In this document: piece by piece, positions 1-64,000 of the stretch | How the letters are laid out: every line of letters starts with the position of its first letter | Numbering within the stretch: position 1 is the first letter of the stretch | Translations under genes and position numbers: made by a program | The notes under the pieces: model-generated | What the model saw: only the letters and a program-made list of their open reading frames with translations | What the model was told of the DNA's origin: nothing | Database searches by the model: none | Source of the DNA: Apostichopus japonicus | Lineage: Eukaryota > Echinodermata > Holothuroidea > Aspidochirotida > Stichopodidae | Reading direction: 5' to 3' | Assembly (NCBI RefSeq): GCF_037975245.1 | Contig: NC_092566.1 | Location: 16,471,001-16,535,000 of the forward strand | DNA: 64,000 bases

Positions 1-936
1 CTTGACTTTTGACTTTATAATTAACATATTTTTTTATAGACTAAATATACGCTAGAATGCACCGTTTGATGTATAAAATGTCCCAATTTCCAGGAGGTGT
101 TTGAGGAGGAAAACACAAAGATCCCCAGACACCTGGATTTGAGACATATGCAACTTTCGTTTCAAAATACAACATTGAAATTAAATGTACAGAAAGATCT
201 TCCTATTTAAGAACATGATCTGCCCTATTAAAAAAATATTGAAGATGTTTGAATAGTTTTCCATCACTCATTATTTCTCATCTAGTCGTTGTGGATGGTG
301 ATAAGATTAGGCTTCTTGGCCAGAGCTTAAATGAACTCGACATTTTCCAATTAGTTCGGCTACTAATGATATATCACAATCCCGCACAATGGATTGTCGA
401 AAATGACATGTAAACATTATATTGTATATACATTATATACAACTGAATCGATAAAAGTTTTATATTAACACATTCGTTCATAGATACCAAATATGTTATA
501 AGTAATATATTTTGTAATGAGTGACACATTATGTTATAAACAAACATTTTATTACAAGTAGTATATTATGCCATGAGTAAGACAATAGGTTGTAAGTAAC
601 ATATTATGTCATTAGTAACACATTATTTTTTTTCATTTTTGTATATTATTAGTAGCATATTATGTCATCAGTAACACAATATGTCATATAGTAACACCTT
701 TTGTTATCACTAACACATTGTGTCATAATTAACAAAATATTTTGTAAGTAACACGTTTTGTTATAAGTAACACACTATGTCATATAGATACACCTTTTGT
801 TATAAGTAACACATAATGTCATAAGTATCCCAATATGTTGTAAGTAACATATAATGTCATCTGTAACACTTTATGTTACTTAGTAAAACCTTTTGTAATA
901 AGTAACACAAGATAGGATACTCATATTTCTTTCCAG
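1..936. repeat. AT-rich intron or 5' flank with degenerate short tandem repeats
   Basis: No coding exon is recognised here. From about 470 to 910 the sequence is a degenerate tandem repeat of roughly 20 bp, built from alternating motifs like GTAACACATTATGTCATAA with many substitutions. It ends at the TTTCTTTCCAG acceptor of the first CUB exon. The stretch is probably intronic, because the first CUB exon starts in phase 1 and so needs an upstream coding exon outside the window. Confidence 0.6.
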
Positions 937-1280
937 ATGTTTACAATGTTACAGCACGTCATAACGTAACATCGCACAATGATGATACTGGATCATATCC
1001 ATGCAACCTTCATCAAGAGGAGGTTTACATCGCACCCGCTGGTCTGCATCTGCTTCTCACCATAGAGTATTTCAACACTTACAACGGAGACTACCTTAGA
1101 GTTGGAAATGGCAATGTAACAAACGAAAGAAATATTCTTCTGTACGATCGAGGCCATTTTATAATGAAATACGTGTTTTATCAGAGGAAAACGTTATGTG
1201 GTTGGCCTTCACATCGGATATCTATAACAGCTATGGTGGTTTCAGCGGTTTCGTGGAACCAGTTAACATGACGTTAGATG
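937..1280 (+). pseudogene. CUB exon copy 1, with a 1-nt frameshift
   Basis: CUB-like module exon, phase 1 at both ends. It begins after TTTCCAG and ends at GATG/GTAAG. It is nearly identical to the exon at 2203-2547 but one base shorter (344 versus 345 nt). The missing base lies between about 1146 and 1156, after the LLYDRG stretch. Reading through gives a shifted tail rather than the MWL...FSGFVEPVN ending, which continues intact in another frame from 1196. Either the exon is skipped (harmless, because it is symmetric), the gene copy is damaged, or this is a sequencing error. Confidence 0.75.
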
Positions 1281-3336
1281 GTAAGATAAATCATGCTTTC
1301 GTGTTCTTTTGTATTTTCTCCAGAGAGGCAAAACAAAAAGAGGAAAGGAATATACATGGCGAATGTTCGGACATTGTTACCATGTACCTTATACTCGATG
1401 TATAAAGTCCTAGTTGTCGCTTATTAAGTTACATTAATAACATTTGCAATACTTAGGCATGCATACGTACATGAAACCAGACCCAAACATGACACCGAAT
1501 AATAAGCATCCACTTTGCTGCACATACATTACAACATATGAAACTATTATAATATCGCAATTATCCCGATGTTATTGCTGCACATAGGGTACAATGTAAA
1601 GTTGGTGAATCGCCTGGTCCAAACCATGGCTTAACAACAAGCAATTGTGACTTGCAAAATTTGAATTTGAATTACGTCTATAAGTATAACTCTTTGCAGT
1701 TGAAACTACAGTTTGTCTTTCAGCCAATACATAGTGTACGTGCAATGTTCATGTGATCACGTAGTTTGGTCTTCTTCTCGTCTTAAAAGGGAATGTGCAG
1801 TAATATCGTATTATTTGCCATCAGAACTCGATTGTGAAAACGATTTCAGCTGTAAAAATGGAGCATGTATATCGCAGAGGTCTGTTTGCGACAGTCTTGA
1901 TAACTGTGCTAACGGTTTTGATACGACAGGTTCCATCCTCTCAGGTTAGTTATGTACAAAATAACAATAATATATACAGTTTATAACGAAATATGTTGTT
2001 TTGTCTTGTGTTTAATTCCGTTCTTTTGTGTTTATTTCTTGCGATGATAAGGAAACGTAAAAGTATAGCAAGAGGCACTACAACTCTTCGTTGAGGCATG
2101 AGTGATTGTAAGACTGCACCGTGTTGGTAAAATCAACATAATTATTTGAGCAGCTGAAAGAAACTGAATTTGAAAACTGAGGATCCTTATATTTCTTTCC
2201 AGATGTTTACAATGTTACAGCACGTCATAACGTTACATCGCACAATGATGATACGAGGACATATCCATGCAACCTTCATCAAGAGGAGGTTTATATCGCA
2301 CCCGATGGTCTGCATCTGCTTCTCACCATTGAGTATTTCAACACTGGATACGGATACTACCTTAGAGTTGGCAATGGGAATGTGAAAAACGAAAGAAATA
2401 TTCTGCTGTACAATCAAGGGACATTGAATAATGAAATACGTGTTTTATCAGAGGAAAATGTAATGTGGCTGACTTTCACATTGGATAACTTTAACAGTTA
2501 TGGTGGTTTCAGCGGTTTCGTGGAACCAGTTAACATGACGTTAGATGGTAAGATACATCGTGCTTTAGTGTGCTTTTTTATTTTCTCCAGAGAGGCAAAA
2601 CAAGAAGAGGAAAGGAATATACATGGCGAATGTTTTGACATCTTTACCATGTACCTTATACTCGATATCTTAAGTCCTAGATGTTGCTTATTAAGTTATA
2701 TTGATAACATTTGCAATACTTAGGCATGCATACGTACACACAACCAGACCCAAACATGACACCGAATAATAAGGATCCACTTTGCTGCACATACATTACA
2801 ACATATGAAACTATTACTACATCGCGATTATCGCGATGTTATTGCTACACAGAATGATACAATATCAAGTTGGTCAATCGCCATGGTCAAAACCATAGTT
2901 TAATATCAAGCTTGTGACATGCAAAATTTGAATTTGAATTACGTCTATAAGTATAACTCTTTGCAGTTGAAACTACAGTTTGTCTTTCAGCCAATACATA
3001 GTGTACGTGCAATGTTCATGTGATCACGTAGTTCGGTCAGCTTCTCGTCTTAAAAAGAAATGTGCAGTAATATCGTATTACTTTTTGCCACCTCCACATC
3101 GGATAATTTTAACCATTATAATGGTTTCAGCGGTTTTCGTGGAACAAGCGAATATGACATTTGACCGTTTCAATATTTGGTTACTCACGCACTTTGTGTG
3201 CATTTTTAAACTAATCTGAATATTTCATAGTGATAATTCAGGTTACACTGAGCAGAATACAGGAAATGCTTAAATAAATTGGATTACCGACGTACCCCAT
3301 TAAATTTAGTCTTTATTGTCACACGCGTTTACATAA

Positions 3337-3407
<71 letters not shown>

Positions 3408-5947
3408 AGAGAAAACCAGAGAAATAAGATATGACTCATAATTGACAAATAAGGAGTAAGTTTTAGAAAATATATTGGAATTTTCGGTCCCCCTTGGACC
3501 TTCGTCAGCAATACTTGGCAGTCGAATGATAAGTACAAAATGTGACACAATGAAAGTATGACGCTAGATAAGTGTAAGTTGCAATGATGGAATTAAAACC
3601 AAATAAACCATGACTATACAGGAAGCGGATTAAGGAGCAAAGAACGGATTACATATGCTTGTAGAACTGAAAGTTGTTAAGGGGTCCCAAGTCTTTGTTG
3701 AGGCCGGTGATGTGAGACTTAATACGAAAGATCCAATCGATTACTTTACGTTTACGTTCAGTAGTTGATTTGAAGTCCGAGGCAATTAAAATACATTTCA
3801 GGTTTTTTAGAGAATGACTATGAAGATTGAAATGTTCGGAAACTGGGAATCCTGCAAAATTATCACGAATAGATATTTTGTGATTATTAAAACGTAAGCG
3901 GAATCGGGAGCCTGTTTCACCTACATAATTGCCCTCTTTGCAAAGTACACAATAGAAAATGTAAATAACATTAATAGAATCACAAGAGAGGGAAGGGGGT
4001 CTTAGACTAAAGTCAACATTGGGAATCTTGACCACGGTGCCTGGGTAATATGGGGGCATATTTGGCATCTAGGTTTACCGCAAGGAAAATTGCCAGCGGA
4101 GGTGGAAACTGAGCGGGGGAGTCTGGAGGAAGTGAGAAGAAATTTAAGGTTGGGGGGTTGACGAAATGCTAGCATGGGGGGTACCTTAAACGATTCTCCT
4201 ACAGACTGATCGTCTTGAAATACAGCAAATTCCTGTTTGATGGAGCGAATGAAAGATTTGATGAGGGGGTTGTAACTGGTAACGAATGGATGTATCCTCT
4301 TTGTACACTAATATCCCTCACGATGAGGGAATTATCGCTTGTCAAAATTTTCTTTTTGAGCATGCCACCAACCCCACTTTAGGTGATGATCTTGGTCCCA
4401 TTTTACGTTTCATATTAGGTAATAATTATTTCTCTTTTAACTAGAAATGTTATCTACAAATCAATGGTACCGCTATGGGCACTAAGATGGCACCTTGTTA
4501 CGCCAACATATTTATGCACGAATTAGAACAGGAAATGCTATCCACTTCTCCTCTTAAGCCTTCACATTATTATAGATATATTGACGATATATTTTTTGTC
4601 TGGCCACATGGTGAAGAATCTCTCAAGTCTTTCTTTGATCATGTCAATTCTTTTCATGACAGCATTAAATTTTCTGTCGAAGTTTCCAAACATCAACTTT
4701 CATTCCTAGATGTTCTGGTCAAGTTGGATGGCAATTCCTTAACCACTTCGGTCTATTATAAGCCCACTGATATTCATATGTATTTACACTTTAATAGTTT
4801 TCACCCACATAATCTCAAGAGTTCTAATGTTTACAGCCAATGCCTTAGACTTAAACGCGTTTGCTCCAACCCATGTGATTTTGAACACCAGGTATCCATA
4901 TTAACTGGTTATTTCTTGAACGTCGGATACCCCCTTCACTTAATTAGACAGGATATTTCCAGGGCCGACAAGTTGAGCCGTGAGGACTTATTAAAATACA
5001 AGTCTAAAAGTCCCAACACACGCATTCCGTTCGTTACCAGTTACAACCCCCTCATCAAATCTTTCATTCGCTCCATCAAACAGGAATTTGCTGTATTTCA
5101 AGACGATCAGTCTGTAGGAGAATCGTTTAAGGTACCCCCCATGCTAGCATTTCGTCAACCCCCCAACCTTAAATTTCTTCTCACTTCCTCCAGACTCCCC
5201 CGCTCAGTTTCCACCTCCGCTGGCAATTTTCCTTGCGGTAAACCTAGATGCCAAATATGCCCCCATATTACCCAGGCACCGTGGTCAAGATTCCCAATGT
5301 TGACTTTAGTCTAAGACCCCCTTCCCTCTTTTGTGATTCTATTAATGTTATTTACATTTTCTATTGTGTACTTTGCAAAGAGGGCAATTATGTAGGTGAA
5401 ACAGGCTCCCGATTCCGCTTACGTTTTAATAATCACAAAAAAAATCTATTCGTGATAATTTTGCAGGATTCCCAGTTTCCGAACATTTCAATCTTCATAG
5501 TCATTCTCTAAAAAACCTGAAATGTATTTTAATTGCCTCGGACTTCAAATCAACTACTGAACGTAAACGTAAAGAAATCGATTGGATCTTTCGTATTAAG
5601 TCTCACATCACCGGCCTCAACAAAGACTTGGGACCCCTTAACAACTATCAGTTCTACAAGCATATGTAATCGGTTCTTTGCTTCTTAATCCGCTTCCTGT
5701 ATAGTCATGGTTTATTTGGTTTTAATTCCATCATTGCAACTTACACTTATCTAGCGTCATACTTTCATTGTGTCACATTTTGTACTTCTCATTCGACTGC
5801 CAAGTATTGCTGACGAAGGTCCCAGGGGGACCGAAAATTCCAATATATTTTCTAAAACTTACTCCTTATTTGTCAATTATGAGTCATATCTTATTTCTCT
5901 GATTTTCGTTAATAATATTTTCTTTTGGAGTAAACGTGGATTTTCGT

Positions 5948-5984
<37 letters not shown>

Positions 5985-8900
5985 ACTCGGTCGAAGTACA
6001 TTCATTTTACTTTCATACGAGATGGCATTGGTCGTAACATTTAAAGAACCTTTAGCTTATGAAAAATCTATATCTAAATTATATTCTTATATAAATCTAT
6101 ATATTTACTTCTTTTCAAAGTCATCCGATTATTCTTACTTTATTTTTACTATATACTATACATTTTATTAAACATCATATACCAAGTTATTGAAGGTCGA
6201 GTTCTCAACGCCTACAGGTGTGACTGATTTAGAAATGTGAACCAGTAACTTCAGTGCATGTTACTTCTGTATGAAATATTTACCCACAGAGCTCCAATGC
6301 GGAACCGAATTCAATTGTCAGAATGGCGCATGTATACCACACATCTTCGGTTGCGATAATGAACAGAACTGTGCTAATGGTCTCGACACTATTGTTACCC
6401 TTTCAGGTAAGTGATTACTATTTTTTAAATTGCAAAATGCAAAGATATACAAAATATCATAATGAAACTGGGGAAACAAATACAAACCAATTCACATTCT
6501 GTGTTAACGCATTAATAGAAACAGAACATGTTTCTTGGTTAACAGTTAACTTTGACCTTACAAATGCTATCATATAAACCAAAGATGGTGGTCGGGTTGT
6601 GTCCCCTGAAGATATTTTGAAAGTTACCAACACACATTAGATACAAACACGTACTAAAGTGAGCCCACAGTCTGCACATGGCGCGTACTTGCTGGGCAAA
6701 CTAAAAAAGTGATATGTTCCTCCCTGATTGTAAATTTCCTCCAAAAAAATCAAAGGAAGGTGCTTATTTATCAAGGGGCCTTATGGTATGACGCAGTTCC
6801 AGTTTACCATATTCATATTTAAACTAGAGACGTGCAATTGGCCGATGGCAAGCTCTTTGCAACTCCCAGATGATGGTAATGTAACACGTTTTATATATTT
6901 TGAGTAAATGACCCTGCCAGTTTTACACGGCATCCATTATTATTACGACATGTTATATGAGTAACAGCGTAACAAATGGATTGTGCTTAAATGTGGGCTA
7001 TACTATGACTATTGGAACACAGAAAACGTTTAATTTGGTAACCTTTATAACATTACGCAGGCGCGTATCCAGGATTTTCTAACCCGGGGGGCGCGAATTA
7101 CTATCTAAGCGGAGCGCCACCATCGGTTGGCGCGCAGCGTACAAGAAAATTTCTGGTTTTGATACCCCCCAGATCACCGGAAACGGCACTTCTTGGGCTT
7201 GAAATGACCAACCAGATGTACACTTTTTGCCTGAGAACCAAGTATTTCCTAATAGTTTTTTTTTTCCATCCATAACCTTTTTGAAGATTGTCAACCCGGC
7301 ACACGTCATGTTCGACCTGATCGCATCTCCTGTGGGTCTTTGCTTTTGTAGGTGATTCTACGTCGCGGCCCACAATACCCGTCAGCCCCACTTTTCAAGG
7401 TTTTAAGCCCCAAATTTGTTCAGAATTTGAAAATTCACATTTCTCGTGAATAAACTCACTTCAAAACATACCCATAATGTTGTACAAAATTTCATCTATG
7501 GACAACCAATATAGAAAAACTTCCTTCAACCCCTAACAGACCGGTCAAAATTGCACGAGAAGAGGGAAGTGTGATGCAGAATGTTGGTCAGAAATTTTCG
7601 AAAATTCAGACACAGTTAATTTATTGGTGTACAAATATTAAACCTCTTATAACGGCTATTATAAAACTTGGTTGCAGGAAATGAAAAACTAGCAGATATT
7701 TCCGAAACCGAACACTACACACATAGGCGTAGGAGGCGCGGCGGCAGTGGCGGAGCTAGGGGTATTGGTCATGAGGGGCGAGAATGGTCTGTAGGGGCGC
7801 TTTCGACACTATCTAAGCGGAGCGCCACCACTGGTTGGCGCGTAGCGCACAGAAATGTTTTGAGTAAAGATACTCCCTAGATCGCCGGAAATGACCCTTT
7901 TCAGGGCCTGGCTAATTTGCAGATAAACGGAGAATAGGGTGTCATCGCCAAATTACACCAACAAAATGTGACAAATGTCAATAAGTAGATGAGAGCGCAA
8001 TAAAAGAGTCAATAATGTAGAATAAGTAAAAAGTGGTAAAGAGCTGAAAAAGGCGCCAGCAGTCCATTTGAGTCCGTCAGGGGGGGGGGCATCCGCCCCC
8101 CTGACCGTATGGACGCTCCGCCACTGCGCGGCGGGGGTGCAGCCCCTAATTCGCCATTACTAATGTAAAAGAGAGTTTTGACATAATTGGACCTCCATGC
8201 TTTTTATACATCTACCTGAGACATGTCGTTGTTTACGTTAGCATCCCGCGGTATACTGCGCAATTTTAACGGACCGTACGGTACATGATGGCATGCGATG
8301 TAATAACCGATGCTTGCTTATATGATATTGAAATTGACACGTTAAACGCGCGCTTCGCGCGCGAAAATTGTTGGTTATTTTTTCAAGCGAGTCGGACAGT
8401 TTTGAGGATTTTCATCCTGGAACGCCATTTTCATGCTCACTGATATGATGTGATATCTGCTGTTTGCGTTACAAATTCGAACAGGCGCGTAGCGAGGAAT
8501 TTGCCAAGGGAGGGGCGAAGCTTGTAGGCAAATTATCTAAGCGTAGCGCCACCATAGGTTGGCGCGAAGCGTACAAGAAAATTTTGGACGAAAATGTCTC
8601 CCAGATCGCTGGAAATGGCACTACCAAGGACCATTTGTTAGCGCGAGGCGCACAAGCAAATTTTGGCAGAAAATGTCTCCCAGATCGCTGGAAATGACAC
8701 TTCCCAGGCCTTGTAAGTTGCATCTAAGCACTTTCTATTTTGAAATTACTTAGCGATATCATTTAAAAAAATGCTGAATGGGGGGGGGCGGTCGCCCCCA
8801 TCCCAAAATGCGTCATGTTCCCCGACGACACGGTCGAGTTCGAGACCTAGCCACAGTTGGTTTCATAGCACAATTCTACACACGCGTTATGATAGACCAT

Positions 8901-11900
8901 ATATAGTATATACATAGATCATTAGTGAGAGAGGAAAATGGAAACTTAAAAAAAATGGAGTTGTCGGTGTAAGGGGTAGGGTGAGGCACACTTTTACGAA
9001 ATCATTGATCCGTCACTGGCTACCCTTCAGCGCTGTAATGATGTCACTGTTCCTCTTTCTCTTCCCGGTGTCTTCGCGTTTTTCTTTTACTCCCTCCTTT
9101 TCTCCTTCTTCTCTCTTTCTTCTTTTTCTTTTCCCTTCCTTCCTATCCTCCTCCTCTTTTCCCCCTCTTTTTTCCTTTTTTCTTCTCTTTTTTTTCTCTC
9201 CTCTTTTTCTTACCCGGGGGGCGCGCGCCCCCAACGCCCCCCCCCCCTGGATACGCACCTGTTACGGGTTTCTATGGACAGATTCACGTAGATTCACTAA
9301 AAATATTAACTAATACTTAGCAACAGCTAACTATATACATATTTTCTACTTACAGAAACTACATATGTCAACCAAAGCTACAACGTGAGTTCGTATATGT
9401 TTGACTCTGGCGGGTACCCGTGCAAGCTGCAACAAGAGGAGTTTTTCATCGCACCCGATGGACACAATATTCTTCTAACTATTGAATATCTATTTACGGA
9501 GGAACTGTACGATGTGCTGAGAATTGGTAACGGGAATGATATCAAACAGGGACTTCTTCGGGAATACTCTGGAGGACCATTTATTCATGAAATAGAAATA
9601 TTATCAGAGGGAACTATGATGTGGTTGACACTCATTGCGGACGGTTCTATTAATTCTATAGGTTTCAGAGGTTTTGTAAAATCAGTAAATGCAACAGCAT
9701 ACAGTAAGTGAATTCATTTTCGTCCTAATTTTCGTTAAAAGAGCAATATGATTTATTAGTAACTTATGCAAGATTTAATGACCTTTGAAGAAAGTCTTGG
9801 TGCTTATTAGTTTGTCTACACGCTCGTTTCAAAGGCATCAACTTTCCAAATGATAAGTTATGACTTCGCAGGAACGTTGATAACAATCAAAAAAAGTAAT
9901 GTTCTCCCTAATGTTGGTTATATACAAAATAATAAGATATATTAAATTACGAAAGAAAACCCTTTTTGTGATCGATTAATAGATTCCAGCAAAATGTTCT
10001 TTGTGATTGATAATCATATAAGAGAATGTGTCATTTATAGTCAAACTCTTTTGCCAAAAAAAATACTACATAAAAGTATTTTATCATAACAGCAGAACAG
10101 AAACCACGATCACATCGTAGATGTATGGAACTGTGGATGGAGAGAAATGACTTCATTCTCTTTACCTGCAGAATTAAACTGTGAAAAATTAACTTTAATT
10201 GTAAGAACTGGGCGTGTATATCAATAGCGTAGTTGTGCGACACAATTGTTCAAATGGATACGACAAAGCAGGTTGACTCAAGTTAATTGCATAACAGTAA
10301 TTACATAACATCGATTTTAGCATTGACATGTAAAGGAGAAATGGAATGATAATGTAACTTACCCGAAGGATTGAATCTCAATGATCGTAAAAGATCGTTA
10401 AATATATACTCGATTAGGATAGTTTATATGCAGTCTTTTTACATGCTACGTGATATAGGGGGGCTGTTATTGTAAAGATCTGCACTTCTTTGTCCTTTCT
10501 GATCAGGTTTTAGGTTCGTGCATGCGTCTGTTGTGTATTTCACATGTCCTCAAAAATCAACTTTAGGCACGGCTTCAGGTAACCTTCGTTGACTGATGTC
10601 GTTGCTGTTTTAATACAGTGCGGAATTGTCTTAAATATATATGATTAGTTTGAATTCTCTCGACAGTAACAAGCAACTCTCAATTTTAAAACTAAGGTTA
10701 AATGCAGTTACACTTTCATTTCAAGTTTAAGTTATCTTAAACTTAAAACATTTTCGGATGGAAATTCAACGGTAATGATAGTGCAGTGTGTCTTTATGGA
10801 GAGTGGATTTCTGAAGATGCGTTTTGCAATGGTTAGGAAGAGCGACATGTTTTATAATGCACCGAAGCAGTGTTATTTATCAGCGATTGCTTTCTATTCA
10901 TATAATTCATTGTTTTAACATTTACATGTCATTGACATAATACCACTGATTAATGGATTGCATTATTCCTCCTACAAGCTTTACTGTGTGCTGAACCACA
11001 TCCACCAGATGAATTGGTTTCTCACCGTCCTGATTTACCAGAAGGGCAGTTGTATCCAAATGGAACTGAAATTATGTATGAATGTCCGGAAGGGTGGAAA
11101 TTCAACGGTAATGATAGTGCAGTGTGTCTTTATGGAGAGTGGACTTCTGAAGATGCGTTTTGCAAAGGTTAGTAAGAGCGACATATTTTACAACGCACCG
11201 AAGCAGTGTTTTTTTTATCATCGATTGCTTTCCATTCATATAATTCATTGTCTTAATATTTACATATCATTGACATAATATCACTGATTAATGGATTGTA
11301 TCATTCCTCCTACAAGCTTTACCGTGTACTGCACCACATCCACCAGATGAATTGGTTTCTCACATTGCTGATTTACCAGACGGGGAGTTGTATCTAAATG
11401 GAACTGAAATCATGTATGAATGTCCAGACGGATGGAATTTAAATGGCAATACGAAAGCAGTGTGTCTCTACGGAATGTGGACGAACGAAAACGCCTTCTG
11501 CTCAGGTCAGTCAAAGCGCCTTACGGCAATTGAAGTACTGTCATTTTCTCAGTCACTCAGTATACAGCTATATAATTTATTATCGAATTCTAAACATGCA
11601 TGTGGTCTCGTCGAAACTCGAAATGCTTATATCAATTATTAGTTTTTAGGAGTATAGCGATTGGCTTAAAATTTTAGTGAGTACATATGAAACATATCCA
11701 TTTCGATTTAAGTATATATTAAAGTTAATTTTGTTGTTTTGTTACAACGACTGATCTCCACAACTCTGTTATCCATCATTATATATTACCTATAACATTA
11801 ACGTTATGATATCAGAAACTTCAATATGATCATATGGTTATTGTAGTCTTGCTCTTTTACAATTTCAGAGATACTTCCCACAATGTGTCCATTTCAAAGT

Positions 11901-14900
11901 CTTTCTTTTTCTGGTGTGCAACTTACATTTCGGGCTACTTACCCTGGATCACACGTTAACTCAATACAAAACTGCAGTGAAGAATCTTCTAACGGTAAAT
12001 GCTCCTTTCCTCTTCCAGAAATGTTCCCATAGCTTATTGCCGGTGGTTACATTGATTAGTGTAACAGGTGCAAAGTGAACTTGAAAAGTTTGGGTTCATT
12101 TCTCAGTTATTAGAAAAAAGGAAATTGGTTCAAATTGGCAACAGATTTGTTGTTTGCTTACTTTAATCTTGCTTGTGATATGATAATACTTAATTTAATG
12201 CAGTATTTCATCCAGCCTTATATGGTGTTCTCTCTTATAATTAGCGTATCACCCTTTGGCCATGAGAGTTTGCGATGAGGATGGATGGGAGGAACCAGTA
12301 CTCACAACATGTTACACTCCAGAAGACGCGGCACATGCGGTGGAGAGAATTACCAATGTGAGTGTCTTAAGTTACATCGCTCGATGTGGACACTTAATTT
12401 CCCCAGCTCTGCTTTAAAATGAATAGAATGAAAACAGTACGATGGCTTTCGAGATGGACGCGTGTATTTCATGACATCGATTCTGTTGTCAATGATGTCA
12501 TGCAACTCTTTGACTTGCCACCATCTCCTTACCACCTGCTTCGCCTGCTCTCAATAACCACTATGATGTCAAGTTATATATTTAATCATATTCCAGTGTT
12601 TTAATTATAGGCTGCCTTTGAAAGAGATCGACGGGCATAATTTTATACGTTTGATTTTTTTCTTTACAATATTAAATTAAAATTTAGTTACCATAGTCCC
12701 AGTGATCATTTTAATAGCAATACATTGACTTATCTCGCAGACGACTGTAACTGAGGAAAATGTCGATGAGGTTGCCAGCGATCTAGCACTTGTAACAACT
12801 CAGACGGAAGATCTTGACGTATCACAGGTAGAAGATGTAGCCGAGTCATTACGGGACATTGCTAATGTCAATAGTTCTTCAATAGAAGTAAGTTATGCCT
12901 GACATTAGGTGCAATTCATTGTTTATGTCTATGAGAGGGCGTTGTGGTAAATTGGTTAAGGCAGTGAACTTGTGATCTAAGGGTAACAGGTTCGAGGTAA
13001 CTTCTAAATATAGTTGCGTCCGCCGGTTTGCGGCTGCACCCTATGGGAAGTCCCCCAGGGGACACGTGGCTGTGGTGCACTTTGGTGCCGCAGGAGAGAT
13101 TGTTTGAATTGTGCACACTTTGGTGTGTAGGCGTGACAAGTTACCAATGACCAGGGCTAAGTTACACATCCGGGACAGCAAGTTTGCGTATGAGGATGTG
13201 CATTAACCAAGAAACAAGAATCTACGCTTGTAAAGCTGTGAAGATGTTCGTTATTTACCTGTTTTTACGTTTATCTTAAATAATGGTATCCTATCATAGA
13301 CTTATTTTGCTGAATTGAATTTTTATTTGTGAAATCAGAGATAGCAGTTTGAACGCATTAGATCCATCGCCGCAGGTTACCATTTATATCAAAAGAGAAA
13401 CCATTTACCACTGTCAATCTCCGCTCAGTTGCATAAACTTCGATGTCAATGGCCTCTTATGGAAATATTTTGCGTCCAGATAATGCCGGCATTAGCCGAA
13501 GATTTTAGTGTGTAGCACCGATTACATGCGCATGGCTCAGTTTCCATCGTTAAAATTCAACGGTCAAATTTAATATCAGTATTTCATTAACTAATATTTC
13601 TGATTTAGAGCATATGAAAGGATTTTTTTTTTACAGAATCCCCTAATTTCACGATAAACATTACCCGCTCATTTATATTCATTTTAAAGGTTACAGAGTC
13701 CGTAGTAGGGACGGTGAACAACCTAATGGAAGTAAATGAAAGAAGTTTGGAACAAACTGTCGGATCTAGTAGTGTCATTGTATCCTTGGAACAGCAAATA
13801 TCTAATGTTCAAAAAAATCCTAACAACTTTACGGACGTACAACATAACGTTGGCGTTCAAGCAGTTAAGTTAGACCCAGACATAACCAAGGCGGTCACAT
13901 TTATCAATTTACCGCCAAGTAATACTACTGGCCGAGATGCTTTGAATGCTGATCTTGCCGAGGAAAACACACGGCTATTTAACAATAAGCAGGAAGTACG
14001 AACAGATAACAGCACAACATCGATTTATGTACCATCAAAGATATTGGAACTAGCATTAGAAGGTAAAGATCACTATTGAAGCGACGTATTTATACTATTA
14101 ATTTACGACGAAGTATCACTGCAAACGTCGATCTCAATCAAACGTCAGTCATGTCAATTCTTTCTTCAAAACCCATTTCACAATATACTAATCATTTTAC
14201 AATATTGAATTAACAATGAACGATGTATATTGGACAAACAATTGAGAGGCTGTCACAAAAAAACGTAATCAACAATCTTGGGAATTTAATTTACTGTTCA
14301 TTTGAGAAGATTCATTTTGCAAGATGTTTCGCATGAAATTACATATAGAACCAAAGAAACATGTCATAATTTGAGTCCAATGTTTTGTTTTATTTCCCTA
14401 AATCATAAATACTCATATATACCTTGTGCAAAATCTTAGAAAGTAATTATTAACGTTTTTCCTGTTTCAGTTGATCCAACTATTACTCACGTTCCAATTA
14501 GCTTCTTCATTTACAAGGATTCCCGATTATTTCAAACGAGTCAGGTATCATCGACTTCTGCACCCGAGAAAGACAATATCAAGAATAGACAAGAAATTGC
14601 AAGTCAAGTTATTGCAGCGACCTTAGAGGTAGCTAACGTTGTCATTAAGGATCTACCGCCTGGAGATTCTATCGTTACGAGGTTTACAATAGCACCCGTA
14701 AGTCCATATAGGGCATTTACTGTCCACTAAATACAAAGTAAACACTTGCATTATTCATAACGAATTCTAGCATTGTCGTGTAACTAATATCTATCCAACA
14801 TTCTGTCGCATACTTGTTTAAGATGCATAAGTGTTTAGTTTATAGAGAAATACACAATTACTGTTAACAATTCACGTGGACCTGCAGTTCCTGGTTAAAG

Positions 14901-17900
14901 CTGAAACATTTCTTCTAACAAATATCTTAATGCACTTCAAATGTTCAAGAAAATAAGAAATATGTTTATATCTTTGGTTATAACTTGTGAAGAAAAGTCA
15001 ACTCTATCAAAAGAGACGTAATATCTTGGTTTTTTTTTTAAATTATTTAGCATCTAGGACAAAACGAAGTTGTAAAAGAAGAAAAGTGTGTCTTCTGGTC
15101 AGTTTCAGAGGATGGCAAACAAGGAACATGGTCCGCTGAAGGTTGCACATTAACCAAAGACAAGAATCAGACAGTGTGCACATGTAACCATCTTACGAGC
15201 TTCGCCGTGCTCGTCGTAAGTTACGTATTAGACAAAAGAAAAATGCAGGCATTGACACGTTCTATGAGTTGTGTTGACGTGTAGCTTAACGTAATTTGAG
15301 TTTATACGTTAATCCATAGTTAATGTAAGGTAATATACTTAATTCACCTTGATTTAACCGTTCTTTAGCCTACGTCTGAAGTCGCAACATAACGCTCCTA
15401 TATTTCTAGGTTTAATCATATGCCCTTCTCTATAGATAACTTTGATATATGTTACTGAATGAAATTTAGTCACGGACTGTGATGGATTGTCTATGAAGAA
15501 CAATTTGTGCTCATGCGCATATCAAATGTATAATGTATAATCCCCGCTGCCTGGGCAATCAGGATGCTTTGCCCCAACCTTATCTGAGGAATCATTCGAG
15601 CGTAACTAGTTTGAATTTGTATTTATTTCTACACTTGTCTACAGGGAATTGGCTCAGATCTTCCAGAAGCCCTTTCAATTATAACCGTGGTAGGGTCATC
15701 TCTTTCGATAAGTGGCTTAATTCTTTGCATCTCATCATTATCACTAATAGGGTAAGTGCATTATTTTCTCAGCTTGAAAGTACCTTCTATTTGTGTGAGG
15801 TTCCGGTATCAATCTGGTAAATGACTCAGTCTTCGTCTTCTTGATTCTAATAACAGGAACATTCCAAATCCCATGCAATACTGTACTATAAAATAGGAGA
15901 TTCCTCATTAAATTTATCTCATATATATATACTTAAATTGGTTACTGAGTTTCAAAACACAAAGTTTGAATATTATATACGATAATAATGTTTAATATAT
16001 CATTATTACGATAGTGGAAGTAAACTTATATTGTCTACGTTAATGTTTTTTCTCTCGAACATATCATGGTCTGATGTAGCTCAATGAATCGAATGTTGTT
16101 AGGTTCTTGAAGTAAAGTATTGACCCTAATAAACTTAAATTTGTCAGTTAGCATTGACTTACTTATTCAATTACTTTAAAATACGCCGATATTTAACAAA
16201 CATTTTAATCCTCCACTTGGCGTATTAATTTTGTAAAGAAATCGCGGATTTTTGTCGTCATACGGGACTTGGTAAATTGTATTGATTCATATTGATTTAT
16301 ATTTCCGTTCTTACAGAGGACTACGAACGAAGCAAGCATCACAAATCCATCTCAATCTTTGCCTGTGCTTGTTAGCTTTCTACGTAGTTTTCCTGGTGGG
16401 AGATTTCGTCATCGACAAGCCAAGACATTGCAAAAATATTGCTACAACGATACACTACTTATGTTTGACGACTGTAGCGTGGATGTCTGTAGAAGCATTG
16501 CACATGTACTTGCTGTTTGTCAAATTTAAAACACCCAAATTGTTTCAGTTGAAACTAAAGTATTTTGTTTCCGTGTCTGCTGTGTCCGTATACGGTATGT
16601 ATTGTGTGAAGTATTTTGTTACATTTCCATTTCATGCTAATGAAAATTTCGTGTTTTGTTCTCTGAAGTTTCAAACTGCATTGTTAAAAGTTTAGTTTTC
16701 ACTTTCTGAAGGAAAAAAAGTGATGATCGCTCTTTGGCTGAGTCACTGTAATCATACCAATTTACGCTTTCCTTACAGAATACCAATTAATGAAACTCTT
16801 ACCGAATAAAGGTTAATTGAATTCCATAATACGTTACTAAATTATTGTCCCAAAACAGACTTTTGTCTTGGAGACAGTGATATCATATCAAAGTGATCCA
16901 CAATGAAAAGTTTTGCATTTTATTTCTAGCTAATGCATTGTCAGAATTGATAAATTTTCTGTTATGAAAGTTGTATCATTGATTTGGATTACAATTAACA
17001 TTAAAATGTGTGTTATTTTTATTGACTAACATGCTAAACGACACTAACGTAGAACTTTCATCAGTTCGTCTAGTCAGGGTGCAGTGTGCTTTTCGTCGTG
17101 TTACTTATCTATAGTGAAATCACTATCACCTTCCGTTTCAAAATTCAATTATTTCTAATTAGATGCATCGTTAGGAAGCGATAAATGTCAGATCAATAAA
17201 ACATGTGATTAAGGTTGTAACATATAAATTGATCATATGTATCGGAAGCACTGTGCTTCTTAAACAGGTGAATGGTTCACCTGAAGGGTGAATGAAGTTA
17301 TCGTGGGGTGAATAAAACTAGAGGGATGAATGAGAGTGACTGAAACAGAAAGGGTGGATGACTTAATTTACTCAGATATCTATATGTTCTTTTATACAAA
17401 AACATGTTGGGATAAAGATTCAAGGGTGAAACTACACTGAAATAGTTTAAGACACATTGTATCACAGTCATAATAGCATAAAGATGAGAAAAGGGTAATG
17501 AAAACCCTATAGTATCTTGCTTCTGTGCCAATATTCAGTTGGTTGTGACTTCGAAATTTTAATTTCCCAGTGTTCTTATATTTCATGAAAATTATCATTC
17601 TGATAACTTACTTCAATGAACGAATCTGTTGAGGAATAATTTGTTTATACAATTTTGATTTTATTTTGCTGTAAAACGAAACATTAATTTTGTATGTTTT
17701 TATCTCTGTTTACTTCATTATCAATATTTAAAGACCAAATTTAAACGATGTAAATTTTCCTCCAAAGGCCTGTGCTTGATCCCTGTTTTGAGTGTGCTCT
17801 TCCTTTCATCTCAAGAAGTAGATGGATAGTAAGTTGTTTTGTTGTTGTCAAAATCTCATAATAGTTCCATTTATATAATTTGTTTTAAATAACAACATTC

Positions 17901-18844
17901 GAATATATGTAGAATGAGATATTGTAGCGTAAAGCTTCTTCAATATCTTGCCCAACAACTGTGCAAGAGCAATATAATTGGACCTTTTGATCAAGATTGT
18001 TATGTTTATTTGTTATTCAATATGAAGAACAGTAGTTCAATAGCTTGTCATGGGTAAGGTATTCGGGGTTTTTTCTTACTGTTTTAATATCAAGTAATGA
18101 AAAATGCAGCGTTAAATTAGATGACAAATTCAATATACTATGTCGAATTCCGTTTTCTGTTAATGGTATTGCAAACTTAATGCGTTTAACTACTCAAATA
18201 TTGTTAACATTTAATTTGAAGAGAAAGTATGTTATGATAACATAACAAATTCAATTTGACAAAGATCTTCAAGGAATATTACTGGTGATACATGATACAT
18301 GTGGATTCATATCTGGTCACATTAGAAGAATATTTGGTAATCTGAAGTATTTTATTGTTTCATACTTCACAGTTGTTTTTTGCCCTCGGGTCAAGGACTA
18401 CTTTTTGGACTTATTTTGGAAGTACTGGTAATGGTCTTGTTTAACTTGGTTGTATTTGGTCTTCTTCTTCGTAACATCGTCTTTCGTCCGATAATGTCAA
18501 GTAATGCCAAGGGATACAAGAAGAAAGAGATGTTCTCAAGGTTACAGCAGTTCGTCGTATTCTGGTTTCTCCTAGGAATGTCATGGACTTTTGGTTTTTT
18601 GGCAATGATTCCTAACCGAGAGTCTGTTGTATTTGAATATTTGTTTTGCCTGTTTACGTCCCTTCAAGGATTCTTCTTATTCATTTTCATCTGCTTGAAA
18701 AACCCAGAGGTGGTAAATAGATTCAAGAAAACTAGGGCCTACCTTAGTGAATGGAGTAACGAGAAGAATGAATCTAGCCTTAAGACATTTCGTACAGGTG
18801 AAAGTAACTCCACACAACGAGCTGCACAGTCAAGCGAACTATAA
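937..18844 (+). CDS. Adhesion G protein-coupled receptor 1 (CUB/LDLa/sushi/HormR/GAIN/7TM), 5' partial
   Basis: Plasma-membrane receptor expected to bind an extracellular ligand through its modular ectodomain, self-cleave at the GPS, and signal through G proteins using the exposed tethered peptide. Exons read from splice sites and frame: 937-1280 (CUB, frameshifted), 1825-1944 (LDLa), 2203-2547 (CUB), 6290-6406 (LDLa), 9356-9703 (CUB), 10979-11167 and 11317-11505 (sushi), 11869-11994 and 12245-12357 (HormR-like), 12741-12887, 13690-14062 and 14471-14697 (GAIN), 15051-15215 (GPS), 15645-15751, 16317-16594, 17768-17828 and 18373-18844 (7TM and tail, stop TAA at 18842). Phases agree at every junction from 1825 onward if the relic exons are skipped. 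The signal-peptide exon lies outside the window. An AATAAA at 19414 could be the poly(A) signal. The paralogue at 28630-46562 supports all exons from 11869 on. Whether the damaged CUB exon is included or skipped cannot be told from sequence. Confidence 0.85.
1825..1944 (+). CDS. LDL-receptor class A exon 1 (five-cysteine form)
   Basis: 120-nt exon, phase 1-1, between CATCAG and TCAG/GTTAGT. It encodes C-x(5)-SCKNGACI-x(5)-VCD-x(4)-NCANGFD, the LDLa pattern with its first five cysteines. The sixth cysteine and the terminal acidic calcium-binding pair are replaced (FDTTGS). LDLa modules bind calcium and protein ligands; this one would leave one cysteine unpaired. It follows CUB copy 1 as a CUB-LDLa unit. 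Confidence 0.75.
2203..2547 (+). CDS. CUB domain exon copy 2
   Basis: 345-nt exon, phase 1-1, encoding about 115 residues of a CUB-like beta-sandwich: YPCNLHQEEVYIAPDG, then LLLTIEYF, YLRVGNG and the ending SYGGFSGFVEPVN. The order and hydrophobic spacing match CUB (YP...C, bioactive surface loops, terminal GF strand). Only one cysteine is present instead of the usual four. The exon arose by a ~1266-bp tandem duplication shared with 937-1280. It is intact and is the best candidate for the working first CUB. Confidence 0.8.
3088..3165 (+). pseudogene. Chimeric CUB 3'-end relic where an LDLa exon should be
   Basis: The ~130 bp before this point copies the intron just upstream of the first LDLa exon (about 1690-1820). 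At about 3088 the similarity switches to the last ~70 bp of the CUB exon (CATCGGATA...GGTTTCAGCGG), with an extra T in the GGTTTTCG run and a TGA shortly after. This looks like an unequal exchange that removed the LDLa exon of the duplicate. No coding role is expected. Confidence 0.65.
3335..3405. repeat. (TA)n microsatellite
   Basis: Pure TA run with one CA interruption, at the left outer edge of the Penelope-like element. A second one lies at 5951-5982 on the right edge. It probably marks target preference or element ends. Confidence 0.95.
3649..4068 (-). pseudogene. GIY-YIG endonuclease domain, inverted Penelope-like copy
   Basis: Minus-strand open frame of 139 codons covering the same nuclease as 5248-5668, here uninterrupted to the C-terminus (YVGETGSRFRLRFNNH, then WIFRIKSHITGLNKDLGPLNN). 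It has no RT attached, so it is a relic of a second 5'-truncated copy. It is better preserved in frame than the sense copy. Confidence 0.8.
4289..5314 (+). pseudogene. Penelope-like reverse transcriptase fragment
   Basis: RNA-dependent DNA polymerase core lacking everything upstream of motif A. It is open from 4445 to 5314 (first Met at 4475) after the stop at 4442-4444. Visible motifs are MGTKMAPCYANIFMHELE (B), YRYIDDIFFVW (C) and LSFLDVLV (D-like), then the connector and the RCQIC zinc motif. The reading frame departs from the nuclease frame just past the zinc motif. Confidence 0.88.
5248..5668 (+). pseudogene. GIY-YIG endonuclease domain of the Penelope-like element, frameshifted
   Basis: The plus copy is open from 5248 to 5511 and breaks at the 2-nt insertion near 5440. 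The remaining C-terminal part (similar to the inverted copy, ending FYKHM) continues in another frame to the TAA at 5667. The first part shows VIYIFYCVLC and GNYVGETG, the paired strands and catalytic Tyr/Gly pattern of GIY-YIG nucleases, which nick the target DNA. Confidence 0.8.
5805..5845 (+). ncRNA. Hammerhead-ribozyme-like motif in the Penelope 3' end
   Basis: Order seen: TATTG (5805-5809), CTGACGA (5810-5816), A, GGTCCC, AGG, GGGACC (perfect 6-bp stem), GAAA (5833-5836), ATTC, CAATA (5841-5845, pairs with TATTG). This matches the hammerhead order stem I, CUGANGA, stem II, GAAA, UH, stem I, but stem III would be almost absent. Hammerheads are known in Penelope-like elements. The inverted arm keeps the same layout near 3478-3517, with a changed loop but a paired stem II. 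Activity is uncertain. Confidence 0.45.
5951..5982. repeat. (TA)n microsatellite
   Basis: TA run closing the 3' end of the Penelope-like element. Confidence 0.95.
6290..6406 (+). CDS. LDL-receptor class A exon 2 (five-cysteine form)
   Basis: 117-nt phase 1-1 exon between TACCCACAG and TTTCAG/GTAAGTG. It encodes LQC...FNCQNGACIP...GCD...NCANGLD. As in the exon at 1825, five cysteines are present and the sixth is missing, so the loss is a shared trait, not a local accident. It probably was the partner of CUB copy 2 before the ~3 kb Penelope insertion separated them. Confidence 0.75.
7745..8126. mobile_element. hAT-type MITE with 8-bp target duplication
   Basis: 382-bp non-autonomous element. 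Perfect 12-bp terminal inverted repeats CAGTGGCGGAGC / GCTCCGCCACTG are flanked on both sides by CGCGGCGG (7737-7744 and 8127-8134). TIRs beginning CAG and an 8-bp duplication are the hAT signature. It inserted into another GC-rich repeat, since the flanks join to GGCGTAGGAGGCGCGGCGG. Confidence 0.88.
9081..9211 (+). repeat. Polypyrimidine tract
   Basis: About 130 nt of nearly pure C/T with only a few purines, inside the repeat nest and close to its right end. Mirror-like polypyrimidine runs of this length can form triplex DNA. Confidence 0.85.
9356..9703 (+). CDS. CUB domain exon copy 3
   Basis: 348-nt phase 1-1 exon between TTACAG and TACA/GTAAGTG. It encodes a CUB-like fold with YPCKLQQEEFFIAPDG, ILLTIEYLF, VLRIGNGND and SIGFRGFVKSVN. 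It is clearly diverged from copies 1 and 2, so it is an older duplicate. It too has a single cysteine. Confidence 0.8.
10172..10271 (+). pseudogene. Dead LDLa exon
   Basis: Follows a TACCTGCAG acceptor and ends near CAG/GTTGAC. It starts ELNCEK, then needs a frame change to read NFNCKNWACIS, an in-frame TAG follows, then CD, and another frame change gives NCSNGYDKAG. These are recognisable LDLa pieces with at least two indels and a stop, so the third CUB-LDLa unit has lost its LDLa half. Confidence 0.7.
10755..10831 (+). pseudogene. Half sushi exon relic
   Basis: Near-identical copy of the 3' half of the sushi exon at 10979-11167 (GGATGGAAATTC...GATGCGTTTTGCAA), continuing into its downstream intron. 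The 5' half and splice acceptor are missing. It is a truncated recent tandem duplicate. Confidence 0.75.
10979..11167 (+). CDS. Sushi (CCP) domain exon 1
   Basis: 189-nt phase 1-1 exon encoding one complete complement-control module: cysteines in LLC, YEC, AVC and AFC, the pre-C4 tryptophan (GEWTSEDAFC) and NGTEIMYECPEGW. Sushi modules mediate protein-protein contacts. Together with the next exon it forms a recent duplicate pair. Confidence 0.85.
11317..11505 (+). CDS. Sushi (CCP) domain exon 2
   Basis: Also 189 nt and phase 1-1. Same framework as exon 1 (LPC, YECPDGW, AVCLYGMW, AFC), with all four cysteines. The introns before both sushi exons are also similar (TTAATGGATTG..CCTACAAG), showing that exon and intron were duplicated together. 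Confidence 0.85.
11869..12357 (+). CDS. HormR-like domain and start of GAIN (exons 11869-11994 and 12245-12357)
   Basis: Two exons, phase 1-1 then 1-0. They encode CPFQSLSFSGVQLTFRATYPG, NCSEES, RVCDEDGWEEPVLTTC and the helix EDAAHAVERITN. The C...G..L.F..T.PG...C and R.C...GW..P...C patterns match the hormone-receptor-motif domain that precedes GAIN in many adhesion GPCRs. The paralogous exons at 33578-33700 and 34667-34779 have nearly or exactly the same lengths (123 versus 126, and 113). Confidence 0.75.
12741..14697 (+). CDS. GAIN domain exons (12741-12887, 13690-14062, 14471-14697)
   Basis: The first exon (147 nt, phase 0-0) is helical: EENVDEVASDLALVTTQTEDL. The second (373 nt, 0-1) starts VTESVVGTVNNLMEVNE and ends with SIYVPSKILELALE. 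The third (227 nt, 1-0) carries THVPISFFIYKDSRLFQTS and SQVIAATLEVANVVIKDLPP. Helical subdomain A followed by beta-strand subdomain B is the GAIN architecture that catalyses self-cleavage at the GPS. Exon sizes match the downstream paralogue within three bases. Confidence 0.8.
12930..13240 (+). repeat. tRNA-derived SINE
   Basis: Within a GAIN intron. An A-box-like GTGGTAAATTGGTTAAGG is followed about 45 bp later by the B-box-like AGGTTCGAGGTAA, then an unrelated body (GTCCGCCGGTTTGCGGCTGC, GTCCCCCAGGGGACACG). This is the standard SINE head-body layout. The right end is approximate. Confidence 0.6.
15051..15215 (+). CDS. GPS motif exon
   Basis: 165-nt phase 0-0 exon with CVFWSVSEDG, WSAEGC and TVCTCNHLTSFAVLV: four GPS cysteines and two tryptophans. 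The predicted autoproteolysis site is between Leu and Thr of HL/T (codons 15189-15197). The peptide TSFAVLV after the cut is the expected tethered agonist. Sequence supports cleavage competence. Confidence 0.9.
15645..18844 (+). CDS. Seven-transmembrane domain and tail of receptor 1
   Basis: Exons 15645-15751 (TM1), 16317-16594 (TM2 and TM3), 17768-17828 (TM4) and 18373-18844 (TM5-7 and C-tail). Diagnostic adhesion-class pieces: QASQIHLNLCLCLLAFY (TM2), the TM3-start cysteine in RHCKN, TVAWMSVEALHMYLLFV (TM3), the extracellular-loop cysteine in YCFLPSG, FWFLLGMSWTFGFLA (TM6) and LFTSLQGFFLFIFICLKNPE (TM7). The tail is short and Ser/Thr-rich, ending SSEL. Intron phases 2, 1, 2 match the paralogue. 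Confidence 0.9.
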
Positions 18845-19959
18845 AGTGACAAGTCTGAAAGGTTCATTAAACATCATGTACACTTCCAAACTTCATTACT
18901 TATTTTGCTATATAACCATCAAGTTAATCACACTGCTTTACTTTACTATACTACACGCATATCGTCAAAGTTTTGCTATATATTTGATAATGGACAACAA
19001 CAATATTATCCTTTTCCTTATTTTAGATGAATGAACATTTATTTAGGAAATTTTTTGAAACTTTTCTCCCACAAAGACTAGCAATGCGTCTTTTTTAGTT
19101 TGACTCGGAGACTTGTCCTTTCAAATTTAAATTCATTTACGTCTAATTCGAATAATGTTGAAATTGGTTAAGTTTGCACTAATCCTGGGGTGTTATACAC
19201 GATATCTAACGTAGAGGCATACGAAGTACAATCTGTTAACATCGGAGACCAAAGTTACATCAGGATTTCTTAAATTATGCGTAATCGTTATAATATAAAA
19301 GTGCCACTGGTTAATAGTAAGCAGACAAGTTTTCATTTTGTATCCAATTTATCTTTTAAATTACAGATTCTCCATTAATGTAATTTCACTTAAAGTTATT
19401 CATTTATTTTCAAAATAAAGAAATGTTTGAACACAGCGTAAAAAAAATTAGCGGCAAATAGTATCTCCTTTTTTAAATTTCTTGTATGAAGACAGTTACA
19501 ATTGGTGGCTTGAACATGAGCGTTTAAGATCCGATAGAAGTATCATATAATTTTTTTTTAGCAAAGCTTTCGACAAGGCATCAGTGAATAGTGTGTTGCA
19601 AGTCAAAACCCAACTACGGCAAAATAATTGCAGTATACAGAGACATTATACAACGACTTTGGGGGCTCTCAATCACTGCTTCTCTATTGGACACTTCCTT
19701 TCTCAAGAATCAATCGCTATGTTAAATTCACTCACCAGAAAAAAATCCACTTCACGACCGGTTTCGTCCTTTTGGGATATATCAGGCGAAGGTAGGAATC
19801 GAAAACACCGGACTTTCTCGCCACAGACCGAATAACGCAACACTCGACCACAGTAATTCAACTACTGTGAATGCGTATGAATAGCTATAAATAACTCTCT
19901 ATGAGAGCGTATTACGCAAATGGTATGATTGTACAGGGTGCATCCCTTGTGCTCTTGAA
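18845..19959 (+). other. 3' flank of receptor gene 1
   Basis: AT-rich, with no recognised coding exon. It contains an AATAAA at 19414-19419, a plausible poly(A) signal about 570 nt past the stop. The remaining ~500 bp before the satellite show no feature I can name. Confidence 0.5.
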
Positions 19960-22900
19960 ACTGACAATTCATATCAATATTATTAATTTTCCTCTAAGAT
20001 ATGGACCTATTATCGCAGTTTTATTGCCTGGTTGGAAGCAGAATGGACCGCTCTATCACATAGGCCTGTTTAGGGAACAATTAAAAAACCACGATTTCGA
20101 CCAAATTTGAAAAAGACATATACTAAAAAGTCATATACCCTTACCAAAATGTCAAATTTCGACCAAAAATCGAATCTTTCCGATTTCGATGAGGATGGAT
20201 TATATCGATTCCCGTAACTCATATCTGTCGTTTAATCCATAAAAATCGGTTGACTAAGCTATAATTTTCTTAAAAATGACATTTGAACATTGATATCAAT
20301 ATTATTTCATTTTCCTATATGATATGGACCTATAATCGCAGTTTTATTGCCTGGTTGGTAACAGAATGGGCCGCTCTATCACATAGGTCTGTTTCGGGAA
20401 CAATTTCTTCTCGTGACAAAAGTCGGGAGTCATTTAAATTTGATATAAAATCACGTCAAGATATGGTTTTTAAATTTCATTTTTTTCACCGAAATATGAC
20501 TGTTTATTCTGCTCTGATCACATGGAAAGGAATCAAAAGGGCGCCACACATCCCAGGTACAATATTGGGAAGAATGAAAAAAGTCGTGATTTTGGCCAAA
20601 ATCGAACAAAATCATAAGGGTATATGCCTTACAAAATTGCCAAATTTCGGCCAAAAATGAAAGTTCTCAAATTTCCCTCAGGATACTTATACGGGTTCCC
20701 AGAACCTAAATAAACGCTTCTCTCCCGACAAAAGTGGAATTCGACGACGTTTCAGTCATTTAAATTTGATATGAAATCACGTCAAGATATGGTTTTTTAA
20801 ATTTCATATTTTTCCAAAATATGACTGATTATTCTGCTCTGATCACATGGAAAGGAATCAAAAGGGCGCCACACACCACAGGTGCAATTTTGGGAAGAAT
20901 TAAAAAAGTCGTGATTTTGGCCAAAATCGAACAAAATCATAAGGGGATAGCCTTACAAAATTGCCAAATTTCGGCCAAAAATGATATTTCTCAAATTTTC
21001 TCTCAGGATACTTATACGTGTTCCCAGAACCCGAATAAACGCTTCTCTCCCGACAAAAGTGGAATTCGACGAAGTTTCAGTCATTTAAATTAGATATGAA
21101 ATCACGTCAAGATATGGGTTCTTAAATTTCATTTTTCACCGAAATATGACTGTTTATTCTGCTCTGATCACATGGAAAGGAATCAAAAGGGCGCCAGACA
21201 CCACAGGTGCACATTTGGGAAGAATTAAAAAGTCGTGATTTTGGCCAAAATCGAACAAAATCATAAAGGTATAGCCTTACAAAATTGCCAAATTTCGGCC
21301 AAAAATGAAATTTCTCTCAGGATACTTATACGGGTTCCCAGAACCCAAACAAACGCTTCTCTCCCGACAAAAGTGGAATTCGACGAAGTTTTAGTCATTT
21401 AAATTTGATATGAAATCACGTCAAGATATGGTTTTTTAAATTTCATATTTTTCCAAAATATGACTGATTATTCTGCTCTGATCCACATGGAAAGGAATCA
21501 AAAGGGCGCCACACACCACAGGTGCAATTTTGGGAAGAATAAAAAAAGTCGTGATTTTGGCCAAAATCGAACAAAATCATAAGGGTATAGCCTTACAAAA
21601 TTGCCAAATTTCGGCCAAAAATGAAAGTTCTCAAATTTCTCTCAGGATACCTATACGTGTTCCCAGAACCCAAATAAACGCTTCTCTCCCGACAAAAGTG
21701 GAATTCGACGAAGTTTCAGTCATTTAAATTAGATATGAAATCACGTCAAGATATGGTTTATTAAGTTTCATATTTTTCACCGAAATATGACTTTTTATTC
21801 TGCTCTGATCACATGGAAAGGAATCAAAAGGGCGCCACACACCCCAGGAGCAATTTTGGGAAGAATTAAAAAAGTCGCGATTTTGGCCAAAATCGAACAA
21901 AATCATAAGAGTATAGCCTTACTAAATTGCCGAATTTCGGCCAAAAATGAAATTTCTTAAATTTCTCTCAGGATACTTATACGTGTTCGCAGAACCCAAA
22001 TAAACGCTTCTCTCCCAACAAAAGTGGAATTCGACGACGTTTCAGTCATTTAAATTTGATATAAAATCACGTCAAGATATGGTTTATTAAGTTTCATATT
22101 TTTCACCGAAATATGACTTTTTATTCTGCTCTGATCACATGGAAAGGAATCAAAAGGGCGCCACACACCACAGGTGCAATTTTGGGAAGAATTAAAAAAG
22201 TCATGATTTTGGCCAAAATCGAACAAAATCATAAGGGTATATGCCTTACAAAATTGCCAAATTTCGGCCAAAAATGAAAGTTCTCAAATTTCCCTCAGGA
22301 TACTTATACGGGTTCCCAGAACCTAAATAAACGCTTCTCTGCCGACAAAAGTGGAATTCTACGACGTTTCAGTCATTTAAATTTGATATGAAATCACGTC
22401 AAGATATGTTTTATTAAATTTCATTTTTCTTCGAAATATGACTGTTTATTCTGCTCTGATCACATGGAAAGGAATCAAAAGGGCGCCACACACCACAGGT
22501 GCAATTTTGGGAACAATTAAAAAAGTCGTGATTTTGGCCAAAATCGAACAAAATCATAAAGGTATAGCCTTACAAAATTGCCAAATTTCGGCCAAAAATG
22601 AAATTTCTCTCAGGATACTTATACGTGTTCCCAGATCCCAAACAAACGCTTCTCTCGCAACAAAAGTGGAATTCGACGAAGTTTTAGTCATTTAAATTAG
22701 ATATGAAATCACGTCAAGATATGGTTTATTAAATTTCATATTTTTCACCGAAATATGACTTTTAATTCTGCTCTGATCACATGGAAAGGAATCAAAAGGG
22801 CGCCACACATCCCAGGTACAATATTGGGAAGAATGAAAAAAGTCGTGATTTTGGCCAAAATCGAACAAAATCATAAGGGTATATGCCTTACAAAATTGCC

Positions 22901-25900
22901 AAATTTCGGCCAAAAATGAAAGTTCTCAAATTTCCCTCAGGATACTTATACGGGTTCCCAGAACCTAAATAAACGCTTCTCTCCCGACAAAAGTGGAATT
23001 CGACGAAGTTTTAGTCATTTAAATTTGATATGAAATCACGTCAAGATATGGTTTTTAAATTTCATTTTTCACCAAAATATGACTTTTTATTCTGCTCTGA
23101 TCACATGGAAAGGAATCAAAAGGGCGCCACACATCCCAGGTACAATTTTAAGAAGAATTAAAAAAGTCGTGATTTTGGCCAAAATCGAACAAAATCATAA
23201 AGGTATAGCCTTACAAAATTGCCAAATTTCGGCCAAAAATGAAATTTCTCTCAGGATACTTATACGTGTTCCCAGAACCCAAACAAACGCTTCTCTCCCG
23301 ACAAAAGTGGAATTCGACGAAGTTTTAGTCATTTAAATTAGATATGAAATCACGTCAAGATATGGTTTATTAAATTTCATATTTTTCACCGAAATATGAC
23401 TTTTAATTCTGCTCTTATCACATGGAGAGGAATCAAAAGGGCGCCACACATCCCAGGTACAATATTGGGAAGAATGAAAAAAGTCGTGATTTTGGCCAAA
23501 ATCGAACAAAATCATAAGGGTATATGCCTTACAAAATTGCCAAATTTCGGCCAAAAATGAAAGTTCTCTCAGGATACTTATACGGGTTCCCAGAACCCAA
23601 ATAAACGCTTCTCTCCCGACAAAAGTGGAATTCGACGAAGTTTCAGTCATTTAAATTTGATATGAAATCACGTCAAGATATGGTTTTTTAAATTTCATAT
23701 TTTTCCAAAATATGACTGATTATTCTGCTCTGATCACATGGAATGGAATCAAAAGGGCGCCACACATCCCAGGTACAATATTGGGAAGAATTAAAAAAGT
23801 CGTGATTTTGGCCAAAATCGAACAAAATCATAAGGGTATATGCCTTACAAAATTGCCAAATTTCGGCCAAAAATGAAAGTTCTCTCAGGATACTTATACG
23901 GGTTCCCAGAACCCAAATAAACGCTTCTCTCCCGACAAAAGTGGAATTCGACGAAGTTTCAGTCATTTAAATTTGATATGAAATCACGTCAAGATATGGT
24001 TTTTTAAATTTCATATTTTTCCAAAATATGACTGATTATTCTGCTCTGATCACATGGAATGGAATCAAAAGGGCGCCACACATCCCAGGTACAATTTTGG
24101 GAAGAATTAAAAAAGTCGTGATTTTGGCCAAAATCGAACAAAATCATAAGGGTATAGCCTTACAAAATTGCCAGATTTCGGCCAAAAATGAAATTTCTCT
24201 CAGGATACTTATACGTGTTCCCAGAACCCAAACAAACGCTTCTTTCCCGACAAAAGTGGAATTCGACGAAGTTTTAGTCATTTAAATTAGATATGAAATT
24301 ACGTCAAGATATGGTTTATTAAATTTCATATTTTTCACCGAAATATGACTTTTTATTCTGCTCTGATCACATGGAAAGGAATCAAAAGGGCGCAACACAT
24401 CCCAGGTACAATATTGGGAAGAATGAAAAAAGTCGTGATTTTGGCCAAAATCGAACAAAATCATAAGGGTATAGCCTTACTAAATTGCCAAATTTCGGCC
24501 AAAAATGAAAGTTCTCAAATTTCTCTCAGGATACTTATACGGGTTCCCAGAACCTAAATAAACGCTTCTCTCCCGACAAAAGTGGAATTCGACGAAGTTT
24601 CAGTCATTTAAATTTGATATGAAATCACGTCAAGATATGGTTTTTAAATTTCATTTTTCACCAAAATATGACTTTTTATTCTGCTCTGATCACATGGAAA
24701 GGAATCAAAAGGGCGCCACACATCCCAGGTACAATATTGGGAAGAATTAAAAAAGTCGTGATTTTGGCCAAAATCGAATAAAATCATAAGGGTATAGCCT
24801 TACAAAATTGCAAAATGTCGGCTAAAAATGAAAGTTTTCATATTTCTCTCAGGATACTTATACGGGTTCCCAGAACCCAAATAAATCTTCGAAAACGTTT
24901 GAATATACACTACTATGACTTTCATCAACTGTTTCGTTTGATTTTGCTCGTTTATATGGTTCTACAAATCCTTCTCTCGTGACAAAAGTGGAATTCGACG
25001 AAGTTTCAGTCATTTAAATTTGATATGAAATCACGTCAAGATATGTTTTTTTAAATTTCATTTTTCACCAAAATATGACTGTTTATTCTGCTCTGATCAC
25101 ATGGAAAGGAATCAAAAGGGCGCCACACACCACAGGAGCAATTTTGGGAAGAATTAAAAAAGTCGTGATTTTGGCCAAAATCGAACAAAATCATAAGGGT
25201 ATAGCCTTCCTAAATTGCCAAATTTCGGCCAAAAATGAAATTTCTCAAATTTCTCTCAGGATACTTATACGGGTTCCCAGAACCTAAATAAACGCTTCTC
25301 TCCCGACAAAAGTGGAATTCGACGAAGTTTCAGTCATTTAAATTTGATATGAAATCACGTCAAGATATGTTTTATTAAATTTCATTTTTCACCAAAATAT
25401 GACTGTTTATTCTGCTCTGATCACATGGAAAGGAATCAAAAGGGCGCAACACATCCCAGGTACAATATTGGGAAGAATTAAAAAAGTCGTGATTTTGGCC
25501 AAAATCGAACAAAATCATAAGGGTATAGCCTTCCTAAATTGCCAAATTTCGGCCAAAAATGAAATTTCTCAAATTTCCCTCAGGATACTTATACGGGTTC
25601 CCAGAACCCAAATAAACGCTTCTCTCCCGACAAAAGTGGAATTCGACGAAGTTTCAGTCATTTAAATTTGATATGAAATCACGTCAAGATATGGTTTTTT
25701 AAATTTCATATTTTTCCAAAATATGACTGATTATTCTGATCTGATCACATGGAATGGAATCAAAAGGGCGCCACACATCCCAGGTACAATTTTAAGAAGA
25801 ATTAAAAAAGTCGTGATTTTGGCCAAAATCGAACAAAATCATAAGGGTATAGCCTTCCTAAATTGCCAAATTTCGGCCAAAAATGAAATTTCTCAAATTT

Positions 25901-27960
25901 CTCTCAGGATACTTATACGGGTTCCCAGAACCTAAATAAACGCTTCTCTCCCGACAAAAGTGGAATTCGACGAAGTTTCAGTCATTTAAATTTGATATGA
26001 AATCACGTCAAGATATGTTTTATTAAATTTCATTTTTCACCAAAATATGACTGTTTATTCTGCTCTGATCACATGGAAAGGAATCAAAAGGGCGCAACAC
26101 ATCCCAGGTACAATATTGGGAAGAATTAAAAAAGTCGTGATTTTGGCCAAAATCGAACAAAATCATAAGGGTATAGCCTTCCTAAATTGCCAAATTTCGG
26201 CCAAAAATGAAATTTCTCAAATTTCTCTCAGGATACTTATACGGGTTCCCAGAACCCAAATAAACGCTTCTCTCCCGACAAAAGTGGAATTCGACGAAGT
26301 TTCAGTCATTTAAATTTGATATGAAGTCACGTCAAGATATGGTTTTTTAAATTTCATATTTTTTCCAAAATATGACTGATTATTCTGATCTGATCACATG
26401 GAATGGAATCAAAAGGGCGCCACACACCACAGGTGCAATTTTGGGAAGAATTAAAAAAGTCATGATTTTGGCCAAAATCGAACAAAATCATAGCCTTACA
26501 AAATTGCCAACTTTCGGCCAAAAATGAAAGTTCTCAAATTTCCCTCAGGATACTTATACGGGTTCCCAGAACCTAAATAAACGCTTTTCTCCCGACAAAA
26601 GTGGAATTCGACGACGTTTCAGTCATTTAAATTTGATATGAAATCACGTCAAGATATGGTTTTTTAAATTTCATATTTTTCACCGAAATATGACTGATTA
26701 TTCTGCTCTGATCACATGGAATGGAATCAAAAGGGCGCCACACATCCCAGGTACAATTTTAAGAAGAATTAAAAAAGTCGTGATTTTGGCCAAAATCGAA
26801 TAAAATCATAAGGGTATAGCCTTACAAAATTGCAAAATGTCGGCTAAAAATGAAGTTTTCATATTTCTCTCAGGATACTTATACGGGTTCCCAGAACCTA
26901 AATAAACGCTTCTCTGCCGACAAAATTGCAAAATGTCGGCTAAAAATGAAAGTTTTCATATTTCTCTCAGGATACTTATACGGGTTCCCAGAACCCAAAT
27001 AAATCTTCGAAAACGTTTGAATATACACTACTATGACTTTCATCAACTGTTTCGTTTGATTTTGCTCGTTTATATGGTTCTACAAATCCTTCTCTCGTGA
27101 CAAAAGTGGAATTCGACGAAGTTTCAGTCATTTAAATTTGATATGAAATCACGTCAAGATATGTTTTTTTAAATTTCATTTTTCACCAAAATATGACTGT
27201 TTATTCTGCTCTGATCACATGGAAAGGAATCAAAAGGGCGCCACACATCCCAGGTACAATTTTGGGAAGAATTAAAAAAGTCGTGATTTTGGCCAAAATC
27301 GAACAAAATCATAAGGGTATAGCCTTACAAAATTGCCAAATTTCGGCCAAGAATCGAATCTTTCCGATTTCGATCAGGATGGATTATATCGATTCCCGTT
27401 ACTGATATCTGTCGTTTAATCCATAAAAATCGATTGACTGAGCTATCATTTTCATAAAAATGATATTTAAACATTCATATCAATATTATTTTTTTTTCTA
27501 TAAGATATGGACTTATTATCGCAGTTTTTTATTGCCTGGTTGGTAACATCTCATCATGGGCCGCTCTATCACATAGGCCTGTTTCGGGAACAATTTAAAA
27601 AATCACGATTTCGACCAAAAATTGAAAAAATCATAAGGCTATATATACCCTTACCAAAATGTGAAATTTCGACCAAAAATCGAATCTATCCGATTTCGAA
27701 CAGGATGGATTATATCGATTCCCGTAACTCATATCTGTCGTTTAATCCATTAAAATCGGTTGACCGAGCTATCATTTTCATAAAAATGACATTTGAACAT
27801 TCATATCAATATTATTTAATTTTTCTATATGATATGGACTTATTATCGCAGTTATATTGCCAAGTTGGTAACATGATGGGCCGCTCTATCACATAAGCCT
27901 GTTTCGGGAACAATTTAAAAAATCACGATTTCGGCCAAAAATTGAAAAAATTATAATGTC
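19960..27960. repeat. ~324-bp satellite tandem array, about 25 units
   Basis: Core units (about 20450-27350) recur at 313-326 bp, often exactly 324 (unit marks at 25075, 25399, 25723 and 26047). Each contains TCTGCTCTGATCACATGG, GGCCAAAATCGAACAAAATC and AAAGTGGAATTCGACGAAG. Units at both edges (19960-20400 and 27350-27960) belong to a related but distinct type with ATCGCAGTTTTATTGCCTGG and GATTATATCGATTCCCG. Because 324 is divisible by three, 60-130 codon open frames recur on both strands; they are not genes. The array separates the two receptor genes. Confidence 0.95.
24886..27190. repeat. Higher-order duplication inside the satellite
   Basis: A ~100-bp non-satellite insert (ATCTTCGAAAACGTTTGAAT...) interrupts the array at about 24886-24985 and again at about 27004-27103. 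The offset is about 2118 bp, and the downstream unit marks (25075 and 27193) keep the same offset. A block of roughly 6.5 units carrying the insert was duplicated. Confidence 0.8.
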
Positions 27961-28629
27961 AATGAGTTTGATATAAATATATATATCCATATATATAACT
28001 ATAGATATATATTTATATATTTATCGAGATTACCATAGGTTGTGATTACTTACGCACAGTTATATATTATGTTATGTGTTTTCGATTTTATTCATTCCTA
28101 GCAAATGAAATGTTCTACAACTGTACCATATTTTTGTTGTCTTTCTAAATCTATAAATCCAACTGACAATGCTAATATTAACTTGCTGACGATCAAAGTT
28201 GACATATTATATGTAACCTATCATAATATAAGTTAATGGATGTCGCCCATAGAACAGCTATATTATTTTATTAAGTTAAAGTTTATTAAGTTGTCTGGAA
28301 CGCTAATGCGCTCAAATATTGGCCAACATGTGTACTTAGATCCCTTCAATAGATCATAGTCCATTACCCATTTTCAACAACAGAACAGTAAACTTACAAC
28401 TTTATCTCCCCTTTATCGCAATGTTTCAATGCTGTTTATTATATTAGTAAACTTGTTTGTATTTTACACATACTTGTTAGTAGGTGGTATATCATTTACT
28501 ATTATCGACATATCATATTTGCAACATTTTCCGACTGGCAACGACATAGTTGGGCTGTTTTCTATGTAACATTCGGAGAGGAGAAAAGCCAGCTAAACTC
28601 CCACAGAAGGCTCAGTAACATTCCACAAA
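27961..28629 (+). other. 5' flank of receptor gene 2
   Basis: AT-rich sequence from the satellite edge to the initiator Met, with a short (TA)-rich patch near 27975-28022. The ~70 bp before the ATG (GGAGAGGAGAAAAGCC...) look like 5' UTR. I see no clear TATA box or other promoter element. Confidence 0.4.
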
Positions 28630-28702
28630 ATGAATCTTGGGAAACGTATCAGAATATGTCGGTGTTTACTCTGGTTTCTGATGTGCTGCATCTGTTTCGG
28701 AG
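28630..28702 (+). CDS. Signal peptide exon of receptor 2
   Basis: 73 nt, ending in phase 1 at TTCGGAG/GTAAG. It encodes a basic start (KRIRICR) and a hydrophobic core CLLWFLMCCICFG, typical of secretion signals. No other upstream Met in frame is needed. Confidence 0.75.
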
Positions 28703-31700
28703 GTAAGTTGAAATACAGGAACCAGGCCCTGACAAATGTCGCTTTCGTTTACAATCAGCTGCGGACGAAGTTTTGTAATAATATGATGTTCAACAATACA
28801 AAAGATATAAGCAGGGCCGTACTCACGGGGTCTGGGGGTGCCGGTGAAATGGCGGTGCCCCTCCCAGTTTTTGTTTTCAGAATTTTTGTTAGAAATAGTT
28901 TTTATTTTTTATAACACTAAATAGGAAAACATATATATTACAAAGATGTATTAAAAATTATGAAATCGATAGCACCATTTTGCATCAAAGTCCCCTCCCT
29001 TACATAATTAAAAATAGAAGGGAAGTGGGGTTGGTGGGGGGGGGGGAGAAAGTCTACCTAAACTTGGAAATCTGGCCATGGGCCTGGTTTAAGTATTAAA
29101 TACGACGTGTTTTGATAGCGGTACCCAAGCTTGACAATTTCACTTACTCATTCAACTTGAATATCATATATAGCTCTTTCAAAGCAGCAGATATTACTCT
29201 TTTGGTGGGAGTCTCCACTGGGGAATTTTCGATGGAGCCATTATTATCCAAGATATGATTACAATACTCAGGATGTAAACCCTTTAACTAACTTAGTTCA
29301 CACAATTATTTTGTTTTTTCTATAGTATCATGCATATTTGAAGTCGTTTTTAGTTTTTTCCTTAACTAATATCGATATCTCCTATGTAACGTAGACCATA
29401 TTTGAAAGAATACTGTGCGACACTGTTATGTGAGAGGTTACTTTGGTTTGGCATATAAAGCAGCAATTTCGAAAATAATAATTGTAAGATAAACGGAAAT
29501 AAAGATCTGTAAAAATTCTCTATGTGAAAAAAAAGAGAAGGTAGAGATTGGTGCTTCTTGGTAAAAGGTTGGGACGAATAGGGGACAAGGATTGGGATCC
29601 TACTCTATCCCGCACCCACCAGGGTGTTAAAGCTGCTATAAGAAAATACCCAAGAAACAACAGTATTAAAACAATCGACCATAATTCTTACTCATATCTG
29701 AATACGTTTCGGTTTTGTTTTCCTCCCCTGTTCCCTCTGGTCTCGGTAATCAAACTCAATACACACCTTATACCTTCCCTGCCTTCCAGGGATGCCTGCA
29801 AGTAAAAAGGGCATGGGGCGAATGTGTACGGTTGGCAGAACCTCGTCCGGCCCGTTCGGTGCAGTTTCTGGCTGCACCGTAAAAGATCAGCGTGTGATCT
29901 AGGTGCGAACCCCGTAAGGGTCCAGGGGACGAATTCCTTGGAAGCTCTTGCAATTAAGGACTTTCTTGTCGTGAGACGTTTGCTAGTCTTTCTTGGACCC
30001 AAATACCAATACCCTTTTTACATGTAAATACTGATACCAATCTGTTAGCCCAAGTCTTTGAAGGAAACAAACGCACTGTCACCCTACGTGGGGCACTCTT
30101 TGCCCCCACCCCCCCATAAGCTCAGTGAAGGGAAGGAGGGGGCAATCGCCCGTTTCCCCGTGCAGTCCTGCCTCTGACAAAACGAAACTAGTCTCCAAGG
30201 TCAAAAAAGTTATTGATAATGTATTCTGATGGTTTTGCGATAGTCTGAGAATAACATGATTATTACAAAATTATAAAAAAAAAACTAGCAATGGGGAAAT
30301 TTACCAAGAAACCAAAATGCATCAATAAATTAGGCAATACCCCCCCCCCCCCCACTATCCCTTCCCCCTTAATTATATCAACGACATCAACTGTTATGTT
30401 TGTAATGCATGGGTCTCGATGGATTTTGTACCCGGAATTCCTGACGGAAATGCCCTAACCAATCAATTGCATCTTAACCAAACACATTCTTCTCCGTCTT
30501 GACATAAACAAACATGGACGTTAAACAACCAGTATGTGCCATAGGATTGCTTCTCAACTTCCACTTCATCGAGACGCTTGGTAACCTATCACTTGAGAAG
30601 ACCCAAAGGTGCCTCTAACTGTTGTGTGAAAACTGGCTGTTGCGTGTTTCTCATTGAATGAGCTGTAGCATCTGTATTGATTGTTATGATGATGAAACAT
30701 ATCGTGATCATATAACATATAACATATACATTTGCAGTAATATAATACCAGTCAGAATTTTCCACAGATTGTAATTATTTTCAAACTACGTGATTGAAAT
30801 TTATTCACTTTCGATATGGCCAAAACATGCTAGTGTACATGGTCCCTAGATAGGTGTACAATGTTCTTCTTCTCTATCTTTCAGATGGCACGACAACAAA
30901 CGATTTCATAATGGCCGTGACTGACACAACTCCAGGAGTTACTTTCTTAGACTTTCTTACAACAGACGAAACTAAAACTACTAAACGAACAACAACATTA
31001 GGAACTACAACAAGTGTTGATACAACGACACAAACGGATCTCATGACAACCATTATTATCCCCTTTGACAGTACGACGACATTGCCAACACCATTGTCAG
31101 CTACGACTTATAAACGTACAACAACAATGGAAACAACAGCAAGAAATTTTGATACAACGACACAAACAGATCCTACAACAACAGTTACAACCTCTGACAG
31201 TACGACAACATTTCCAACAACATTGTCAGCTACGACTAATGAACGTACAACAACAATGGAAACAACATCAGAAGATGTTGATACAACGACACAAACGGAT
31301 CCCATGACAACCATTATAATCCCCTTTGACAGTACGACGACATTTCCAACAACATTGTCAGCTACGACTAATGAACGAACAACAACATTAGAAACTACAA
31401 CAAGTGTTGATACAACGACACAAACGGATCCCATGACAACCATTATTATCCCCTTTGACAGTACGACGACATTTCCAACAACATTGTCAGCTACGACTAA
31501 TGAACGTACAACAACAATGGAAGAAACAACAGGAAATGTTGATACAACGACACAAACAAATCCTGCAACCACAGTTACAACCTCTGACAGTACGACAACA
31601 TTTCCAACAACATTGTCAGCTACGACTAATAAACGTACAACAACAATGGAAGAAACAACAAGAAATGTTGATACAACGACACAAACAAATCCTACAACAA

Positions 31701-34700
31701 CAGTTACAACCTCTGACAGTACGACAACATTTCCAACAACATTGTCAGCTACGACTAATAAACGTACAACAACAATAGAAACAACAGCAAAAGATGTTGA
31801 TACAACGACACAACCGGATCCCATGACAACCATTATTATCCCCTTTGACAGTACGACGACATTTCCAACAACATTGTCAGCTACGACTTATAAACGTACA
31901 ACAGCAATGGGAGAAACAACAAGAAATGTTGATACAACGACACAAACAAATCCTACAACAACAGTTACAACCTCTGACAGTACGACAACATTTCCAACAA
32001 CATTGTCAGCTACGACTAATAAACGTACAACAACAATGGAAGAAACAACAAGAAATGTTGATACAACGACACAAACAAATCCTACAACAACAGTTACAAC
32101 CTCTGACAGTACGACGACATTTCCAACAACATTGTCAGCTACGACTAATAAACGTACAACAACAATGGAAACAACAGCAAAAGATGTTGATACAACGACA
32201 CAAACGGATCCCATGACAACCATTATTATCCCCTTTGACAGTACGACGACATTTCCAACAACATTGTCAGCTACGACTTATAAACGTACAACAACAATGG
32301 AAGAAACAACAAGAAATGTTGATACAACGACAGAAACAAATCCTACAACAACCACAGTTACAACCTCTGACAGTACGACAACATTTCCAACAACATTGTC
32401 AGCTACGACTAATAAACGTACAACAACAATGGAAGAAACAACAGCAGAAAATGTTGATACAACGACACAAACAGATCCTACAACAACCATTCGTACCACC
32501 TTTAGTAGTACCACTTTTCCAACAACAAAAGGAACTACTGAAACTGCTCGATCGACTGATGTTCTCACGACAGAATTGCGCCCAACCACGCACGGAATCA
32601 CATCGGACGCCGACGTTACTACCCATACAACAACAGCTTTTATTTCCACGAGTAAGTAAAAACCACTTCAAAGTATTGCACTAAATGTGGTTTCTTGCTC
32701 TCTAATATTTCACTACTTATTGAACGGAACATTGTGGTGTTTCATTACAATCTTAAGAATCTTTTCATATTAAAATTATTTAGAGATTCACGTTGCAGAG
32801 GTTTTTACAATTAATATAAAACAAAAGCGATGTGATGCAACAGATTGGCGGGTTTTTGCCTTGACAGGATTTATTGAGTGATATCGTCATATGGTCAAAG
32901 GTGAGAGGTCAAAACTGTGTATTGGCTATTACGAATTTGGAGAAAATGCACCGAAACTATCATTTTTATATGGAAAATCAGAATTTCAATATGTGTATCG
33001 TTACTATGGTAAAAGGGCAGTGATCAAGATATAAATATATATTCTAGTTATCAGCTGTATCGATTACATTGTGAGGAAGATACAAATGACAAAAGAGAGG
33101 ATACATTCAGAAACATATATCAGTAAACTTCTATAGAAGAGGTTGCATGAGAAAAGAAAAACAATCTATCATTTATCTCTCCTGTTTCCTTGCAAAGCAT
33201 GTATATGAACGATCAACTTTACATCAGGACGCTTGGCTTTCCAATTGAAATGTGTAAGGCATCGAAATGAATTGTTTGAAGTTGGAAAGAAACTGAAAAT
33301 TTATATATGAGAAAATAACAGTTTCCTCCTGGACTGGAGTTCCCGACGTTTACAATTTGATGTAAACACTAGCTTCGCATGAAGGCAAAAGTTGACTATG
33401 TCTATAAAGAAATGGACAGCTTGGAAAAAGAGCAAGAAACTGCCTCTTGCTTGAATAGCCATGCAACAGTTCTTATTTCGCTGTAACAAGTTAAAGCTTA
33501 TATTCTGTGGTTCAAGAAATAAGTCCGCCCCCAAAGAATTTATCTGTTTATATGCTGCCATTTCGTCTCATCCCAAGCAATATTCGTACCATGCCCAGCC
33601 GAAATTATAACGTATTCTGGAGTGCAATTGTCTTTTCCCAAGACTGAACCTGGAGATTCCGTGACCTCATCGCAGAAATGCAGTAACGATTCCACTAACC
33701 GTAAGTTCTTATTTTTTTATATATATATTGTTTTATAAGTAAGACATGTCCTGCTCGAAATTGGGCCTATAATTAGGGGTTACCAAATATGCAAAGGCTA
33801 AGTGTACGACATGTGACGTTGTTGAAGTTTACATATTGCAGAAATAAGTAGGCCGGACATAATTTTTGTGTAACTCTCGCAAATTTGATTAACACGGTAG
33901 TTAATGAGTTGTTTATAGGCTCAGTAGATACTTCATTAAAGACGTATACTTCATGTCAGAGTAGCCCAAACACTGTAGTGCAGTTTTTTACTTCTCTCAA
34001 GAAGTTGGCAATTTTTACTTTCAGGTCGCGCACTTTCGTTGAGAACATGAGCTAAATGTTGGCGTAGGACGTTGATTACAGTCCAATAACAGTTAAAGAC
34101 TTTTGAGAGTTCCTTGGTTATAATCGTAAGACAATGATTACATGGTAAATCAGTATAAAAAGATGTGTTTCTTGGTGAAAGTTACACTAAAATATCATAA
34201 TACAAAGGCGATTAACGGGCCTTGTGTAAAGATGAGCAGAGTTACTCTGTAAAGGAGATAGCAAAGAACTTGTGGCTTAAATTGTGTGACAAAAATGATT
34301 GCTTATTGGTTAACGTCCGGACGGTTTCCTTTCATCATAACTCATCATATGAGGTAATCATATACACAACACTTTGTGGACCCATCATATCATCTTTGTC
34401 TGTTTCGATAGCTATATCCAATCCTTACATCGGAGTTGCTTACTTCTTGTCCCAGCTTTTGGCTTCTTTTTATTCACTTTTTTTTTAAATAATTAACAAT
34501 TTGATCGTAATAATGGAAACGATGGAAGGGTTTTGGTACACTTACTTTACATAACCAACGCCATGCACAATAATGATCCACACTAAATAAATCCTAAATG
34601 AAGACACCGTTGAAGAAATTATATAGCCTTGACGTGACCAAATTTCTGATATGCCATTCTCTGCAGCTGAACAACCATTAGCGTCCAGATTGTGTACTGA

Positions 34701-37700
34701 AGTAGGATGGGAGGATCCAGAACTAGAGACATGTTTTTCCGCTGAAGATGCCGAAGATGAGATTGAAAGAATAGCAAATGTAAGAATGAAAAGAAATATC
34801 TCATTTTATTTAGATCAACCATATTTAAAGATTACTGGGATTTTTCCGGCGGGTATAGTTTCTGCTACAAGGAATGGGCTAACTATTTATCCTCCCGTGA
34901 GTTGATTACGTGTTAAGATATGAAGCCTTGATGCACTCCAAATAAAGGTGAATGATTAAAAACATTTTGATATACTGAGGAGAGGCTTTGGAAATAAAAG
35001 ATGCGGGGTTGGTCTTTGTTTTGAAAATGTACAATCACTATATTAAGGGTACCAGGATTAATAAAACAACATGCAAGGTAAAAACGCACGCCAAGTATAA
35101 GTAAAACAAATTATGTACGTGACTGATTTCATATTCATTCACCAAAATCTGGAGTACTTCAACATACTTAGTCCTTTTTAATGAATAGTTAATCACTACA
35201 AATGTTATGGTGACCATAAACTGGTATATTTGTAGCTGTGTCGTAATACTACTTTTCCTCCAATTAAACGAAAATTCCTATTTTACTGTTTGGTAGACGA
35301 CAATCACGGAAGAAAACGTGGAGGAAGTTGCTAGTGAGTTAGCTCTTATTACGACACAGACGGAAGACCTTGACGCTTCAGAAATTGACAGCGTTGCAGA
35401 TTCATTAGAATCCATCTCTAATGCTAACAGTTCATCTCCAGAGGCAAGCTCTTCCCATGTTTCCTTCACTTTTTAGAATCCATGTATAAGGAATTTGCAA
35501 AATTCTGAACGATACATCAACAACGACCAACCCAGTGTTGTATTAACACTTTTCACTGCAAACAAACCTGTATTTATCTCATGGGTTTAAGCTATAAAAA
35601 AGGCAAAGAAACGTACTTCGAAAGCAATATCCAAAGCATCTGCCAACCAAATAAGTTAAATTTTCCAACAATTAATTTATTGTATTAAGATAACAACATA
35701 TTTTTAAATTCCGTACAACGTTTGTTGCTTCTCAAAGCAATCATCAAAAACAGTGGTCTATATAGCTGTCATATATTGTTATTGCAGGGATGAAGTAACC
35801 ATGACTACTCTGCTTATTAGAATCAGAGCTGAAGCTGGTAGGATCAGTAAAATTGTTCAGGTTGACTAGTCACATACTGTTTGTATGTATGTGTGCGTTT
35901 TTATTTATTGTTATATACTTCAAATATGGTCCATGTGAGACAAGTGTTGTAGTGAGAAGTGCAACATATTTGTCAAAGGTGATCCCAGGCCAACTCTACA
36001 GAAGTTCACAGTTAAAGAATCTCTAAAAATTAAAAGACATAAAAATAATTGTCTACCGGCTAGTATCAAGTTCTCAATGGAGTTTTCCTGAATAACGAAA
36101 CACATCAGTTACTGCTCAGGCTTTTAGAGCAGCCCAATAATATTTGCTGGTATGATAATTAATAAGCAGCTATACAGTGTTTATGCTAGGTATGAGAATC
36201 ATCCCCAAATGTTGGACAGACGATTGATAATCGACTTAAATTCTATAAAAAAAATTAAATGTCTATTGTCAGGGAATTCCAGAGCCTTTTCTTTTCTACT
36301 TATAAACAGCGACTGGTATTCAGCCATTGAAAAGCTTAAATTTCGATCACTGCGTACACTTGCTGATATTGAACAATATTTCAATTATGTAACTCATTTA
36401 ATAAAACAAACAAGACTGATCTATGTGACCATAACATAATCCATACAGTGCAATTTATTGAACAACATTTTTCTTAAGAAGTGTTTATAGCTGTACCTTC
36501 TGACAGATGAATAAACTGATTCTATGTGCTTCATTTATTAGGTAACAGAATCTGTCCTTGGAACAGTTAACAACTTAATGGAAGTGAACGAAACTGAATT
36601 GGTAGAAGCCGACGCTTCGACCAGTGTTATTAACTCACTTGAACAGCAGGTCTCTAATGTTCAAGAAAATCCAGAAAATTTTACCGATGTTCAGGACAAC
36701 GTTGGAGTAAAGGCAGTCAAGTTTGACCCGGAACTTACTAAATCGATTACATTTATCAATTTAATTCCAGAGGAATTCACGGGGAGTGATGTACTCAATA
36801 CCGATCTCTCGGAAGAAAATGCTCAATTATACAACGAGCGATCGGAAGTGCTTTTAAATCGCAGCGCATCTTCTATTTACATTCCTTCCAATATTTTAGA
36901 AATTGCGCTACAGGGTAATTGTTCTTATTTCATTTAAGTCATTAAAGTCATTAGTCCCTGACGGGTGGGTGGGTATTAGGCAGGCCCCCACCCTGCTTTG
37001 CTAATAAAAACACAATAGCTCCCATTCTTATTAATCATAAGACGTGCCTCTTTGTGTTAATGAAATCAACCTAGCTAATCCCACTTTTGTAATGAAAAGT
37101 GTTCTTTTGTTATTCAAAAGTGACCTTTTGTTGATAAATTAAGAAACCTCTAATTAGAAAGTGTCTTTTTTTGTAAAATAATATTTAATCAGTACCGTTG
37201 TGTTGTCATACATTCAAATACTGGAATGTTTTGAGGTGATTTGGCGGTTTGGTTCCTGAAAGTCATATCATGTCCCACTGCTCTTCAATGCCATCACTCC
37301 CCCTTACACGTTGTATAATGTTTACAATTATTTCAAGATGTTTTTCCTTCATGAACAATCATACAAATCTTGTAGATCTTCCCCTTTACTTTTCTCAAAA
37401 GAGCAACCGAACTTAACGCAGGTTCCAATTAGTTTCTTCTTGTATAAAGATTCACGACTCTTTCAAACAAGTAAGAAGCCACCGACTGGAAGTCCGGACT
37501 TAAATGTGACACTTAGAGAAGCAATATTGAGTCAAGTGATTGCAGCTACCCTTGAAATCGACAACGTAGTAGTTGAAAATCTGCCTCCAAATTCATCGGT
37601 TATTTCAAGGTTTCAACTATCAGAGGTAAGTTTAATCGGTTCTGAGATTAAATATAAAGCAACACGCAAACATTAAATCGTCTTAAAATAGTCACTTCCC

Positions 37701-37814
37701 ATTAATTCTAAAGAAAATTTGTAAAATGAAAAAGACACAAATATCTTCGAAAACCTGATATAGGCCTAGTTATTTATTTATTATCTTGTGTATATTTATA
37801 TAGAATCCAAAATA

Positions 37815-37882
<68 letters not shown>

Positions 37883-40800
37883 CGTCCCCGTTCTGGCGTA
37901 GTGACGAATGTTCAAAATGTGAGTTTTGAGAAAACGCGGTTTAAAGATTTTCACATTTTGACTTTAGTATAGCGTAATTAAAAAAGGATATTTTGTACCG
38001 AAAGTTATCAATATTTTAAATATAACAAATAGAACTTTGAGTTCTCATATTTGTTGCTGATCGAAAAATTTCTAACAAAGTAGTAATTTTAGTGTAAACA
38101 TATTCGTCGTTATGTCATGTCATTTTCAGCTAATTTTAGACATTCGTCAAACATTCGTCACTATGCTAGAACTAAATTTTGAAGTTTCGTCCTGTCACAG
38201 ACTTGTATTCGTCACTTTTATGTGTAGTGGCTAGGGTACACCGTGAATGTTCACTGTCACATGGGGAGAGGAAGGGGAAGGGATATGATGAAATGTGAAC
38301 ACATGCAGTTGCAAAACTAATATAGTTCCAGTGGCATAATCTGTTAAGTCGGAACTCTTATAAAGCTCACAGACTACGGAAAATTGTGTGCAATTATTCA
38401 TTTTCAAGTTAGAGTATTACGTGAAATGTCTCTGACAATAGTTTCTAAGTATCTTTCAAACGCTTTGGGAAGCTTTTCCACTATAGGCCTACTATCCCCT
38501 TAAACGGAATGTGAAATTTTTGTTACGCTCACAGGCACGTTCATAATATCCAACCCAACCCGTGTGAATCCTCAGATTTAAAGAAGGAAACAAATGTGCC
38601 ATTGTTCAAGTGTTTCCAAGTTGTACTATAGTATGTTGTTCCTTCTTTATATTTCCTTCCAGTATAAACATAAAAAAATTCTTACGCTCACAGGCACATT
38701 CATAATATCCAACCCAACCTCGTGTGAATCCTCAGATTTAAAGAAGGAAACAACTGTGCCATTGTTCAAGTGTTTTCAAGTTGTACTGTAGTATGTTGTT
38801 CCTTCTTTTTATTTCCTTCAAGTATACATATAAAATTTATAGAGAGGAGTCATATAATACCTCAACAAGAAGAATAACTCATATAAAAGTTTTTTTTTTA
38901 AGATGATAGGATACCGAACAGTCCAAGAATAACTAATAGAAAAGGGGAGAAAATGTCAAGATGATAGGATATCATATAAAATACATCTACACATACAAAA
39001 GTAAATACATAAAACGATATAACAAACAGACTACAACAAACATTCTAAGTGCTCGAATGGAATGTATAAAGCAGCACGGTAAATAAATGAGTTTCTGTAA
39101 ACTTACGTTCGGTATTTTGTGGGGATTCCTTAGATTTCTGCTCGATTTGTGCAGGAGAATTTTTAGTACAGTATACAAAGGGTGCTTCTTATCACTGATG
39201 ATCCTGTTAGCCATTCTTGTAAACTCAGGTCTTGCCGCAGCATTTACTTGTTCTAAAAGAATATGGCAATCTAAATTAAATATAGCCGATGTGTATTTAA
39301 GAAACTTCATTCTTCTTTCCTTGCTTTTTTTTGCAATATAAAATGGTACCAGACAGGCACTCTATAGATCACATGTGCCAGGTTGAATAAAAGTATTGAA
39401 AACATTTTCCCTAGCATTTTGGTTAAAGAAAGACACAACGTAAGCCACACTAGATACTTTGTAATATACCTATTTTAATACCTTGATGCTTTGCAAGAAA
39501 AGGTCAAACTGTCGTCGATGTATACTCCAAGTACTCAGTTTTGGAGGTTCTAGCCACCTCAGCTCCCTCAATAATAATACGTTGCGATCTTGATAGAATG
39601 AGATCTTCATGTTTTATGGTTTTATTTTTAAAAACAAATTTCCTTTATTTTTGGGGTTACGCAATAAAGTCTTGCGGTCACATGTTGGAACTATGTCATT
39701 TAAAGAACACTGAAAATTTCATTGGTCAGTTTCAACAGAGCTCTTAGGACTTGTGCATGATACAGCAGTATCATCGGCATATTTTGTAACAGAAATGTGT
39801 GAGTTTTACCTAATTTCATCAGTATATATGGTAAATAATATTGCATACAATGGACCCCCACCCCCAAGGCACACCCTTTATTTCCGATATTTCCGATAAC
39901 CCATTATCCAACTTAACTTGTCTGGACCATCCTTGAAGAAATTGTGTCAGCCAATGAAAAGACATGTTACTTTGATAAATCGTAAAAGATCCTTTATCAA
40001 TTGATTTGGCAAGACAGTATTAAACGCACTTGAAAAGTCAAGAAAAAGACCCCGCCTTTGTTATAATTCTTTCCTTACAATCTTAATGAGACATAATATC
40101 ATGGATTAATCAAACGTTTGATATGGATATGGATTCTTCGAGTGGCTTGCAACTTCCGCTCTGGAACAGCAAGTGCCTTCTCCTTTCTTATGTCAAGCAA
40201 CCTTATGGGTTAACAATCCCAATGTATGGAAACCAGGGCTGAGGGTGTATCAGTTTGGTGATGTTCATTTGGTTTGTATGTCCATATTCTGACTTGGTTT
40301 ATTTTTCCAAAAGGTCTGGTAAAACTTCCCCTATGATGCTGAACTTCTTAGTCTTTGGAAGAAACATCCAAGGTTCTGTCAAATCTGAAGGTTGCTATAC
40401 AAATTTTCTAGTAATTCGGTCTAAACACCCCCTCCCTCCCCCTCGTCTTTTTAGCAAAGTAACTACTTAAGTATAAACTATGCTAGTACCTTCCAAAGTT
40501 TCATGTTAAAGTATGTTACCTTCAAATATGTCACTAGGTAATACTAAGCCAGATAAAGTTAGTTTTATTTTAGGCTAGAGTAATGCTCGTGATGAGCAAA
40601 GCCGCCAAAAGCTAAGAGACACCGTACTTCTTTAAGTAGATGTTACACTTTTAACGTTTCTTTACATATCAAATTGAAGAACGGAGGAAGTCTTAAGTGG
40701 AAATGAGCTGGCGATTGCATGTTTTAATTGGTCATAATACTGGTATTTGTTTATTGTTTACATTCACATTGAAAAGGAGCAGGAAACCAATATATTACAT

Positions 40801-41696
40801 TATATCGTTCCCCCCCCCCCCCCCCATCATCCCAAGTGGCACATGACATTACACATTGCCACGACTTTTAAAAACCAATTTACTCCCGTACCGTGCAAGA
40901 TAATGGACTTATATATTTAAGATATATTTTAGGGAAAAGTTCATCACAAGGATCTTGGTGATATACGTTCATTGTGATGGTTTGGGATTCCTTCCCTTCA
41001 ATCCTTAGGTATGGTTAGGCTAACTCCAAGAATGGCTTAAATTACCTAAACTTGGTCCAGGTATTAAAATTTGAGTGATTTATTCATCATATTTATACGA
41101 GTTACACCCATTGTCATCAATGTCCGTCAGTGACTTACACCACCTGTTTCTTCATTTACACACAGCTCTAATTAAATGTACCGACACTGTTACACCGATT
41201 CAGTAGAGATAAATAGCATTACTCCAGTCTACTGTCACTAGCTACTCGCGCAACAGATACAAGAATCGAATGTACTGCAATCATAACACTAGGCTACTAT
41301 TCAGGAATATTATTGTTGACCCACTGGTCATTCTGTTTTCACGAGTTATGCTATCGTGTATGAAATGCTGCATTAAGCAATTAAAGGTGGAAATAATAAA
41401 AATATTACCTTCCCATAATCCTTGGTGTTTCAAATGGCAGTTAGATGTATGGACCTTAGACAAATTGTGTTACTGGGTGGTTTTATTGATGACTAAAGTA
41501 TTCGTCAGTTTGTAAAAACGAGAGTGGGCCCTAGGTGGACATGCGTCAGTAATGAGTCAGAAAAAAACGAAAAAAAATAGACAGCTTTAAAACTTATAAC
41601 CCGGCTGAACCGATTCTTCACCCTCGAAATAGGTAAGAGCAATATTTAACTCAATTTCGCCAAAAGTGCACATTCGCCACTACGCGAAAACGGGGA

Positions 41697-41759
<63 letters not shown>

Positions 41760-42293
41760 CTATTTTGGATTCTATATAAATATACACAATATATATATAT
41801 ACACACACAAGATAGATTTAGATATATAGATATATTATCTTAATTAACTATATAATAATATGCATAATTTCAAATTTATTATCACAGTCACTAAATGCCA
41901 ACGAGACTATCTTATACCGAAAGTGTGTTTTTTGGGTATCACCCGAAAGAAGTGCCGAGGATAGCTACTGGTCTGAGGAGGGTTGTCATATGACCGTGGA
42001 TGGCAACCAGACTGTTTGTACATGCAATCATCTAACTAGTTTCGCCGTGCTTGTGGTAAGTTAATCATTAACTTTGAAATCTGTGGTTTAGATTAATGGG
42101 GAAATTCTCTTCTCTGATTAGAGCGGGACTAACTTAAGGCTGTGGTACCGGTAGCAGGAAAGACGGGAAAGAAAGGGGAAACTACCATAGTTCTCTGAAT
42201 AATCATAAGATAAGTAAATGAATGAACAAAGCAAAATTGACTGGGAAATTATATATATATATATATATATATAATAATATATAATATATATAT

Positions 42294-42373
<80 letters not shown>

Positions 42374-45300
42374 GAAAAGGGCAAATCATTTCCTGGCTGG
42401 GAACGGGATTTGCACTAGTGACCTCTGGATTCCATTCACAATTCTCTACCAACTGAACTATCTAGCCCTTAGTCAGTTAATAGGTGAAGATCCCTACATA
42501 GCCGTTCTTGCTACTAAGAAGTTGGTTTGATAGAAAACCATGTTCATTCAATACCATTATATGGAGAAGTTTCAACCAACTGAATGCATAACGCTTCGCA
42601 GTCGTTGATATTCCCTAAACTAAAATATTTTAAAAAATAAGCAATTTTTGTAGTAAAACTTTTATTATTTTCTCTTAAATGCAATGAGAGCGCTGCAGCT
42701 TTCCACGGCACGCACGATGGATTGCATCGTAAAGTTTTCAGTACCATGGCCTCAATTTTCCTCGACCCTAAGAAGTTCCCTCATGGTTTTGTTCGATGGA
42801 AGCTGTCATGGCGCAGCCTAGAGTTGGTAAAAAATCGATGTCAGTGAGAGGTATTTCTGGGGAATTGGGTGCCAAAAGAGGGCAAGGGAAGAACTATGGG
42901 GTCTTCAATGACGATACTAAGAGAATTCGACAAATTGTCCCAGTGAAAACCTCATCAAACACCGCTCTCCCTCTAACGCTGTCACCGAAACAGAAAATAC
43001 ATTTACACTTGGAATTCCCCGTACCTACACTACGTCACAAGCAAACAATTACCCACGTGACAGAACAACCAATGGCGTCAGAGGAATCAGTTCGAGCAAA
43101 GACTCACACAGGCATTTCCTTCATCACGTCCTCAGCTCTCTGTCAGTCCTTCTGTTTATTTGTCCGTTGTTCAGTCATTCTCCCCACCCCCTCCCTACAC
43201 CCCCTTAGGAGTAGTAGTACGTTAAGTCTCGTCTATCTGACATGCTCAGTGATTAACCTCCGCCACGTATCACGATCTTGCGCAAGGTTTATTGCTTCCT
43301 TGAAATTGTTAATGTTAACGTTCTTAAATTGCGACTTTCCAAGCAAGGTAGTCACGGGCCTTCCTGATGGTTTAGCAGGATGTCTCAATGCTTCTCTTAA
43401 AGCAACCTTTGCTGGAGCGTCCTCCTGAAGTCTTGCTACATGACTGAAAAATCCCCCCTCCCTACCCCCTTATACATCATTCCATTTCTTTAATATTATA
43501 CGATATATCAAATAATGTAGAAAATATTGTTATACCGTTCGTTGTGTGATATATTGGTATTGGCATTACAGTCTTTACGTTAATTACTGTCTCTTAATTA
43601 ATTTCATCTAGGGTATTGGTACAGCTCTACCCCCAGCGGCCATGATTACACTAACCGTTATTACCTGGGTAGGATCTTGTCTGTCTATAACTGGCTTAAT
43701 TGTTTGCTGCCTGACCCTCGTCTTGATAAGGTAAGTTCAAAGATAGTTTAACTGGTTATCATCACGGGCAACCATAGCACAGTTTTAATCCATTAAACTA
43801 ACCATACCGCTCTTGCTTTACATATTCACCTCACTCGTCCGTCCCCTCATCACTCCTCACTCTCATTACCCTATATACCCATCTCTTTTCAGGTCTCAAT
43901 AATTTGACTTAGCACACTCTTTAACACAGTTTATCATATTCTCTTCAACTAAACCATTCAGGCCTCCCAACTATTCTACGTATGTACTTGGATTCTGGCT
44001 GAATAACATTTGATACCTTCTGTTATCATCGACGATGTGGACGCATATGATCTTCCGATGTTAAAACGGAAATCATCATGTGGCAATCATATGGACTTTT
44101 GGTTATTTGTTCAATATCTATTTATTTCTCTTCAGGTCCAGTCAGCTGCTGTGGCTTTTCAGAAATTTGGTGTCATTTACCATATTATGATATATAACGA
44201 ATGTTGGACAATAAACAAAAGCTACCGCTATCCATTATATCTTCAAAAAGAATGAACATTTGTATGCATGTATTCTAGATCCTCCTGCAATCAGGAACTC
44301 GCGAAGAAGCCTCATTGGCTTATCAAATCCGCAAACCGACCAAAGTCAGTCTCTAACATTCATATTTAACGTCCATGAACTGTTAATTGTCAACAACTCT
44401 GTAACTGGACGACATACATTCATCTTGGAGTGACTCGAACCGGGGACCTTATGATTGAAAGGCACCGGCATTCACCACTGAGCTAACACTCCTAGCTAAC
44501 ATTTGAAATAGTCATGTCACCCTTCTCATTTACAATTCACTCTTCTTAGGTAAACAACCAAATATATGACTGCCATAATTGGAGGAGAGTGTAGTTGTTG
44601 TCTATATAATTAAGAGAGCTTATAACAAAATCGTAGTCAAATAACTCAATATTCCCATTTGGGTATAATGATGTCATTGCAATACTGTACATACGTACTA
44701 TGAAATACACTTTGCAACCAAAATCAATATTATTTTCGTTTTCTCTAATTCATCATTTAAACAAAGATTGTTAAAACTTCGTTTTATTCTCCTATAGAAA
44801 ATTGAGAAGGAAACAGGCTTCTCAGATACACCTCAACCTCTTTGTTTGTCTGATCGGTTTTTACATTACCTTTTTGGTGGGAGACCTCTTGAAAGACAAT
44901 CCAGTCCATTGCAAGAATGTTGCAGCTAGTATTCAATACTTTTGTTTGGCCACTGTAGGATGGATGTCGGCAGAAGCTGTGAACATGTATTATCGACTCG
45001 TGCGAAGAAAAAACATAGCTTATTTCATTCCGATCTCTTGTGTCATAATTTACGGTAAGCGATACTTTGAAGTCATCTTTTAGCTATTAATTTATACAGA
45101 TCAGCTGACATGAAATTTGGGGGTTTATAATTCATTACGGTGAGCGATAGTATGAGTCCTGCTTACAATAACTTTGTGTATTATTGATGTTAAAATGACT
45201 CGTACTAACAGACATCATATTTCTATACTTAATATTTAACTGATCATACCTCGTGATATATCAGGGTGTATTACCTTCACAAATCATAATTACGTCTTAT

Positions 45301-46562
45301 ACACATCATATATGTTGATTATAAATCGATCCGTTCCAGTTGAAGAGCGGTTTCTAGATCACTGATTCGAAAACAAAAGATTTTTCTATTGTCTTTCTTT
45401 TCCAAGGTTTGTCACTTGTGCCAGTCATTGTAGTGTTTACCATCTCAACATTTGAATCAGAAGGATAGTAAGTTATGTCAACTGTGTTTATCTCGTTTTT
45501 ACCTATTTTATGTATAAACTATTGCATGTTATGCGAAGAATTGAATTAACAGGCCCAAATTTTCAGTCTCAGTAAGGTAACAATAGAGTGGACTATACTA
45601 TATGTTTTAGCCTTTTTGTTGTACGGTATTTATAAATGGAAAAAAGAGAGAAGAATTATATACTAGAACAGTACTTTCAGGATACCAAAGCCTGTGATGT
45701 ACCAATTGAACTACTTACCAACTAGGTGATAATATTAACTTTTGAGTGTTATCTAAGTGTGCCAGCAGTCAGAAGCCGTATGTACCTTGTGTAGCAAAGA
45801 ACGCAATCATTGGCTGAGAAAAGATCTCGAGCCAGAGCCCTCAGAATCACAAATCTCCTATCCCCACCCCCCCCCCCTCTTCCCGCCCTCTCTCGCATTC
45901 CTTTTCTCCCTATATGTATGTAAACGTTTTGAAAAATGATAAGATAAAAAACTTGTTCACATTTTCACTTTAGGCGCAACATTTGTGTCACATATACTCT
46001 AACGACTGAACTCTTTTCCTTATTTTCGTTCTCACTCAGTTGTTTTCTTCCTCCTGGAAATTCACTCTACTACGGATTTCTTCTGGAAATACTAATTATG
46101 ACGCTGTTCAACATGATCATTTTTTCAATTGTGGTTCGTAAAGTCGTCTTTAGACCAGTAATGTCAACGAGTTCAACGAGTTCGAGAAAGGAAGTCATCT
46201 CCAGGATTCAAATGCTGGTAACTTTTTGGATCCTGCTTGGTCTGTCCTGGAGTTTTGGATTTCTCGCAGTTATACCAAACAGGAAGACAATCACTTTCGA
46301 AGTTCTCTTTTGTATATTCACTTCACTTCAGGGACTGATCCTAGTCGTAACAATCTATGTTAAAAATCCTGAAATTCACGAGGCATTTAAAGGAACGAAA
46401 AAGCTATTTTGGATGAAGATAGGAAGCTCTGACATGAAGAGCACCAACTCTGACGGAGTCCCATCATTTTCAGAACTTGTCAAACTGCAATCCTTCAAAA
46501 AAAGCGGAGAACTAAAAAATGCATCCAAGACCGATAGTTATTCAACGAAAGATAACAATTAG
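28630..46562 (+). CDS. Adhesion G protein-coupled receptor 2 (mucin stalk/HormR/GAIN/7TM), complete
   Basis: Exons: 28630-28702 (signal peptide), 30885-32651 (Thr-rich stalk), 33578-33700 and 34667-34779 (HormR-like), 35297-35443, 36542-36914 and 37402-37625 (GAIN), 41888-42055 (GPS), 43612-43730, 44798-45054, 45407-45467 and 46040-46562 (7TM and tail, stop TAG 46560). The total is 3948 nt, an open frame of 1315 codons, with phases 1,1,1,0,0,1,0,0,2,1,2 equal to gene 1 from the HormR exon on. The start was chosen because MNLGKRIRICRCLLWFLMCC is a good secretion signal and its donor phase fits. One donor is GC rather than GT (35444). An AATAAA at 47065 is a possible poly(A) signal. It is a surface receptor with a long O-glycosylated stalk and no CUB, LDLa or sushi module. 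Tandem paralogue of the gene at 937-18844. Confidence 0.88.
28703..30884. other. Intron 1 of receptor 2, with repeat debris
   Basis: No exon recognised. GC-rich patches at about 28815-28870, 29030-29050, 30085-30175 and 30340-30360 (homopolymer G or C runs, AGGGCCGTACTCACGGGG) resemble decayed ends of the GC-rich DNA-transposon repeats seen elsewhere, but no paired termini could be matched. A GC-rich ~250-bp block at 29780-30010 is unassigned. Confidence 0.4.
30885..32651 (+). CDS. Mucin-like Thr-rich stalk exon with 12 tandem repeats
   Basis: A single 1767-nt phase 1-1 exon encoding about 589 residues. Twelve ~41-43-residue units carry VDTTTQT(D/N)P, TTTVTTSDSTTTFPTTLSAT and TNKRTTTMEETT. 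A longer subtype replaces the middle with MTTIIIPFDSTTTFPTT. Dense Thr and Pro without cysteine predicts an extended O-glycosylated stalk. The units are very similar at DNA level, implying recent expansion or gene conversion; copy number is likely polymorphic. It occupies the place of the CUB/LDLa/sushi block of gene 1. Confidence 0.85.
33578..34779 (+). CDS. HormR-like exons of receptor 2 (33578-33700 and 34667-34779)
   Basis: Encode VPCPAEIITYSGVQLSFPKT, QKCSNDS, RLCTEVGWEDPELETC and AEDAEDEIERIAN, aligned residue by residue with receptor 1 (exon sizes 123/126 and 113/113). The first acceptor (CATCCCAAG/CAATATT) lacks a strong pyrimidine tract, but frame and homology fix it. Confidence 0.75.
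35297..37625 (+). CDS. GAIN exons of receptor 2 (35297-35443, 36542-36914, 37402-37625)
   Basis: Sizes are 147, 373 and 224 nt versus 147, 373 and 227 in receptor 1. Conserved stretches: EENVEEVASELALITTQTEDL, VTESVLGTVNNLMEVNE, SIYIPSNILEIAL, VPISFFLYKDSRLFQTS and SQVIAATLEI. The first exon ends at CCAGAG/GCAAGC, a GC donor. Confidence 0.82.
37815..37878. repeat. (TA)n microsatellite in left inverted end
   Basis: About 32 TA units inside the left inverted end of the 4-kb intronic insertion. The matching tract in the right end is at 41699-41760. Confidence 0.95.
38523..38833 (+). repeat. Direct duplication of ~150 bp
   Basis: Two copies (about 38523-38671 and 38687-38833, offset about 164-166 bp) share CGCTCACAGGCAC, TTCATAATATCCAACCCAAC and GATTTAAAGAAGGAAACAA with few differences. 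They lie inside the 4-kb insertion. Function unknown. Confidence 0.85.
38987..40051 (-). pseudogene. LINE reverse transcriptase relic
   Basis: Minus-strand fragments in LINE order: FLDFSSAFNTV (motif A, about 40000-40051), a decayed GVPxG-like motif near 39860, YADDTAV (catalytic motif, 39761-39781), TEYLGVYIDDSLTF near 39500, and an open C-terminal piece 38987-39310 with NAAARPEFTRMANRIISDKK. Several frame changes separate them. It is nested in the 4-kb insertion. Confidence 0.75.
41699..41760. repeat. (TA)n microsatellite in right inverted end
   Basis: Counterpart of 37815-37878, in the right inverted end of the intronic insertion. Confidence 0.95.
41888..42055 (+). CDS. GPS motif exon of receptor 2
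   Basis: 168 nt, phase 0-0: RKCVFWVSPE, YWSEEGCHM and TVCTCNHLTSFAVLV. The GPS cysteines, tryptophans and HL/T cleavage site (42029-42037) are intact, and the tethered peptide is identical to receptor 1 over TSFAVLV. Confidence 0.9.
42249..42368. repeat. (TA)n microsatellite
   Basis: About 120 bp of TA with a few AA or ATA interruptions in the intron after the GPS exon, adjacent to a tRNA-like sequence. Confidence 0.95.
42395..42468 (-). repeat. tRNA-like sequence (SINE head or tRNA pseudogene)
   Basis: On the minus strand, 74 nt with A-box-like TAGTTCAGTTGGTAGAG and B-box-like GTGCAAATCCC. The ends pair over only four positions (GGCT/AGCC) and the arms do not fold cleanly, so a functional tRNA is unlikely. 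Confidence 0.5.
43233..43455 (-). pseudogene. LINE ORF C-terminus relic
   Basis: Minus-strand open stretch ending TAG at 43233: FFSHVARLQEDAPAKVALRE, ALRHPAKPSGRPVTTLLGK and EAINLAQDRDTWRRLITEHV. The GH(V)xR..., GRP... and LAQDRxxWRxLI signature is the common C-terminal end of non-LTR retrotransposon polyproteins. It is a 5'-truncated insertion in the intron between the GPS and TM1 exons. Confidence 0.75.
43612..46562 (+). CDS. Seven-transmembrane domain and tail of receptor 2
   Basis: Exons 43612-43730 (TM1), 44798-45054 (TM2 and TM3), 45407-45467 (TM4) and 46040-46562 (TM5-7 and tail). Shared marks: QASQIHLNLFVCLIGFY, the TM3-start cysteine in VHCKN, TVGWMSAEAVNMYYRLV, YCFLPPGN, FWILLGLSWSFGFLA and IFTSLQGLILVVTIYVKNPE. 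The tail (about 60 residues, Ser/Lys-rich, ending KDNN) differs from receptor 1, suggesting different intracellular partners. Confidence 0.9.
44427..44492 (-). repeat. tRNA-like sequence
   Basis: Minus strand: GGAGTGTTAGCTCAGTGGTG (A-box-like) and CCCCGGTTCGAGTCACTCC (B-box-like), with 6-bp terminal pairing GGAGTG/CACTCC. The T-stem cannot pair, so this is a tRNA-derived relic or SINE head rather than a working tRNA gene. Confidence 0.5.
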
Positions 46563-48149
46563 AAAGTAGTATCCATGTTGATTACGAGAGCACAGAAATA
46601 GATGTAGAGGAGGCAGAACTATTCTTTTTTACACACGTGACCTTCACGTGCAGTTTTCAATTTAACCATAGAACGGTACATATTTGCTCAACAGTATACC
46701 TTGTCATTGCAAGATGAGTATCACTGCATGTGGTAGGTTGCCCGCCTAACCTTCCTTGGTTACAGATAGAAGTTGTTTTTTTTTTATGTGCCTATATGTT
46801 ATGTTGCTGCTACCGGATATTTTAGTAAAGATTTAAAAGTATAGTTTGTGTATGATTTCATAGCAAGATTGTATAATTATGTAGACATGCTCGTGTTTCC
46901 TAATTAATATTTTGCATAACTAGTTTATTCCATGATGAACACAGAATTATTATTTCGGTTTATGATAAAGTTGTTAGCAAATGGTGAGCAATTTTTGGTT
47001 GGTATCCATTCTGGTACAAAACTGACTACTTGTTTAAGAAGGAAAGCAACGTCATTAAACGTAAAATAAACGTAAAGTTCCATGTGCATTTACATTTTTA
47101 TACTATACTAGTTACAATGAGCTCAATTACGTTCCTATTCCATAGGCCTATATAATGACAATACTGCAGACAAGAGAGAATCAAGATCAAATTTTGTTTT
47201 AATTTACACGAAGGCAAACATGTAACGAAGTTTATTGACTTGATTATTACTATTAAACGTTAACATTCTAACTATTATAATTGTTACATAATGATAATTT
47301 CTTCATTGTTCTTAATCATTCTATCGTGTGTACATTACGAGTGTAATTGATATCCGTCAAATCGTCACTGCAATCACTATCTCGATATCAATGATACAGG
47401 AATCCGGACCCATCCAACGGATATACAAGTAGCAGCAATATCAGCACCCCTTTTCCCCCGCAAACCCTATAGACAGCTTGGTTAGCCTTACAGATTAACG
47501 CGCCTAAGCCACTGATACCACTTGAGACAGTTAAGCGCATTCAAAAACATCTTAACAAGAGGCTATACACTAGATGAAACGGGGCACAGAATTTCCTCCT
47601 ATTTGTCTACTTTACGGCTTAGATCCCAGATGAAAGTTCCTCTTTTTCACCAAAGCCACTCAACCGAAACCACAATGGAATAAAGACCAAATGGTCTCTT
47701 TTTTTACATTGAGAACTTATACTGTGTTTAAATTGCCTAGTTATACACATACGAACCTATATACAGGACTTAGAGGAGACGAAGGAAGGGCAAACGTGTT
47801 CAAGCATTCCAACTGCTTAATGGCGAAAGTGCTATCCGTAATAGTACCATAGTTCTATGGGGACAACTAAAATCTCGACAACAGACATCGGATTATTACG
47901 TTTGCAAGGTAATCGTGACTTCAAGTATCAATAATTTCTGAAAAATGTAATACAAATGAGAAGCACGTGAGAGTTAGAAGTTTTAAAATTAGTCGTAGCT
48001 TAAGGCTTATACAAATGTGTAGGCCTACAATTGCCTAAACAGTCATAGGGCTGGTTGCGTTATGCTATACTGTTGGCCTGCAAGGTAGTTTAAGTTAAGA
48101 CAGTTAGTCAGCGGGAGACTTGCCTTATGACTAATTGTACTTACTCATT

Positions 48150-48330
48150 TACTAAGTTGGAATACTATTTCTGATGGGTAAACCGTGGATTTCTCCTGGA
48201 TGAAAAACCCACCTTACTTTGGCAGGCCATCGGGGTCGATCCCAAGACCTTCCAGAAGTTCGTTTTCCATTGCTTCTAAACCACCGTTTATATCCACACG
48301 ACCATATAGCACTGGTACAATGGAACAATG
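48150..48330 (-). repeat. tRNA-derived SINE (same family as 58793-58960)
   Basis: Read on the minus strand: GTGCTATATGGTCGTGTGGA (A-box region), GGGATCGACCCCGATGG (B-box region), then AAGTAAGGTGGGTTTTTCAT and a CGGTTT...CCCATC body. The body matches the plus-strand copy at 58793-58960. Ends are approximate. Confidence 0.65.
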
Positions 48331-48988
48331 TATGTAGTGATCCTACATTGGATATAAGAATAAATGTTAGAATGATTTGCGAAGAAAACAAAAAGGACCA
48401 ATGTCGTCGTTTGTGTTTGGGGGGGCATTTTTGCAAGTCGCGTTCATTGGTAGAGAAAAATCTACCAACTACTTATAATTTTTTTGAAGGTAATTTGAAA
48501 TAATTCTCTAACCTTAGAAAATTATTCAAATGTGAGCGGTTGCTATGTACAGTAGGCCTATCAGTTATCTCAAAGAAGAATATAGCCTATATAAAGACTT
48601 CATCAAAATTAAAAAGCAGGGATTTCTAAGGTACGGAGGTTCTAATATCCAATATGAAAATGATAAATGTCATATAATACTTACATCTCTGGCATGTACG
48701 GGAAAAGATGTCTAGAACTCACTTGATCATTTTTTTTTTTATTAAAATCCGTTTTTGTGCATGTATTTTGCAAATCGTAGGCTTCGTATTTAACTTCCTG
48801 TTAGTAATTTGTGTTTCTTGATACATTTCCTCCAAATTCTTATTCATTTGACTTCTTAAATCGACGCAATGGGTGCTCAGTACGTTCGTTTTAAAAGTAT
48901 TGAAAGTGTTCATGCAGTCTTTCTTAGTATACTAATGCAGAAGAATCCTAACTTTTCGATATATAACTTATATTGCTAATGTCACCTG

Positions 48989-49335
48989 CAAGGGCGTAGG
49001 AACCGGGGGGCTGGGGGCGCCAGCCCCCCCCCCCCGGTTAAAAATATGGGGGGGGGGCAGAAGTATCATTCCGCCCCCCCGCTCCGCAAGTCAGAAAACC
49101 CCTTTTTCATTTCCAAATGAGAAAAAAATATCATAGTTGGAGCACCAAATTGCATCTAAGGCCAGGTGAAAATGCAAAATTATTTACAAAATGGAGTGGG
49201 ATGTTGAAGTGTGCTATATTGCACCAAATTGCATCTGAGGCCACCTGGAAATGCAAAAAAAGTTCAACCTCCCCCAGGCCGGCCATCATTCTTCAGCCCC
49301 CCCCCCCCACTCAAAAGTACCTTCCTACGCCACTG
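48989..49335. mobile_element. hAT-type MITE with 8-bp target duplication
   Basis: 347-bp element with inverted ends CAAGGGCGTAGGAA / TTCCTACGCCACTG (12 of 14 pair) and an exact duplication GTCACCTG at 48981-48988 and 49336-49343. The interior is rich in G and C runs and has two diverged copies of an ATTGCATCT-AGGCCA segment. No coding capacity. Confidence 0.85.
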
Positions 49336-49496
49336 GTCACCTGACTAATAGTAGGCTATTTACCGGGAAATACCTATTGGCCTATTTGTTGTATCAAATT
49401 GTAAGACCTTCCTTACTATATTCTTTTCACACTGCTTTTCATTTACAGCTTTCACGAATAGTAGACAGGACTAACATTTTAGTAGACGGACATAAG

Positions 49497-50226
49497 ATGG
49501 CTCCCAAAGACCAGTGTGGACTTAGTCAGTTCTTTTTCAGTGGCGTTGATCCAAACAGGTTCGCATATCCACAGGTAGGATCAGCAGATTTTATATTCCT
49601 CAGTTAAGGGACGGTGTAAATCACATGCCAATTGCTATGATACAAACAAATCGTAAACACGTACTTTATGTAAGGTTAAGCTAAGAATAAGCTGCAAATG
49701 TTTGATGCGTTTACGTAGTTTGGCATCTGTTTTAAATTCTTTCTTTCTAAATATAGTCAACCACATCTACCTAAGCAATTTTAATCAACTAACATATATC
49801 AAAATATTTGGTCAGCAAATTGGTTAAATAAATTATAATTTCCCATTTTTCTCACAGACTCGATGGCCTTTTCTTCCCGGTACTTTCATACTTTATCGAA
49901 TCCTTTTAGCAGGATACCAGGTAGCTGTATTTACGTTGGTTCTTCTCTTCTGGGGAGTACCGCCATATTACTCGCCTGTCGACGACAAAGCAAAATGGTT
50001 CATCTATAGTTCAAACTGGGCTTATCTTGTTACCGTATTATACACTCTTTGGACGGCTTTGACTACGGTTTACTGGCATATGCGTGGAGAAAATCGAAGT
50101 AAGACTATAATTACAGCACTTTGACTATTTCCAGTAATAAAATGTCATTACAATGTACTTCCCATACGCTTCCTCCAGTTATTACAACATTGTTTGGCAA
50201 CCATCATGGTCCTTGCAGTATGAATG

Positions 50227-50264
<38 letters not shown>

Positions 50265-51187
50265 CGAAATGTTGTAATTAGTTGGAATCATATGCAATTA
50301 AGTAGGCTAGGGTAAAAAGAACATTTGTTGTGGTCATTAAGTTGTATGTTATCTTATGAAATACAAGCAATTTGCCCTTTTTGAGTGAGACGAATAACTC
50401 CACACTCTTTGTACAGGTAATACCGGTATCAAGTGTCTTTGCAGGACGAAGGTCACGAAATTGCAAACATTATAACCATAGCTTAAGTGTCTTTGCTATA
50501 AATGCATGGTGAATGAAATAAATAAACTTTTGAGATTGCGAAGTTGTTTATACTGTACCGCAGTGGTTATGTCTCTGTAATGTTTACCTCCCAACAGATA
50601 GTCCTGGATTCTTCTACTATGCAAAAGAAGTCACTGAGCAATATTCTGGCCAATCGATAGAACTGAGTCAGCCGATCGAAAGACGAAGCTTCACTGCTCC
50701 CATGCCTTGGTATTTTAAAGTGACGTGGTTTCTACAAGTCATTGCCTGTAGCTCCCAGTTAGCAACAACTGCATTCTTCTGGGTCCTCCGATCTGAACTG
50801 GAATATTACTCTATCAACTTCTTCACTCTGAACGTCCACGGTGTGTCTCTCGCTCTTGTCACCTTTGATTTCCTCGTTTCGGCGAATCCCTGTCGAATTC
50901 TGCATTCGATATATATCGGGTTGTTCGGATTAATGTATTACCTGTTCACGTACATGTATCACTCTTTAGGTGGATTTAACCCCAGCGGTGGGACTTACAT
51001 TTATGAAGACCTCTTGGACTGGGAGATTAATCCTATGTTCACCGCCCTCATAGGTATAATTGTAGTCATTGTCGGATGTCCTCCTTTACACATCATCTTC
51101 TTCCTCCTTTATCTCATCAAGGTGGCTTTTGCAAAATGCTGCGTCTGCTGCTCATTTCGTATTCCGGGAGAAGGAACGATGTCTTAA
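49497..51187 (+). CDS. Rolling stone-like multi-pass membrane protein
   Basis: Exons 49497-49574, 49858-50098 and 50598-51187 (phases 0, 1) give a 302-residue protein with stop TAA. The start MAPKDQCGLSQFFFSGVDPN is the first in-frame Met after the acceptor at 49446. Six hydrophobic segments are visible, including FILYRILLAGYQVAVFTLVL, WAYLVTVLYTLWTALTTVYW and IIVVIVGCPPLHIIFFLLYL. The NVHGVSLALVTFDFLVSANP and later IYEDLLDWEINP blocks fit the rolling stone family, first known from Drosophila myoblast fusion; most members have unknown biochemistry. Length is normal for the family. An AATAAA lies at 52211, a far but plausible poly(A) signal. It is tail-to-tail with the cadherin gene. Confidence 0.78.
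50228..50262. repeat. (TA)n microsatellite
   Basis: Short TA run in the second intron of the rolling stone-like gene. Confidence 0.95.
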
Positions 51188-54100
51188 AACTGCATATTCT
51201 GCATTTGGTTGTTAATTTTTGTGTCACGCTGGGGTGAGAGGAGGGGGTGATAGGAGGGGACATGTGCGCCTCTTATAATTCTTTTAAAATTTCTCTCTGA
51301 ACTGCAAGTATTTTTTTCCTGTTCAAAACAAGGTATATTGGATACATGAGCAAACTCTACGCGAGAGAGCATTTTTTTTACGTTTTACCAATGGTTTCTT
51401 TCTTACCACTATTTCGGTAGTGACTTCGGTATCTACCAACACTTGTCTCCTAGACATCATAAAATATCAAAGTAATTAATTACCGTAGTAATTAAACCAT
51501 CAACCATGTCCGGAGAAATTTGTGTCCCACAACTTTTAAGGTGATGTGTTGTGTCATTTGTATACTTCACACTTATTTTCCTCTTCCCTGGTATGATTTC
51601 GTCGGATAATTTTCGGGACTTATCTTTACATTCATCTGAAACTTTCTAAACGGTTGTATACGTTACCACAATCTTGTTACAAACTATACGCAAAGTGCAG
51701 CTGTAATCCAATATTTCTCAACAATAACACTTTCGTATTTTAATTAACATTTCCCTCATACTTAGTTCGAATTTGGAAAAGCATAACTATGTGTAATGTC
51801 GAGTACCATATCGTAGTTTCTTGTTTTTTTTTTTTTAGGCTGAGAGATAGTAACATTATAACTTCGTATACGCCCATATCAAACGAGGGATTAATAACAA
51901 TATGTGTTACAAATCCATGTGTTATCACATACTTATAAATGGAATATCATACTGCATTTTACACTAACTTATCAGAGAAACTATTCACTATATAATTACA
52001 CTGTCAATTCGATGGATGGCGCTATGTCATTTTTATACCATATACTGTAGCTTTTAATCTGTATAATAGTTTGTCAAGCCTACTTTTAATGCATGTTCCC
52101 GCTATCTGACCGACGGTAACTGCCTGTCATTTTTATCTCAATATTTTAGTATACTTCGCACAATTCATCATGTATTCTTTCATTTGTCGTATTCAACGAC
52201 TTCACACCATAATAAACAACTGTACAAGCATTTAATCAAGCCCGTGAGTCGTGCTTCATTAATGTCGTCTGCCAACACACCAGGCTTCTAACTCACCCAT
52301 GTGTTTTATGTTATCCTGGATGAACAATTTAAAATGCCAATCATACGAGTTCTTAAACTGTTTATAACTTTGTTGCACTATTCTTACTACCGTCCGATTA
52401 AACAGGAAATTCTATTTACAAATTTCAAAACACAATACCGGTCTGTTTGTCCCACGCCACTACCCCCCCCCCCCCGCCCCCCTCAAAAAAAAAATGTCTC
52501 AAATTAATAATTGAATTATGCTGTGGAAAACAGTCAAGTTCAAGCACTTAATAATATTTACAAAATCGTTCTTCGTGGGAAGCAGGGTGGTGGAAGTAAT
52601 CCTCACATTTAAGAATTACTGCCAATGAAGTAGCTACTTCATTCACAACCAATCAATCAACCAACCAACCAACGAACCAATCACAACTTATGGTAAGAAC
52701 TCTCCAGGTAAGCTCCGCCTACACGTGTGCTCTCCAGAGTGAGAGAGAGAGATAGTTAAAAACATCTGGCGTTTAACATCTTATTGTTCTGGAAGAGTTA
52801 AGCTTAGACAGGTTTAAAACTTGTTCTTTGTAATGGAGCGTGAGAAACTTGGCAGGAAGCATCTCCCAAGGATGCCTCCAACTATGGAAAATATCTGAAC
52901 GGAGTAAATTAAACATATTCTATACAATTACGGCACTACAATCAAAAACTGGTCTCGTTTATCGTTAAAAACTGAAATTATTATATTACCTTGGAAATAA
53001 GGCAAGTTCAGCATGCGCAGTTGTTACTTGGGTGGTGGTAAAGTTATCAAAGGACAGTGTTTTGTCATATTCAAATGTTGTTCTTAATAAAACAATACAT
53101 AGGATACATGAACAAAAGGATATAGGATGTTAGGAAAACTGTTGAACACATCTTTAGTCAAAAATGAATTTTCCTCTGGAATATCCCTTAAGCCAGAAGA
53201 ACACTCCAGACGGAATTGGAATTTTAAATTAAAAACAACCCTGAAACAATAGTTTGTTTCACGTTTCATTTATTTAATAAAAAAACTGCAAAGTGTTATT
53301 ACAAAAATACCACTAGTTAATTCTTTTTTTTTTTTCCAATAAAATTTGATACAAGCATATGCAATGGGTATAAGTAATTCTAGCCCAAACAAATCTGCTT
53401 TCTTATTTGTAATTATAATTAAAAAACTTTAGCAGTTTTGGCATTTAAGCTATTTATATGCTATATTTTAATTTATTATTATCATTAAAAGTAGCTATAA
53501 CTAAATAAAAAACTTGTGAAATTGTTTTATTCTATCCCAAATCATATGATTTATTTCTGAAGTAGCAATAGGGTTTAACATATATACCTCGCGTTTTCTG
53601 GAAGAAACAGAAAAAGGAAAAATTGGGTCGCACCTGAGAATAAATTGATGCAAAGCCTAGGAAAAATTTAAAACATTTTTGTAATTTTTGTTGTTGTTGT
53701 TAACATTACAATGAGTCAAATATGCCTATTCTGTATGATATAATGAAAATACACTTAAACAAAAGTTCAGTTATTCCTATACATTTTTTTATTGGTTTAT
53801 TAATGTGCCAAATAGGTTAGTACTTTCTCGTTACCTGATTTGAATGACAAACTTTTCTCTCTTTTCGAAACACTTGTAGCAATACAACAGGTTTGGGTGT
53901 TGCTCATACTGAGAGCAAACAAATACATCAAGCTATTGACAACTTCTAATATCAACGTAGAGACTTAAAAAAAGAGGAATTGCCAAGTTACAGTTAAACT
54001 TGTAGGTGAAATGTTTCATATGAATATTGACCTTTGACCTTCTTTGCTGATGTGAATATGGAATCTCATCATTTGCCTTCTTTTTCGTTCTCGTTTTTTA

Positions 54101-54622
54101 TACAACACTCCTGACTTATATTTCCTTCTATCAATAATTGGAAATAGCTGCTTCTCCAGATTTTTTGGTCAATTCTATACCTCTATGGATTTCTTGCCTT
54201 AGTATAAATATGATTCTTTCTAAATTCTTTCCTTTTCCATCTCTGGTATGAAGTATATGCGAAGATTCTTTCTGATGGTTATGGTATGATACATTTGTAG
54301 AGAAAAAATAAAACCAGAGTAATTAATGTACATTCAGCCTCAACTGATATGAAAATGACATTTTATTGTCATGGTACAACATCTTTCCCATCCTCTTTAC
54401 AGAAGTCATTAGGTAGCAACTTTAGAAGCAACTTTGCTAGGCAATAAAACGTTGACACTGTCTGCTGTTCCTGACAGAGTAAAAAACAGGCAGTTCAAAA
54501 GTGATCAAAGGCAAACTGTTAACACTGACTTAAATTCCTCACATTCTTAGACATTTTATTCTTCCAACTTTGAAGTCAAAAATGTATCTACAACAAGTCA
54601 TATTCTGATGAGAGTTACAATT
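51188..54622. other. Intergenic region between convergent genes
   Basis: AT-rich. Holds the 3' UTR of the rolling stone-like gene, a C-run near 52465-52482, a short CAAC/CAAT-type repeat near 52645-52685, and on the right the 3' UTR of the minus-strand cadherin (minus AATAAA at 54555-54560, about 63 nt past the stop). No gene recognised. Confidence 0.5.
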
Positions 54623-55846
54623 CTAGAAGCCATGGTCACTCTCATAAAAGCGACCCTCTGGAACATAGGCCATCTGTCTGGTCCTTTTCTTAACCGTCCT
54701 TCTTTCCTCGATTATGTCTTCATTGCCTTCGTCGATATTGTCAAAGTCGGTTAGACTACTCCAGCCAGACCCTCGAGCTGTGCTCATGGTTCCCACGTTA
54801 TAGCGTCTCAGATCATCGTCCGAGTGGGTGGACAGAGTACGGGATGTCAGCGAGTGACCGTCGCCCTCTCTGAACCGGGAAGAGTATGTGCCACTCCTGA
54901 CGGATCCTCGACCCTCGACCGGGAATGGTTCCTCTCCGTTGATGATGAAGAGCTCGTCCACGACTTCTCTCTGCTTTGGTTTCGGCTCGTCCATGTAGAC
55001 TTTGTGGGAGGAGCTTTGGGTGACATGGCGCTCTTCGGAGACCATCATACCGTCGTCCTCTTGGAATTCTCTCTTCGTGCGCTCCTCATGGAAGTTGGAC
55101 TGATTGCCAAAGTCAGACATGGGATCTAGGTATTGCTTACTCCCTCCATACGTGTCCACGTGATTGAACCCCGTGGACGACATCCTGTCGTGGTCGTAAC
55201 CCACGTCGACCACGGCCTCCACCTCTCCTCCGTAATGAGATGACCCCTGCCTCGAAGAGGCGTGGCTTCTGTTGTAATCCTGTTCATCGTCGTATCCAAC
55301 GTTCACACTTACACTTCGGTTCATGTTGTCGAACCTGGCGGTGCTCCTCGAGAACTGCGCTTTGGATTCCTCTGAAGTACGGTTATCCAGCATCGCTCGA
55401 ATCTCGGCCGCGGTCTGCTTTCTCAGCGCCTCCCTGTCGATTTCGTTGGTGACCATTCGGCTGTACTCCCTGGCCGGTTGCTGCGTCTTGTGACTCAGTG
55501 TATTTGCATTACGCTGGCTCTGAGAATAGGCGCTCGTCTCTATGAACGATGTCTCTTGTGTTCTGGGGAAGGTGCCACCAAACATACCGTCTGATTCTCC
55601 GGTGACGACGGAAACCGAACCGTCCCTGTTAATGGTCCCAACTCTCTTGACGTTTGTTCGTTCCTCCGAGAAGTAATTGTCGTGAAATCCTCCCTCGCCG
55701 ATGAGCCCGTTCTCATTCAGACTGCTGCCATCCCCATAGGCGAAGTTGTCCCGTCTGGAATTCTTGCCAACCAGGGAAGTCATAATGAGAGCATCGTGGG
55801 CCTGGTCTACGTACATATCCTCACCATCAAAGTTAACAATACCCTC
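54623..55846 (-). CDS. Cytoplasmic-tail exon of the cadherin
   Basis: 407 codons plus stop, GC-richer than its surroundings. Acceptor CTATACAG, phase 0. The product is polar, with many Ser, Gly, Asp and Arg residues and no recognisable domain: GEDMYVDQAHDALIMTSLVG near the start; YSRMVTNEIDREALRKQTAA, a charged helix of about 30 residues, in the middle; ERRTVKKRTRQMAYVPEG near the C-terminus, which is SDHGF. Repeated acidic-Gly-Tyr pieces (NVGYDDEQDY, DVGYDHDRM) occur. Probably a scaffold for actin linkers, by analogy with other cadherins. Confidence 0.8.
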   Translation of the reverse strand, partial: EGIVNFDGEDMYVDQAHDALIMTSLVGKNSRRDNFAYGDGSSLNENGLIGEGGFHDNYFSEERTNVKRVGTINRDGSVSVVTGESDGMFGGTFPRTQETSFIETSAYSQSQRNANTLSHKTQQPAREYSRMVTNEIDREALRKQTAAEIRAMLDNRTSEESKAQFSRSTARFDNMNRSVSVNVGYDDEQDYNRSHASSRQGSSHYGGEVEAVVDVGYDHDRMSSTGFNHVDTYGGSKQYLDPMSDFGNQSNFHEERTKREFQEDDGMMVSEERHVTQSSSHKVYMDEPKPKQREVVDELFIINGEEPFPVEGRGSVRSGTYSSRFREGDGHSLTSRTLSTHSDDDLRRYNVGTMSTARGSGWSSLTDFDNIDEGNEDIIEERRTVKKRTRQMAYVPEGRFYESDHGF

Positions 55847-58800
55847 CTGTATAGAGGAAAGTTCAAAATGATAAAAAATGTAAACAAAATTCAAAGAAAA
55901 AGGAAATTATGACAGAATAACAATAATTATAATCATAAGAAAAAAGGAAGTAACATTATTCTGCTAAATATCCATGAGGCTGATAATTCCAGCAAAAACA
56001 TTCTAAATAACCATGTGGAACAAAAGTAACGTTGGATACACAAAGTTTGTTGAAATTCAGCCTGGAATTTTTAACTATTAAACCTGCAACCTCAACTTTA
56101 CCATTCTGTAATTTTGCATGACAGTTTGGTATTGGGCAGTGGAGTATTTCTGGTATTAGGAAAGAAGCTATATTACTTTTTATCCACCTGATCTACCTTT
56201 TCTTACTTCTGAATTTGTTTTGGACTATTGCGTTTTGGGCTTATTTTTTTTATTTTTCTATTATTTTTTATTTTTTTAGTATCGTTTAATACAGGTGTTT
56301 TTTATATTGTTGATTTTGGCTTTTACATTTATTGCCTTATTGGTTCTATATATTTAATATTTTGGTTTTTGTTACTATTTGTTTCTAGGTTTTACATTTG
56401 TAAAGCGCTTTGAGCAGCTTTGATGATTATGCGCTATATTATTATTACTTTTTATTATTATTATTATCTGGATATAAAATCCAACTCTTTGGTTGACTGT
56501 TAGATAGCGGTTCGTTTTCCTTTCAATGCAACCATCTTGACCTGCATGGCACTCTACTGATAGTTACGTCTTGTTTGTTTAGAAGATATAATTATCCACA
56601 GACTCTAAATAACATTTGTGTGTACTTTGGTGCCACTCCAGACAAAACCTGTTATCACCACAATTAATTATTCCTTAATCTATCTATCAAGGGTTATAAA
56701 TATGTTTTCTTACAACCCTCAGAAAACACTTCAACAAACCTCAGGTGAGAGAAATATCCAGAAATTATTTGAGAAATTCAAATTATGATATGGTAAACTT
56801 TGGAGTGGTGGAGGGATGGTGGTAGGGATTCAAATGGAGAACTTGAAACAAACCACAGTGCTTCTAGAATACACATGTCACCTAGCAAGTTCATTTCCTT
56901 TTCCTGAAATGGAGAACAGGATAATTGCAGAAAACTTGATTAAAATTTTTTTAAAAGTCAGAGAGAGAAAAGAAAAGAAATAGTACAATATCATACCTGG
57001 TATTCATATTCCTTTTTGAAATCTGTGTCATCGAAACCTTGATTGTGTCGCCTGGGAGAAAGAACAAGATTATTCACAAAATAATTATTCTGCAACTTTG
57101 AAAGTGTTATATATCCAAGCAGTCATTCAGAAAGAGCTACCACCAATGTCCACTTAATAATGTTTGCAAATAATTCTTTCTGAATAGAAACCCAAAAGTT
57201 ACAGTGTCAAACAATATAAATGCCACCAGCCAACTGTCATCATTACATATTTAATTTGGTTCAATTCCTTTCAAATTTTTATCATAAATTAAATATGACA
57301 CAAACCCAACCATCATCTTTAGCTTAATATATTACAGAGGTCATTGCGAAGAACAACTTTCCAGAACAGATATTTAACAAAAAAACTTGCTCCGTTTTGG
57401 GGATATGCAAGTTTAAAAAGTCCTGTCTGAGAGCTGTTATCATTGTAAATATGTGATGTCATAGTGCCACTAGGATCTGAAAACCTTTTCACGTTTTCAT
57501 ATTCAGGGGAGAGCCTGGGGTAAAAAAAAAAATAACGGGACTTTGCAAAATTTGCGGTATAGGCGCCAGTTTGCTTATGCTACAGTGTGTTAGGATAATA
57601 GTTTTTGTCCCCTAGGTAGAAATCACAGATATTCCGCGAATTCGCGGAAAAAGCTCATGCCTGAATATTAGAAATGTTGAATGCCACAGTGTTGATTCTG
57701 AAGCCAGCATTAGGCCATAATACAAAGTTCAATATTTTAGAAATCAGAATTTACAAAATGCTGTCTCCTTTTTAACTCTGCATGATTTAAATCATCCTCA
57801 ACGTCTGATATCAAACTTCTCAAGCAACAGGACAGGGATTTGCACTTGCTCAAACTTCTCCAATTGCAATAATAAACTTATTAAACAATATTAAACTCCA
57901 ATTGCAATTATCTAACTTGATTGCTCTGTGACGAAATGTGGAAATTTAAATATATTCACATAAAACAAACATAAAATAACTTTCTAAATGTTTCCCCCAA
58001 AAGCTTTCAGGTATTAAGCTAGTGTTCACCTGGCATTCAGTAACAAGATGGACTACTTATCTCACATATCAAGTTAATTGTAAGGTATCTTTCCCTTACC
58101 AAGATGAACATATGAAAACTTTAAGAAATTGATGCCTTTAGGCATCATAGATGATATGTCATAGACCATTTGAAATAGAATGCTAGCAGTTCTTGGTTGT
58201 ATATTTCTATAACACTTTTTTGTAAATTTTGAGAAATGACTATTCATTGATTGAAGTGGCTGGACTATAAAGTCTAACACAGAGCCAATTAGTAACAGTT
58301 CCTCAGACACAACATAAAACTACATGGGAAAACGTAATATTTTTATGACTCACATACAATGTAGTACAAGTTTGTCAAGCAGTGTTGAATGTCATTCAAG
58401 GTCTCTCTGACATTGTTTTAATATGAAGTTGGTTAATATGACGAATTTGGTTTTTTGTTGAATGATTAGAATATATTATATTTTAATACATCCTGTTATT
58501 TATATGTAGTACAGGTGTCTTGAAGGTGGCGACATAACCAAAAAATTTTTGGGAAAGGAACTACCTACGAGTTGAATCAATGTTTGCCTTTCATAGAATC
58601 TTCTATTATAGACAAGCACACAAAACATAACGTACCCATCGTAACTGTCTTTCTCTGTGATGACCAGCTGTTGTCCCCTGGCAGCACCAGCAGCCCCCGC
58701 AGCACCACCACCCAGGAACTTGTTATACCTGGGGAATGAAGAACATTCAATGAATAAAGTAGTACATGACATTTTGATATCTTTAATTAATATTCCGGTG

Positions 58801-61800
58801 CTGTGGCCAAGTGGATAAGGGCAGTAGCATTTAAAGCAATGAGGCTTAGTGATCGGGAGGTTCCGGATTTCGAAATCCGGCCGGGTCATAGTAAGGTGGG
58901 TTTTTCATCCAAGAGCAATCAACGGTTTCCCATCTGATTAGAAATTAGAAATGACTTTCTAATTTGAAAATATTCCAAATTTGAGTTTAAAATGTTGAAC
59001 TGGAAGCCACCCGGCGTGTGTAAGTTGTAATCCATAAGCCCTGGCGGGTTTCTCCCACATTTTGTGGTCGCTTATGCATCGTAAAAATAACTGCTGATTA
59101 TTTAGATTATTATTTATTTTCATAAAACCTCTTCTTTTTTCCATGTCTGATGCAAGGAGTTAGATGCATCTGCTACAGCAATGATATCCTACTGTTCACT
59201 TTCTTCATACTAGTCAGCTACTGACTAAAGAAATGGGTGGACTCATATGACAATTAGGTTATGGGGATGGGCTAAATTATCGTCCCGTAAGTATTCCAAA
59301 TGAAATTATGAGACAGTCGCTTCTGCAAGTAGCTCAAAATTTTCAAAACACTTTATGAAGACACCACAATATTATTTACCCATACATAAGAGGGATTCTT
59401 ACATTAATTGTTTTAACTTTTACTTGGTTTAGCAGATGCATGACAGTTTCTCTGTTTTTGAGAATGTATAGATAAAGTCTCATATAAATCAATAACTCAC
59501 CATCTTGGAAGGCAACAGAGCAGTATAATGAAAAGGAGGGCCCCGAGGAAGAGTAACAACGCCAAAGCCAGAAGGAGTGCACCAAGCCAACCGATACCAC
59601 CAGCCGCAGCTCCGGATGACACCGGCTGAAAATTAATACAAAACATATTAATAACTGTTTAATTAATTAATTGAAAAATAATTAAAAATTATAAAAAAAA
59701 AAATTAAAAATAATTAAAAAAAAAATTAATTAATTGAAAAATAACTTAATAACTGAAAGCAAGATCTCTTCGTCTTGCATAGACACGCAAATGATAACCT
59801 TCTCATAAAAAGCATTACTTGAAATGGCAGTGTTGTGTATTAAAGTACATGTGACAGGAATCTGTCAATAGAGAGAGAGTTCTTGTAATAAATTGACAGT
59901 TTTTAACTAGATCTTGGAATTGATTCATTTTTAAGATGAGAGAACTTACAAGGGATCTTATGGAAGCTAAAGTTGGTTATTTTTTAATAGTTGCTACAAA
60001 TTTTCTGCATCTTTTGATCAAAACTACATCCATATAGCATTTTGTATCGCAAAGATACATAACTTTTCAAATCTTGTGATAGTTTGTAAAATGCATCTGG
60101 CAACAACAGAAAGATGTTACCATAGCGATTGAGCTCCAAATGTATTTTCGTTATAATATTTCAATTACCAAACAAAGCAAAATAATATCTCTAAAGCAAT
60201 CGTTTACATTTAGATTAAGTTTTATTACGGAAAAAATTGCCAGCTCAGCTTATTAAACATTATCACAGATGTATCAGATTTTATGAAGACTATGATAGCT
60301 TTGGTGACCATTTCAGAAGAACCTCACATCACCAGATCATATTTTCTCTTACAGCTGTTAAATTAATATCGCAGGAAAGAAGCTTAGTACACTACAGTTT
60401 TACTTTATAATTCTCCTCCCCACCCCCATACCCCTCACCCACAACCCACATCCCCTCACCCACAACCCCCATTTCTACCTTCGAGGAAGCCTACAAAAGA
60501 TAAACTTTTAGGCGAATGAGTTCATGCAAGCAATTTGTGATATACAGTAAGACAGAAGAAGTCTAATATAATTGCTAATCAGAAGATATCGTATATAACA
60601 TCATAGAAGCACACTGACAGTTAGGTTTCGCTGCTTAAAGTTTATATCCACTTTTTCCACTTCAAAAATTGGGAAAACATCGACAAATGAATACACTGCA
60701 GTAGATTGGTATATCTTTAACGTTTACATCTCCTTAGCAATGGATGGGTACCTATCTAATCCAAGTTTGCAATAATTAAGTGGGAAAAAAAAGAAAAAAA
60801 GTTAAACAAAATATTTCGCTGTCGGTGTGTAACTATGACATCACACCTAATTTGCTTCAAGTTCATATCATGGTACAAAATGTGACAAAAAAATATCAAC
60901 CATCAACATCTCAAATATGTTATGATGGATGACACTGCTGGTATATTTGACCAGGATTTATAGAGTATGTACCTCTCTCACCCCAGTCAATAGTAATGTG
61001 AGGGGAGGGGTGAGGGTGGGGTGGGGAGGAGAATAATAAAGTATGCTGTAGTGTACCGATTGTCCCTTCAAAGGAGATGAGGATATGAATATTGTTTCTC
61101 AACAAGCAGACAGTATTTAATTGATAAATACTTACATATACATCAACAACACCATTGCCAATGAACAGTCTTTGAATGCTGTCTGCATTCTCATCTATGA
61201 TTCTACAAGTAGAAAAGCGAAAAAGGACTGAATATAAGGATCGATATTCAATGAATATGCATGGAGTCATCAATATACGAAGCCTGAGTAACCAATAATA
61301 ATATTACATTACTTGAACGTCATGTTCATATTGGAATCATAGGTTTGTCCATGGATAATACTGTGTTCAGTGTATAGGTGATTCCATGAGCTTTGGCTGC
61401 AGGACACAAATATACCGGTCCCATGGATGTCCGCTGAAGGTACAGTATAGAGGTGTGACCTTGGGCCTTATGGACAGTATATAGGTGTGACCTTGGGCCT
61501 TGTGGACAGTATATAGGTGTGACATTGGGCCTTACGTACAGTATAGGGATGTGATCATGGGCCTTATGTACAGTAAATAGGTGTGACCATGGACCTTATG
61601 GACAGTATATAAAGGTGTGACCATGGGCCTTATGGACAGTATATAGGTGTGACCATGGGCCTTATGGACAGTATGGGCCTTATGGACAGTATATAGGTGT
61701 GACCATGGGCCTCGTGGACAGTATATAGGTGTGACCATGGGCCTTATGTACAGTAAATAGGTGTGACCATGGACCTTATGGACAGTATATATAGGTGTGA

Positions 61801-64000
61801 CCATGGGCCTTATGGACAGTATGGGCCTTATGGACAGTATATAGGTGTGACCATGGGCCTCGTGGACAGTATATAGGTGTGACCATGGGCCTTATGTACA
61901 GTATATGGGTATGACCATGGGCCTTATGCACAGTATATACGTGTGACCATGGGCCTTATGGACAGTATATATAGGTGTGACCATGGGCCTTATGGACAGT
62001 ATGGGCCTTACGGACAGTATATAGGTGTGACCATGGGCCTCGTGGACAGTATATAAAGGTGTGACCATGGGCCTTATGTACAGTATATAGGTGTAACCAT
62101 GGGCTTTATGTACAGTATGGGCCTTATGGACAGTATATAGGTGTGACCATGGGCCTCGTGGACAGTATATAGGTGTGACCATGGGCCTTATGTACAGTAT
62201 ATGGGTATGACCATGGGCCTTATGCACAGCATATACGTGTGACCATGGGCCTTATGGACAGTATATATAGGTGTGACCATGGGCCTTATGGACAGTATGG
62301 GCCTTACGGACAGTATATAGGTGTGACCATGGGCCTTATGGACAGTATATAGGTGTGACCATGGGCCTTATGTACAGTATATAGGTGTGACCATGGGCCT
62401 TATGCATAGTACATAGGTGTGACCATGGGCCCTATGTACAGTATATAGGTGTGACCATGGGCCCTATGGACAGTATAAAGGTTCGACCATGGGCCTTATG
62501 TACAGTACATAGGTGTGACCATGGGCCTTATGTACAGTACATAGGTGTGACCATGGGCCTTAGGTACAGTATAAAGGTGTGACCATGGGCCTTATGTACA
62601 GTATAAAGGTGTGACCATGGGCCTTATGTACAGTATATAGGTGTGACCATGGGCCTTATGTACAGTATATAGGTGTGACCATGGGCCTTATGTATAGTAC
62701 ATAGGTGTGACCATGGGCCCTATGTACAGTTTATAGGTGTGACCATGGGCCCTATGGACAGTATAAAGGTTCGACCATGGGCCTTATGTACAGTACATAG
62801 GTGTGACCATGGGCCTTATGTACAGTACATAGGTGTGACCATGGGCCTTAGGTACAGTATAAAGGTGTGACCATGGGCCTTATGTACAGTATAAAGGTGT
62901 GACCATGGGCCTTATGTACATTAGATAGGTGTGACCATGGGCCTTATGTACAGTATATAGGTGTGACCATGGGCCTTATGTACAGTATATAGGTGTGACC
63001 ATGGGCCTTATGTACAGTATATAGGTGTGACCATGGGCCTTATGTACAGTGCATAGGTGTGACCATGGGCCTTATGTACAGTACATAGGTGTGACCATGG
63101 GCCTTATGTATAGTACATAGGTGTGACCATGGGCCTTATGTATAGTACATAGGTGTGACCATGGGCCTTATGTATAGTACATAGGTGTGACCATGGGCAT
63201 AACATATACTAACTCCTCTGCCACTTTTAACTTACCTTACAACAGTTCCGGAGTCTTCTATTTGATTTGTTTCTCGGTCGACAACATGGAAGAAAACCAT
63301 AGTCTGACCGATTCGGTTTCCATTCTCGTCTACCACAGCTGTGATGTCATCGATGCGCACAATTCCGCCCGTAAGGTTTGACAAAAGTCTGGCGAGAAAA
63401 AGGTGCAGTAGATCACATTAAGGCTTACTTCTTTTTTATTTGTTTAACTTTATGGTGCGACAATCTCATAGCAATCTTAAAGTTGGTAAAAAATATTTCA
63501 ATAATAATAAATTTGGTTAAAAAAAAATTTAAAAAAAATAAAATTGGTAAAATAATAATGAAATCAACAAAAGACATACTCTCGAAGAATGTCTATTTTC
63601 AGTCGGACATTGGTGACAGAATCTTCTATGACGAGAACCACCCTCTGGTCTGACTCGAGAACATGAATCTGTTAAGAAGAATAAATAAATATGTAACATT
63701 CCATATCATAGTTCTTTCAACGTTATAATAATATACAAATAATGAATGGTTATGAGTGCAAATACATGAGTTGAAAGATGGAATGTTCCATTTAACGAGG
63801 CTCAGCCGAGTTGAATGGAACAAATTACATCTTTCAACGAATGAAATATTTGCACTATTGCACGAATGGAAACCATTCATTATTTGTTTTATACAACACC
63901 TTCAAATTTGGATATAATTGGATGTAAAATGCACTCATGCAACAGATTGTTTTGAACAGACAGGTCTCTCTGCTCTCTTACCATTGAAAAAAGTGCTATC
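54623..64000 (-). CDS. Cadherin with membrane-adjacent domain (cadherin-23/89D-like), 3' end
   Basis: Minus-strand exons in order: 64000-63982 (edge, partial), 63668-63580, 63388-63236, 61202-61136 (juxtamembrane ectodomain), 59625-59501 (transmembrane), 58728-58636, 57051-56997 and 55846-54623 (cytoplasmic tail, stop TAA or equivalent at 54623-54625). All phases join (0,2,2,0,2,2,0). The extracellular part, QRVVLVIEDSVTNVRLKIDI, LLSNLTGGIVRIDDITAVVD and GQTMVFFHVVDRET, has the ...V.lL..LTG..V.ID.I... pattern of the membrane-adjacent domain that follows the last cadherin repeat in cadherin-23/Cad89D-type proteins. Cadherin repeats themselves would lie beyond the right edge. Expected role: calcium-dependent adhesion. 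The family is inferred from the membrane-adjacent region; no cadherin repeat is in view. Confidence 0.7.
56997..58728 (-). CDS. Two short cytoplasmic exons of the cadherin (58728-58636, 57051-56997)
   Basis: The upstream exon (93 nt) reads YNKFLGGGAAGAAGAARGQQ then LVITEKDSYDG, a Gly/Ala-rich linker just inside the membrane. The downstream exon (55 nt) reads RHNQGFDDTDFKKEYEYQ. Donors GG/GTACGT and CAG/GTATGA; phases 2-2 and 2-0 join to the flanking exons. Confidence 0.75.
58793..58960 (+). repeat. tRNA-derived SINE
   Basis: A-box region GTGCTGTGGCCAAGTGGATA followed by the B-box region GGTTCCGGATTTCGAAATCC, then AGTAAGGTGGGTTTTTCATC and CGGTTTCCCATC. Same family as the minus-strand copy at 48150-48330. 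The head resembles a class-II (Leu/Ser-type) tRNA. It lies in a cadherin intron. Confidence 0.65.
59501..59625 (-). CDS. Transmembrane exon of the cadherin
   Basis: 125 nt, phase 0-2: a short PVSSGAAAGGIG linker, then about 26 hydrophobic residues (LGALLLALALLLFLGALLFI and ILLCCLP) followed by RW and the tail. The single helix gives type I topology; the CC next to the inner face could be palmitoylated. Confidence 0.85.
61136..63668 (-). CDS. Membrane-adjacent domain exons of the cadherin (63668-63580, 63388-63236, 61202-61136)
   Basis: Exons of 89, 153 and 67 nt, phases 0-2, 2-2 and 2-0. They encode IHVLESDQRVVLVIED, SVTNVRLKIDIL, SNLTGGIVRIDDITAVVDE, FFHVVDRETNQIEDSGTVV and IIDENADSIQRLFIGNGVVD. 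Alternating strands and a helix fit a ferredoxin-like membrane-adjacent domain. Confidence 0.7.
61440..63197. repeat. 32-bp minisatellite, about 55 units
   Basis: Unit TAGGTGTGACCATGGGCC plus TTATGTACAGTATA. Variants include GGACAG, CTCGTG and GGCCCTAT. Some units are shortened (GGCCTTATGGACAGTATGGGCC). Blocks repeat at longer periods: variant GGTTCGACCATGG at about 62482 and 62768 (offset about 288, nine units), and TATGCACAG plus TATACGTGTG at about 61926 and 62223 (offset about 300). It lies in a cadherin intron, 39 bp from a splice donor. It is not CRISPR, because there are no unique spacers. Confidence 0.95.
63735..63887. mobile_element. Fold-back (palindromic) element
   Basis: ACAAATAATGAATGG on the left is repeated in inverse at the right end (CCATTCATTATTTGT), and inner segments also pair: TGCAAATA / TATTTGCA, GTTGAAAGATG / CATCTTTCAAC, TTCCATTT / GAATGGAA, with a GGCTCAGCC centre. 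It is a ~153-bp near-perfect hairpin in a cadherin intron, MITE-like with no coding capacity. Confidence 0.75.

Follow-up and report, generated by a model that had tools for sequence, protein, structure and literature searches.

Two neighbouring receptor genes on contig C6 of Apostichopus japonicus raise the question of how genes with matching signalling halves came to carry very different sensing parts. The window is the whole stretch of DNA that was analysed, 64,000 nucleotides at C6:16471001-16535000, and the genome searched for relatives of its genes comprises 671,581,487 bases in 35 contigs. A sequence-only reading had described the pair as duplicates from a HormR exon to the stop codon, with unrelated ectodomains that resulted from wholesale replacement of the upstream part. 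We consider it likely that gene 1 and gene 2 belong to a local cluster of adhesion GPCR paralogs, in which each gene consists of a fixed signalling half and a variable stack of symmetric exons.

Common exons and domain identity of the two receptors

Splice-site placement predicts 10 common exons in gene 1 and gene 2, from a HormR-like exon to the stop codon, in the following regions:

11869..12357, plus strand: gene 1 HormR-like region (exons 11869-11994, 12245-12357)
12741..15215, plus strand: gene 1 GAIN and GPS (exons 12741-12887, 13690-14062, 14471-14697, 15051-15215)
15645..18844, plus strand: gene 1 7TM and tail (exons 15645-15751, 16317-16594, 17768-17828, 18373-18844)
33578..34779, plus strand: gene 2 HormR-like region (exons 33578-33700, 34667-34779)
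35297..42055, plus strand: gene 2 GAIN and GPS (exons 35297-35443, 36542-36914, 37402-37625, 41888-42055)
43612..46562, plus strand: gene 2 7TM and tail (exons 43612-43730, 44798-45054, 45407-45467, 46040-46562)

Phases are equal in 10/10 common exons. Four of the ten have the same size in both genes (113, 147, 373 and 61 nt) and the remaining six are close (126/123, 227/224, 165/168, 107/119, 278/257 and 472/523 nt, gene 1 first). One gene 2 intron, after exon 35297-35443, has a GC donor. The two signalling halves share 380 of 676 aligned residues (56% protein identity). Equal exon number, near-identical sizes and identical phases, as first described, are thus confirmed, as is the status of the two genes as duplicates over the signalling half, and their difference indeed starts at one phase-1 intron.

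The secretin-like 7TM domain (Pfam 7tm_2, cut-off 20.6) scores 110.2 bits in gene 1 and 101.2 bits in gene 2, and GPS (cut-off 22.5) scores 56.9 and 60.5 bits, respectively. A predicted cleavable HL/T site lies within the motif CNHLTSF in both proteins, which therefore combine the 7TM domain and the GPS with HL/T site of adhesion GPCRs (class B2). A PDB search with gene 2 as query returned ADGRG2 and ADGRL3 as the best solved-structure relatives, with ADGRG6 also among the best matches and spanning residues 86-631. GPR128_GAIN_subdomA is matched by gene 2 at 22.2 bits (cut-off 22) and not by gene 1. Upstream of GAIN, Pfam HRM stays under its cut-off in gene 2 (16.9 vs 26.2 bits) and has no match in gene 1, and GPR128_N, the N-terminal domain of ADGRG7/GPR128, is also under its cut-off (21.9 and 18.1 vs 27.2 bits). 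The label HormR for the exons 5' of GAIN is thus weakly supported.

Exons upstream of the joint

The following features precede the signalling half of gene 1 in the window:

937..1280, plus strand: CUB exon with phase 1-1 ends, frameshifted (alignment of sister copies)
1825..1944, plus strand: LDLa exon, phase 1-1 (Pfam 29.5 bits, cut-off 24.1)
2203..2547, plus strand: CUB exon, open, phase 1-1 (Pfam CUB 12.8 bits, below the cut-off of 21.4)
6290..6406, plus strand: LDLa exon, phase 1-1 (Pfam 33.0 bits, cut-off 24.1)
9353..9703, plus strand: CUB exon with an approximate start, its acceptor being unsettled (Pfam 22.7 bits, cut-off 21.4)
10172..10275, plus strand: third LDLa, decayed, with an in-frame stop (copy in gene D broken too)
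10756..10834, plus strand: half copy of a sushi exon, probably noncoding (sequence reading)
10979..11167, plus strand: sushi exon 1, phase 1-1 (Pfam 29.7 bits, cut-off 20.7)
11317..11505, plus strand: sushi exon 2, phase 1-1 (Pfam 27.1 bits)

Within the window, the Pfam cut-offs are thus exceeded by two LDLa and two sushi exons of gene 1 and by one of its CUB exons. The CUB exon at 937..1280 lacks one base present in three aligned sister copies and is thereby frameshifted, and a profile built from 13 exons like that at 2203-2547 matches the CUB domains of neuropilin-2 and cubilin (E 0.005-0.008). Gene 1 runs past the left edge of the window, with CUB/LDLa exons about 13 kb farther, starting near C6:16457853, and a signal-peptide candidate about 20 kb left of the window (C6:16450516), the sole match of a scan that demanded a phase-1 donor. 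The frame and donor of this candidate are conserved in the copy gene D. Window and left flank together give six full-length CUB matches (one frameshifted) and one 20-residue fragment, five intact LDLa and one broken, and two sushi exons. The description of this part as CUB/LDLa/sushi modules holds, as the exons can be placed and have phase 1-1 wherever both ends are set.

Two exons precede the signalling half of gene 2:

28630..28702, plus strand: candidate signal-peptide exon (24 codons, phase-1 donor)
30885..32651, plus strand: mucin-like exon, phase 1-1 (1767 nt, 589 codons)

The mucin-like exon has 44% Thr and no Cys, and contains 11 repeat anchors at 43- or 44-residue spacing. The single 589-residue exon of the initial description was recovered, and the candidate signal-peptide exon comes in addition to it. 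With a phase-1 donor demanded, this candidate is the sole one in 12 kb, for a mean of 0.1 in 20 shuffles, and joining it to the mucin-like exon and the 10 common exons yields a continuous 1315-residue reading frame. We considered whether gene 2 might conceal degenerate upstream copies of CUB, LDLa, sushi or IgGFc exons and rejected this, since neither cluster profiles nor tblastn gave anything significant there. In window 18845-33577, profiles built from cluster copies (30 CUB, 26 LDLa and 12 sushi) detected no remnant of these three modules (best E 0.73); as a control, they recovered a known sushi of gene H, itself within the profile, at E 4e-27. IgGFc queries found no relic in the same interval (best E 0.29). 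A translated search of the upstream regions found no common first exon, and ARAGORN found no tRNA.

We also weighed the possibility that the gene models are wrong, and that the mucin or the CUB/sushi exons are part of separate genes. The splicing was derived from sequence rather than from transcripts, a CUB exon carries a frameshift, and decay affects some of the modules, all of which would fit such an error. Against it, phase-1 joints, orientation and order recur in several paralogs, the four upstream regions scanned for signal peptides contain one candidate apiece (phase-1 donor demanded), and that of gene 1 is kept in D. We therefore regard faulty models as highly improbable.

A local cluster of paralogs with mixed exon stacks

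The 124-residue GAIN exon of gene 2 matched 52 places in the genome, 11 of them at no less than 49% identity over at least 121 query residues (gene 2, I, F, gene 1, D, E, C9, J, H, G and P). Ten of these 11 are on contig C6, C9 being the only one elsewhere:

C6 15.83-15.95 Mb, minus strand: D, E, F, G
C6 16.38-16.52 Mb, plus strand: H, I, gene 1, gene 2
C6 16.97-16.99 Mb, minus strand: P, J

Most of the signalling half was read in gene 1, gene 2, D, H, I and J (D and J without the last exon), and C9 and P were read over 5 kb upstream. E, F and G are known from search matches alone, and their module matches were each credited to the first receptor found downstream on the same strand, which we infer to be their gene. 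The intron 5' of HormR is in phase 1 in all seven genes read there (gene 1, gene 2, D, H, I, J and P).

CUB modules are present upstream in 5/11 paralogs (gene 1, D, E, F and I) and sushi modules also in five (gene 1, D, E, F and H). IgGFc-binding exon matches were found upstream of F, H, I, J and C9 (5/11; E 1.2e-17 for the exon of C9), and none was seen in gene 1 or gene 2. S/T-rich exons occur in four of the 11 (gene 2, I, J and P), E, F and G being outside this check. Several stacks are mixed: F combines CUB, sushi and IgGFc, and H sushi and IgGFc. In gene I, CUB/LDLa exons (17 CUB matches, one with stops, and 16 LDLa matches) are followed by two S/T-rich phase 1-1 exons and then by HormR, and an IgGFc match is present as well. 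Gene J has a 729-codon S/T exon with inferred splice sites, whose acceptor was picked among candidates of several phases, together with IgGFc; gene P has the end of an S/T-rich exon sharing repeat and donor with J. The S/T-rich exons are low in complexity, and gene 2 and J have different repeats, so that these exons may be independent in origin.

Sushi matches, at a spacing of about 336 bp, amount to 2 for gene 1, 6 for D (of which one is frameshifted), 14 for E and 33 for F, as counted among the best 150 of 253 candidates, a set outside which the sushi of H falls, the values for E and F being search matches only. Gene G has no CUB match, no IgGFc match and, among the best 150 of 253 candidates, no sushi match; on the same strand, its GAIN exon is preceded at a distance of only about 2.1 kb by a 7TM-exon match, suggesting either a small stack or a rearranged place.

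A few CUB matches were also seen apart from these stacks: two at C6:7.23 Mb (56% and 43%), near which no receptor match was seen, one in reverse orientation at C6:15938910, and some weaker ones, among others on C21 and C17.

Phase 1-1 symmetry was found in the CUB, LDLa, sushi and mucin exons of the window and in the two S/T exons of gene I. Candidate phase-1 sites also flank both ends of the J S/T exon and of 3/4 IgGFc exons, the IgGFc scan having considered phase-1 sites only. The upstream exons with both ends placed thus fit phase 1-1, which would allow their duplication, loss or insertion without shifting the frame of the receptor.

A one-step swap of the ectodomain, in which recombination within the phase-1 intron let one copy trade CUB/LDLa/sushi for mucin, or mucin for CUB/LDLa/sushi, would account for the abrupt change at a single intron and for the failure to detect remnants of the other type 5' of gene 2. 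The mixed architectures of I, F and J speak against it, and the saturated synonymous sites (see below) leave time for many steps; overall, we find such an event improbable. The wholesale replacement initially proposed, in the sense of one event, is not supported, given sister genes with mixed stacks (CUB/LDLa, S/T and IgGFc in I). Nor do the ectodomains appear unrelated as the outcome of one event, because gene I joins both module types and IgGFc recurs in F, H, I, J and C9. Since the mixed forms I, F, H and J bridge both types, stepwise gain and loss suffice, and gene 1 and gene 2 look like the end points of a gradual process in which symmetric exons were gained, lost and tandemly amplified.

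Divergence within the cluster

The synonymous sites of the two window genes are saturated (348 differ out of about 466), which indicates that their duplication is old and rules out a recent one. In a tree built on common exon pieces of the signalling half from seven genes, ((g2,K)97,J)54 is separated from H, I and (g1,D)100, and I joins (g1,D) at support 66; K is a partial sequence with its ectodomain unread. This topology could reflect two ancient subfamilies, one on the CUB/sushi side and one on the mucin side, with nothing swapped locally, and the S/T-rich exons present in J and P too would agree with it. However, the support is just 54 and the grouping includes the partial K, the CUB-side gene I has S/T exons, and IgGFc occurs on both sides. 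We thus judge two separate lineages to be possible but somewhat unlikely, noting that this explanation overlaps with stepwise shuffling, which dates no main steps. Either direction of change, and more than one ancestral stack, would be compatible with this weakly supported tree of a single species (gene 2, K and J at 54).

Gene 1 and D are much closer: over eight signalling exons, dS is 0.063 and dN 0.024 (dN/dS 0.37, without a significance test). Their synonymous change amounts to 33/210 sites in four ectodomain exons vs 21/345 in the signalling exons (Fisher p 3e-4), and to 20/153 when the first and last CUB alone are taken (p 0.013). Identity of the noncoding sequence is 91% for two blocks beyond the left edge of the window, 92.2% (1214/1317) over 9332-11518, where sushi copies are misaligned at about 11100-11400, 92.3% (724/784) over 11737-12931, a block that already includes the HormR and GAIN exons, and 94.6% (2088/2207) over 13221-16573. 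A younger signalling half, or gene conversion between gene 1 and D, may be read from these values as a weak lead, because the identity gap is small, the step is not at the HormR joint, sushi copies are misaligned, and the block with HormR and the first GAIN exon is no closer than the ectodomain block. A bolder proposal is that of a constant-and-variable receptor system, in which recombination would homogenise the signalling half while the phase 1-1 exon stacks would grow, shrink and recombine quickly enough for module number and kind to vary between individuals, providing germline-diversified surface sensors, possibly for the recognition of microbes or self; we hold this to be unlikely.

Proposed mechanism

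Stepwise shuffling thus remains our preferred explanation. The 10 exons for the HormR-like, GAIN, GPS and 7TM parts would form the constant half. Upstream of it, gene 1 would have retained CUB/LDLa pairs and sushi exons, and gene 2 a candidate signal peptide and one Thr-rich exon presumably enlarged by its internal 43/44-residue repeat, the differences between them arising by unequal exchange and tandem duplication. By analogy with adhesion GPCRs in general, the receptors would self-cleave at HL/T in GAIN, and removal or movement of the ectodomain would bare a tethered agonist that drives the 7TM domain. The ectodomain stacks may bind different matrix, mucus or cell-surface ligands: those of CUB/LDLa/sushi type would supply many binding modules, and the Thr-rich repeat would form a long glycosylated stalk for contact with mucus or for force.

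Comparison with known receptors

ADGRG6/GPR126 has a single CUB with PTX and SEA, HormR and GAIN domains. The genes described here resemble it in having CUB 5' of HormR and GAIN, and differ by their CUB/LDLa pairs and sushi arrays. With ADGRG7/GPR128, classified as a separate family in PMC8584163, gene 2 shares weak matches to GPR128_N (below cut-off) and to GPR128 GAIN subdomain A. LDL-A repeats are reported in other GPCRs, in connection with exon shuffling (PMC2396169). In the EGF-TM7 group, EMR2/ADGRE2 has been described as a chimera with CD97 and EMR3, under concerted evolution by gene conversion (Kwakkenbos 2006, cited in PMC2720389). The likeness lies in related adhesion GPCR genes with mosaic parts; in the present case, however, conversion is a weak lead only, and modules of different kinds are involved. 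Among the papers listed in a literature search, none was seen to describe an IgGFc-binding adhesion GPCR; one of them, a clam paper (PMC7430831), contains both terms.

Domain shuffling 5' of a conserved HRM/GAIN/7TM unit is an already described process. Amphioxus has expansions of adhesion GPCRs with CUB, LDLa and other domains, which its authors state to be absent from the mammalian members and for which they suggest domain shuffling (PMC2246102). That work reports a domain census, whereas exon-level joints, phases and copy numbers are given here for one cluster, and the sea cucumber genes also have mucin-like and IgGFc-binding exons. Persistence of the HRM/GAIN/TM unit while upstream domains are shuffled has also been reported across choanoflagellates and animals (PMC12716839); here, the variants stand together on one contig. 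The cluster is of interest for its completeness and for its sushi/CUB copy-number series: with 2, 6, 14 and 33 sushi matches within one cluster, the tempo of shuffling, and any variation of it within the species, would be open to direct measurement. What it adds to these systems is an exon-level view of very different sensing parts, with a fixed phase-1 joint, symmetric exons and tandem amplification.

Repeats, open frames and a further exon around the two receptors

The stretch holding the two adjacent adhesion GPCR genes also contains the following features (window coordinates):

3402-5916, reverse-transcriptase element; its open frame spans 289 residues (RVT_1, E 4.5e-9)
20428-26925 and 27260-27956, tandem-repeat arrays, unit ~325 bp
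50534-51187, Rolling-stone family gene, one exon (Pfam Rost, E 1.6e-13)
54623-55906, minus strand, open frame of 427 residues
61440-63198, minisatellite array, 32-bp unit

The reverse-transcriptase element lies in a gene 1 intron flanked by a CUB exon and an LDLa exon, and its end is also present as an inverted copy, mostly 92-100% alike. The ~325-bp arrays occupy the interval separating gene 1 from gene 2, and the minisatellite also fits a 96-bp form repeated 18.9 times. A Pfam search of the 427-residue frame returned no match.

Related loci elsewhere in the genome

Search matches on C6, the contig that holds the window, place the GAIN exon of gene G, a paralog of both receptors, and a 7TM-exon match on a common strand:

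C6:15954230, gene G GAIN exon
C6:15956721, 7TM-exon match

This 7TM-exon match should belong to another gene. Judged from the distance of ~2.1 kb between the two, gene G appears to be a copy that is either squeezed or rearranged.

Contig C21, at C21:9676401-9729337 and C21:10.97-11.07 Mb, carries a larger run of sushi matches, spaced largely at 336 bp, as well as distant CUB relatives (33-37% identity). On contig C17, 7tm_2 matches follow ~12 kb downstream of a match to the IgGFc-binding exon, an upstream module of several sister receptors, on the same strand:

C17:30461917, IgGFc-binding match
C17:30474524-30476945, 7tm_2 matches

This pair perhaps represents the same receptor architecture at another locus.
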